From assembly GCA_032622095.1 (NCBI GenBank), contig CP136067.1:127011030-127075029 (forward strand): 64,000 bases of DNA. The letters are read 5' to 3'. Source of the DNA: Siphonodentalium dalli (Eukaryota; Mollusca; Scaphopoda; Gadilida; Siphonodentaliidae). The position numbers and the translations under genes were made by a program. How positions within the stretch are numbered: the first letter of the stretch is position 1; each line of letters opens with the position of its first letter. Below, piece after piece: positions 1-64,000 of this stretch. The notes under the pieces are model-generated. The model worked only from the letters and a program-made list of their open reading frames with translations. It searched no databases and was not told where the DNA came from.

Positions 1-579
1 TGTTCTATTAGATCCCAGGATGACCGACCTAGAACTTTAACATTAGTTCTGATCAGCACTTGAATATCTAAGAGTTCTTCTGCGCATTCCAGAGATTGTA
101 AATCCATGAGAACATCGGCCTTGCGAACAAGATCTAGCGTGTCACCGAAGAGGTGTGTCCATATCGTTATGTTCATGCGTTCCTTTGTCGAATTCATGTT
201 GCGTCCAGGATCCGGTTCGAGGGACCAAATGTCGGGAAGTACGGATAAGTATCGGGAAGATCGAAGAAGTCGGACAAGCGAAGTACTGCATGTAACACAC
301 CTTTACCCTCAGCTACATTATCCCAATCTGACTTCAATAACACAAGTACATATTGTCACATTCACAGTTCACTCACGCGCATATAATAGCGCGTGCCTTA
401 TCGCGTGGATTGTCTGTTATTCACTCAGTTGCAGTCGTCACCACAGTTGACCGTCCGATATATACAGGGGCGTATCTAATCCCCGACAATATTACATGCG
501 TTTAAATAGACACCTCTCCCAAAATGTGACTTGTTGTATGCAGTATTGTATTCATGGGATTGGCTCAGAGGGCAGCATG
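1..579. other. unassigned sequence
   Basis: I recognise no gene, RNA or repeat here. The 114-codon frame at 106-450 on the + strand has no domain-like composition and is most likely chance. Confidence 0.5.
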
Positions 580-1014
580 TTATGAACGTTGTGTGTTCTG
601 ACGAGTTATCTCGTCGCCGGCGCTGAATGAGTTAATACTCACATAATTATCGTCAGTAATAAATTTGGTAAATTTGTTCTTAAAGCCTGTCTTCGGTCGA
701 ATAATCTGTATTATATCGTCAAGAGTGTTCCATACTTTTGGAAATACATGGATGGGTAGTTTTTCAGAGAATTGTATGTGAGGTCTTGTCGCCTGTATAT
801 TACCTGAGGACCTAATACTCACACTGGTATTGTTATATATTCTAAAACTATTAACAAATGATTTAGGAACGTTTTCATAAATCCAGTCATGCATAAATAG
901 ATATATCCGATTCATATACTCATCCTGCAAGTTCATAATGTTATTATATTTTAATAATGGTTCACTGTAAGCCCGAATTGATTTTTCTGTAGTACAACTT
1001 GATTTTTCAGCCAC
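580..1014 (-). mobile_element. 3' end of a LINE reverse-transcriptase ORF (relic)
   Basis: The minus-strand frame of 144 codons has the pattern of the extreme C-terminus of non-LTR retrotransposon polymerases. A segment starts 'SEPLL', is followed by a helical region with 'FMHDWIYENVPKSF', then a short basic-polar tract, and then 'PKVWNTLDDI' followed by 'FKNKFTKF'. In the L2/CR1/Jockey group this tail usually reads as a WN-Lp motif and then FK..lK. No RT core or endonuclease lies next to it, so it is a 5'-truncated copy. The family is assigned by motif resemblance only. A host exon is a less likely alternative. Confidence 0.6.
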
Positions 1015-2060
1015 TCACTGTATACCTATACACAACATTCGTGGTCATACGGTCACTCCTTGTCTGCAAATTCACCTCACCATTAGCCATACGATCACTC
1101 CCTGTATACATATTGGCGACTGCATGGTAATATAGCCAATAAATATATACAATGTGCATACACACTCCACCAGTGCCAGTGCCCCACCGAGTCAATCCAG
1201 ATATACACTGACACCTCATAATTGACTATGCAGATCATCTAGATATACATGTAGCAATAAAACGTGCAGCACCTCAACATTGGCCATACCGCCACCCTCT
1301 TGACCATATAGTCAATACAGGTATACAACACCTCACCAATGCATATACCGATACCATTTACGACCATTCGTTCACTCCATATTTGCATTTACACATCGCC
1401 CATGCCGCTCGATGTTTTCTCTCATACCCATCCATGATCACACATCTACTCTCTGTATACATATACATCCACCAATGACAATACAGCCACGGGAGAGATG
1501 CATATATATCGCATATACAATCGTGACGACAAGGGCACTTCATATATACCCACACACCGCCAATGATCACCCAGCAATACTTCAGCTATGCATATACTCT
1601 TCAACAATCAATGACCGCACAGTCATTCCATGAACACCTATATACATTGCACATAAGCATACAACCATTCCATATCTATTCATACATCCACAGGCCCACA
1701 CATGATCATACAGCCAACATATATATACATCCATGAAATAGACACCCAATATACGCATATATATCCCACATATGACCAAACAATCGCTCTATATATACAT
1801 AAACAACACACATATGAACATACAGCTACTATAATTATACCCATACAACACATCAATAACCATATAAACAATCATTGGATAGCTACTCACCTTACACATG
1901 ACGATAGTCACCGGCTGTATACCTATACATCTCACAATGGACACACCACCCTATCACCATATAGCCACTCCTTCGTACCATTAATGGCCATACAATAACT
2001 CCCTGTAGAACTATACACTTCATCGATGACCACACATTCACTCCCTGCCTGCCATACGCC
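1015..2060. repeat. degenerate A/C-rich minisatellite array
   Basis: Variants of 'CACTCCCTGTATACATATAC' followed by a 'CCAATGACCATACAGCCAC' phrase recur about every 40-70 bases throughout. The + strand is poor in G. The overlapping frames on both strands (about 60-100 codons) are low-complexity translations of the repeat and are not called as genes. Confidence 0.7.
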
Positions 2061-4049
2061 ATATATTAATTTGATATCCATGCTGGTGGTCGAGAGTAGC
2101 CATATGATATGGTTTCACTCAGTTCCGTTTAGACGTTCTGCCCATTTCCGTTCAAAAATATGACCCAAAAGACATCTTTGGCAAAATTCCATACTATAGT
2201 ACATAATTTAAAATGAGTTTGTCATGCCTCAGAAGATACAGGGACAACGAGAATGAAACATGTAGTAGTCAATGGATTAAGTAATGTCATTAATAACCAA
2301 GTGTGTTATAATTTGCTAACTTTTAGGACAGAATAATCATGTTCGGGATACTTGTAAAAAACAATCAATTGCTTTTACCAAATTTGGTTGCAATTTTGGA
2401 AGCCTAATTGAATGATTTTGTCTAAAACACATTAGTGTGACACTTTTGAGACAGATCGAAACAAGAAACATTTTATACCAAAGATAGTTCCAATTGTTTG
2501 AATAAATGATCCAATCCTGAAAAATAAATTTTTGCCCATTTTGATGTCAAGTTTGTGATAGAAAAATCCAATGATTCTTGTAATGTCAGTGGTTACTTTA
2601 GTAACACTTAACCAATGTGCATCATAAATGTTAGAATTTAATGTACATAAGACAGAATAGACAAGTTTATTCATCGACAACAACTTGTAAGCGATTACAT
2701 GGTGTACTGGGCCAAAATTTACCATTTCCAATGTTTTGGTCGCATTTTGGCAGCCATTTTCAAACCAACAAGTGACAATTTTTGTTCCATTGAGTTGATA
2801 TATATTCATAAGTCATGGTATGCCTCACTTAGTTTGCACAAGTCTATCCGTTTCTTGTTAAAATATGACTAGAATACTAATTGTGATTTTTGGTGACATT
2901 TCTTACCTAGTTCTGTAAAATAAATTTGTTTGAAAGATTGGAAAGGTCTAAGACCTCGTGAATGGCATATTTAATTGCACCAATTATCATTTCATATGAA
3001 TAATAAAAAAAAAAAATTCACAAATCTGAACCAGTTCCATGTAGGAGAAACTAATCTATAAGGTATCAGTGAAAAAACGTCAAATTTCCATTCACGGCTA
3101 CCATTTGATCGACCATATTGGACGGGAGTTCCAATTTTACACTAAAACTGTGGCATTATATCTCGCAGAATCATACTTAATGTATATGCAACATTTTAAA
3201 ACACATATTTCACGACAAGATTAATTGCGGTATTTAATACATTATATAATCACGAAACGCTCTTTACGTTTGGAAAACCCCTTAAAAGAGGAGTTAGAGT
3301 GAAATTTCAGCGTGGTTCCATATTTAATATCATTTAGTATGTGAATATTTACATATGTGCAAAGTTTCATGCTTTAGTCACATATTGAACAATTGCCTTG
3401 AACATTGGACTCTATCGACTCCACTACTGATAGGAAGCAGTGAAATAAGTAACCTGTAATATGTGTGACTGTAAGAAGGAAGTCAAAGGTTGTCACCATA
3501 TAATCAACTTGTTTTATAGTATTAGTGTATAATTGGCTTCTGAATTCAAAGATAAACAAAAGTAACATACCGTACACATAAAGATGTTGTCCGGTGGGGT
3601 TAGGCCGTTAACAATTAAATTAGACATGTCCTTAACGTCACCGCGCCGCCTCATAATATAGGCTATTGTCCCGTGTTTGGCCCAAGGGGTGTGTGAGTCA
3701 GTTTGACTGTAAAGAGCTTTTATAATTTCAAGTGGGTTTCGCTGCTCTGTTTGTGGTACCTGCCAGTATTTTATCGGGCGGGTGCATGATTTAAGTTCTG
3801 GAGCTTCTCTTCCCGAACTCGTAACGTGTTATCGTTTATACCACTATATAAACATGTCTGAAAATTGCCCCCATCTGCCTCTCTGGTTATTTAAGCAAAT
3901 TGGCGATATTATTAGAGAAACTCCAGATCCACCCGGGCCTAAAACCCGCACGTCTGGGAGATGTTACAAAAAAACGAAATGTTTTTGGAAACCGTTTCGA
4001 AGCCCAGAATCATTACTTATTACCACACGCTCTGCATCGTCACACCCAC
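2061..4049. other. unassigned AT-rich sequence
   Basis: There is no confident coding or repeat signal. A 125-codon frame (2432-2809, minus) and the first part of a 151-codon frame (3782-4237, plus) show no motif I recognise. The second runs into the satellite that follows. Confidence 0.45.
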
Positions 4050-4970
4050 ACTTCGTAGGAACGAGGTATTATTCCTATATGATTTGCGAGAGTCATATCA
4101 GAAGCACATTTCTAGATGAAGACAACGCGTCCACTCTCCCACATATCGGAGACATAAATCATCCTAAACCCCGGAATTGCCCCGACCACTTATCAGTTTA
4201 TAAGTATTATTCTCATGGTTTGCGATTCTCATATTAGTGTCAGATATCCAGACGATCTCCACCCACACCCCTGCAACAAGAATTATAACACACAAACAAA
4301 CAAACTATGCATGGCCCAGCCCGCTTATTTAATGAACAATGTATTACTTTATGATTTGAAACGCTCACATTGCTCGGCGTCAGATTCCTAGATGAACCCC
4401 ACAGTTAAACCGCGATACCACACCCACGAAAATATACATTATTTCAAATCTCAAAACGAACTTCGTTACCCGCCCACTCTCCCGTCGTTGGGAAACATGA
4501 ATTATTATGAACCAAAACAGTCTGCATTGCCCCGCACACTTCTCATTTTATAAACAAGGAATTATTCCTATATGATTTGCGACGCTCTTATTCTAAATCC
4601 AAAACGCTCTGGATTTCTCCACCACTTATCATTTCATGAACGAGGTACTATTCCCTATGAATTGCTACACCCATAGCAGTATCAAACTCCTAGATTATAT
4701 CACAGGTCCCCACCCCATCCCCCAGCCCATCGGAGACATGAATCAGTCTAAGCCCAAAACTCTCTGCTTTGCCACGCCAACTCCCCAATTTAAGAACGAG
4801 GTACCACTAATTAATATGCCTGGCTAAACGTATATCAGTATCAGATTTCTAAATAATACACACAGTCCCCACTGCACTCTCCAACTCATTGGAAACAGGA
4901 ATTATTCTAAAAAAAAAATCATTGTCCAGACCACTCATAAGATTATGAACGATGTATTATTCATAATCTC
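4050..4970. repeat. degenerate satellite, unit roughly 140-170 bp
   Basis: Two phrases alternate several times: 'TATGATTTGCGA' followed by 'CTCATATT' (near 4079, 4215, 4350, 4570), and 'CACTCTCCCACATATCGG' followed by 'ACATGAATYATTCTA' (near 4132, 4470, 4712, 4870). Spacing varies from about 140 to 240, so units are diverged and some are truncated. Confidence 0.6.
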
Positions 4971-4974
4971 ATAC

Positions 4975-5895
4975 ATAATAACTTGCATGTGCAACATAAC
5001 AACTTCCAGATGAAATATAGTAACTGGTAGATGCATAATAGATAAATTGCAGGTGCAAGATAGCTAACTTGGATGTCAAATTACTACATTGTCGATGCAA
5101 GATAAATAACGTTCATCTGCAACATAATAAAGTTTATGGTACCAGTTAGCTAACTTGCAGCTGAAAGATAATAACATGCAAGCGCAAGATAATAACATGC
5201 AAGTGCAAGATAATAACTGACATGTGCAAGTTAGCTAATTTGCATGTCCAAGATAAATAACTTGCAGCTGAATGGTAATAACTTGCAGGTACAGGATAGC
5301 TAACATGCAGCGGCAAAATAATAACGTACATGTGCAAGATAAAATAACATACAAATGCAAGATAGTAACTTGCAGGTGCAAGATAGCTAACTTACAGATG
5401 CAAAATAGATAACTTGCAGGTGCAAGATAGTTTACTTGCACTGCAAGTTAATAAATAGATATTCTTGGCACTGAATCTAAGTTGCAGCTGCAAGATAAAT
5501 AACTTGCAGCTGCATGGTAATAACTTGCAGGTACAGGATAGCTAACATGCAGCGGCAAAATAATAACACACAGGTGCAATATAATGACATGCAAGTGCAA
5601 GATAGTAACTTACAGGTGCAGGATAACTAGCATTGCAGCGACAAAATAATAATGTGCAGGTGCAAGATAATAACATGCAACAGCACGATAGTAATTTGCA
5701 GTTGCAATATAGCTAACTTGCAGATGCAAGACAGATAACTTGCAGGTGCAAGATAGCTAACTTGAAGGCGCAAGATAACAAGTTGCACGTGCAAGATAGT
5801 TAACTTACACTGCAAGATAATAAATAAAGATTATTGACACTGAAGCTAAGTTGCAGCTGCAAGTTAGCTAACTTGCATATGCAACATATGCAAGT
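4975..5895. repeat. minisatellite, 22-bp unit
   Basis: About 40 copies of a unit close to 'AACTTGCAGGTGCAAGATA' plus 2-3 bases, with GCT/AAT variants, run head to tail. A 'CACTGCAAGATAATAAATAGA' interruption occurs twice, near 5440 and 5805, suggesting a higher-order duplication of roughly 365 bp. The minus-strand open frames here only read through the unit. Confidence 0.9.
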
Positions 5896-6295
5896 TATTT
5901 ATCTTGCCACCATACAATTTCTTTATTTGTTAACGAAAAATTAGAATTCTGTATGAATTTTATGATTTTGTATAAAACATTTCAGAAAATGTTTTTTTTT
6001 TCTTCAGGAATATGGTATTTTATCGTCAATTTGAAAGGCAACTTCAATGTATTATACTCCAGCAAGCACGTATTTTGTTTTTAAATGTTATTTTTTACTC
6101 ATGATGGGAAATGTCGGTAATATTGATTAACACATATTTCGCCATATATACTAATAATAGTACATGAAACCTCAACATATCACATTATGTATATAGATTA
6201 AGCTGGATTGACAGCTAATCTTATTTTCGAAAGGAATTTATTGCCATCTGGTTATTTTGGACAAAGCAGCTGTGTTGTAAATACGTACAGTCTAA

Positions 6296-7520
6296 TATAT
6301 TTTGGGACTTCTGTCTGTCTGTTGTCTTTTTATTAGCTATGGCCGGGAAACTGCCCAACGGATTTCGACGAAATTTGATACCTATAGGTACTTTTGTCCG
6401 GGAAGTGTTTTGAACTGGTCAAATCGTGACCACCACATCACCTTGACCTTCAAAATAATTAATTCAAGTTAAAAGTGGGTAAAATTGGCGGATTTCGACG
6501 AAATTTGATACCTAGTGTTGACCCCGACCTGACCTTGACCTTCAAAATGGTTTCAAGATCAAATATGGTCCAATTTCACATGCGACCGTGTCCTTGCTTG
6601 TTTCTGACAAAGAAATCCCTAAATGGCCCGGACGAATAACTAAGACGAAGTCGGGCCCACCAGCTAGTATTATAACGAGCCAAAGCCGGACGTATATAGT
6701 CTATATCTGATGTTGTCACCAATTATAAACGTCATAAATCCATTTATTTGTTTTTTTTTATAAGGGAAAGTAGGTCCATAATGAATTTCTAACTGGTCTA
6801 CTCCGGCACTCTACAGGATTCAATCATAAATAAACTAAATTCACCACAACTCAACATGATCTAAGTGTATCTCAAATATTTATTTTCCAACTGATGTGCT
6901 ACAGCTAGGTATCAAATTTCGTCGAAATCCGCCAGTTTGACCCGATTTGACATTGAATTGACCACTTTGAAGGTCAAGGTCAGATCGTGGTCACGATTTG
7001 ACCCGTCCAAAACACTAACCCGGACAAAAATACCCCTCGGTATAATATTTCGTCGAAATCTGCCAGTTTTACCTGATTTGACATTGAATTGATCATTTTG
7101 AAGGTCAACGTCAGGTCAGGGTCACAATTTGACCCGTCAGTGACACTTTCCGGCGAAAAAACTAACCCTATGAAAATCTCACCCGTTCCTGGAACCCCTA
7201 AGTACGAAATTGAGTACGAAATTTCGTCTCGAGACGGTCGATTGAATCGTATTTATACTCGTCGTGTATATAAACGCTCTTTATCAACGACACCGCTGAT
7301 ACGAACGCTCATTAACTATCACGCGATTAAGAACACACTTCCAAGGACGGTGGCTGTTGTGAATGGTGAAGGAGTGGACGCACGGGCTCGCGAATGGTCC
7401 GATGACATTTCTCGTGCTTTTTACCCTTACATAGCAAGTTTGGGCTCAATCGGTCGAGCCGTTTTCGAGTCTATAAAGGATATATATATATATACACACA
7501 CGGAAGTCTCAAAATATTTA
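6296..7520. mobile_element. inverted pair of RTE/SINE-like 3' tails
   Basis: Left part: 'GGACTTCTGTCTGTCTG' and then 'CGGATTTCGACGAAATTTG' with 'ACCTTGACCTTCAAA' (about 6306-6560). Right part, reverse complement: 'CAAATTTCGTCGAAATC' with 'GAAGGTCAAGGTCA' twice (about 6908-7145), then 'GTCGAGCCGTTTTCGAGTC' and a TA/CA run with 'GGAAGTCTCAAAATAT' (about 7452-7520). The outer ends are the tails, so two copies lie head to head. The tail resembles the one at 59220-59310. Assignment to an RTE-type LINE or its SINE is inference. Confidence 0.6.
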
Positions 7521-8150
7521 GTAGATATATACTATTTTCTTGAATAGAATGAAAACACATACTTATGAACAAAACAGAAGATACAGTCAGTTCCACGCGA
7601 ATTCGGTAAATGGTGGAAGTTTCACGATGACGTTGTCGACTATCGTTGAAATTGACATGATGACATGTTATGATTGAAATGAACATCCTCCCCCAGCACG
7701 CCAAGTAATATAGGCCTAATGGTTAGTTTCAGTTCTATGCACTCTCGACAACATATATAACTATTTATAATTACCTCACCAAACAAAAGTCTTATGCATA
7801 TGAATATTATTTGGTGGGAATCTATAAAGTGATTTTGACAAGAATTGTTTTAAACGCTACACACAGAAACCCCTATGTGATTGTTTTAGCTTTGGTTCGT
7901 TAATTAAGCTTGCGTATGACCATATTATATATTACATGTATATATTTTATGTACATATCTTCTATATACAACAACAAATATAACATTGTCGTACAAAACG
8001 ACGTATTTTATCGCACCGGGTTATAGATGCGTAACCTTAAACAAAAAATTTGGTACAAACATAATCATGTTTGATCACGAGATCTTTCACTCGTATCTAT
8101 CACTACACCATACCGCATGATAGTTCAGATAAGTAAGCTATACACTGATA
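7521..8150. other. unassigned AT-rich sequence
   Basis: I see no coding or structured signal. Confidence 0.4.
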
Positions 8151-8310
8151 TTAGCGAGTTTGCGATACCCGTCGGACGGGTACGGGTACCGGTAGATCCA
8201 GGTAGATCGGTGAACATCGTCACGGTCATTTGCGTACTTTGAATGCAGCACATAAAGCGATAGGGATTTGGAACGGGTAGATGTATCCCGTTGACTGGTA
8301 GTCTTTCGCT
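8150..8310. repeat. foldback-related repeat with (ACCCGT) phrases
   Basis: 'TTAGCGAGTTTGCGAT' at about 8152 is followed by GGGTACGGGTACCGGTA-type sequence. It matches the reverse complement of the right end of the foldback at 10985-11080. Confidence 0.5.
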
Positions 8311-9700
8311 AAAGTTTTCTCACTCAAAAGTACATTAGTTCTACGAAATAACAGTCAGCTATGCATTAATCTATTTATTGCACGATATAATTGCCAAATC
8401 TCATTGATACATTTGTCATATAAGCCATGTTTTATGTTCAAAGTATCGAGGCGGCTTCTAGCACTAAGATAACTATGGAACGCCGATTTGTTTACTGACA
8501 ACTGTCTTCACTCAAGTAATGACATGTTATTTTTTGGGAATGTGATTTGGGGGGGCTAACCCCGGGATTCTCGACATGTTATGATTAAGAGAGTGAGTTG
8601 GCGGTGCTATACGCAGTCTCGACACAGGGACGTAATTATAGGGGGTCTCCGCGTTGAGAAGGTGTGTCCACCTTCAAATTCCCAACTATACACCCCTTAA
8701 ACCACACCAAACAGAGGTTTGTGCGTAATTCAAATTGTGCACGCCGTTGGGCTCTGATTCCCCCCATGCAACTGATCCTTCACTGTCCTGAATATTATTG
8801 TGGACTGTTCTAAATGGATCAGTAGTCTTGTTGCAGAAGTCATGTGATGGGGGGTTCCACCTTGCCGACCATGCAGTACGAGAACAGTTTTGTAGATATG
8901 AACCTGGAAATTGCAAAATAATAACATCTAGTGGTCTAACACCAGGCAAATTCACGCCCTGGTTTGTTTTTCACAAATCAATGATCAGTATTGACGAGCC
9001 ACTGCATGTGGTTAGACCAGGGCATACCGGGTCGATCATGGTTCGGTCTGGTGTGAGAACGTTTTGAAATCTGAACATGAAAATTGATAAATTATTGACT
9101 TTCCTCAAGCTTTACATTTGTTGGATATTTCCAACCTGCTGTTGACCATATAGCCCGAATGTTTTTCTACCAAAAGTAGGAATATTTGCAAATGTTGGTC
9201 TAAAACTAAAACAAAAAAACCGCACTAATACATTTTTGGAAAATCAAACTGAATGACAGAATAATTTCAACGTATGTTTTGGTGTGTTAGGTATATGCAA
9301 TATCCAACTGTTGACAAAAGTTGGGGTGATACACCCCACCCTCTCGCCACGTCCCCTATCGACCCTTTGTGCATAAGTACACCGTGAATGTGTTACACGA
9401 TTGAATACAACCGTTCAGTTATTGTACCTTATGTGGTGGTGACTGATTTCTCATTTTAATATAGATATTTGACTTTTGAACGGACATGGCGCATTTGAAC
9501 CCCAAGACTGTTGTATATTGTAGTGGCCGATAGTGACACCAAATACTGATATACACACCTCATAGTCGGCACAATCTTACCGTCATCAGATCGACTTTTA
9601 GCTGTTTTCTTTGTTTCGCATAGACGTGAAGCAAACGCTCTTTATTCGAACCATATAATGAATAGTGTACCATTAAACACCCTTTATATTTAACAAGTTT
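8311..9700. other. unassigned sequence
   Basis: Opposed frames of 89 codons (8686-8955 minus and 8798-9067 plus) overlap and carry no domain I recognise. Nothing else was seen. Confidence 0.4.
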
Positions 9701-9709
9701 GATTTTTAT

Positions 9710-10390
9710 ACGCCCGTTTGAAAAAAACGGCCGCATTATAGTATTGGTCTGTCCGTCCGGGCGTCCGTCCGTTAACCTGGTTTCCGGGTGATTACTTTAG
9801 TTAGAGTGAACCAAATTCAATAAAATTTGGTATGTGGGTTTATGAGCCGAAAAGTAAGTTTAAGTTCGAATTTGGGTTCCGCCCGCCAATTTTCACCGGA
9901 ATTATGCCCCTTCTTTGACGTTTTTTGACTTGAAATTTGAAATTTGTTGTCCGGATGATAACTTTAATATAGTTTATCGGAATGAATCCAAATTTGGTAT
10001 ATTACTTTCTCCCACCAAAACACAGGTCAAGTTCGAACTTGGGTTCTGGCAGAGTTAGTTAGAGTGAACCGATTTCAATCAAATTTGGTATGTGGGTTTA
10101 TTAGGAGAAAAGACAGCTCAAGTTCGAATTTGGGTTCCGTCCACCAATTTTCACCGGAGTTATGCCCCTTATTTGACGTAATTTGTCTTAGAAAATCCCT
10201 GAAATTTGTTTTCCGGATGATAACTTTACTAGAGCTTATCGGATTCAATGATAATTTGGTATATTACTTTCTCCCACCAAAACACAGGTCAAGTTCAAAT
10301 TTGAGTTCCGTCCGCCAATTTTTACCAGAGTTATGCCCCTTTTTTACCAGTTTCCGCCGACACAAGAGAGGGGGTATTTTGCACGCCCAG
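9710..10390. repeat. dispersed repeat, two copies of a ~265-bp dimer
   Basis: After 'TATACGCCCGTTTGAAAAA' and 'TCCGTCCGGGCGTCCGTCC' come two half-units, each holding 'TTTCCGG.TGATAACTTTA', an 'AAATTTGGTATGTGGGTTT' or 'GGTATATTACTTTCTCC' phrase, and 'TTTCACCGGAGTTATGCCCC'. The A/B half-units occur at about 9781, 9950, 10050 and 10212. This kind of CCGTCC-headed repeat is common in mollusc genomes. A diverged copy lies at 49080-49330. Confidence 0.7.
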
Positions 10391-10984
10391 TGTAGCTCTT
10401 GTTCTACCTACATCCGGGTTTAGACCCAGACAAATATAAGTTCTTGGGATGAATATTCCCTTGCCCGACCCTTCGAAAGATTCCAACCCATTACCAGTTA
10501 TATGACTAAATATTCCCCAACTAATATAAGGGGCAATTTCGGTCTGATATCTGACTAAAAGTGCATGCATGTAGGACATTCTTGGACCCAGGGTCTAAAC
10601 CAACACACTGTACACCGAATAATAGTTGGATTATTAAATTAGCGTAATTGTATATTTGTGCTATCATAACATATTTTCTCAGTCAGAAAATTCCATCTGT
10701 TCTAGACGACACTCGAACGGTCTGGGAACTTACTTATGAAAGCTAATTATTGAAAATGTTACCAAAATGAGTCAAAGAAAGACGCCAACCCCTTCCACTT
10801 TCGCCTCGTCCCTGGTTAATGCAATCCATTATCCACGCAGATGTCCATCATATAACCATAACAACAAGTATAACGTCGGCCAAGAAAGCGAATGCGGATA
10901 ACAATTTCTCTACATCATATATATTGTGCTGCAATTGGCTCACCATACACTACCCGTCGATATGCTTAATTCTACCCGTAAAAC

Positions 10985-11080
10985 AGTTTGCGATTTCAAA
11001 ACGTGTACCGGTACGGGTAGCTACCAGTACCCGTACCGGTACCCGTACCCGTTTGAAATCGCAAACTCGCTATTGCGGAG
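10985..11080. repeat. short palindrome with ACCCGT core
   Basis: The left arm 'AGTTTGCGATTTCAAAACG' plus 'TACCGGTACGGGTA' faces a right arm 'TACCCGTACCCGTTTGAAAT' plus 'CGCAAACTC'. The arms are about 40 bases with a short centre of CCGGTACC-type repeats. It looks like a small foldback element. Confidence 0.7.
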
Positions 11081-11099
11081 TACTTAGACGAAAATAAAA

Positions 11100-12670
11100 C
11101 ATAATTATAAAGTACAAGTATTTTTGGCAGTATTGCTATTTAGTTAGCGAACGGGGATAATTTGAAGAGCAGAATAATTGGAACTATATATTTGGCCGGG
11201 GGATGCGCGCAGTTATGCTGCGTTAAACATTCTTTACAATAATGTATTTGCTGAGGACAGTCGCTTGTGTTGACAACCCTCCCTCCCTCCCTGTTTTTGT
11301 TTTGTTTTGGGACATACGCGTTCGATTGGCGTCTCCCCCTTTTGGCTTACATCCGTAAAGGCGGTTATTGTGCCTCAAAAAATTGTCACCCACTTGTTTG
11401 TATTGGTTAATACTACATTTATTGTATCGGCTTCCTGTAAATAATTATGATTTTCTGAACAGGTAGCTATAAACGCATTCCGGTTGTTGTCTTTCACTGT
11501 AACCCTGTGGGTTAAATATATATAATATATACCCTTGTATTCTTTGATCATAACATGGGCATCTGCAAAAATAATCCGTGTATATGGCCGGGGTAGGTGG
11601 GTGGCTCAAACAATTTACAAGTACTGACCATGTAATGTTGCTTATAAGCATGTTAGTACCATGATTGTTGGTATAGGGCTATATAGGCAGTAAGCAGCTA
11701 TAGTGACTCTTTAGCCTAAGATTTAGCAACATTCTGGATTTCACAGGATCACGGCCCACTTCACAGAGCGTTCAGGAAACTTATGATCAACGGAAGAAAT
11801 ATTTAGTAACAAAATTAATATATTACCCAGTTGTGTTACCTGAATAAACGTAATAAAACAAAAAATCTGTATCACATATTGGATACTGCGTGGTGAATAC
11901 TCAATGATGACTAGATATCATTAACCTGGTTGTTGCGTAATATGAAATTGAAAAGGGTATCTCATCAATTTCTAATGTCTGAAATACTGTCTTGTTCTGG
12001 CATGTAATCAGATTCATTCCTTTGGTTATTTCTCATCTTGAATGATTGCAAGTAATGTTAATTTGCAACAATTATCCAAATAGAACTGAACTGGTTATGC
12101 TGAATGAACGTTACTGTTTACTGCTCAGAGAATCCCAACTGAAGGTGATACTGTTCTCATTGAATTTCCGAACTTCAACTCGGAGCTTTACTGCTCAACA
12201 ATACTAAACTAAAGTACTAATTGTATACTGTTATCACTTACAAATAGATGAACTGAAATAATGTCATGCATTCAGATGCATTGAGAAATGACATTTTTCA
12301 ATGTCTTCAACGTTCAAACTAAAAGAAAAATCAAGAATAAAATCTGACTGAGACTATACTGCAAACTCTAATGCACAAATGTACACACAATATTTAAAAT
12401 CCATAGCAACTGAAGCTCCACTAAACTTCAACAGTTCTTGAACATTTGATAACATTTAGGTCCACACATTCTATTTGCCTTTACTGATATGGTTAGTCAA
12501 AAGCAGTCATGTTGTGAGCCACAATGGATTTACTAGATATATGTAATATTATTAAAATTTGGCATTATGGTTATAAAGTCATCAATATGATCTGTATGAT
12601 CTGTATGATTCGTTCGCTCATGCTGGTCTATATATTACTCGTACACAAGAATATCAAAATCTGTTAACTC
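11100..12670. other. unassigned sequence
   Basis: No gene or clear repeat was found. A CCCT run occurs at about 11280-11292. Confidence 0.4.
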
Positions 12671-12679
12671 ATGGTTGAG

Positions 12680-13100
12680 TTATTATAATGCAAAATGTGT
12701 TACAGATATACCAAAGCCGGTAACTCTGGTATGCATTGACATGCGAAACATGTGATATGCAGTAATATGTGCATAGTCCTTCCCCTATCTTTCTGGTCTA
12801 TCACCATACCAAACCACATCAAAATTCGACAACCGACACTTAACTTATATTGCAAAAAACTTTGTACGGACTGAAATTCATAAAGTCGAACAGGGCCCAT
12901 AACTCTGGTAGCCATTGATGGTCACAACCCGCGATATTATGCATATTCGTTCCACATTTCTGGTCCGTCACCATGTCATAGGGCATCAACATATGACAAA
13001 TGAATGATAATGCAAATTGATTGTACGGACGGACGCATGGACGGCTCGAGACGTCAACTATATACCCGCCGACTGATATCGGAGGTATAATAACCATATA
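12680..13100. repeat. two diverged tandem copies of a ~190-bp dispersed repeat
   Basis: 'AACTCTGGTA.GCATTGA' followed by 'TTTCTGGTCTATCACCAT' occurs at about 12722 and again near 12902. The block ends in 'GTACGGACGGACGCATGGAC' and 'TATACCCGCCGACTGATATC'. It resembles an inverted relative of the GGACGGAC-headed repeats common in these genomes. The minus-strand frames here are translations of it. Confidence 0.6.
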
Positions 13101-15090
13101 TCTATGTGTATACCTAAACAAAAACAATTCCCCTCCCACCCACCCCGGTGGATAAGACTAAAGAGTTCTTTGGTCATGCAAAAATAATTGTGGAACCCCT
13201 GACCTGTTTACCACTATTTACACTGGCCAGTGTTCGCTGTCAGATACAAAACACTGGATATGTTAATGCTGTAATGGGGTTTATGGCGATTTGTGACATA
13301 TAGTGTACCTACACAGTGCTTTATTATTGTTGTTAGATACTGAAAACACCCGGACACACGTGGAAATACAGTTTATTTTTCATTTTTCTGATCTGTGTTT
13401 ACCAATTAAGTATGTTATTGCTTGAGTCTTAATGGTACATAGCAAGAATTTGCACCACAAAAGGATAGTGGAATGGGATTGAAAGGCAGTTAAGACAGTT
13501 ATTGAAGAACGGCTAAAAATATGAGAAAGGGGGTGGTTCCCCACATTTTTGGAGGAAACAAATGGGGTGGTGGGTCCCTCGGGATCAGAAAAAAACCTTT
13601 TTGGGCCCTACATGTGCAATTTTTGTTCTGGCTACCCGAGTAACGGTTTAACGCAGACTTAGCCAACCGTGGTTTATTTACATGGGTATCAAACATGTTC
13701 ACCTGCACATCTATACCAAGCTGTCTGCCGCACAAGGTCAATAATGAACCATATCCTTGTTACATATACAGGCACAATGTGCATCAAGGCTACATGCACT
13801 ATTCTTCTGTGACGTTAAAGTCGAGCTAGTGTTGAAGCATTGGGCCTTCCTCACCTGAATAGCACGAGGCAACATGTTCGAATGCACTCGCACTCACGCG
13901 TACACTTTCCCTACAGTGTATACAGACCCGATTGACCTGCATCCCTGATGAGACGAAGGTCAGTAAACATATCTGTCGAAACAATAAATGGACCCATGAT
14001 AACACTTATTGTTATACATGTTCTGCTCGTTTGAATATTTGCCCTATATACGAGCTCAAAGCGATATGGCCATTTTATTGTCGGGTGCCGACCAGCAATG
14101 GGGTTCTGCTGTGTCGGACAGTAGATGGAAAAGGATTTCATTTATACACACTACTAATCATGACAGCAATAAAATGCGTGTGAACTTTTGCGCCATATAC
14201 AAACCCAGTTCAGACAAAAATAATGAAAACCGCGACCCTCTCCGATTTACTTAATAGTTCCACACTTTGGGCATTTTGGACATTGACATAACATTGACAT
14301 ACGTTTGTATCCTCTCCAACTAGCTAGTTTATTCTCACAATATACACGAATGGTCAAAGAAGTACCGACACATCTGAGATTTGTGTGAATTCTATGATTT
14401 TAGAGATGCCTGGTATCTAGATATGGTAAGATGTTAGGAAAAGCTGACTCCATCATGTCCATATTCCATTATAATCTGCATTATTTGGTTAGAGAACATG
14501 TATGTTGTTGAACTACTCATTTGATCCATTCTAGGCAGTCATGGCAAAACTGTTGTGGAGAATGAACAAAAATTCATCATGTGCGCTAAGACTGGAGCTT
14601 GAAACATCAAAAGATAATATATATAGTACACCGTGTTTGGAAAGCAAGTTATTTTGAATTAGTTTTTCATATAGAAGAAAGCTGAGTATATATACATTTC
14701 CCTTGTGCCCTTTATAAAGACACGTTTGGACCGTATACAATATTATATATTATATTCAAAGTTTGTGTGAGATTGTGTGTTGTGGAAACTAACGGAGGAT
14801 CCGTCCCCACATTCATCCAGATGTTTACTTAATGGAATCAACCGTAATTCCGGTTGTCTGATCTGCTGGCGATGGATCCTTGTTCTTTCGACAAGACAAT
14901 TTCAAGTCTGCCCAACATATAATTCCTCACAACCAGAACATACTATAATATAGACTAAATTTCTGGTTTTGCAGTCCATGTTCTCATTAGGGCGGACAAC
15001 ATGCCCATTCTTGGGGGTAAAGTGTGGCCCGGTCTACAGGTAGCGATATCTCGTAAATAATAGATAATCTCGTAGATATACAGTGCCAGT
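13101..15090. other. mostly unassigned; possible Penelope-like flanking sequence
   Basis: No gene was recognised. The part near 13930-14010 contains CTGATGA (13945-13951) followed 26 bases later by GAAA (13978-13981), discussed in the findings. The strand and distance would suit sequence upstream of the Penelope-like relic at 15091, but the link is inference. Confidence 0.35.
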
Positions 15091-15830
15091 TTTGACGTTG
15101 TGAGTCTGTATAGCACTATCCCACGTGATTTAGGTCTGGAAGCCATAGCATATTGGATTGACAAGTGTAGAGAATCGATAGACGAACGCTTTACAAGGGA
15201 GTTCATTACTGAACGACTACAACTTGTGCTTGAAAATAACGTTTTGTTCTTCAACGACATCTTCTAACGACAAACAACCGACACTGCCATGGGTACTAAA
15301 GTGGCCCCAACATATGCGAATCTGACAGTTGGGTACCTAGAAGAAAAATTGTACGAAATCATGTCTAACTTTGGGACCCTACTCAAGGGGACTTGATGGA
15401 ACTCCACACTATACTGAATTCACTAAATCCGGCAATACATGTACAATTTACGATGGATACCGACAATAATGAAGTGCCATTCCTGGATGTCCTCGTCAAA
15501 AAACAAAAGAGCGAATCACGACGGACATTTATCATAAACCTACCGACACGCACCAGTATTTAAACTTTAAGTCGTGTCACTCATCACATACCAAACGGAA
15601 TGTCCCTTATTCCCTCGCGCGGAGGCTTTGTACCATTGTGGATGGCATAACGCTGATAAATATCCGACTGGAGGAACCGAGGACATTCATACTACCACAA
15701 GAATACCCGAGGAAACTAATAACCGATAATGGTATTTCTGAAGCCAAGAAAATTCCTCTCATAGAACTCCGCACAGACAGAACTAAAGATTATATAAGGA
15801 TTAACTGTCATGTGGACTGTTTTATGGAGA
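15091..15830 (+). mobile_element. Penelope-like element reverse transcriptase (decayed)
   Basis: On the + strand I read 'FDVVSLYSTIPRDLGLEA' from 15091, a stop at 15265-15267, then in the same frame 'TAMGTKVAPTYANL' near 15283, which matches the conserved RT motif of Penelope-like elements. After a stop near 15396 and frame shifts come 'EVPFLDVLV', then 'YHKPTDTHQYLNFKSCH', 'HTKRNVPYSLARRLCTIV' and 'RKLITDNGI', the known downstream order for this class. The RT therefore has at least two stops and two frame changes and cannot be active. I did not find a GIY-YIG endonuclease. Confidence 0.8.
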
Positions 15831-15916
15831 TGTAACCGTGAGGTAAGTGGTTATGACCACTTACCTCACACTTACATCTCCATAAAAACAGTCCACATGA
15901 CAGTTAATCCTTATAT
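15791..15916. repeat. near-perfect palindrome, ~58-60-bp arms
   Basis: The left arm 15791-15850 and right arm 15857-15916 are reverse complements with very few differences, around a 6-bp spacer (TTATGA). The left arm overlaps the 3' end of the Penelope-like frame, so the last part of that coding sequence has been copied in inverted orientation. Confidence 0.9.
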
Positions 15917-16559
15917 TTATATACATTTAGCGAAAAGCCACTTTCGTAAATGTATTTAAATCGAAAAATGTATCGTGACAAAACCAGCCCAAAATATCAC
16001 ATAGCACTCTTGGCAAAAGTTAACAGGAACAATTTCATAACGAGGCTCTTTATATTGAAACCTGATGATTTATTAAGTCAATCCTGCGCGAATTCAAATG
16101 CGCCCAAAACATTACGCGTTCTTCTTTACCAAATCAATGACGCGTCGATGTAATTATTGGGTTGCAGTTATGACATCTTGCGCGTTCACCGATAAATAAT
16201 TGCAACTAGTCACGTGTGCGCCGACCAATCGGAATGCTGGATTTAGTGATAATCACACTTAGTATGTAAATATAATAGGTTGGTTTAAATATTCATCTTC
16301 ATGATGTACGACGATTATAATAAGGTGGTTTAATTATTCGCCAAATAGGTGTCGCCCGAGTCAGGGATTGGAAGGGAGGGAAACTTAAGTTGATAAACAG
16401 CTTGCAATTATTTGTGCCTGCCATTGATCCAGCTAGAGTCTGAAGATGTCATACTGTTACTTGTAGACTTTAATTTCGATACCTATTACTAACAATGTTC
16501 AATATATATAAGCATATGGTACGAATTCGCGAACGTATTGTCTGCATGTGTATGCAGCC
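15917..16559. other. unassigned sequence
   Basis: The + strand frame 15950-16153 has no recognisable motif. Nothing else was seen. Confidence 0.4.
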
Positions 16560-16563
16560 TTAA

Positions 16564-16954
16564 CCCTTTACCCAACAGAACGGCCCTGTGCCAATGCATT
16601 CTCTTATATATGCGAGTCGACCATAGGTCGCCTCGCATATATAAGAGAATGCATTGGCTTAACACATTAAAAATTATAAAATTGTTAAAGAATGTAAGAA
16701 AAAATTGTAAAAAGTGTTAAAAAAAGATTTTTTTAGGCCAATGCATTCTCTTATATATGCGAGGCGACCTATGGTCGACTCGCATATATAAGAGAATGCA
16801 TTGGCACAGGGCATAACTGTAACCATCACAATGTGGTCAAGGAGCCGGTTCCAATGATATCCATATTTATATGGTTCTATTGAGACAGACCGAAGATATT
16901 TTAGGCTGTTGAAGCTTTATTTGGCCGGTTTTGGCCGTTTTGTCGGGTAAAGGG
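16564..16954. mobile_element. piggyBac-type MITE with nested hairpins
   Basis: The 391-bp element is flanked by TTAA on both sides (16560-16563 and 16955-16958). Its 22-bp terminal inverted repeats begin CCCTTTACCC and differ at two positions. TTAA duplication with CCCTTT-type ends is typical of piggyBac elements. Inside, a 69-bp near-palindromic unit (16590-16658) recurs as its exact reverse complement at 16737-16805, around an A/T-rich centre. There is no transposase, so it is non-autonomous. Confidence 0.85.
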
Positions 16955-16958
16955 TTAA

Positions 16959-19900
16959 CAATAAGTCCAGAGGCAGCTTCAACCTTGTCGCCACATATTC
17001 ATAATCATCCATATCGATTGGCATGTGCCGCTTGTCATCGATACAGTAGGAAGACGGCTTTTGATATTTAATTGCAATACGTTGAATGAAGTACTCGACT
17101 CAAATGGCGTTTAATATCCGAGACATTCCTCTTGTTCTGGGATATTGTAGATCATTTGTGTGCGTCTGGCGGCCTTTGTTGTCGCTGGATTTATATGAGT
17201 TTGTTATTCGGCATATGCCTTTTGACTGTGTAATTACGTTTGGAAACCGAGATTATTCCTTATAGTTATGCCATTTGTTGTTAAATATTGATTTTTAAAA
17301 CAAGTTTTGCCATATGCAAGACGGTTGAAACAGGGAACTATATTTTGTCATATAATAGGTTGAAAGATACTTACTGTCCGAATATGAACTGTGGCGACAC
17401 GGGCCGAAGACCACCCACCGCGTGTCCGTCCGAATAATATCGATCAATCGATCGAGTTTGGTTTCCCCGAAGCGTATTTCAAGTACGGAACAGAAAATCC
17501 AATATTTCATATGAATACGTAATACAAATATATTCATATGGGACAAGTCGACCAGGATATTTTTATAATTTCCAGGTTGTTATATTGCGCTGAAGGTAAC
17601 TAAAAAATCCAAAATTATACTCCCAAGGCCCAGTTTTGTTCAACATTGTTCCAAGCCCGCATATCTTCACATCACATTTATACTATTTATGTACAGGAAG
17701 AAGCGTCGCTGCATCGACAATATGCAGTGGTTTGGGCAAAAGGATATACATTTCTCTATATTTTGGTTTTATGGCGACGAATGTTCGCACCAGATTTCCA
17801 AACTTTAAAATTTCATTATCTTTAAAACGTAAAAAAGTCACTTTTGACATGTTGGAACTCAGGTCGCGTGATGTCAGTCGGTTATCCAGGTCTAACTATT
17901 TACCACTTTAGCGAATTATATCAATAGTGATTTTTTATTTTCTTCTCTCAAATGTTCAAGAAAATCGATTCACTAGTATAACTCCTCATACTGGCGACAA
18001 TTTGCTGGTAAATAATTGAATAATTATGTCAATGGATTATAGCATTGAACATAGTTATAAAAACCCGTGTCATTCTCAATATGTGCGCGATATGGTGGAA
18101 CTAATACATCCAAATATATATATGTCAAACTCGCGGATCAATATGTCACTAACACCGGATATGGTATGCAGTAAATGCCCATAGTACTTATAGAGTTATG
18201 TGTAGTTTTCATGTGTATTAGAGTTTGATCAGTTGGACTGAGTATCTCGTCCGGAATATGAATCAATAACATTTTCGAATCATGTATACACACCTATTAT
18301 GAATGGATTAATTAAATTAACTGAACATCCATCTTGGCAGTCAAATGTATTCATTCAAATAGGCGTTGAATGATGATGTATATATAAGACCTTGGTCACA
18401 CGAACTGGTATTGAGTCCTTATCAGTGCTAATTCACCTAGCAAAGCAATCAAAATACGAAATATATAATCCGCATCTTTGACATCCCAAGTCCGGTTTGG
18501 TGACATCTTATTGCAGCATATACCAGCTGCTTTGACACCCGAAATTCTGGTGGGTACCCACACTTGATCGCGGATATATTTTTTTTTGCGAACTGTTGTG
18601 GTGGAATATTTGAAGGTTACACGAGCATATATTTGCTTCTATTGATACCCGCAGGTAGTGGCGGATAATAATGCCTCAAACGAGCTACCTAACGACCTAT
18701 CTTAATGGCCTTATGTGTGTTGGTATCGCCTCATCTGCGGTCGGTATATACTATAGTACCCAATAATTTGACTGATAAGCTCTGTTTCCAAGATTACAAG
18801 GCACTTCCGTCCAAATGTGCATATCGGTTAAGTAATCATTCTACACAAAGTTCCGATATAAGCAGTGTTAAAGTGCATATTACATGCTATCTCTATAGTC
18901 GTGCCAAAATAATTCACACTCGGGACTGTGCTATACGGATTTTCGTTCGTTCATCAATATATTATAATTGCTGCTCAGTACATTTTTTAGCCGCACATAC
19001 TTGCGTGGAGTGTTATGATCTCTTGAAGTTTTACCTGCGAAATGTGACGCTATCAATTTAAATTTGAACAAAAGAAGTCTACTTTCATTTAGTTGTACAT
19101 GTCTACTGATATATTCGACACTAAACCAAGACTGCGATATATTTGTGAACACACTTGAAGGTTGTTTTTTGTTTCTTTTTAAACGGACATGGTTCGATCG
19201 CGCTATCTTCCAAATGATGTCTACATAATTTGGAAGGAGATATAAGATAGGTTGACAAATACACTAGATATTGATATTCCGATTCATACTATGCTCTGAA
19301 AATTATTGTCCATGTACCAATATAGAGTTGGCACGGTATCGGTGTCGCTCAGAAACGGGAAGCAAAGAGTAGACAGCTATTAGGTCGTCAACGAGGCCAG
19401 CCATTAAAACATAACACAAAGAAGTAATTGTCCGGTGGACGGCGGTGTGACGATAATCGGTACTAGCATCAACATAAGTGAGCTTCGCGATGTCCATGGT
19501 CACCTCCATTTTCCAGCTGTTTGCCTTTGTTCACACAGAAGTGAACCAAACGCTCTGTACATATATCATATCAATGATAGACTAACACGGAACGCTCGTT
19601 TCTGTTTTTTTGTTTGGGACCCATACATCATGTTAAAAGTTATGTCTTGAATGATTCCAATGCGTGCTATGCGTCTTTCAGTGACAGATAATGCACATTA
19701 AAATTTGTATCGACCAATTTCGATATCGGCAAAAATTCAAAAGCGAATATTATTATGTCTATTTCTGCAAAAAATGCATGGCACATTTGCGACTGTATGA
19801 ACTTAACCCGAAACATAAATGTTCTTACTGCATTTACTGCTATTTTAAATGCTATAATTAAAAAAATACATATTCTTCCTTGAACTAGGTAATACATGGG

Positions 19901-20440
19901 ATACGGTACAGCATACAGCGGGTAAAGGCCGAAACGGTTTGTGTACCTATGGTTAGTATAACTCTTAGAGAGCGACTTCCAACTAATGAAGATCCTATTT
20001 TTTTTAATTGATAATTTTGACTTTCTGTATAAAATATCTAGTTTTACTTCTTTGGTCTTTAAATTTCAAAAGTTAAAGTTATACATTTTAACTTTAAATT
20101 TATAAAAGTTTATATTACTTTGTTTTTTTTTGTAAATCTCCATTTGGTCTCTATGCTCCACATTTCTCTTCAAAATTCATCTAAAAATCTCTGGTACCTT
20201 GCTCTCCGAATCTAAATTATGCCAAGAACACGATGAATTAAGTATCTTCTCGCAATTTGGATCCTGATCATATTACACACCCCTTCTTGTAGACACCCTT
20301 TTCTTGTTCTTGACATCCATACAGTTTTGCACCAACGTTATGTGGGTAAACATGTATGCCGAATTTGGTTTAAACCGTTTTTTCTTTTTAACTAAAACAT
20401 TATTTTGCCGACACTGACTGTCGGGTTTCCGGACCAGACG
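16959..20440. other. unassigned sequence upstream of the lectin gene
   Basis: No convincing exon, RNA or repeat array was found in these 3.5 kb. Frames of 60-118 codons (for example 18705-19061 plus) lack domain signatures. A phrase near 19500-19560 ('GTTTGCCTTTGTTCACA' and then 'GTGAACCAAACGCTC') resembles one near 9600-9640, suggesting a diverged dispersed repeat. Confidence 0.4.
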
Positions 20441-20444
20441 CCCA

Positions 20445-20660
20445 CTTACCTATTATGGTTACACATAAACAGCATCATTGAGTGAAACAGCAAACGTGGT
20501 GGAGGTTCACAAATCAATCATAGTAGAATGTTGAGTGCAGTAACGATCGGTCGTGCCCACACAATATCAGGCCGACACTGACAACGAGAGTAAAATTCGT
20601 CATCTGCGATCGAATCATCTCGTCTTTAGAATCCGCCCCTTCCGTGTCGTTGCTATGCTG
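20445..20660. repeat. left arm of a ~2.6-kb-spaced inverted repeat
   Basis: The segment, with 'ATTATGGTTACA', 'ATCATTGAGTGAAACA', 'GTAACGATCGGTCG' and 'CTTTAGAATCCGCCCCTTCC', is the diverged reverse complement of 22878-23090. The two arms enclose exon 1 of the lectin-like gene. Confidence 0.8.
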
Positions 20661-20821
20661 TGGTATTGTTATATGGCTATCGTTGTATCAACGTTACACA
20701 TGGATACTTACCACGCGATTTGAAACAAGGAACCATAAATGTTCTAGTCAGTGATGGTATGTTGTGTATTTGAATTGATGGTGCGTGGTGTTTCTGAGAA
20801 GTCCTTCTAACTTGCGCCAGT

Positions 20822-21083
20822 ATGGCGGAACGAGTGATCTACCTGTATGTGCTTCTTCTGTTCTATACTATATGTGTTAACGCGGACAACAGTGGTATTA
20901 AGGAAACAAGGTTTTTGAAAATGGACAATTTTACAGCTGCCAGCCAGTCAGTGGTCCCAGCCAGATCGAATCTCGAAAGTGCTGCATTCTGCTCGATGGA
21001 TGCCAGTTGTTTGTCCTATAAGTTTGAAAATGGTAACTGCCGGAGTTCTACACAAGGAGGGAATGTCTATAAAAGAGTAGGCG
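20822..21083 (+). CDS. exon 1: signal peptide and PAN/apple-like segment of a secreted mucin-lectin
   Basis: This appears to be the first coding exon of a secreted multidomain protein. The start at 20822 has a purine at +4 (ATGG). Residues 1-21 form a signal peptide with a hydrophobic core around residues 5-19 and likely cleavage after Ala21. After a linker, 'CSMDASCLSYKFENGNC' gives three cysteines at residues 57, 63 and 73, in the spacing seen in the first half of PAN/apple modules. The open frame ends at GCG|GTAAGT, a consensus donor at 21084, leaving codon phase 1. That phase matches the acceptors at 35706, 55279 and 61989. I see no TATA box close upstream. PAN assignment is tentative because only part of the fold is present, and an undetected exon could complete it within the 14.6-kb intron. 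Confidence 0.65.
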
Positions 21084-21554
21084 GTAAGTTGAGAACACAA
21101 TAATTACAGGAAATCAGGGTTCGCTCTGCAGATAAATTACATTGGCTAAAATTCTTATTCTGTGTTTGCTAGCATGTAGCATCGATGGTCAAACTGGAAA
21201 GAAAATTTATATATCATTACTGGGTTTACAAAATAAGAACAAAACTAAGTAAAAACAAGCAATTACAAAAATAATTCAAACATGACTGTTAGCTACATGA
21301 GCTGTAGTGTGATTTAAAAATTAACTTACATTTTATCAACCATGAAATACTGTGTCACATCAGGAGTCCAACATTTACAGAGAATTAAGTCCGCGGATAC
21401 CATATCCTCACAAAGGGGATACGAATTATTATTGGTTAAATAATGCGATTCTCGCGGCGATAAATTGGCGAAGTATTGTCAACTGATTCAGATGTAGTGT
21501 AGCATGATATTAAATAATCGTCATTGTTTTGATAGTACAAGAATTTATCACGAT

Positions 21555-21870
21555 AACTCATAATCATCATCCTCGTCATTATCATCACCATCATCATCAT
21601 TATTGACATCAGCACCGCAATTATCATCACCAGCATCACCACCAGCATCATGATATTCATTACCAGCCATATATGTATCATCATAATTATTTCAATAATA
21701 ATCATCATGGTCATCATCATCAATAACATAGTCATCGTAATCACCATAATCATCATCATCACTCGCATCATCATTATCACAATCATCTTCACCATCACCA
21801 CCAACAAGATCATCGTCATTTTCATTGTCATCATCATCACTACAATCATCACCATCGTAATTTTCAACAG
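21555..21870. repeat. TCA/ATC trinucleotide microsatellite
   Basis: Imperfect (ATC)n and (ATT)n with G/C interruptions lie in the first intron of the lectin-like gene. The open frames on both strands are low-complexity and are not genes. Confidence 0.9.
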
Positions 21871-22877
21871 AATATAGAGGGGTATATGCAATTTTTGTGT
21901 CAACAGTGTATATATGATTGGATGTTGCTCTCAAATTTACTATCGGCTCTGCGAGAGATCAGCCTGAGTTCTGAATATGTGTTACCAACCTCATATAAAC
22001 CACTGTCATACTAATTGAGAAGTGTTAATAATAATTATTGTATGAAATATAGCGATTATGTGAGTCAAGCAAACACTTAACCTAGAAAGTTACATTTCTA
22101 GCACAATATACCCATCACAATGGATAATATTTTTTAGAAAATGGCCAAGAACATATCGTTTGGCGAAACTTTGTTTATCCTCCGACCGGAAATATAATTC
22201 CAAAACCTAAACTGAGCATACAAAATAACTAAGTTGATGAAGTAAATCTACTAATTGTCAGAGGGGGCACATGCATTATCAAGCAGGAATGTTTTAATGC
22301 TCCTTGGGTGAATAGACATTTGATACCTTTTTCAAGTGAGTTCCAGATGTGAGGAACAGCAAATGAAAATGTCATGTCACCAAATGTCATTTACCGTTTT
22401 CTCCTGAACAATTAATATAAGACGGTGCCATATTGTTTCTGAATTTATATACCAAAAATAAAATTATGCATATGACACGGTACGAATCTAGCATTCAGTG
22501 TAAAGTCTTCAGCACAGGAGTCATATGCTCAGACCATAGGGTGAAGCACACAACTCAAGCTGAATCATTTACCATTATCTGCAAGCGCTCGTATTGACAA
22601 TGGGGTTCACCATATAGCAGAGAGTTGCAATAATCAAGATGGGATATAACAAATGCATGTATAAGAGTTTATAGGGGAATTGTAATGGTCTATATAAGGG
22701 ATGGTCTAATCTGATGAGTGACACCAATTAATCCCTTGTCTGTCATAATACTGAATGGTAGATGGTGTGTATCGGTATTATTGTAAAATAGCAATGGTGT
22801 GGTTAAAGTCTAAACATGGTATTTGACGGTATGGACAACATTATATAGAATGCAAGATGTTAAATATTACAAAAATA

Positions 22878-23090
22878 TTCATTACACGGAAGGGGCGGAT
22901 TCTAAAGACGAAATGATTCAATCGCAGTTCAAGAATTTTACTCTCGTTGTCAGTATCGGCCTGATTTTGGGGGCACGACCGATCGTTACTGTACTCAACA
23001 TTCTACTCTGATTTTTGAACCACCACCATGTTTGTTGTTTCACTCAATGATGTTGTTTGTCTGTAACCATAATAGTCCAGTAAATGAGGA
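22878..23090. repeat. right arm of the inverted repeat around exon 1
   Basis: It contains 'GGGGCGGATTCTAAAGACGA', 'CACGACCGATCGTTACTG' and 'TCACTCAATGATGTTG', the reverse complement of the arm at 20445-20660, with several substitutions and small gaps. Confidence 0.8.
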
Positions 23091-23199
23091 TTTGGCCAAA
23101 ACGAATTAGAATTGGCAAAAAACATGTTTGGGCCCAGCGTGAACTTTAAGGATGACCCCTTAATCGAAGTATGTGTTTGTGGAAGAATGATCCCTTATT

Positions 23200-24290
23200 C
23201 ACAAGTCGAAAACCGTTTAAGTAACTGGCAGACTGTAACCAGTAACAGTCAGACGGCTCAACATCGTTTAACTAATACCAAGACAGTAACCAATAACGAG
23301 CAGACGACAAAGACGAATGGTATTTTTCACGGGTCACCACCAATGTTTTGCTTTTAATTTGCTAGTTTACCATATAATTAGCCCGTGGTGACAATATGAT
23401 TTTCCGATAGGTTCATGTATTACGATTGATATGTTTTAGTATGGTCGAAATTAGTAGTTATTCGTAATTGAAAAATACATCTTAGTTCTTCTATTACGAT
23501 CATAGTTTTGATGAAACTTAAATCCTCAATGCATAATATATGTCATCTGCCTCGTGGAATTTAATCCAGAAAAAAGACTGTGTGACGTATTCACCTTCCA
23601 CTGACTACTGTATACATATGGCTGTAAATAGAAAACGATAATACAACATGTGGCTGAAAAGCCCATCCTTCAGTTACACTGTTAGAAAAAATAATGTCGT
23701 TTTAACGGTCTGAGACCGCGCAACATCGCTGCCAACATTTGACCATTAAACATACGGCCAGACAGTAGCATGTTCCACGGTATAAAACCGTTTAAGTAAC
23801 TGGCAGACCGTAACCAATAACTGTCAGATCGGTGTATTATTTACGGTTCAGCACCGTTTAATTAATATCAAGACCGCAACTAATAAAGGTCAGACCAATG
23901 GTATTTTTCATGGGTCAAAACCAATTGTTTGCTCTTAATTTGCTAATTTACCATAGAATTAGCCAGGTTCCCATGGTGACAATATGATTTCCCGGTAGGC
24001 ATTACGATTCATATGTTTTTGAATGGTCGAAACTAGTATTATTCGTAACTGAAAAATACATCTTAGTTCTTATGTTACGATCATAGTTTTGATGAAATGT
24101 AATTCCCTCAAAGCATAAAGTGATAGACAATACTTATGAAACTTTGCAGTTTGCAGATGATCAAGCTTGTTATCTGCCTCGTATAATTTAATCCGGAAAA
24201 GGCTGCACACGCGTAATGTGTTCGCCTTTCACTAACTACTGTGTAAATATGGCTGTAAATAAAAAACGATACTAGTAATAGCTGATAAGC
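23200..24290. repeat. direct duplication, ~500-600-bp unit, two copies
   Basis: Copy one (about 23200-23660) and copy two (about 23780-24290) share, in order, 'ACCGTTTAAGTAACTGGCAG', 'AATGGTATTTTTCA.GGGTCA', 'AAAAATACATCTTAGTTCTT' and 'CGATCATAGTTTTGATGAAA'. They differ by scattered substitutions and indels. No coding content was recognised. Confidence 0.75.
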
Positions 24291-25760
24291 CAATCCATCA
24301 CTATTCAGTTATGACTAATACTAATTTCGACAATTCTAAAACATGAATCGGCATGCCCTTTTAAGCCATAAAAAGAACAGAGCTACATGTTTGACAGTTA
24401 AAACTCAAATTTATGCACACGTATAAGTAAAATATCTCAATGGCATACTTTTTGGTAACATGTACGGCGTAAAATTGTCCAGTCACTTGTTAAAACAGTT
24501 TTTGTTTTAACAGGTGAATCCGTACATCATGACAATACAGTACCAGTCAGAAGAAGTGGTATTTTTAGGTGCACCTTTATTGCCATATTGAGCGTGCTTA
24601 ATTTAGAAAAAGGCGTGATTATAGCATACTACCAAAAATCTGTCGCGCTTATTATTGCAATATTGAACGCAAAATATTGCGATACTAAGCGCGCTAAATT
24701 TCAGACACATCCGATAGTGTTATATTTATATTAGATAAATACTGTGCATATATTGTACATATAGAATTTACAACTATAATTATGTACATATCTAAAACAT
24801 TGTCACTATTTATACAATAAACAATATAGAAGAAGCAATAATTTGATTTAAATGTCACAATTTTGAGCGCAAGATGTCGCAATAATAAGCGCAAAATATT
24901 GAGATATTAAGCGCAAAATATTTCAATAATATCACAAGCGAAATTCTTATAAGCGTTTCCACTTGCAATATTATTGCGATATTGGCGCGAAAATAGCGCG
25001 CTTAATATACCATTTCTTTTGACTGATACTGTATATCAATAACAGCTAGTTGGGATTGGAACCTTCAAGACAACAGCAGATCCCATAATAACTGTGCGCA
25101 ATGACTTGGCGACAATGTTCTCCTGAAATTTTAAAGCATGATGCATCAAACGGTATACTGGTATCACAACCACTTAGTATCAATATCAGTGAGTCAGCCA
25201 AAGACAGTTTGATAAGAACATCCAACCAATAGTGCACTCCCGGTAAATTGTCGTAATAACTTGACGATAACATGGCGAATGATGACAAAGTCTCATATCT
25301 ACGCGTTTCAATGAACATTGATGAACACAGGATGAATTGGTCCGTGTAATCGTAAAGTTGGAATTGTAGATATGTGATCATCCGCCACTGCGCGCCGTCA
25401 GTTCATTGTTTACGATGTTTTGTTGACACTGAAGCTCTTTTGAATTACACTGGTGCATACAGTCCTCTTTTGTAAATGTACATGCATGTGCTTTGAAACA
25501 ATCAGATTCAGAACACTGTCAACTGGATTGTCATCATTCTAATAGTAATAGCTGCTCGTTGAGTCGTTGTTGTTATTATTGTCACTTTTGGTTGACATCG
25601 AAGCTTGCGTTAATTGTACCTGTATCCTCTTGTGTCAGTAAATGTGCCAGTGTTTTGATACTAAGTCACAACACTGTCAATTTCAACATCATCACTGAGT
25701 CGAATGGAGTCAGATCGTGCCATGAATCGATTGGCATGAATCTCTGCTCTCTAATTTAGT
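24290..25760. repeat. segmental duplication copy A
   Basis: It shares with 26260-27180, in order, 'CGGCATGCCCTTTTAAG', 'AAAATTGTCCAGTCAC', 'CATCATGACAATA', then on the other side of a MITE 'AACCTTCAAG', 'GACTTGGCGACAA.GTTC', 'GATAAGAACATCCAACCAAT' and the 'TTTTGTTGACACTGAAGCTC' region. On the minus strand both copies can be read with 'HYWLDVLIKLSLADSL', but stops and divergence elsewhere, and no known domain, argue against a working gene. Confidence 0.75.
24538..25031. mobile_element. TA-flanked MITE (mariner/pogo-like) inside copy A
   Basis: The 494-bp element has inverted ends CAGTACCAGTCAGAAGAAG and CAGTATCAGTCAAAAGAAA (read inward) and sits between TA dinucleotides (24536-24537 and 25032-25033). 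The interior repeats AATAAGCGCAAAATATTG-like phrases. The duplicated copy B lacks it and shows a single TA at the same point. There is no transposase. The family is inferred from the TA duplication and the CAGT ends. Confidence 0.85.
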
Positions 25761-26259
25761 TGAAATTGTCAATGATTAAGCCGATTTTCGCAGAATTGAA
25801 ACTTGTCCGGTTATCAAAGGAACCGAAATCAGACGGTCTAAACAACTGTCCACAATGGAAAAGGTTTCCCAAAAAACAAAAATTTGCGATTAAATATGCA
25901 ACGCCAAATCAAAATGGCGAAAACATGATCTTAGTGCTAAAGCGGGAACTTGATACCGAATGAGAATTACGTACTCATCAATAGACGTACCGACCCGATT
26001 AACACAGAATGAATGCCGATATTATATACATATTAAATATCAGCAGAGTAAGATTCAGTCATACTGTATGGAGTCATTGCCGTATATAATATGGTCGCCG
26101 ATAAATATACTATTGAATTTTGACGGCATGACATTGAATCACGAAAATATTTAATTTAGACAATTTGCACGGGCACATAAAATAATGGTAAAACACTGTC
26201 AAACTGATGAAACGGTATGGGACCGTCGATTATGACGGCCCGAACCCGTCGAACCGACA

Positions 26260-27180
26260 GTCATTTCTAACAGTGTACGAGTAATACTAATTGCGACCAT
26301 TCTAACTTGTGAATCGGGCATGCCCTTTTAAGACATAAAGGAAGAAAGATGCGCGTATCATAGTTAAAACTCAAATGTATGTACATGTAAAATTAAACAA
26401 CATCTTAATGGAATACTTTTTGGAAACATATAATCCGTGAAATTGTCCAGTCACCTGGAACCACCGTCTTTGTCTTAACATCACGACAATATATTGGAAA
26501 CAACTTGTTTGGATTGAAACCTTCAAGTCTGTAATAACTATGCGTGATGACTTGGCGACAACGTTCTTCCATAGTCACACATTTTTCGATGAAATTTGAC
26601 AGCGTGATACAAACTGTGTATACTAGTATCAAAACACTTAGCATCCATCTCAGTGAGTCAGCCAACGATAGTTTGATAAGAACATCCAACCAATAGTGCA
26701 CTATCGGTCCGTAAATAGTCGTAGTAACTGGGTGATAACATGACGAATGGCGAAAATGTATCATATCCATACGTTTGAAAGAAATTAACGAACATGGGAT
26801 GAATCTGTCCGTGTAATTGTAATAGTTGTACTCGTAAGTTGGAATTGTATATATAATGGCATCAGTTCATTTTTTACCGTGTTGTTGTCGACTTCGAAGC
26901 TCTTGTGCATTACTCTGGTGTGTACAGTATATCCTCTCGTGTAGATGTACATGTATGTGCTTCGAAACTATCAGAACAATGTCAACTGCATTTAATGGTT
27001 ATGTAAGAATAACTGGCAACAGTGTCAAGATTGTAAAAGTATTAGCTGTTACAGTATGTTGTTGTTGTTATTATCACTTTTGGTTGTCATCGAAGCCCCT
27101 GCGCAATTATCTAACACGTGTACATGTATACTGTTGTGTCAGTACATGCATCTGTGTTTCGATAGTCACAGCACTGTCAA
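26260..27180. repeat. segmental duplication copy B (no MITE)
   Basis: This is the partner of 24290-25760, running through 'ACATCACGACAATATATTGG' without the 494-bp element. The 121-codon minus-strand frame 26405-26770 and 153-codon plus-strand frame 26856-27317 are not recognisable proteins. Confidence 0.75.
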
Positions 27181-27185
27181 TTGCA

Positions 27186-28130
27186 AGTGGGCATACATGT
27201 ATAGCGACAGCTTGTGCCACTAAATTCTCTAACTATACGAAATGTCCTTCAAAATTTGTCAATTTCTTATTTGCCATCCCCAGGATATCTGGAGGTGGTC
27301 AACCGAGGGTCAGCTAGGCACAGTTTTCGGTAGGGCTGGTAGGAATCGTCATTATGTGGGCATATAGCGACAGCTTGTGCCACTAAATACTCCCAACTAT
27401 ACAAACTTTCCTTCAAAATTGGTCGATTTCTTATTTGCCATCCCCCAGGATATCTGGAGGCGGTCAACCGAGGGTCAACTGGGGCCAGTTTTCGGTAAGG
27501 CGGGTAGGAATCGTGATTATGTGGCATATAGCGACAGCTTGTGCTACTAAATACTCTAAGAAATTTCCTTTAAAATGGGTCCAATTCTTATTTGCCATCC
27601 CCCGAGATATATGGAGTGGTCAACAGAGGGTCAACTGGGCCCAGTTTTCGATAAGGCGGATAGGAATCATGACTATGTGGGCATATAGCGACAGCTTGTT
27701 CCTCTAAATACTCTATAAGTATACGAAATTTCCTTCATAATTGGTCGATTTCTTATTTGCCTACCCAATATATCTGGAGTGGTCAACCGAGGGTCAATTA
27801 GGACCAATTTTCGGTAAGGCGGGTAGGAATCGTGATTATTTGGGCATCTACATGTAGCAATAGTTTGTGCCACTAAATACTCGAACTATACTAAATTTCC
27901 TTCAAAATTTGTCGATTTCTTATTTGCCATCCCCGCAAATATCTGGAGGTGGTCAACGGAGTGTCAACCGGGCCCAGTTTTCGGTAAGGCGGATAGGAGT
28001 CGTGATTATGTGGGCATATAGCGACAGCTTGTGCAACTAAATACCCTAACTATACGAAATTTCCTTCAAAATTTGTCGATATGTTAAATAACATCCCCCA
28101 TGATATCTGGATCTGGTCAACCGAGGGTCA
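27186..28130. repeat. tandem array, ~163-bp unit, about six copies
   Basis: 'GGGCATATAGCGACAGCTTG' recurs at about 27194, 27357, 27520, 27680, 27842 and 28012. Each unit continues with 'TCGATTTCTTATTTGCCATC', 'GATATCTGGAGGTGGTCAAC' and 'CAGTTTTCGGTAAGGCGG'. The minus-strand frames with repeated 'SYPPYRKL' and 'DPRLT' are translations of the array. The array ends at a run of G (28136-28149). Confidence 0.9.
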
Positions 28131-29225
28131 ACTACGGGGGGGGGGGGGGTAACAAAACATTTGCAGGAAGGTATGCCGTTTTTTTTGCATCTAGCATTTT
28201 CGGGGACCCACCAGCCGCAAACCTGCAAAAAAAAAAAGTTTTACTCCCAATTTTTGTTACACTCACCCCCCAAATTTCACTAAATTTGATGTAAAACAGC
28301 ATAAAACAATACTGATATCACTCATATGACTGGGCCATGATCTCAATTACTCCAAATAATAGTTTAACCTGTTTCAGAAGCTCTTTTAATTGAACAAGAA
28401 ATGTTTTATAAATTGCTGATAATCTGTAAACCTAGGTCAGTATGCAGGATTCACATAATTCCATAAATTCTAACTATTTCCTGATTAGTCTGTCAACCAG
28501 CTGCAGCCCATTATCTAACATATTCCATACCACCTTTGTTAGTCTACTGGAGCAACTTCTATTTTACCAAACTTGCTGAAACAGGCTGCCTTCGGAAGCC
28601 TACATTCAGCGTCGGTGAGACATGTGGTCCCCTTTGTGGGACTTCCGATACATTTTGATATTAGACGGAGCCGTTATTCAGCGGCGGCCGCTTTGTGCGC
28701 TTCAAACACATTTTGATAGTTGAAACATTTTGATTTATATATATCGTTTTAAATAAAAAATTTGTTAGATTTAACTCCTTGCACAATTTAACAAAACCAA
28801 TTTTATTTTATTTTTTTAATTCAAAATTTTGAAGAAAAAAACTAACGCCGTTATAACATCCGCCAGGGTACCCCGAGTCACCACACCAAATTTGGTTGAA
28901 CTCGCGTTCTGACAGGGGTCTGACCGAAAAATCCCGAGAGATCCTACTAATTTATATATATAGGTGACAGGCAGTCACAGTACAATACCAGGCTTGGATA
29001 ATTTAGGTCTTGTGTGAGATCATCTGAGTTGATAGAGATGCAAATAGTTCACTGATTAGCTTGATGCACTGATGGCAGTTATATTCTAGTCACACAATGT
29101 CTTTAGTAAAAAATTTGCACGAGGTTGTAAAAAACGTGTTTTTGCCCCTCGTGTCACCCACCCACCGGCATACATTCCTGAAAAATTGTTATTACCCCCC
29201 CCCCCCCTACCCTTGATTGACAACA
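28115..29225. repeat. inverted terminal-like pair flanking ~0.8 kb
   Basis: At 28115-28260 'GGTCAACTACGGG' plus poly-G is followed by 'GCAGGAAGGTATGCCG' and an A-rich stretch. At 29095-29225 the same order appears in reverse complement ('CCGGCATACATTCCTG', poly-C, 'TACCCTTGATTGAC'). It could be an element with degenerate inverted ends or two insertions in opposite orientation. The interior has no recognised gene. Confidence 0.5.
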
Positions 29226-29399
29226 TAGTTGTCATGGTCTTCCATTTATTCTCATAATCATCGTCACCGTCATGGTCATCATCATACAATCCAGGCATAG
29301 TCATAATAATAATAATAATCATAATAATAATAATAACTAGAATGTTAAAATTATGGCCTGCAGAATTTTGATACTTCCATGCATATTTCCCATCCCCAA

Positions 29400-29745
29400 T
29401 CCCCATCTAACCATTAACCCTCTACCCATCCCTATCCAAACATTATACATAAACCACTCCATAACCCTAATATTTAGATAAGTACAAACTTAATCGTAGC
29501 CAATCAATAATCATAATACTTTGCATAGCCCTATCCACAGCACTAAGCCCTAACCCAATAAAATACCCTGATCATATTCATTACATCCCTGCAAACCATA
29601 TACATTGCCATAACTCTTTCGATAAGCCTTGTCATACATACAAGCCTAACCAGAACCAAATCCTTTGCATAAACCCGATCCTACCCATAACCTTAAACCT
29701 AAACATAAACTTGATCTACACGTAACTGTAACCCTGTCCTTAAAC
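29400..29745. repeat. degenerate CCNTAACC-like tract, G-poor
   Basis: Phrases such as 'CCATTAACCCTC', 'CCATAACCCTAATA', 'AGCCCTAACCCA', 'CTACCCATAACC' and 'TGTAACCCTGTCC' recur irregularly. The + strand is strikingly poor in G. It is telomere-like in style but too irregular to be called a telomeric array. Confidence 0.5.
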
Positions 29746-30044
29746 TAAAATGTGCATTATCTCTTTGTAAACATGTATCATACAGTTATCGGTGTACAAA
29801 ATATTAGATATGAGTCGAAGACTCCTGTTCGGAAATGCTTCTATCGGTTAATATTTATTTTATTTTGAATACCTTCTGGTCTAAACAGGTGTGGTTGTTT
29901 AGCTAACGAACAATCATGGTTACTTTTACCAGTGACCAGACATTTTGTTGTGTAGTTTTGTAAAACCATGGAAGTATAATAATAAATAATAATGGACAAA
30001 AATAAATAATTCAATATCAATATACTTACATGGTAAAACCATGG

Positions 30045-31350
30045 AAGTATAATTATCATCATCATCATTAGCATCACCATCATCGCCAGCATCACCATCA
30101 TCGTCACCATCATCTGCATCAGCAACAACAGCATGACCGTTAGCATTTTGATATAATCCTAATTATAGTAACAATAATAATCATCATCATCGTGGCCATC
30201 ACCACCATTACCATCCTCGTCATAATATTCGTCGTCGGTAACATCATAATCACCGCCGACACCATCATTATCATCGTTATCATCATCATTAGATTCATCA
30301 GAATATTCACCATCATTATCTCCAGCATTATCATAATAATAATCATCATCATCATCATCGTCATCGTCATCATTATCATCACCATCAGTATCGCCAGCGT
30401 TACCATAATCATCATCATCGTCATCATCATCATTAACATCATCGTAATTAAAATCAGTATCGCCATCAGCACCAACATCATCACCACCATCATCACCATA
30501 TATATTATTATCACCATAATTATAATCATCATCATCGTCGTCGTCGTCAGCATCATCATCATCTCATCATCATCAGCATTACCACCACCATGTGCATTAT
30601 TATCAGCATCATTATCGCCATCATCATCATCATCATCATCGTCATCATCTTCATTATTATTATTATCGTCATCATCGTCATCATCATCATCGCATTGTCA
30701 TCATCATCATAAACATGATCATACTTATCAATATCATCGTCATCGTCGCCACCATGACAATCGTCGTCACCATCAATGTCATCATCATGATCACCGTCAT
30801 CATCATCATCGCCATAATTAGCATCGTCATCATTATCATCGTCACCATCACAATCGTCACCATCGCCATCGTCGTCGTCGTCATCATCAGTAATCAACAT
30901 CGCCATCATCATCAGCATCGTCATCATCAGCATCGTCATCATTATCATCGTCATCATCATGATCATCATCATTATAATTATGAACATAATTAGTATTATC
31001 GTCATAATCTCCACCATCATCGCCGTCATCATCATCGTCGTCGTCGACACCACCATCATCGTCATTATCGTCATTGCCGTTGTCGTCGTCGTCACCACCA
31101 TCATCATTATCATCATTGTCATCATCATCTGAACGTCATAAATATCATCATCACTAACATCGTAATCTCCATCATTATCATCATCACTATGATAACTGGC
31201 ATCGTCATCCCTAGCATCATCATTATTATCATAATCATAATCATCATCATCATCATTATCATCACCATCATCATCATCCTCATCATCATTCTAATTATTA
31301 TCGTCGTCAACATCCTCACCATTATTATCATCATTATCATAATTATCAAG
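30045..31350. repeat. long TCA/ATC trinucleotide microsatellite
   Basis: About 1.3 kb of imperfect (TCA)n with CGT/ATT/ACC interruptions. All six frames stay open for long stretches, giving spurious frames up to 209 codons of Ile/His/Ser or Met/Asp. None is called as a gene. It lies in the first intron of the lectin-like gene. Confidence 0.95.
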
Positions 31351-31359
31351 ACAGGTACT

Positions 31360-32600
31360 CTGATGAACCAAACATTGAGGTGCTATGCATAGTACGTAGA
31401 TATTTGGTACTACAGAGGACCAACTATATAGGTACTATGTGGAGAACATGGCCAGGTACTAAGCACTCTAAATTACGGAAAATGTCCGACGGCAAATTTA
31501 ACAATGTGGTATGTTAGATTCCAAATGATGCCACGGCGTTTAGACATCGAATTAAGTACAAAACCCCGGTCATACTTGATATCGGTGTCAATTACAATTA
31601 CAACTGGCACAGTTCATAGCAAGACTAATTACGATAATTAATAATTGTATAATCAGTAAACGTTCGTTTCAAATCTTACAACTTTCATAAAACAAATTCC
31701 ACTAACATTTCAGCCTGACACATCTATACTCTAAAAGTAGACATGCCATTGATATATAAATCATTCTCATGTCGTGTTTAGCCTTTCCCAAATTTCGCGA
31801 CCATTTTATTCGACCAAAGGAATCTGACCGGGTGTGAAAACAGCGAGGGTTGGGGAGGGTTAGGGTTAACAAAATAATATGTATCGGAGTTTGGAGTGTG
31901 GCATATTATCAAGATATCATTGCAGTTTGTTCGAGTGAGTGTGTCTGTGGTGCGTCTGATTTCAAGAATGTACAAATATCTTAATATTTGGGAAATAACA
32001 TTGATAATGAAGTCCATAAATACAATTCATCTACTGACTGTATGATAACATTTCACATTAAGGTATGCAATTATGTATTTGGTAGCAACATCTCTCTGTT
32101 TTTCAATTTCCAGGAGCAAATCAAGCCACATACTGACCTAGTTGTGCGTAATAATATATAGTGTAAACAATATTTTATTTCTCCAGTAGGCACATAACTG
32201 CAAATATAACATACACAAAAAGACATAAGAGATAAAGGAATCTGGCAGTAATCCTAGGCTTATTCGTGGCCATTTCCGCGATACTAATTGCTTCATAATG
32301 TTTTGGTCTCGAGTGATGAATTGTCCGCTCCACTAACACCCGCGAGCATATCCGTGACTGATCGCTGCATGTCCGACCCCCGCATTACATAATTTTGCTG
32401 TGAGAGCGCTCTTATTTGTTTTTACTACTTTTTTGATGAGATATGTATATCAGTTAGTGATGGTACTCAGTTAAATCGTTTGGTTCTGTTTATGAACTTT
32501 TGGAGTGACATGAACATGACTGAATTTTCACTGCACGTTACGTTAACCGATCCATTAACAAAGTGTTCACAGTTAGTGTCATATTAGGACCCACAACACA
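31360..32600. other. unassigned intron sequence
   Basis: No exon or repeat was recognised. The part nearest 32600 could be the 3' untranslated end of the minus-strand LINE that follows. Confidence 0.4.
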
Positions 32601-32608
32601 GTGATCTC

Positions 32609-35420
32609 TCACTTTTTCTTTTTGTAAAACGGACAATGAAGTAAAACATGTTCGGCGGTCTCCAGTTCCGCACAATCGCAGAATGGATTATTATTTAGGT
32701 GATTACAAAACAGGTCATATTTCAAGTTACTGCAATAGGTTCTCAGACGACAGTGGTAGATTTTACTTGCTCTTGTAAACGTTACGTAACGATATGACGG
32801 TATAGTATTACGATCTCTAGATATATATCTCTTGCATTCTGAAAATGAGTGGAAGGCTGTTCCATATTTTGCGGTAGTTGGCAGGAATGAATTTTCATAT
32901 CTTGTCACAAGAAAACGGGGCCACTTGAGGCCTTTTTGTCTGAAGTCGTAATCAGTTTGGCTTCCAGATACCGGAGGGACAATTGTATATAAGTAAGGAG
33001 GCGTGTCTCGCGTAAGCATTTTGAATAATTGAATAAGTTAACTTTTTCTCTTCTGCTCGAAAGTGTGTCCCAGTCGGTTTCTCGTAATAACGATTCCTTA
33101 CTACCGCTTCTAGGCTTCGTATTGGATGTTTCCAGATGTTTTGAATCCTCATCTGTACATTCATCCCACATTGAGGAAGCATATTCCATTACTGGATGGA
33201 TGTATGATAAGTATATTCGTTCCAGAGTTCCCCTGTCCAAAATGAATTTATACTTCCTCAGTATATACAGTCGACTTGCAGCTAGATTTTCAATATCAGT
33301 TATATGATAATGCCAGGTACCATCCCCACTAAAAGTTAGACCAACGTGCTTATGTGTTTCAATTTCTTCAACATTCTGCCCATCTAAAGTGGTGGGTGGT
33401 CGATTTGGTTTAACATGATATCAGAAGTGTCTCTGCTTTGATGGGATTGAATTTAACTTGCCATTTTTTCGACCACTCGAATATCAACCTGATGTCGTTG
33501 TTAATAACTTCTACGACCAACATGGGGTCATCAGTCGAAAGATATACATCTAGATACGTGTCGTCAGCAGAAAGCCTTATATTGCTCGTCACATTTTCTA
33601 CAATGTCGATAATGTAGACGAAAAATAAAAGAGGGCCAAGTATGATAGCTGGGGCCCACCAGCTGAGACACACTTCCAGCTTCAATTGGAACTTGAAACA
33701 ATTACTCGCTGCTATCTATTATCTAAATACTTTTCCAGAAGATCGTATGTGGCGCCGATATTTCCAATATTTTTGAGTTTAAACATAAGGCCGCGATGCC
33801 ATACCTTATCAAAGCCTTGCTAACATCGGAAATCAAACTTCTAACGTCTTTAACGCTACGCTACCAAATGAAGATATTATGTAATGATAGACGTCAGTTA
33901 ACTGAACGACTGTGCTGTCATGATAGTGACTGAAGATTTGTTAGGTTTTGAGGCAGTTATTCATGTGAGAGTAGATACGTTTTTCGAAAATTTATGACAA
34001 ACAACAGAGTAAATAAACTGGGCAATAATTAGAGGGTTCACTAGAGTCGTCTTTCTTATAAATGGGACACACATTTGCATTTTTCCATTCGGATGGGAAG
34101 AATGATTTTCCAATTAGTTCATTTAAACCAAATGTCAGTGGGCCAGCTAGGGAGGATGTGCAGCGTTTCAATATTCGTGGGCTCCTTTCATCGGGACCAC
34201 TAACTTTCGCCGATTCTACACTTATGAGTGGATTATGTTTTATATACAAAGGGTGGTAAGTCAATTATGTTTTCATTGGGAAGAGATTATATCGAAGCGA
34301 AATAATTATTAAACATCTCAACTTTCGACGCGTTATCATAGAAGTGCTAGTATACTTTTGTATCGGGGTCCTTCAGTAGGTTTATAGTCTTCCACCAGAG
34401 AGACGATTCAGTAAGGCAGTGTTTTTAGTACAGACCGGGTTTATGTTTTGCTTGACAGTCTTCTTATGCACGATAAAACATCGTTTCTCTTAGTCTTATA
34501 TTTTGCCAAATCTTTGTCGTTTTTCTTTCGTTTTTGCATTTGAATAAAGGCGACGTCTTCGAATTTGGCATGTCATCCAGGTGGGCTCATCGTATCGTAT
34601 ACTAGTAGCAATTGTGTTCGTTATGTTTTGAAGCTAATTTCGATAATTTCTTTGTAGGAGGTGTACTTCATATTCGTGTGTAGTCTATTTTAGACAGATC
34701 CAATTTATAGTTCCATTGTTCGAGTTCGTTGTTCATTGCAGTAAAGTCTGCAGCATCGTAGTTCCAGACTCTCCGTTTGATGGACACGACTCGATTTTAC
34801 TTTATTTAAACTTAATGTTACTATTATGGGACAGTGCAGGCGAGTCACCTCAACCAAAAAAGTATCTAAAACTTTCCATGATTCGACAAGATGTAGTTTA
34901 TTTGTCATAAATAAGTCAAGGAGAGAGAGGTCTCGGTAAAATATGTCTGGTCTTTGATAATTTGTTTTAATCCAAGTTTCTGTCGAATATATCTTGCCGT
35001 TGTTGTCTCTTTTTCTAAAACATTGGAGTTAAAATGTCCAGTGACCACCACCTGTAATAGGATTGTGTCGTTCGTTGACATATCGATCGATGACAATATA
35101 TTTTTCCAAAAACAGGTTGGCGACTCGTATTCCATAAAAAAGTGCCAAGCAAAAATTGTTCTGGTGTGGGGGTTTACTACCTCAATCCATGCACATTATA
35201 TACCGGTTATTTCTAAGTCCCTGCGTCATTTAAAATATAGTGAGTTAGATACATATACAGCGATACCACTTCCATGATATGTACGGTTAAGTCTCTCGGG
35301 TGCGTAGACACCAGGAATAAGAATTTCGGAGTCTTGTATTTCGTCTGTAACAACATTTCTTCGTATTCCCAGGTGGACGGTAAGACATACAGTGGTACAC
35401 AAATAAAAACATCACACATT
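32609..35420 (-). mobile_element. decayed non-LTR retrotransposon (L2/CR1/Jockey-like), antisense in the intron
   Basis: Reading the minus strand gives the domains in order. Endonuclease pieces lie at about 35420-34700 ('HPRDLTVH', 'VVVTGHFNSN', 'ETSLSLTYL'). RT N-terminal motifs are at 34264-33992 ('GPDERSPRILKRC', 'FPSEWKNANVCPIYKK'). The RT core is at 33685-33410 ('ILGPLLFFVYIIDI', and 'SADDTYL' where the catalytic [FY]xDD lies, near 33561-33570). A C-terminal tail follows at 33240-32609 ('YIHPVMEYASSMWDECT', 'LRTYCSNLKYDLF', 'NPFCDCAELETAEHVLLHCP'). Frame changes and stops separate these parts, so it is inactive. It lies antisense to the lectin-like gene. The clade is inferred from motif style only. 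Confidence 0.85.
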
Positions 35421-35529
35421 TGTCAATATTTGTCAATTCCCCATCGGATATTCACATGGGTGATTACTGGTTTACCATTAATATACAATTGAGCTGTGTT
35501 TTGACTGCCTTCTATTAATGGCTCTATAT

Positions 35530-36100
35530 AGCGTCCTGTCTGCCAGCCCATCATTACTTATATAGCCCCCCATGGAGCCGTTTAAGATGAAAAGAGTTTT
35601 TCTCTCAATTAATCGGGAATCTGTTTGTCAGTAGAATAGATGTCTGTACTCTTGCGAATATATCAACACCCTGATCTATTGGTAATGACTGTGATAATTT
35701 AATAGCAATACCAGCAGTAACACCAGCACCAGCGACACCACCAGCAATAACAACATCAGCACCAACAACTACAACAATAACAACACCACCAGTAGCGACA
35801 ACGCCATCAGCAGCAACATCACCAGCAGCAACGACATCATCAGTATCAATAACACTAGCGGCAGCAACAGCAACATCATCAACAACACCCCAAGCAACAA
35901 CACCAGCAGCAGTAACAACACCAGCAGCAGCAACACCAGTAGCAAGAACAACACATACAACAACGACGACCACAACAACCACAACAACGAAATCGGTGAC
36001 TAAACCGCGTAAGTGTGTTTAATGGTATGGTTTATTGGTTGAGAGTAAGATAACCACAAAAAGCACATAGCACAGCGCAAAAACACAATTGTAAGAATAG
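35530..36100. repeat. duplicated exon-plus-intron segment, copy 1
   Basis: The intron before the exon ('GGAGCCGTTTAAGATGA', 'AATCTGTTTGTCAGTAGAAT', 'CTGATCTATTGGTAATGAC') and after it ('GTATGGTTTATTGGTTGAG') matches the flanks of the second Thr-rich exon at about 55110-56420. The exon was therefore copied with its splice context. Confidence 0.8.
35706..36008 (+). CDS. internal exon: Thr/Ala/Pro-rich mucin-like stalk (first)
   Basis: The exon is bounded by a likely acceptor ('ATTTAATAG', AG at 35704-35705) and a consensus donor C|GTAAGT (GT at 36009-36010). It is 303 nt, phase 1 at both ends, and has no stop in the joined frame. The roughly 100 residues are mostly Thr, Ala, Pro and Ser, with motifs such as 'TPAPATPPA' and a run of ten Thr near the end, closing with 'KSVTKP'. 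This is the composition of O-glycosylated stalks. There are no cysteines. The acceptor has a poor pyrimidine tract and nearby in-frame CAG sites, so the start may shift by a few codons. Long hydrophobic minus-strand frames here are artefacts of the codon pattern. Expression is not proven. Confidence 0.6.
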
Positions 36101-36790
36101 AACAAATCGAAACGAAAACAGGACGAACTAATCCACATGGAAATTTCAATTCCTATACATGTATAATAACTTTCATCTGTATGTTTGTCTGTTGTAAATA
36201 AGTTATAATTATTTTCGCGACAGGCGGTTACCCAACCTCTCATTGTTTAACGCTATTTTAAAGTGGCGGAGACAGTCTGATGTTACTCAAAATACTAATA
36301 CAAAATGTCGAATAACTCATCTTGTCCGACCAATGCAAGTTCGATGTCTGCAGCTTTAACCTTTCCATACTAACTCCTCATTACGAGTAGTTAACACGTA
36401 GGGACTTAGTTCATTAAACGACCATATGTAGATTGCTGAACATATTTTCTATAACATCTCCGACCAATATGATTCTATATTGTCTGGCGTATGTTTATAT
36501 TTTCTGACAACCCACCAACTGAATGCCAATCCAAATGTATAATTTTGCAACTGATTGTGAAAGTCCGTTTAGTGTATAAAGGGTTAAGAGTAATGAGGGT
36601 ATTCGTAAAGCTTTACTGATAACAACAAAACAGGATTGAGAGGTTTCCATGCCTGAGCTATGTCAGGAGGTGCAAAGTTTAGCTGGACCTACATAGAATA
36701 CTACTTAATTGTTAAGCTAGTGCACAACACGAAGGAATGTATACTACCCGAAGACCACATCAAGCATATTATAGAACAATACAAATTTCA
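36101..36790. other. unassigned intron sequence
   Basis: No repeat or exon was recognised. Confidence 0.35.
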
Positions 36791-36950
36791 AACATATGAC
36801 TTGAAACGTACACAATCCGATTCGATGGTCCCCATGTCATCAGATTCAAACAACAACAACAACAGCATTTCTTCAAAAGACGCCTTTGTTATCAGAATCG
36901 ATCAATTACCAAAAACAAATTTTAACCACTGCCAACTCTAATATAACATT
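36790..36950. mobile_element. fragment related to the 47.7-kb foldback element
   Basis: 'CCGATTCGATGGTCCCCAT', 'TCAGATTC', 'GTTATCAGAATCGATCAATT' and 'AACCACTGCCAACT' occur in the order seen in the left arm of the palindrome at 47701-48644. The plus-strand frame that covers it (36660-36941) is not treated as a gene. Confidence 0.6.
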
Positions 36951-37034
36951 TTTCTTTTCGTGCTGTCTGTCAACATTATGTTAACGTTCTGTTAAACGCA
37001 ATTTGGTATCCAGAGTATGTCTTCGGTTCATATG

Positions 37035-37500
37035 GAAATGGGATGATATTCATGGTATGAGACAAGGTAATTTTTCAGGTCCATGTGGGACATATTGCGG
37101 TATAGTTAGGCTTTTCTGATATATCTGACCTATAGATATACAGAAAAATTACGCAGCTGCGCTTTTGATAAAGTGGGTCATCACGAAGCACCAACATATG
37201 TAAATGGGATGATCTTCGATGTTTACCCTCCCATATAAAAATGTACCTGGGTAAATCTTGGTGTTTACCTAGGTATACCCCGGTACATATAGGTTTTACC
37301 CTGGTTCCACCCAGGTCACACCCAGGTTACACCCAGGTAAATCAGGGATTTATATAGATTTACCCAGGTGTTTTCTATATATGTTAGGTATAAACCCCAG
37401 TTTACCCGGGTTTTTACGGATTTACACCCAGGTATTTACACCCAGGTATTTACACCAGGGTTTCGCCCAGGTATTTACTACAGTGTTCACCCGGATATAT
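37035..37500. repeat. single 180-bp satellite unit joined to CCCAGGT repeats
   Basis: 37035-37215 matches one unit of the satellite at 51490-52720 ('GGGACATATTGCGGTATAG', 'TTTTGATAAAGTGGGTCATC'). It joins directly to about 280 bp of 'TTTACCCAGGT'-type repeats. The same two families are adjacent, in inverted order, at 50640-52720. Confidence 0.8.
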
Positions 37501-37514
37501 ACACCTGTGGTATT

Positions 37515-39330
37515 TTGTTAAACTGTATAATCTGCATTGAAGTCACCTTATTAACCCTTTCTATATTACAGCACCATTGGCGTGTAGTTACCTTATTAAC
37601 CATTCTATATTAAATCATTAATTGACAGGTAGTTACCTTATTAACCCTTTCTATACTAAGTAACATTGGTGAGTAGTTACATTATTAACCCTTTCTATAT
37701 TAAAGCACCATTGATGTGAAGTTACCTTATTAACCCTTTCTTTATTAAAGCATCATTGACGCGTAGTTACCTTATTAACCCTTTCTATATTAAAATATCA
37801 TTGATGTGTAGTTACAATGTTAACCCTTTCTATAGTATAGCATCATTGGCGGGTAGTTGGCTCCTTAACTGTGTATATACCAAAGTATCATTGTCGTATA
37901 TAGTTACCTTATTAACCCTTTCTATACTAAGTACCGTTGGCGTGTAGTTGCCTTATTAACCCTTTCTATATTAAAGCATTAATTGACAGGTAGTTACCTT
38001 ATTAACCCTTTCTATACTAAGTATCATTGGTGAGTAGTTGCATTATTAACCCTTTCTATATTAAAGCGCCATTGGCGGGTAGTTACCTTATTAACCATTT
38101 ATGTATTAAAGCATCATTGACGTGTAGTTACCTTATTATAACCCTCTCTATATTAAAGCATCATTATTGCTGGGTAGTTATCTTATTAACCCGTTCTATA
38201 CTAAGTATCATTGGTGAGTAGTTACAGTATTAACCCTTTCTATATTAAAGCATCATTGACGTGAAGTTACCTTATTAACCATTTCTGTATTAAAGCAGCA
38301 TTGACATGTAGTTGTTAACCCTTTCTATATTAAAGCATCGTTGGCGGGTAGTTGCCTAATTAACCCTCTATATACTAAAGTATCATTGTCGTGTAGTTAC
38401 CTTACCAACCCTTTCTATACTAAGTATCATTGGCGTGTAGTTACCTTATTAACCTTTTCTATATTAAAGCATTAATTGACAGGTAGTTACATTAAACAAC
38501 CCTTTCTATACTAAGTATCATTGGTGAGTAGTTACATTATAAACCATTTCTATATTAAAGCGCCATTGACGGGTAATTACCTTATTAACCATTTTTGTAT
38601 CAAAGCATCATTGACGTGCAGTTACCATATTATAACACTTTCTATATTAAAGCATCATTGACTGATAGTTACCATATTAACCCTTTCTATATTAAAGCAC
38701 CATTGGCGTGTAATTACCTTATTAACCCTTTCTACGTTGAAGCAATAATTGACAGGCAGTTACCTTATTAACCCTTTTTATAATGAGTATCATTGGTGAT
38801 TAGTTACATTATTAACCCTTTCTACAATAAAGCATCATTGACATGTAGTTATCATAGTAGCCAGTTATATATTAAAGCATCATGGACGGTAGTTACCATA
38901 TTAACCCTTTCTATATTAAAGCACCATTGGCGTGTAATTACCATATTAACCCTTTCTATATTAAAACATCATTGACGTGTAGTTACCCTATTAGCCCTTT
39001 CTATATTTAAGCATCATTGACGTGTAGAACTTTATCTTATTAACCCTTTCTTTATTAAAGCATCATTGACATGTAGTTACCTTAGTAACCATTTCTACAC
39101 TAAAGCATTATTGACGGGTAGTTACCTTATTAACCCTTTCTATATTAAAGCATCATTGACAAGAAGTTAAATTATTAACCTTCTATAATAAGTATCATTG
39201 CCGTGTAGTTAGTTACCTTATAAAACCTTTCTATATTAAGACGTCGATCATTGACGGGTAGTTGTTACCTTATTAATCATTTATGTATTCAAGCATCATT
39301 GACGAGTAGTTACCTTATTACTTGAAGTTT
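37515..39330. repeat. tandem array, ~45-bp unit, about 40 copies
   Basis: The consensus runs 'GTAGTTACCTTATTAACCC', 'TTTCTATATTAAAGCATCAT', 'TGACGT', with single-base changes and small indels between units. It lies in the intron between the two Thr-rich exons. The frames inside translate the unit. Confidence 0.95.
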
Positions 39331-40035
39331 ATTATGACAGTATGACAATACACTACCCCGGACAAATGAAGCAATATCATACTTTATCTAACAGCCTAGC
39401 TATAATTAGTGAACATTAAACTGACAAACAGACAATTTTCAGGGCCATTATTTAATATTAAAGGGATACAAAATAAAGAGATTTCTAATTATCAGTAAGA
39501 ATTATTCTCTAAGTGATACTTATTATTTCAAATAAATGATTGCATATACTATAGTAGACCATATACCAACAGGAAAATATTAGTGAATACAATTATTGTG
39601 TTTCAAAATTCGTTTCGTTTCTGCAGCCAAATTACAATCTTAACTTTTAGTTATCGTTCTTCAAAATGGAGCGCGGATAATTCCTTGTGGTATTTTGAGT
39701 TAATTTTGTCGCGAATCAACGCGGATTGACAGAAGGAAATGGTGTATTGGCTACAAACGGATAAACTGTGGACTTATATATAAGATTCGCCGATTTCTCC
39801 CCATGGATGTGCGCAAATATCGAAAAAGACTGAATTTCATGTGACAAAAAATATTTCAATTCCCGGAACAGTAAGAATTAAGCTGCGATAACGAAACGGA
39901 TCAACTATAGTATTGAACAGTACCTCAGCTACCTGGCCATAACCAGAATATTTTCTCAAAATTGAATTTGTGGTACCGGTACAATCATGATGTAGTGCCA
40001 GTGGCCTGCTCATAATGCACCTGTCCAGAAGAAGA
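39331..40035. other. unassigned AT-rich intron sequence
   Basis: Nothing was recognised. Confidence 0.4.
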
Positions 40036-40560
40036 AGAATTGAGAAGTTTGAAGATCATCATCATGGACTACGCAGACACCATCTGGGACCCCTACCAAC
40101 AAAATCACATCGACAAGCTGGAAAGAATCCAGCGTAGAGCAGCCCGTTTCATTAAAAGAGACTATAAGAGCAAAGAAGATGGATATATGACCAAGATCCT
40201 CTACGAGCTAGATTTACCAACATTGCAGAAACGGCGGAAAATAAATCGGCTGGGATTCATGAGTAAGGTGGTGGGTGGATTGGTCCCGGCTATACCGCCT
40301 AATCAATACTTTACACCCGAAACAAGGCGTCTTAGATCGCAGAGCAAAGTTCTGACAGGCTACGTCACCAGCCAAATTCCTCGGCACCTAATTTAAAGGA
40401 ACAACAGTCAGTGCTACGAGGCTATACCATACGTGTCAGCTCAGTTCGCTAATTCCACATTTGTTCGAACTATATGCGACTGGAATCAGCTGGAGGAATC
40501 CTTAATCCTACAACAACAGCCTGTGGATTCCTTCAAGAGTGCGCTGAAGGAAAAGATCTG
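40036..40560 (+). mobile_element. 3' end of a LINE reverse-transcriptase ORF (relic)
   Basis: The plus-strand frame from 40040 reads 'YADTIWDPYQQNHIDKLERI' followed by 'QRRAARFI', the well-known segment after the RT core in L2/CR1/Jockey-type elements. It continues to 'LDLPTLQKRRKI' and, past a stop near 40396, to 'TFVRTICDWNQLEE' and 'VDSFKSALKEKI', ending at about 40560. The copy is 5'-truncated, with no RT core upstream. It is a different lineage from the minus-strand copy at 32609-35420, whose matching segment reads 'YASSMWDECT'. Confidence 0.85.
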
Positions 40561-40814
40561 AGACTCTCTCGCCCGCTGCGAAATTACCATAATTGGGATC
40601 TGCAGCGTAACCATTCAGATTCAGATTGATCCACGATAGTAAGGGGTCAGTACATGTAGTAAGTACTGATAGTGATAAGCCTGCTGTACAATAATACTAC
40701 TTTTGCTGTTTTACTGGTCTTAACTGAGTACTGTGTCAATGTGACATTGTTAATTCAGTTCCACTCTAATGTACATTAACTGGCAATGATGCATCTGACG
40801 CTATTAAAGGCACC

Positions 40815-41030
40815 GGTAATCCCTAAATACCAGGAGGACGCGGCGTAGAAACTTGGTACAACAGTTGTTACACGACAAAGAAAATTATCAACAAGCTTAG
40901 TGAGCGTCATCATCAAAATTGCAAATTAAAACACGGCAATGGTAAATTGGTAATCCCTACATACCAGGAGGACAAGGCATTGAAACTTGGGACAACAGTT
41001 GTTACACGGCAAAGAAATTTAAAACACACT
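40815..41030. repeat. two-copy direct repeat, ~130-bp spacing
   Basis: 'GGTAATCCCTA.ATACCAGGA' followed by 'GAAACTTGG.ACAACAGTTG' and 'TTACACG.CAAAGAAA' appears at about 40817 and again at about 40950. Confidence 0.75.
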
Positions 41031-41335
41031 GTGCACAGATGAATGTTTATACATGTACTGTGCAGTCGAGATCACCTGGACTACAAATATTTGAGGATTA
41101 TACTATTTGATGAGTAGATGCGTGACTGATAAAAGAATTAGAGACTCCATATTTACTCGGAAGATAACAGTATACAAATCATACGATGCCATACAGTTGT
41201 TCCATAACACCTCAACCTTTGGTGGATATTAACAGTAAAACTAATGAAAATGATGAAAGCCAGACTCAACATCAAGACAACATGTGCATGCATAAGTGAC
41301 GGTTCAATGATTTTGACTCCATCAGATGATATTTA

Positions 41336-41714
41336 AGCGACACCAATTTTTAAGTCTGGTTTACGATGTGGGGAGAGAAAAAAGTAGATGCAGGAGGGAA
41401 AAAAATAAAAATAAAAAAGATTGTCCCCCCAATTTATATCAAGTAAATCGTGGAATTTTACATAAATTTTACAAAAATTGTGAAAAAATGTTTTTGAATG
41501 AAATTCTGTTCAAACCAAACAAGACATATCTTGTCATGAAATACATGAAAATATGGATCTGTAAATGATCATAAGCAGAACCGGATGCGACAGCACATGA
41601 AAATCAGTACGCGTGTAAAATATTTTGGGACAAAAAAATTAAAAAAAAATTTCATGAAATGGAAACAAAGTTGTAGGAGGTGTTCGTAAACCAGACTTAA
41701 AAATTGGTGTCGCC
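41336..41714. mobile_element. MITE with PIF/Harbinger-like ends, copy 1
   Basis: The 379-bp element has ~31-bp inverted ends starting (A/G)GCGACACCAATTTTTAAG and TTA on both sides (41333-41335, 41715-41717). A three-base TWA duplication is typical of PIF/Harbinger. It has no transposase. It matches the copy at 48675-49059 in opposite orientation through the interior, including 'AGTAGATGCAGGAGGG' and 'AACCGGATGCGACA'. Confidence 0.85.
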
Positions 41715-41900
41715 TTAGGCTCATGTTAACACAGGATCACATATTCTCAAAATAATTGTCTCCCTCAAGTTGGCCTCAACCATACTAGTATTTATATTTG
41801 ATAGAACCTCAGTGAGACCATGTTGAAAATTACCATCAATGCAGTTCCAGTGTTGACGCAACGCGGTCATGTTACTTCAAACCAGTTGCAATGTTCCTTA

Positions 41901-42594
41901 GGCCAAAGAAAAAAGATACTATGTTTCCGTACATCGACCGACCCTAAAAATAACCCGCCGACCCTAAACTTTTTATTGATATTTTGAGAAAAAGTCAAAA
42001 TTTTCGCAATTTTAATTTCCTGAGAGTGGATCTCCTGCCTGCTTTATGTCTTGTTTGGGACTTATGGAACACTATCAACAGACATGGTGGGTGTGTATCT
42101 GTATATATACATGTAAAGAGGTTATCACTGCATATATTAGGTGTAGACATGTACTAGTAGCTACTGTTTCCAAAAACCAGGCATGCTCGGTGGGTGTACT
42201 GGCTACCCCCAGACAATGGGATGTAATCGTCACAATACATGTACGGTATAATGGCGGTATTATTGGTAAAATTCTTATAAAAAGTTAGTGACATCAATTT
42301 TGTACCAAGTTTATAGCCAAATTTATGAAAATGTGGTATTAGATATAATAAAAAACATACGTAAGCATGAAGTAAGTTTGATTTTTTATCAATCTTAATG
42401 TATATTTCCACTGTGTTGATCAAGTAATACTTTCCCCATGGCACGGGTTGGCATTTTATGTCACTTTGGTCGAGGTAGTTCAATATTTCTGCAGCTGGAT
42501 AAAAAATATCAAAATAAAATAAAATAAAAAAAATTCCCTACCTACCTACCCTAAAATTTTTTACCGGAAACATACAATCTTTTTTCTTTGGCCT
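41901..42594. mobile_element. non-autonomous DNA element, ~30-bp inverted ends
   Basis: The left end 'GGCCAAAGAAAAAAGATACT' plus 'ATGTTTCCG' is mirrored at the right end by 'CGGAAACATACAATC' and 'TTTTTTCTTTGGCC'. TTA lies at 41898-41900 and again at 42595-42597, which would fit a three-base duplication. 'CGACCGACCCTAAAA' and 'CTACCTACCCTAAAA' lie just inside the two ends. There is no transposase. Confidence 0.7.
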
Positions 42595-42619
42595 TTAGCA
42601 TGGTAATTCGTGAAAATAA

Positions 42620-43590
42620 ATGTCAATGCAACTTACTCTCAGGCTCCAAATAAAAGTGCAGGCCCAAATAATAGTGCGGTGGGGGGGGAAATTCCATTGA
42701 AAGTTAATAAAAGTACAGACCCAAATAATAGTGCAGGGGGAACTCTGAGCAAAACATCAACTGTGGTTAACCAAATAATTTTTATAGCAGGTTCAGGTAT
42801 ACGAGTCAACATGTAGTACAGGTACATGTATGTATCATGTGGTGTTTTTTTGGTTTGCCACATACTTGAATATGTACTACTCTTGAGTGCCTAATGTACG
42901 ATTATTAAAATCGAGGTAAAATTCCCACCTGTACGATCGTTATTTGGTCCTGTACGTTTATTAAATTAACCAAAAGAAATAATTCACCAATCTTAAATTG
43001 TGTTATTCATATAAGAAATGAACGGCGGTTTCAATGCGGTCATGGGGTTTTGACCGCGAGAAAAAATCAGCAAACTTCGGGGTTCATGCAGAGTTTGCTG
43101 ATTTTTTTAACACGGTCAAAATCCATGACCACGTTGAATCCGCCGTTTATTATTTATATTTATATACTTAAATTCATTATGAACTAGGATTGTATGTCTT
43201 TCCCATTATTTATTCATCTATTTAAACAAACACATGGAGTTCAGTTCAGACAGTTCGAATCCTTGTTTTTTGGAAAACCAAACATTTTGAGAATCCGTTC
43301 ATGGAGAACGGAAGAAACGCAATTTCACAGTAAAGTATAAACATATGACAAAATGTCTTGTTTAGCTAGTAACTAATGTAGACGTGTTGATCATTTTTAC
43401 ATCTGAATCATATAGAAATCTTGAATTTGTGCTGATTTAAATTTTCATAGCTTCAAAATATTAATAAACGTGCAGACCCAAATAAGCACTGTGCAAGGGG
43501 GGGGGGATTTCCCAAGAAAAATAATAAACGTGGATGCAGCTGGTGCATGCATATTTATTTGGAGCCCAAGAGTAAAGAGGTGGAGGTGAA
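42620..43590. mobile_element. putative non-autonomous element with subterminal repeats
   Basis: 'TTACTCTCAGGCTCCAAATA' near 42632 is matched in reverse complement by 'TATTTGGAGCCCAAGAG' near 43556. Inside both ends lie repeats like 'GACCCAAATAATAGTGCAG' next to G-runs (about 42655-42745 and 43465-43510). The centre carries the foldback at 43019-43150. The family is unknown. Confidence 0.55.
43019..43150. repeat. palindrome, ~55-bp arms
   Basis: 'AACGGCGGTTTCAATGCGGT' with 'CATGGGGTTTTGACCG' and 'AAAAATCAGCAAACT' is mirrored by 'AGTTTGCTGATTTTTT', 'CGGTCAAAATCCATGACC' and 'GAATCCGCCGTT', around an ~18-bp centre. Confidence 0.85.
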
Positions 43591-44683
43591 TGTTACATGT
43601 AAGTTGTTATTAACGAAATGGAACGATGCCTTTAATAGGTTCCACCAGCAATAAGTCGCGACTTCTTTATATTGGCCTGACAGATTGGTTTTTGTTGGCG
43701 TCATGCCTGTCGACCATTATGATGGCCACATATATTGTCATATAACAGCGATTTACGATCTGTCTTGTTGGCTCATAATATAAATTAAGAAAGTGGCCTT
43801 GTGTTCGTTCCTTGCGTAAAAAAATATTTTTTAGTACAAACGTCCTCATTGATTGTGTCCCTCGACTCCTTGTGTAATTGGTCAAGTAACTTACATGTAT
43901 GTGCATGTACAGACCACTCACAAATTTCTTAGAAAAGCGACCACATGTTCGAATCTACTTTGCGATTTTGGAGCAACGCATTTGTAAATGCGTTCATATT
44001 TTAACACATTTACCTTGATTTATTCACAAACAAATGTCTTGATGCAGGCCTTAAAATCCATCAGATTTTTGGCAATAATCAAAATGTTAGTGTTTCACTT
44101 TCTACAGGGAATCAAGACTTTTTACTAGAATCAAAATGAGAATCATGATTCTCAGATTCTGATTATAAAACAATTAATGTCAACAGTGTTTATTTATGTT
44201 TATTCCATTTTGAATGGAAAACTACATCATGAATGTCCGATTCCGAACATATACATGTACACCAGGAGTGGGAAAATAACACAGAATTATTCAGATGTGA
44301 ATTTAAATTAAACAAAATTATAACTAAAATTGCAAAATACACTATCGTATCGTTATTTGGGTGTTCATACTAGTATACTTTTTCGGCGCAATGATCGGTA
44401 ATTTCAATGCGACTGCGATTATTCCCAATGCAGTGCATTTAATTTAAATGCTGTCATTAAGGCATTTACAAAGTGGCGTGACACAATGCACCCTCAATGC
44501 ATTTTAAATGCAACAACCGCATTTCATTGATCCACGTTGTAAAGGACATTTATTTTTAGAATACATGTATACATGTACGTGTATATAACCACAAGAATAA
44601 AGAACAAATCAAATGTTTTTATTACTTTGTAAACCTCTGATGTTTCCCATACAGTATACATTTGTATATTATAAACCATGTTA

Positions 44684-44898
44684 CAGTAATTCTAGAGCTA
44701 ATTAATCGACTCCTTAATTACAGCAGAATTATGGGTAACTTTTCAGGATTTAGTCCGAAATATGGCTTGTTGCCATTCATCGGAAAGCTCTCACCGAGAG
44801 CTCCGATGAATGGCATCAACCCATATTTCCGACTAAATCCTGAAAAGTTACCCATAATTCTGCTGTAGTTAAGGAGTCGATTAATTAGAGCATTACTG
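44684..44898. mobile_element. palindromic TA-flanked MITE, copy 1
   Basis: A 215-bp near-perfect palindrome with ends CAGTAATTCTAGAGCTAATT and CAGTAATGCTCTAATTAATC (read inward) sits between TA dinucleotides. 'GGTAACTTTTCAGGATTTAG' and 'CATTCATCGGA' occur in both arms. The ends and TA target suggest a mariner/pogo-like origin. The plus-strand frame here is a translation of the palindrome. Confidence 0.85.
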
Positions 44899-44900
44899 TA

Positions 44901-46390
44901 TATCCTCTATAACTGTTTATTCAACATCACGTGCTGCAATCCATAAATGCGGTTCAGATTTCGATGTCCGGTTCAACATTATTATCATATGGTTTGATAG
45001 CAGAAATACTCAGTTTGGAATGTTATACCATACAAGTTTTACGAGTTGCTCTTGCTCAAGAATGGATAAATTTATAAACCTGATTTTTGGCGCATTAGTT
45101 AGAATTATATTTTTGCACAAGAACACACCACAAATATCGAACTGGACATCAAAAGCAGAACCGGATTGTATCGATTGCATAAACATAAGAAGTTGGTCAC
45201 TGACCGACAATTGCTATTCTCTGGTGTGGTTTATAGGACTACCGTACGCAATGCCGACTTAAAAATAAAAATTCACATAAACATCGCATGAAGCGGTCTA
45301 TCCACAAACTCAGGTATTCGGTAATTCCAAATGTATGAACTATCACCATGATATCCCGGTATATCATTGTCAGGACTGTTTGTACAAAAGGTTGTTATTC
45401 TACTATGCATAATTTTGCTATATCATTGTACTCGGACTGTATTGCAATGTAATATATCAGTACATGTACCGGTATACTGGGTGCACATTATATACATGTA
45501 GGCCTACTTTCACTTTAGTACATGTATGTGTCATAAAAGACTCATGTTGTTAAATTGAAAAAAAACATGTGTGAAAACAGAGAGAATACATGTACATGTG
45601 CCGGTACTATATACCTCTTTGTGTGCTGTACTACCGGTACTATTCATGTACATGTACTACACTACAATAAGAGAAATTTTAATTGATTCTGCTGCCCTTG
45701 TGCCACAGGCCTCAAACACGCCAAACAAGTATCTGTAGCCAGGCCCACCAGTACCAGGCTACTAGTAAATGAAGTACTGAAAGTGTCACATCATTAATCG
45801 AGCCCAATCTTAGTTATACTAGTCTCTTGTGTAGTTTGGGTTACTATTAATAAGATATTTAATGAATGTTTGGAATGTATGGTAGCATTCTTACCTGGAT
45901 CAACATATGCCATGCACAACGCTGGTCATCATATCATCACCGCTGTTGGCAGTAAACCGCTCATCGGGCTATAACAGTTAGAGTTTTCCATACCAGGGCT
46001 AATCTAATCAGTTAAAATTAGTCATTTTAGAGGGAATACCAACCAGTGGAAGACGTACAAAAAGTCATGTATATTCAGATATCAGTTTTCGAGAAAAAAC
46101 CCATCTTAGTCGAGCGGACTTAGAATATCGGGGTAAACTTAAATTTCATTCAGCAACACTTTCACAGCAGAATATAAAAATAGTACATTATAATCACTTA
46201 CAGTACATGTAGCCCAAGTGCAGTGCTAGCCTATATTATATACTACCAAAACTTTTGGTCAGTTTCTCGATGACTGACACTTGTAAACGCTTGAACGGGT
46301 ACTATATAGTACATGTACATGTACATGTGTACCATATGTGAATTAAAGATCTTATTAGTGACACAACAGGAGGCTAGACATACATTTGTA
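44901..46390. other. unassigned sequence rich in TACATGTAC
   Basis: No gene was recognised. The motif TACATGTAC or its overlapping forms recur (for example near 45470, 45590, 45650, 46205, 46310). Confidence 0.45.
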
Positions 46391-46394
46391 ACTA

Positions 46395-46559
46395 CAGTAA
46401 TGCTCTAATTAATCGACTCCTTAACCACAGCAGAATTACGGGTATTAAACTCGGGGAGAGCTTTCCGATGAATGGCAACAAGCCATATATCCGACTAAAT
46501 CCTGAAAGTTACACATAATTCTGCTGTGGTTAAGGGGTCGATTTCTTAGGGCACTACTG
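46395..46559. mobile_element. palindromic TA-flanked MITE, copy 2 (internally deleted)
   Basis: A 165-bp relative of the element at 44684-44898 with ends CAGTAATGCTCTAATTAATC and CAGTAGTGCCCTAAGAAATC (read inward), between TA dinucleotides. It lacks part of one arm. Short end-like pieces also occur near 47315 and 47650. Confidence 0.8.
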
Positions 46560-46977
46560 TATCTGTTTTAGTGCACATCAAATGTATTTGTTGTCTTTCC
46601 TCTTGTAATTTGTCTTTGGTTGTGTTCGCCATTTCGATGGACAACTACATGTACTGACATCAAATGACTGAAATGAGTCAAAATTTAGCAGTGCAGCCAA
46701 TTATATAGATAAACAGAATTAAATAGCATCCAAATTCCAAATGAGCATAAATGATAAAACAAACTTTATTGAGCACTCTTTTAATACTAGTAATTACAGC
46801 TACAATGAAAGCACCTAATAAAAATTCTAAGTTTGGTAAAACTGTCTGTATACAAAGTTTATCTGGCCGTGATGAATAAAACTTATAAATGGGATCATAT
46901 ACATGTATGTTAGATATCATTACATGATTATTTGAAAACACGTATCCGTATGGAAAACAAACTATTTTACCACTGGC

Positions 46978-47102
46978 CAAGTGGTCCTGCTAATATGCTA
47001 TGATGCTGGTGGTCCTGCTGAATTGCTATGATGCGGGTAGTGCAATTCATAGCAAATAAGCAGGACCCAACCGCATCATAGCACATTAGCAGGAACACTT
47101 GA
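46978..47102. repeat. short foldback
   Basis: 'AAGTGGTCCTGCTAATATGC' with 'GGTCCTGCTGAATTGCTATG' and 'ATGCGG' faces 'CATAGCAAATAAGCAGGACC' and 'CCGCATCATAGCACATTAGC' with 'AGGAACACTT'. The CTGCTRATNTGCTATGATGC phrase also repeats within each arm. Confidence 0.8.
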
Positions 47103-47700
47103 ACAGGGTATATTTACAGTGTCAAATCGAATGGGCATCTTTTAACAATATTTTTGAACAATTTCCTAGAAGTGTTCGAAAATTGAGAACTGAATTTCAA
47201 TTTTTTTTTATGAGGTTTCGATTGAAAAATTTCTAACTTAGCTCATCAGGATTAACATTGTCGCACAGCTATATTCTCTTTCCCAACAAAGTCTATAGAA
47301 CATACATGTAAAATTACAGCTATGCTTTAATTAATCAACTCGCCTTATATTACTCGGGTATTACTGCAGTATTCAGGCGTGTTCATGCGATCAACCGCAG
47401 TCAGTTATACCGCCGCAGAATGTGGTCCACCTCACATTTGCAGTTAGGCTGTATTTTTCATGCGATGTTAATATGAATTTTGTTTTAAAGTTGACATTGT
47501 AATCACACCAGAATTTTTTTTTATTGTTTCAAAATGTCTAGATAGAATTCAGAATTTTTGTGGTAAAAACAATTAACTTGGTTATCACAGTTAACACATA
47601 TTACTGTGGTAAGATTACCAGCGGATACCGCATGTCAACAGGGACTGCATGCTCTAATTAATTATCAGGTTTAACATGTTTATACTGGATACAGTTCATT

Positions 47701-48644
47701 TTAAAGGTACTCAATCCGGTTCGATGATACCCATATAATCAGATTCCAACATCATACATTTGTATTTAGAAAGGCTGCTTCAGTTACGTTATCAGAATTG
47801 ATTAATTGCCCTAAAATAATGCTAACCACTGTCAACTAAAGTATACAATTGCCTGACATGTTATTTATCAACATGTTGTTCTACAAAATTTGGCCTTATT
47901 ATCAACAGAAAGCCTCTTGATTTTAGAGTTATCCATCTTCATCTGAAATTTGGTCCGAGACCGTGGGCCACTATTAATTCTTGATCGTGAAAAATAGTAT
48001 ATTTCAAAAATTGATATCTAATAACTCTGAGCTTTGATAGGTGGTGGGTTCCTCGACTCGTACCAAATATCTTTTACCCCCCAAGTCCAAATAAAGAGTA
48101 ATGTGCGAGCATTAATTCAGGGGGCCCTTAATCATCAGATTATGCATCTTTAAATTCAAATACAGTTTAAAGATGCATAATCCGATTAAGTGCCCCTCAT
48201 TTGCTATTTACATATACATGTATATGGAATCGGGGGGGGGGGGTAAAAATATTTTAATCAAGTCGAGGGACCCACCTACATGTATCAAAGCTCAGAGTTA
48301 TTAGATATCAATTTTTGAAATTTTAATATTTATCACCATCGATACTTAATAGTGGCCCAGAAAAATTTGACGAGCCGACGGTCTCAGACCAAATTGCGGA
48401 TGAAGATGGATAACTCTAAAATGAAGAGGCTTTGTGTTGATAATAAGGTCAAACTTCGTCGAACAGCATGTTGATAAATATAACGTATCAGGCGATTTTA
48501 TACTATACATGTAGTTGACAGTGGTTAGCATTATTTTTGGGCAATTAATCGATACTGATATTACTGAAGCAGCATTTCTAAAAAAAATGTTGTTGTTGGA
48601 ATCTAATTATATGGGGACCATCGAATCTGATTGAGCACCTTTAA
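47701..48644. mobile_element. large foldback element, ~460-bp arms
   Basis: The left arm 47701 to about 48155 and right arm about 48160-48644 are reverse complements with moderate divergence. Paired landmarks are 'AAAGGTACTCAATC'/'GATTGAGCACCTTT', 'GTGGTTAGCATTATTTT' inside the ends, 'AGAGTTATCCATCTTC', 'CTAATAACTCTGAGCTTTGA', G- or C-runs near 48065 and 48232, and a centre at 'TTTAAAGATGCATAATC'. There is no open frame of interest. A fragment of the same family lies at 36790-36950. Confidence 0.85.
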
Positions 48645-48674
48645 TAGTTAGCTATATGAGTTATATACACATAA

Positions 48675-49059
48675 GGCGACACCAATTTTTAAGTCCGGTT
48701 TACGAACACCTCCTACAACTTTTTTTCCATTTCATGATTTTTTTTTTTACTTTTTTGTCCCAAATTTTTTTACACGCGTACTGATTTTCATGTGATGTCG
48801 CATCCGGTTCTGCTTATGATCATTTGCAGATCCATATTTTCATGACAAGAAATGTCTTGTTTGGTTCAGAATTTCATTCTAAAAGTTTTTTTTCACAATT
48901 TTTGTAAAATTTATGTAAAATTTCAAGATTTACTTGATATAAATTGGGGGGGGGGGACAATTTTTTTTATTTTTATTTTTTTTCCCCTCCTGCATCTACT
49001 TTTTTTCTCCCCACATCAGCCCACATGTTCGTAAACCAGACTTAAAAATTGGTGTCGCC
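48675..49059. mobile_element. MITE with PIF/Harbinger-like ends, copy 2
   Basis: The 385-bp element starts GGCGACACCAATTTTTAAG, ends in the reverse complement, and has TAA at 48672-48674 and 49060-49062. It is the inverted counterpart of 41336-41714, with longer homopolymer runs in the interior. Confidence 0.85.
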
Positions 49060-49079
49060 TAATAGACATTTAAACTTTG

Positions 49080-49330
49080 AAAATTGTAGGTTTCCGGATG
49101 ATAACTTCAGTTTGTGTGATCATATCTGAACCAAATGTGGTATGTAAGTTTATCAGACCAAAATACAGGTCAAGTTATAGGTGTGCTCCGCTCATTTTTG
49201 CGAGAGTTATGGCCCTTTTTCGACTTAGAATCGTGTTAATTTCTGGTTTCCGCAACATAATTTTAGTTTGTGTGATCAAATCTGAATCAAATTTGGTATG
49301 ATAGTTTATTATCCACCATTTCATGGGACA
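49080..49330. repeat. diverged copy of the 9.7-kb dispersed repeat
   Basis: 'GTTTCCGGATGATAACTTCA', 'AATGTGGTATGTAAGTTTAT', 'ACAGGTCAAGTT' and 'GAGAGTTATGGCCC' follow the order of the half-units at 9781-10340. Confidence 0.65.
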
Positions 49331-50635
49331 CTGGTTGGATTGTTCTGAAATGTAGTATCGGATTTAGGGGACCTTGATATATTTTTCAGACAAGCTGATG
49401 CCCCAAAGAAGCCACTTTTTCTCACATTTGCTGAAATAGTATCCAAAACATCAACATATCAAGAGCCATTAGACTGAATTAGATAAAAATATATCACTTG
49501 GGTCTGTTTAAGCTGGAAAATACTCAAAAATTTTATAATTTTCTGCTATTATATCTGCATACTAGCCTTTTTGCTGAATCGTGAATGCCGGTTATATTGC
49601 CGTGTGAAATCCTAGTACCAGATAACATTGGGTATGTACATGTATATAGCATACCACCTGAAAATGGCTTGAATATCACATACCAAAGCGGGGTGGGGTG
49701 TGTGTGACACCCTCCTTGATCATAGTCTGTATTCTACAGGGTATGTTAACTGTTTCGAGTTGGTGCAATTAATGTGATTGTTTAATCTCTACCATCTGAA
49801 ATCTATTTATAGCATATTTTGCTATCTGATCAATATTGCTACTTAGTACTGATATAAAACAGGATAAAGATGGTGTGTCTCTTTCCTGAATGTTCTGTTT
49901 ACATGTACATTTGGGGGTTTATGAGTCAAATAATATCAGGCAACATGTCCTTCTAACACTAAGAAATAATATGTTCTTATCAACCAGGACAAAATATGAC
50001 TATTTCTGGAGCATTACAGCACATTATTACAAATCTATATTTGTAAGCAGTAAGATAATGACAGGAAACATGTCCTCAGACTAAGAAATAATTTTTTGGT
50101 GTGTATTTCACACCACAGCTCATGTGTATACTCACATTAGTTTATGTCATTCAAAGGGAGAAACCCATTTAGAAAGTTTAAATGAGACAAAACTACCTCA
50201 CTGTAGATGTAGTTGCAAGGTACAACATGTACATGTATTCTGGTAAATGACATTGGAACTAAAATAATGATTTTTGTGTCCACCGGTATGTCATGTACCG
50301 GTACTAGTATACATTGCAACTACATGTACATGTAACTTGCCTAACATACCATATACATGTATGAAGAGGGACTTTGCAAGTGTTTATTAATCAAAATTTT
50401 AACCCAACTCTTGTTGTCAGTAAGTTTTAACCCATGCAGTTTAATGAGTTTATATATTTATATATTACATGTGTTTCTATACATGTATTTTATCTTTAGT
50501 TAGTTTGTTGTCCTTGAATAAACTTGTATTGCTGCACAATCAGTTTCCTTAATGTTCTATTATACTAAAACAACTCCATTGATAACAATACCCCTGCATC
50601 CCATCAAAATCTACTTCATTGCCATCCTCATCATT
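49331..50635. other. unassigned intron sequence
   Basis: No exon or array was recognised. Several TACATGTA motifs are present (near 49636, 49900, 50227, 50320, 50350). Confidence 0.4.
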
Positions 50636-50639
50636 TCAC

Positions 50640-51485
50640 TTTGGTATCCCCACCCAGGTGTACCTTGGTGTTATTCACCCAGGTGTTCCTTGGTGTTTCC
50701 TACCCATGTGTACCTTGGTGTTTTCTTACCCAGGTGTACCTTGGTGTTTTCTTACCCAGGTGTACCTTGGTGTTTTCTTACCCAGGTGTACCTTGGTGTT
50801 TTCCTGCCCAGGTGTACCTTGGTGTTTCCTTACCTGGGTGTACCTTGGGGTTTTCTAACCCAGGTGCATCTCAATGGGAAATCCACCTGGGTAAGAAAAC
50901 ACCAAGGTACACCGGCGTAAAAAAAACACCAAGGTATACCTGGGTTGGAAACATCAAGGTACACCTGGGTGGGGAACACCCAGGTAGGAAACACCAGGGT
51001 ACACCTGGGTGAATAACACCAAGGTACACCTGGGTGGGAAACACCCAGGTAGGAAACACCAGGGTACACCTGGGTGAATAACACCAAGGTACACCTGGGT
51101 GGGAAACACCCAGGTAGGAAACACCAGGGTACACCTGGGTGAATAACACCTAGGTAACCTGGATGGGAAACACCCAGGTAGGAAACACCAGGGTACACCT
51201 GGGTAAATAACACCATGGTACACCTGGGTGGGGAAACACCCAGGTAGGAAACACCAGGGTAGACCTGGGTGGGAAACACCCAGGTAGGGTACACCTGGGT
51301 GTGGTCACCTGGGTAATTACACCCAGGTTTACCCATACCAGGGTTTTTATCCAGTTTCAGGTGGGTAAATCATGGTAAAACCCAGGTTTCGCGGGGTCTT
51401 GATGGTTGGTGGATGTCTTGGTAGATAGATTTTTACCTGGGTTTCGGCCCAAAAAACCTGGGTGGATTTACCCAGGTACATTTTT
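50640..51485. repeat. CCCAGGTGTACC minisatellite with a strand switch
   Basis: From 50640 to about 50872 the unit reads 'CCCAGGTGTACCTTGGTGTT' with TTC(T/C)TA spacers, about nine times. From about 50884 to 51330 the reverse complement unit ('AACACCAAGGTACACCTGGG') takes over, often as a ~60-bp higher-order unit with 'AAACACCCAGGTAGGAAAC'. The junction near 50875-50885 makes a large inverted repeat. The Gly/Val/Cys/Pro-rich frames on both strands (up to 168 codons) are translations of it. Confidence 0.95.
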
Positions 51486-51489
51486 ATAT

Positions 51490-52720
51490 GGGCTAGGGTA
51501 TAAGACAAGGTCTATTTACATGTCTCGTGGGGGGGGGGCTCATTGCTGCATAATTGTGCTTTTCTGATATACCTGGCCATATATACTGAAAATGACCACA
51601 CATAGTTAGGCTTTTGATAAAGTAGTTCATCACGAACACCAAATAAGGAAGTGGGGTGATATTCGGTATTTACCCTAGGGTATGAGTCCATTTGCAAGTT
51701 CTCGTGGGTGGCATATTGCGGCATAGTCGGGCTTTTCTGATAAATATGGCCTACATATACTCAGAACTTACCACATGCAGCTATGCTTTTGATAACGTAG
51801 GTCATCACGGAACACCAAAATATGGAAATGGGATGATATTCGATATTTACCGTAGTTTGAGACAGTGTCAATTTACAGGTCCCGTGGGGGACATATTGCG
51901 GTACGTTTGGGCACTTCTGATATATCTGGCCCATATATACCGACAAATGACCACACGCAGTTAGGGTTTTGATAAAGTAGGTCACAACGGAACACCGCAA
52001 TATGGAAATGGGATGATATTCGATATTTACGCTAGGGAATCGGACATCGTTAGTTTAAAGGTCCCGTGGGGGACCTATTGTGGAACAATTGGCTTTTATG
52101 ATATATCTGCCCTGTATATACCGAAAAATGGACCACACACAGCTAGGACTTTGATAAATTAGCTCATCAAAAACAACAAAATAGGGAGATGGGGCAATAT
52201 TCGATATTTACCTTAGGGTATGAGGCCATGTGGATTTACAGGTCCCATGGGCGGCATATTGCGGCATAGTTGGGCTCTTGTGATATATCTGGCCTATATA
52301 TACCGAAAAATGTCCACTGGCAGATAGACTTTTGACAAAGTACATAACGAAGCACCAATATATGGAAATGGGATGATCTTCGATATTTAACCTAGGGTTT
52401 GAGATAAGGTCATTTTACAAGTCTCGTGGGAGACGTATTGATGCATAGTTCGCCTCTTCTGATATATCTGGCCCACATATACTGAAAATGACCACAGGCA
52501 GTTAGGCTTTTGATACAGTAGGTCATCACGAACACAAAAATAAGGAAATGGGGTGATATTCGATACGAGACAAGGTTTTGTACAGGTCCCGTGTGGCCAT
52601 ATTGCGGCATAGTTGGGCTTGTTGGATATATCTGGCCCATATATACCGAAAAATTAACACACGCAGCTAAGAATTTTGATCAAGTAGGTCATCAATGCAC
52701 ACCAAAATATGGAAATGTGA
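51490..52720. repeat. satellite, ~180-bp unit, about seven copies
   Basis: 'TTTTGATAAAGTAGGTCATC' recurs near 51613, 51788, 51968, 52150, 52330, 52509 and 52674. Each is followed by 'TATGGAAATGGGATGATATT', 'GGTCCCGTGGGGGACATATT' and 'GATATATCTGGCCCATATAT'. One solitary unit is at 37035-37215. No intact protein is encoded. Confidence 0.9.
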
Positions 52721-52909
52721 TGATACTGTTACAATGCACGCCTGTACCTTGGTCGCCTTCGCGTTTTGTCTCGGGGAAAAAATATTCAATATATATATAA
52801 ATTTCGATTGAGAAAAGGCTTTTTCAATGCAGAATTGTTGGATCAACACACATGTCCTTTGTTTGAAGAGCGTGAATTAGGTAGACAAGGTTAATGACAC
52901 AGAGGGCTG

Positions 52910-53300
52910 AAACTAATCTAGCGTACTGTGGTTCCATACCGGAATTACGAATGCTTTGTTATACAACCAAGTAGATCCATGCCACCATTGTTCAACTGAA
53001 CCGAAACTTGCGAATGAACAACCGCGACTAATGGCATCTGCAGTGTTGTCGGTGGAAGCACAATGATGTAATTCAACTGTATCGGTCATTGTCTTGATTT
53101 CGCTCACTCTGTTTGACGCGAATTATGGAAGATCGCTATTAGTGTTTATCCAGTATAACACAATCATACTATCGAACCACATCACTAGATTTCACGATGT
53201 TGGCGGTGCATGTTTTTTTGTAAAGTGCGAAACAAGTCGCGCACCGACCAGGGCTGCCATCAGTTCGAGTTTAGCTATAGTCAGGCCCGTTCCAAACGAC
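52910..53300 (-). mobile_element. BEL/Pao-like LTR retrotransposon pol fragment (RNase H region)
   Basis: On the minus strand 'KLELMAALVGARL' (about 53272-53234) is the classic start of the BEL/Pao RNase H segment. It is followed by a stop, 'WFDSMIVLYWINTNSDL', then 'RVSEIKTMTDTVELHH', 'STDNTADAISRGCSF' and 'WWHGSTWL', ending near 52965. The order matches the end of RNase H in intact elements. Stops break it, and no integrase or LTR was recognised nearby. Confidence 0.8.
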
Positions 53301-54024
53301 GGATTTTTGTCGACTCGAATCTAATACCAGACCCACAATTGTATTATATGCGTCAAAAATGCGACGTTTGAAACAATTCAGTATAGCATGGGTTAACGTA
53401 GCGTATTTCAAGATGCACAATGTGTACTCATATATATCGACATGTGGCCGTTCTGCCAAGGGCCTGATCAAGAGTCTGGTGGTGCGGTGTCGATTTGAAA
53501 ATTCCGTTTATCGATTCGCTACGTCATATTATGGTAGTTCTCTGAACAGATAACCCTGTCGGTTCCCGATATATAAGAGGTCCATCAGTACCTGATATTC
53601 TCACATACTGCACCCGAGTGAGGAGTTTGAAGTCCAGACACTTATATCAAGGGGCAGTTGAACTCGTGTCGATGTGAGGATCAAATGGGTCGATAGCTCC
53701 TACGTTATACCATGCTAGCTCACACAACAGACCATCCGATCTATTCGCGATATCTAAGAGGGACACCAGTAACGATATTGCTATAATATTGCACCACATA
53801 AATAGTGCAGCGCCGAGCGCCAAAAGTGGTTGGGTGCCCTACCCACGGTAGAGCAAGTTGAAACCAATCTATGTACCAGGTTGGGGCGTGACGAACAAGT
53901 AAAGTTGATTGGCATTTGTTGTCTTTTGGCCTGTCGGTATTCATATTGGGAAATTCTGCTGATGCAGTTCGATGCTGCCAACATCTAAGACAATGTTATA
54001 TGAAAAGAGATAACAAAAAGAAAC
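53301..54024. other. unassigned, possibly further BEL/Pao relic
   Basis: The minus strand upstream of the RNase H fragment should hold RT sequence, but I could not read a convincing motif. Confidence 0.3.
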
Positions 54025-54165
54025 AAGTGCTGAAACGTCTTCGGTGAAGTGCCGAAACGTCCATGCACCTGGGGCGAAACAACCGAGTGCCGAAAACACA
54101 GGTGCCGAAACGTCCAAGAAACCAGGTGCCGACACGTCTAGGTGCCGAAATGTCCTGCAACCCAC
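54025..54165. repeat. minisatellite, GTGCCGAAACGTCC-type unit
   Basis: Six to eight imperfect copies of 'GGTGCCGAAACGTC' with 8-20 base spacers, ending at 'GTGCCGAAATGTCC'. Confidence 0.75.
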
Positions 54166-55109
54166 CATCCCAGCAAATGGTGTATCATAGAAATATAACT
54201 TCTTCACTAAAAATCAAAATTGATAATATACCCAACAGTTTACACGTAATCCACTTAAAATTTAGGCGCCTATATTTCAAATAGTCTAATCTCAATGTAA
54301 TGTTTTATTTCCAGTAACAAAACTGGTCATTCCTGTAATGGTTTTCTTCGTAACAGGAGGAGACCGTTACAGGAGATATGTACCGGCTATCAAAAACAAA
54401 ATATCTCAATTATTTCTCCCTTCAGCGGGGACTGCCGGGGAGATACTGTGGCAATCAAAATGACTCAGAAACGTCTCTTCAAAAATGAATTAGAGATACT
54501 GAGGTCCCTGGTTTTATCGATTAAATTCACGTTACAATTTAGACGTTTTTGAAATATGCGGTTATGGGTGCACCTACCTGATACGTATTTTTTTGCGACT
54601 ATTTCTGAAAATATCAAATCTGCGCACATTTTTGAACATAACATGTATTCTCACTTTTATAAGGCATGTGAAGTAATTTACTATTGATAGGGAGGGCCTA
54701 TTATTTTGCTCTTATGCCACTTCGTTACAGAAGAGACATTGAGTTGAGGGACAAAACATATGTGAAAATCTTGGATATTGATGGCCCACGGTTTATTATC
54801 ATTATGAGTAATGACCATTTTTCAATTGCACATGAAATATTTATTTTGAACAATATCTATACACGGATGAGCAAACTCGACATTTTAAAATTGGGACATG
54901 AGCTTTAGTGGAAATTCAGCTATAAAAGTGACGGGTAGTGAGTGCATATACCGCTACACGACAAGTATACTGTGTATATTTTATAGAACTAATTGCGGGC
55001 CATATATAAAATCATAATTTGTCAGCATATACATTCCTGGAAGACACTAGTGTCAAAGGACAAGAATGTGGGCCAAAATTGATAATGACTCATATCTTTC
55101 TACCTCCCC
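54166..55109. other. unassigned intron sequence
   Basis: A 74-codon plus-strand frame (54684-54908) is open but not recognisable. Nothing else was seen. Confidence 0.35.
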
Positions 55110-56420
55110 ACCCATCAGCGCTTATATAGGATCCCACATCGAGCCGTTTAATATGACAAGTGTTGCCACATAGTTGATAATATAATGTTTCTTTCAATTA
55201 GTCGCGAATCTGTTTGTCAGTAGAATATATCAATGTTCTGATCTATTGGTAATTGCTCTGATACGTTAATAACAACAGCAACAACAACAGCAGCACCAGC
55301 AACAGCAGCAACAACAACGACAACACCAGCATCAACAACAGCAGTGACAATGCCATCAGTAGCAACAACACCAGCAGCAACAACACCAGCACCAACAACA
55401 TCACCGGCAGCAACTACAGCAAAAACAACAACAACACCATCAGCAACAACAACATCACCAGCAGCAACAACAACAACAGGAGCAACAACACCAGCACAAA
55501 CACCAACACCGGCAGCAACTACGACAACATCAACTACGACGACAACATCAACTACGACGACAACAGCAACAACGACGACAACAGCAACAACGACGACAAC
55601 ATCAACTACGACGACAACAGCAACAACGACGACAACAGCAACAACGACGACAACATCAACTACGACGACGACATCAACAACGACGACAACAGCAACAACG
55701 ATGACAACATCAACTACGACGACGACATCAACTACGACGACAACATCAACTACGACGACAACATCAACTACGACGACGACATCAACTATGACAACAACAT
55801 CAACTACGACGACAACATCAACTACGACGACAACATCAACTACGACGACGACATCAACTATGACAACAACATCAACTACGACGACAACATCAACTACGAC
55901 GACAACATCAACTACGACGACAACATCAACTACGACGACAACATCAACTACGACGACAACATCAACTACGACGACAACATCAACTACGACGACAACATCA
56001 ACTACGACGACAACATCAACTACGACGACAACATCAACAACGACAACAACATCAACTACGACGACGACATCAACAACGACAACAGCATCAACTACGACGA
56101 CAACATCAACTACGACGACAACATCAACTACGACGACAACATCAACTACGACGACGACATCAACTATGACGACAACATCAACTACGACGACAACTTCAAC
56201 AACGACGACAGCGACATTGACGACTAAACCACGTAAGTTTTATCAATATTCGCAATCGCTGGCAAACTGTGATAAGCAAATTGCTCCAACTTATAGGCAG
56301 AATAAAGTCATTTGGGCTGGAAAATCTCTAAGGTCGTGATTAGCGTCAAAATAGTTGTATGGTTTATTGGTTGAGAGTAAAATGAAAGAAAAAAAACCAC
56401 ATACCACAATGAACATTTCG
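55110..56420. repeat. duplicated exon-plus-intron segment, copy 2
   Basis: The upstream intron ('GAGCCGTTTAATATGAC', 'AATCTGTTTGTCAGTAGAAT', 'CTGATCTATTGGTAATTG') and downstream intron ('GTATGGTTTATTGGTTGAG', 'CCACATACCACA') match the surroundings of the exon at 35706-36008, 19.6 kb away. Copy 2 has about 100 extra bases just after the donor and a much longer exon. Confidence 0.8.
55279..56232 (+). CDS. internal exon: long Thr-rich mucin repeat domain (second)
   Basis: The exon is 954 nt, phase 1 at both ends, with no stop. The likely acceptor AG is at 55277-55278; in-frame CAG alternatives a few codons downstream are equally possible. The donor is C|GTAAGT with GT at 56233-56234. The first ~80 residues are Thr/Ala/Pro mixed ('TTPAPTTSPAATT'). 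About 38 hexapeptide units (S/A)TTTTT follow, from roughly 55530 to 56200, coded by an 18-bp unit TCAACTACGACGACAACA with Met or Ala variants. The exon closes 'TTKP', like the 35706 exon ('KSVTKP'). Such dense Thr runs should be heavily O-glycosylated and extended, making a stalk between the N-terminal module and the lectin. Copy number is probably variable. Confidence 0.7.
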
Positions 56421-58320
56421 TTTGATATACAATGTCATGTAACCTTACTTCCATCCACTGTGTAGGAACTGTTACATCGGAAGTCGTTCTATCGCCGGTA
56501 TTGTGATGGTTCTTGCCTGATTTGTTACGGTTCCTGATTATTGAAAATAATCATTTTTGTGACAAAATCACGCATAATTATAGATATCTTGAATATATTA
56601 TACTTTCCTGAATGAACAGAGGTTGCAGAAGTGCCGTGTTATCGAAACCTGAACTCTAGACCACAATTAACTGGGTATTAGCTAGTTAACGCGTAAATAT
56701 CAACATGTTATCACTGAAAATCAAGCCACGTGGACCTAATTTCTTTGTTTTTCGTGGCGTATAAAATATGAAACGCATTCTGAAGAAAAACATGTTATTC
56801 TTCTGTAAATAGCTGAGAAAGTATCCCCATAGGGGTTGATAACTGGGAGCTGTGGCCTCGTAATCAAAACGGGTGCGTGTTACGGTTCTATTTCAAACCA
56901 ATCACGATTGTGACGGTTCTGTACATGAGATTTATTCGAACGATTTCTGCACTTTGGTCCGAAAATCGTCTTGTGTATCTGACATTTTAAACCAGATAAT
57001 GACTGTAATTTGCATAATAGAACAGGTATATTAAGAAATAACACAATACATACCTAATACGGGAGAATAGTGACATTAATAGGCAGAAATAATATATTGA
57101 AAGTCCCGATGAGTATAGTATCATAATCATGCCCGCCTATATAAATGGCCAATGGCAATATAAATCTACTGTCAGGAGAATATGATATGTTATATTCATT
57201 TACTTAATCTGGGCATTATTGAAAGATCCAGGTGTGACAATATTTCAATGCCAGCACCATCACATTTCCTCCTCTGAAGTCCGCCTGAGGGACATTTATA
57301 CATGTTTGTCGCCCAGACATGAATATAACTTATGACATCACGTTCAACTGAATCATTGATAGGTTATGACGTGATTGGGGTGGTGGTGGGACTTGGGGAG
57401 GGGGTGCTTAATTGGTGTCTATCCCCAACTTTGGTCAAAATGTTCAACAGTTACAAATGTCTTATCTTACAATAGATTGGTTTGAAATTGAACACCAACA
57501 ATATGTTGAAATTGTTCTCTTAGTTTGATTTGACAACAATTTAATAGTGGGGAATTTGTCGTTTTTAGACCAACATTTGCACACTTTCCTACACTTTAAA
57601 CATGTAATCAACCATATTTGACATATATACAAATGGACACCTCTTCTTTAGAGTTGATCCAAAACTCATGATGGGTAGACAGGAAGTAGGGAGCATGTGT
57701 GATCTAGTTTTCTATATCACATTTACCCCCCCCCCCCCCCCCCCCCGAAATTGGCAAGAAACTGGTCAATAGACAAATACTCTCATTCCATTTAATTAAT
57801 ATGCTTTTTTATTAAATAATGTATGCTCTTTTGCAAAATAAATCATCTCTCTCTCCATCTGTTGGGAACATTTCCAATCTTGTGGGGGTGGGGGCGCCAG
57901 GTTGGAAACTTCCAACTCTTGTGAGTCTTGAAGCCAATCTAGAAGATTTTTGCAATTTTCAGGTTCAGATATCCACATTTTCTCACTGGGCCCATGTATC
58001 CTGAGTTTCTCCCCCGGTTTCATGGTGGCAAACAAAATGCTACTAATCAATTCACTTCAGAATTGCATACAATCTAGAGCTATAATGTGTCATGCAGTTG
58101 GGAAAAACCAAAGCCCAGGCCTTGTGCACGAGTTTGGTCTTTTTCAAGGGGATGATGCGGTTGGAAATTCCAAGGTGGACGCCCCAACATTGGAGAACCT
58201 CCAGCCCTCATCCCTGTTCACTTGACACGTTATCAGCGAGGAATAATAATGTGCCTTAGAATAGCCAGGTTCAGATACCCATAACACCGATTTCTAATGA
58301 TTCATTTGTATGAATGTTTA
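56421..58320. other. unassigned intron; poly-C run at 57726-57746
   Basis: No exon was recognised. A run of 21 C stands at 57726-57746. Opposed frames at 57796-58225 show no domain. Confidence 0.45.
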
Positions 58321-58359
58321 GCTAATAATTCAAACAACCTGTTACTGAATGTTGAATTT

Positions 58360-58650
58360 AATAGCTGAGCATTCCTACAAATGAATCAATAGGATTCAAG
58401 TCGCTGCTCATTACAGCACATTTAGTCACCAAAGGATTAACATCCATATAATAATATTTGTAACTGATTGATTCTTTTCTCTTTTTTGTTATATGTTACT
58501 GCTTGTTGAACTTGATAGATAAAGCATTCCTACACTACACATTAATCAATAGGATTCAAGTCAATTCTCATTACAGCGCATTTAGTAACCAAAAGTTTAA
58601 CATCCATATAATAATATTTGTAACTGTAGGATTCTTTGCTTTTTATATCT
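58360..58650. repeat. two-copy direct repeat, ~157-bp spacing
   Basis: 'AATCAATAGGATTCAAGTC', 'CTCATTACAGC.CATTTAGT' and 'AACATCCATATAATAATATT' plus 'TGTAACTG' occur at about 58383 and again at about 58543. Confidence 0.8.
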
Positions 58651-58879
58651 TCTATTAAAAAATCAGAGATCCCTAGTCATTCTGAAAAATGATTGAATGA
58701 AAGGTTATCGTGCTTGTATGTGCTTTAATAGCTGCATATTCTAGAATTCTAGAATTTAACCTAGATAATCAGCATCCACCAAGCGGATGCCCGACATTAA
58801 CTTCATAAACTGCGTAATCAGAACATTGTATGGGTGTCAACGAACTTTTAACGTCTTATTTTTGTTGAGTAAAATAGGT

Positions 58880-59310
58880 CTACGAAAATAGACAACACTA
58901 GCAGATGTGCCCCCTCTTCGTCCATGCTATTTAGGGATTTATTTGTGATCGTCTCCGCCTGGACAAACTATTGTTAAATCGGCCCGGAAACATGCCTATA
59001 TGAGCGAATATGGTCAAGGTCAAGGACATGGTCGCTCGTGAAATTGGACCTACCCATATTGTTCCCGGGATCAAAGTAGGCCTACATTATACTAAAGTTG
59101 AGTCGGATCGGTCGAGGTCCAGAAACATGCCTATATGAGCGTATATATGAGCGAGGTCAAGATCAAGGACACGGTCGCAAGTGAAATTGAACCCGCCCAT
59201 ATTTTTCCCCGGATCAAAGTAGGCCAACATACCAAATTTGAGTAGGATCGGTCGAGCAGTTTTTCGAGTCTATAACACAAATACATACATACAGACAGAA
59301 GTTCCAAACT
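58880..59310 (+). mobile_element. RTE-like LINE/SINE 3' tail, partly duplicated
   Basis: 'ACATGCCTATATGAGCG', 'GGTCAAG.TCAAGGACA.GGTC' and 'CC..GGATCAAAGTAGGCC' occur twice (about 58990-59080 and 59120-59230). Then come 'GGATCGGTCGAGCAGTTTTT' and a tail of (CATA)n ending 'CAGACAGAAGTTCC'. The end is shared with the tails at 6296-7520. Such ends are typical of RTE-type LINEs and dependent SINEs. Confidence 0.65.
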
Positions 59311-61988
59311 ATATAATAGATACAATACAAGACAGATAACTCTATATATCCCGTAACGCTCACGCTTTCCGAAGATTACACAGGTGTAAATGTTTTCCAT
59401 AGGCCTCAGTGCTAACGTTTTAGCGTATACTATTGGCAATATAAATATTGGGTCCAAAAAAAAATTAAAATCTGAAAAATTGACACTTTGGGAAACTTTT
59501 TGCACAAAAAATTCAGGTACGACAGGCAGGGAATTCGCTTTTAAATCTTGTGTTTTCCTAACTAGTGTCAGAACCGCATAAAAAATACTGTCATATTTTA
59601 GACCACAACAAACAATTCAAACTTCACTACAGAGGGTTAATTCCTGTGTCAATGGCTATTTTACCAGTGGGAAACCATAGGGAAGGGGTGTGCTGATTTT
59701 TTTAATGCAAAAAGCACACAAGGCTATTGACCAATCGGGGCCCAGTGTCTATTTTATTCTCTCCTATATATTCCTCCCGCATCCACTGCTAGAGGTCTCT
59801 CCGAACCTTATTTACACCAGTGTAACCCGAAGTCCAGCGCTATGAAATTTCACTATTGTTAACCGGCTATTGACTCATGGAAATGTTGGGCCTGCAAAAC
59901 GCGTTATCTTTCAAACTAGCTAGCCACTTTGTGAATTTTGATAGGCGTAACACAGCTTTATTGGTTAAACATAGAAAGGCAGTGTAATTCATCGAAATTA
60001 ATGACAAGTGGTGCAAATTTGAACTTAATGCATAGTATGTTGTGTTTATCTTTGTATACTATCACAAAATTGAACCATGTACCATGGTAAATATTAGCCA
60101 TAGTTTTACCCGTATAGAACGATTAAATGGGGAGAGAACCGACGACGAAAGAGTGTGTCGTCTTCAAATAGGAGGAGTACCCCCGTATAAATATCCTATT
60201 TGACAGCGACCCAATTATCCTGCTGGTTTGCCGCAACGCGAGAAATATACGAAGTATAAAATCACTGCTGTGGTCGCCTCGTGGTCAGCTATTCAATCGC
60301 TTGCCGTGTGAATATAAAACTCGCGCGCTTTGAATTGCTGCGGACGACAGAAAACGGCCGTTATAATCGCGCGCTCGCGCCCGGTGTGAATCGACCCTTA
60401 GACGTCAACATTGATATGGACAGCAGTAAACGTTGAATTGAGATAAACAGTCCGCGATACGTTAACGGGCGGGTGGGTCTTGGAAACTATTAACCGGCTG
60501 GTTGGTCCAGGAAATTTCATTGGTCGAGTAAAACGGCAAGCGAACAAGTTGAATGTTCCACAGAATATGACGACAAATTGGTCATCAAACTGCACAACAG
60601 AAATGCAGCGCATCTATTCCATCGATATTGCAGAACACGTGCGTGTTCTTAGATGGAGCACCAGCAGACAGACTATAGTATTCCATACGTTAGGCACGTG
60701 TTCTTGTCCTGAAGTAGATCGATCCAATATAGCTGTGTTAGGACATTATTAAGCTAGAATTAGACAACTTAATCACCACCCCGGCATCCGGATATGTCTA
60801 CGGTGGTGGATATATATATATAGCAGTATGTGGGACAGTGAGTGCTCCTCGTTGGTTACCAATTTGTCAGAAGGACACGTGGCAGTGGTGCACGGTCACG
60901 TTAATATGTATATCGAGTATGTTTCTAGAGGAATCCTATAATGGCACAATGAGGTGCCCCTCAACTCAGATCAAGCTGGAAAATCTGTCCCGAATTTCGC
61001 CCATGTCGGCCATTGTGGGGGTTTGAACCAGTGCCTCCTCGTACCCGGTCAAATACAACACAGTTAAATATTCTACACCCTCCCAGAAAATGCAAGATAG
61101 CTGTCACGAACATCCCGCTCTAACGTACATGTATATCAACAATTAGCGCTGAGTTCACAATTCATCTTGATATTTGTGCTTAAAGGTTACCTCAGTGGTC
61201 GGGAGACACATACATAACTGCGAACTTGAATAGGCCGTTATGATGGCGAACCTCGTATCGACACAATGGGGTAATCCGGTGACTTTTAAGTGAGATAAAC
61301 CAGCAAAGGAATTGAGTAATTCTGTAAAATTATGTAATTATGCTCACTCGAACATTATGTGGCCGAGTTCATAAGCTCCTCGTGGTTTATCCGTCACATA
61401 AATTATAGATGCATTTATAAAGCAACGCGTGATACCTATTAACCAATTTCAAACAAGATAAATTGTGTCGCAAGGTTTATCAGGGTTATAGAACTTTCCA
61501 ATGACGGCATTTTTTGTATTTCTAAATTCGTTTCCATGGTAACATATATTTATCATGGTATTTTTGGAATTTTTATCCAAATTTATTTTAAGGTCACGTC
61601 CGATACCATCATATTATTCATGTAAATTATTACTGTTGCCAATGAGGTATACAATAAATGTTCCAATTTCAAATTATCGCATTTTTGGCAAAAATAAGTA
61701 ATTTTCACCCCAAAATGGCAATAAAAAACCTTATAACCTATATTATGTGTATCCTATTTAATACTGAAATAGTTGGAACATAGTTATAGTGGACAAATCA
61801 TGAACACATTATCTTAATCGTCTGTTCCTGTCCTAGAATGGGATTAAAATAGTTTTTACCATTTCATATGATATATAATTTTTCCGTGTGTAAAAAAAAA
61901 ACATAACAAAACAAATTCTACCCAAGACCAAGACCGTTCCTATATTAACCATACTCACGTCAGCTAATAATGTTACGTTTCCATACAG
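59311..61988. other. unassigned intron sequence
   Basis: No exon was recognised; the 124-codon minus-strand frame 59131-59505 includes the repeat tail. 'CGCGCGCTCGCGCCCGGTGT' plus 'GAATCGACCCTTA' near 60370-60400 resembles a hAT-type element end in reverse orientation, but no partner end was found. Confidence 0.4.
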
Positions 61989-62183
61989 CTTGCCCGGTGA
62001 TTGATGGTTACGAGATACGTCAGATGGGTGCACAACAGTATTGTGTCAAACACGATGGCGTGGAGAAGACGTGGGCTGACGCTGTCGCGGATTGCGCCGT
62101 CAATGATGCACACCTCCTTGTTTTGGAAAATCAAGCCATGTTCGATGCCGTGGATGAACTGTTGGCGGAACATGGTAGCGATC
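61989..62183 (+). CDS. exon: N-terminal half of a C-type lectin-like domain
   Basis: The exon has a good acceptor ('TTACGTTTCCATACAG', AG at 61987-61988) and a donor C|GTGAGT (GT at 62184-62185). It is 195 nt and phase 1 at both ends, so it continues the frame of the Thr-rich exon. After the split codon it begins 'CPVIDGYEI', with Cys at 1, 18 and 35, 'KTWADAVADC' (Trp28 to Cys35), then 'DAHLLVLENQAMFDAVDELL'. This is the first half of a long-form C-type lectin fold: the extra N-terminal Cys, the W..A...C helix and the L(L/V) strand. The sugar- and calcium-binding half (WIGL, EPN/QPD, WND) is not present by 64000, so the gene continues off the window and ligand specificity cannot be told. Confidence 0.8.
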
Positions 62184-62313
62184 GTGAGTATATATTGCAC
62201 GTGGTCATGTTAGACAAATTGAGGGATTACACCCCTAACATTTGTACGGGGTGTAGTGATTGTAAACCCTAAAGCCACATATCAGTTTATTATAGCGTGG
62301 TGTTTCGGCATGG

Positions 62314-62512
62314 ACCTAGTGGGACTACAGCTGGGATGGTGGCTTCGTTGCGGTGCAATTGTTTCAACTTTCTATTTCTATCCACAAACTCCACCATTTG
62401 AAGCAAACAACGTTGGGCCAAAGCTGGGATGGGGGCTTTGTTACGGTGGAATTGTTCCAACTTTCTAGTTCTAACCACAAACTGCACCAATTGAATCAAA
62501 CCAACGTTCCAA
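62314..62512. repeat. two-copy tandem repeat, ~100-bp unit
   Basis: 'AGCTGGGATGG.GGCTT.GTT', 'CGGTG.AATTGTT.CAACTTTC' and 'CCACAAACT.CACCA.TTGAA' occur near 62331 and again near 62421. The frames on both strands are translations of it. Confidence 0.8.
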
Positions 62513-62832
62513 ATACAACTGAATATTTATGCACGTCGAAGATAAATTATATCCATTTTTGGGGGTGAACATTAGAAGTGGCCTGTACATATAAAACGGT
62601 ACCAAATAAGGGTCCCCGTTCAACTAACAGAATAGGTGTTTCTAGTCATGAAAATAAAGCTGATGAGGTATCACCAGTTGAAGCAAGATCAATCAGATAA
62701 CGTGGTTTATTGGTGGTTTGCCTTCTTTGGTAAATAGCGACTATGACATTGAAACGCCACAAGATAAACCAAAACTAAAAACCAAATAATCCGATAATTG
62801 TCGTACATTGAGAGTGCAAGAGCTCTTGTAAA

Positions 62833-63155
62833 ATGCTATCCAAACCGATGTTTGCTGAGTTGTGTAAACTGACAATTGCCCCTGAACAAAAACAATCCTT
62901 GACAAGGGAAATTAAATCTGCAATGGATAAAGCTGTTGGGCAAATTGTTGCCTCATTACCAGAGAAACTTTTCATATGCATGAAATGTTTCACGGAGTCT
63001 CATCAATTAGAGGTTGATTCTCTTAAAGAACAGATCAACATTAAAGATCAACGATACCTTGCGCTAACTTAAAAGGTTGTTAATCTTGAGAGTGAACTTC
63101 AGAGCGAAATAAAGAATTACGAGCAACATGACAGGAACAATATCCTCAGGTTCTT
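62833..63155 (+). mobile_element. LINE ORF1 coiled-coil fragment (relic)
   Basis: The plus-strand frame from 62833 is acidic/basic and helical ('LTREIKSAMDKAVGQIV', 'EVDSLKEQINIKDQRY'). After a stop at 63070-63072 it continues in the same frame with 'KVVNLESELQSEI', 'NYEQHDRNNILRF'. A coiled coil ending in EQ.(S/D)R.NN(I/L)R is the hallmark of ORF1-type RNA-binding proteins of non-LTR elements, just before the RNA-recognition fold. Only this piece is visible. Confidence 0.7.
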
Positions 63156-63159
63156 AACC

Positions 63160-64000
63160 TTCCCCGTTGCTATGGAAACCAGTAGCTCATCGGTACTAAA
63201 TAAAGAAAGCATGATTCAAGTAATATTCCAGTAATATTTCTTATTTCGAAAGCAGGAATTAAGACACACTAGAATAATGATATTGATCAAATTGGGTATC
63301 AACTAATGATGTTGAATACATTAGCTCATAATATAGTATCCATTCATTCGACATTTCTTCATCATCTTTAATAACACGACAATTCGGTACAAAACATGAT
63401 TGTGACTGAGTACCTAAATGCGCGCGTTTTGCCTTGATGATTCTGAAGAATGAGGCTTGATCTACTTTTTTTCAAATGTATCTATCTGATTTCTGCAATC
63501 GTCAAGAAAAATGTTGTGATCACTTGCGATATTCTTATCGGAATTCACATGTGGTACGTTTGTATGTCATTCACACTGCGTTGCTGGTATAATATATTGG
63601 TCGACCTGCTGAATCCAAATGGTTCTGGCATTAGTTACCTCACGGTGCAGCGCACTGCCGGCCGAGTGTGACAATCCAAAAATTATTAGTGTCCAATCAA
63701 ATGGATGCACGTGACCATTACTTCCCAAATTTAACGTGGTCATATTGTTTGCTGATTATTTGGGGTGACAGACATTTGCTTGTTATTGTCCAATCAGTTA
63801 GATACACGCGATACCTCCAAAACACATGTGGCCAGACTTCATGAATAATAACTTCGTTCTAATCCTTTAATCATCATTTAGATTCTTAACTAATATTATT
63901 CCTGTCAGGAACCCTTAAATTTTGTTGATGAATATTCATGGTGACAGACCTGTGCATAATTTATTAAAACACTGTCTTATGAACCATGTTTTTTCGACCA
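63160..64000. other. unassigned sequence, weak ~100-bp repeats
   Basis: 'TGTCCAATCA' with 'GATGCACGTGACC' near 63690 and 'TGTCCAATCAGTTAGATACA' near 63786, plus 'GGTGACAGAC' at about 63762 and 63939, suggest a diverged duplication. The missing second half of the lectin domain was looked for and not seen. Confidence 0.45.

Follow-up and report, generated by a model that had tools for sequence, protein, structure and literature searches.

Snail lectins of the FREP, CREP and GREP types are secreted proteins in which an N-terminal module is joined to a C-terminal recognition domain, and they form an expanded family; the family described here appears to be built likewise. CREPs have immunoglobulin domains, whereas the present family has a PAN-type head and a mucin-like stalk instead. 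The stalk resembles mucins and mucin-like glycoproteins in its Thr-rich tandem repeat, 93% of which is Thr/Ala/Ser/Pro, but the protein shows no mucin polymerization domains and its repeat lies between the PAN head and a C-type lectin-like domain (CTLD). Its head shares with PAN/apple proteins (PAN_1, PAN_4) the core E-C-x3-C-x5-C plus a fourth cysteine, and differs from them in being a short single domain that, in the copy analyzed here, is without the first core cysteine. Secreted invertebrate CTLD proteins, which are expanded in bivalves (PMC10140915), share with it the PF00059 signature, a WIG motif, the six cysteines of the long form, a putative signal peptide and family expansion; compared to these, it adds the PAN head and the stalk, which is about 419 residues long, and is without the EPN/QPD and WND motifs of the sugar site. 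The CTLD, PAN and mucin-like parts are thus each familiar, and the gene product is best read as a secreted bridging protein of a lineage-expanded PAN–mucin–CTLD family, probably a recognition or mucus protein and not something entirely new. No named family with this order was found in the open-licence literature, and the sequence-only reading that preceded this analysis had known of none.

The window is a stretch of 64,000 nucleotides from the scaphopod Siphonodentalium dalli (G000:C7:127011030-127075029), and positions are given on its scale unless marked otherwise; the genome searched was a 2.23-Gb animal assembly in nine sequences. By direct reading and translation, exon 1 starts with the ATG at 20822, the GT donors of exons 1 to 4 lie at 21084, 36009, 56233 and 62184, the AG acceptors sit immediately before 35706, 55279 and 61989, and internal exons 2, 3 and 4 measure 303, 954 and 195 nt. 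The coordinates, donors, acceptors and exon lengths proposed in the sequence-only reading were therefore correct to the base. Its proposal that all junctions are phase 1 held as well, with AG/GT borders throughout and a frame free of internal stops across joined exons 1 to 4; for exons 2 and 3 as bounded, the phase-1 frame was the sole open frame. It had also asked for a second lectin exon further right. With a profile of 20 lectin second-half exons taken from this assembly, we searched the window and 40 kb to its right and obtained a match on the correct strand 2.7 kb past exon 4, with an E value of 0.00018 compared to 1.2 for the next-best match. This exon 5 has a phase-1 acceptor, continues in phase and ends with ICQLW-TAG. 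The resulting five-exon coding sequence is 1,929 nt long and encodes 642 amino acids (643 codons, the sole stop being terminal), and the full model of the previous copy in the array has 644 codons and a single terminal stop. Features are listed in Table 1.

Table 1. Features in and next to the window (window positions, except where the assembly position is added)
Feature	Position	Strand	Evidence
Upstream part of ~84-kb segmental duplication unit	1..20243	.	99.83% identity to 83753-104000
Exon 1: PAN-type head preceded by a signal peptide judged by eye (MAERVIYLYVLLLFYTICVNA); phase-1 end	20822..21083	+	Translation; 25 genome matches
Intron 1, largely duplicated in adjacent gene copies	21084..35705	+	
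Exon 2: stalk of 101 codons rich in Thr/Ala/Pro, phase 1-1	35706..36008	+	Translation; paralogues
Exon 3: Thr-rich stalk, 318 codons, phase 1-1	55279..56232	+	Translation; 18-bp repeat
Exon 4: first half of C-type lectin-like domain (L1)	61989..62183	+	Lectin_C 18 bits alone
Exon 5: second lectin half, outside window	64868-65082 (G000:C7:127075897-127076111)	+	Profile search

Exon 3 has no single clear acceptor, since at least six in-phase AGs are available (exon starts at 55279, 55291, 55294, 55300, 55306 and 55309); these alternatives alter only the length of the stalk. A long stop-free frame was rejected as proof of coding, as other frames of the Thr repeat are open too, one running 321 codons on the plus strand and another 340 codons on the minus strand. 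Openness of the repeat is thus uninformative, and the case for one gene rests on comparative evidence. Within the introns, a long degenerate CAT-type repeat at 30263-31348 (intron 1) has long open frames on both strands and is probably non-coding, and a 45-bp satellite of about 39 copies occupies 37541-39320 (intron 2). Three long intronic frames gave no match when scanned against Pfam.

Counting itself, exon 1 matched 25 places in the genome. Searches with exons 1 (E1) and 4 (L1) showed that on the plus strand of C7, between 126.88 and 127.16 Mb, the two alternate strictly over four genes: E1 at 126883948, L1 at 126921504, E1 at 126958035, L1 at 126989263, E1 at 127031851 (the window gene), L1 at 127073020, E1 at 127115608 and L1 at 127158495. 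One extra L1 lies to the left of this run at 126839599, and more relatives form a block on the minus strand further left (126.32-126.70 Mb), in which the order is less regular. We read five genes: the window gene, its two neighbors and two diverged genes. In all five, Thr-rich exons with AG/GT borders and phase 1 precede L1 on the same strand, and in all four for which the head exon was covered they come after it. That order, strand, borders and phase are all conserved across paralogous loci goes beyond chance, and together with the finding of the last exon it supports the single gene put forward in the sequence-only reading. In the same cluster, an L1 relative (G000:C7:126414800-126418600, minus strand) contains two stop codons while its second lectin exon is well kept, with EPN present, and is likely a pseudogene. 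A "lectin-like" minus-strand pattern near window position 1862 was dismissed as a chance pattern with a broken frame.

Related loci were found on other chromosomes. A minus-strand gene at C2:119.12 Mb encodes a PAN head in one open frame with a Thr-rich stalk, followed by both CTLD halves and the ending FICQLY-stop, all within about 7.3 kb. The locus at C1:5.24 Mb has a PAN exon and, after it, the two CTLD halves, and no Thr exon was detected between these parts at the threshold used, indicating that the stalk is variable and not universal. Because it recurs on C1 and C2, the PAN and CTLD combination is probably older than the C7 cluster. The sequence-only reading had suggested that the gene was assembled at this locus by exon shuffling; what we saw instead was tandem gene duplication and duplication of a Thr exon, the domain combination being apparently older. 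Further PAN-head exons of the wider family, seven or more, form another cluster at G000:C9:32.37-32.96 Mb.

The stalk is 63% Thr, and exon 3 consists mostly of an 18-bp repeat in about 38 copies, so that the encoded segment has the long Thr/Ser/Pro-rich tandem repeat expected of a mucin-like stalk. Exons 2 and 3 and their 5' flanks are homologous (72% over 400 bp), from which we conclude that the two exons are duplicates of each other. The 3' intron flank of exon 2 had nine genome matches, all within the C7 cluster; the notion that a dispersed repeat carries the Thr exons was consequently rejected. Phase-1 Thr exons in the paralogues support the Thr-rich stalk proposed earlier, the length of which ranged from about 60 to more than 400 residues among the genes read.

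The head was aligned across 17 relatives, including the window copy, and showed a four-cysteine core in which the fourth cysteine follows about 10 residues after the other three; Arg-Ser, Glu and Gly positions were shared. With a match limit of E 5, 15 of the 17 relatives matched PAN_4 and PAN_1 (best E values, 1.5e-5 and 6.8e-5), and by these matches the head of the family is a PAN-type domain. The window's own exon 1 did not match the PAN models. In this copy, Ser stands in place of the first core cysteine and Arg in place of the conserved Trp that follows the fourth, and three cysteines remain in the mature part of the head, while the head of the left neighbor keeps the core cysteine and has Arg in the Trp position. 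The cysteine-rich, possibly PAN-like head of the sequence-only reading is thus borne out by the relatives, but the window copy itself has lost one core cysteine and goes unmatched. A single-sequence AlphaFold model of the head was uninformative (pLDDT, 44), and a PDB sequence search with a single head sequence gave no match. Microneme proteins matched weakly in a PDB search with the head profile (E 0.4-0.5) and were not relied on.

Joined exons 4 and 5 scored 39.8 bits against Lectin_C, well above the cut-off of 22.6, and covered profile positions 2 to 106 of 107. They also matched solved CTLD structures, such as that of the macrophage mannose receptor. The significant match, the six cysteines and a WIGL-type motif (WIGG) place the predicted protein in the C-type lectin-like domain superfamily. 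EPN/QPD and WND, which are present in other CTLDs of the same genome, were sought in the window protein and were absent, with SEPA and GAAEC in their place. Since these motifs are missing, a classical Ca2+-dependent lectin is unlikely, and "lectin" names the fold rather than a demonstrated activity; of the lectin proposed earlier, the C-type lectin-like fold is supported and a sugar-binding activity is not. The protein's N terminus is hydrophobic, as judged by eye, and the stop codon follows directly after the CTLD, leaving no room for a transmembrane segment beyond it.

Window positions 20244-34230 are 99.56% identical to the next copy, and intron 1 is 97 to 98% identical in blocks to that of the previous copy. 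Gene copies overall are 97 to 99.7% alike in blocks that are interrupted by large insertions and deletions. The repetition of positions 1-20243 at a distance of 84 kb to the right could reflect a recent segmental duplication or a duplication in the assembly. When the window gene was compared to its paralogues by Nei-Gojobori counts, the dN/dS of the head was approximately 0.1 to 0.3 against most of them, and that of the lectin halves was mostly 0.2 to 0.6 with a larger absolute dN than in the head; the numbers are small, and a few comparisons between paralogues gave a dN/dS of about 1. This pattern fits a conserved head and a faster-changing tail, which falls short of proof, and gene conversion may keep the heads similar.

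Taken together, these results make it quite likely that the window contains most of a tandemly arrayed gene with five exons, encoding a predicted secreted protein of about 642 amino acids with a PAN-type head, a Thr-rich stalk and a CTLD tail. We weighed this against the possibility that splicing removes the Thr tracts as intronic minisatellites and joins PAN directly to the CTLD in frame, or that the stalk is present in some isoforms only. Such an arrangement would account for the long open frames, which come free with the repeat, for the weak pyrimidine tracts at the acceptors of exons 2 and 3 in the window gene and for the relative on C1 that pairs PAN with a CTLD. However, it is quite unlikely when set against the AG/GT-bordered, phase-1 Thr exons of five genes, the good acceptors that precede them in three diverged ones and the C2 gene, in which the stalk shares the open frame of the PAN head. 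The long introns (14 to 19 kb) might also be taken to mean that the head and Thr exons make up one gene and the lectin exons a separate neighboring gene; the alternation of E1 and L1 on one strand across the plus-strand array, the matching phases and the order kept within the compact C2 gene make this very improbable.

It is also unlikely, if somewhat less so, that the window copy is a duplicate in decay or without function, or in part a false duplication of the assembly. The Cys-to-Ser and Trp-to-Arg changes at head positions conserved in the family speak for decay, the identities between copies (99.83%, 99.74% and 99.56%) are in the range of alleles, and the next copy seems incomplete: its L1 is diverged and its second lectin exon was not found, suggesting that some copies may be decayed. 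Against this, the window copy retains its full frame with no disabling mutation, and purifying selection is seen on the head in diverged copies. The large indels that separate the copies, and the neighbor in which the first Thr exon occurs twice and the second is different, argue against false duplication for the array as a whole.

For the five-exon gene, the composition and domains of the predicted protein suggest how it might act. The signal peptide would direct secretion, and the stalk, presumably heavily O-glycosylated, would be extended and stiff and would space the head from the CTLD. The PAN head may serve as an anchor by binding other proteins or glycans or by oligomerizing, and the diversified CTLD, which is without the classical Ca2+/sugar motif, may bind targets through a non-classical surface, so that the protein could bridge targets to mucus or cell surfaces. 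With every internal exon in phase 1-1, duplication, loss or skipping of a stalk exon leaves the frame intact, which would allow the copies to differ in the length of their stalks. The protein may plausibly act in mucus or in immune recognition, as the sequence-only reading had proposed. A further and less probable possibility is a lineage-specific family of secreted PAN–mucin–CTLD proteins in which phase-1 stalk exons are duplicated, lost and possibly alternatively spliced, such that changes in stalk reach and in target binding by a rapidly changing CTLD are uncoupled from the conserved PAN anchor, yielding a modular invertebrate recognition repertoire.

An exon chain read from raw sequence across 41 kb thus probably represents a real gene within a young, still-duplicating cluster. 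The C7 paralogues provide a clear set for asking if the stalk changes in length independently of the CTLD sequence, and arrays of near-identical copies with presumably glycosylated stalks of variable length may be one source of variable recognition or mucus proteins in invertebrates.
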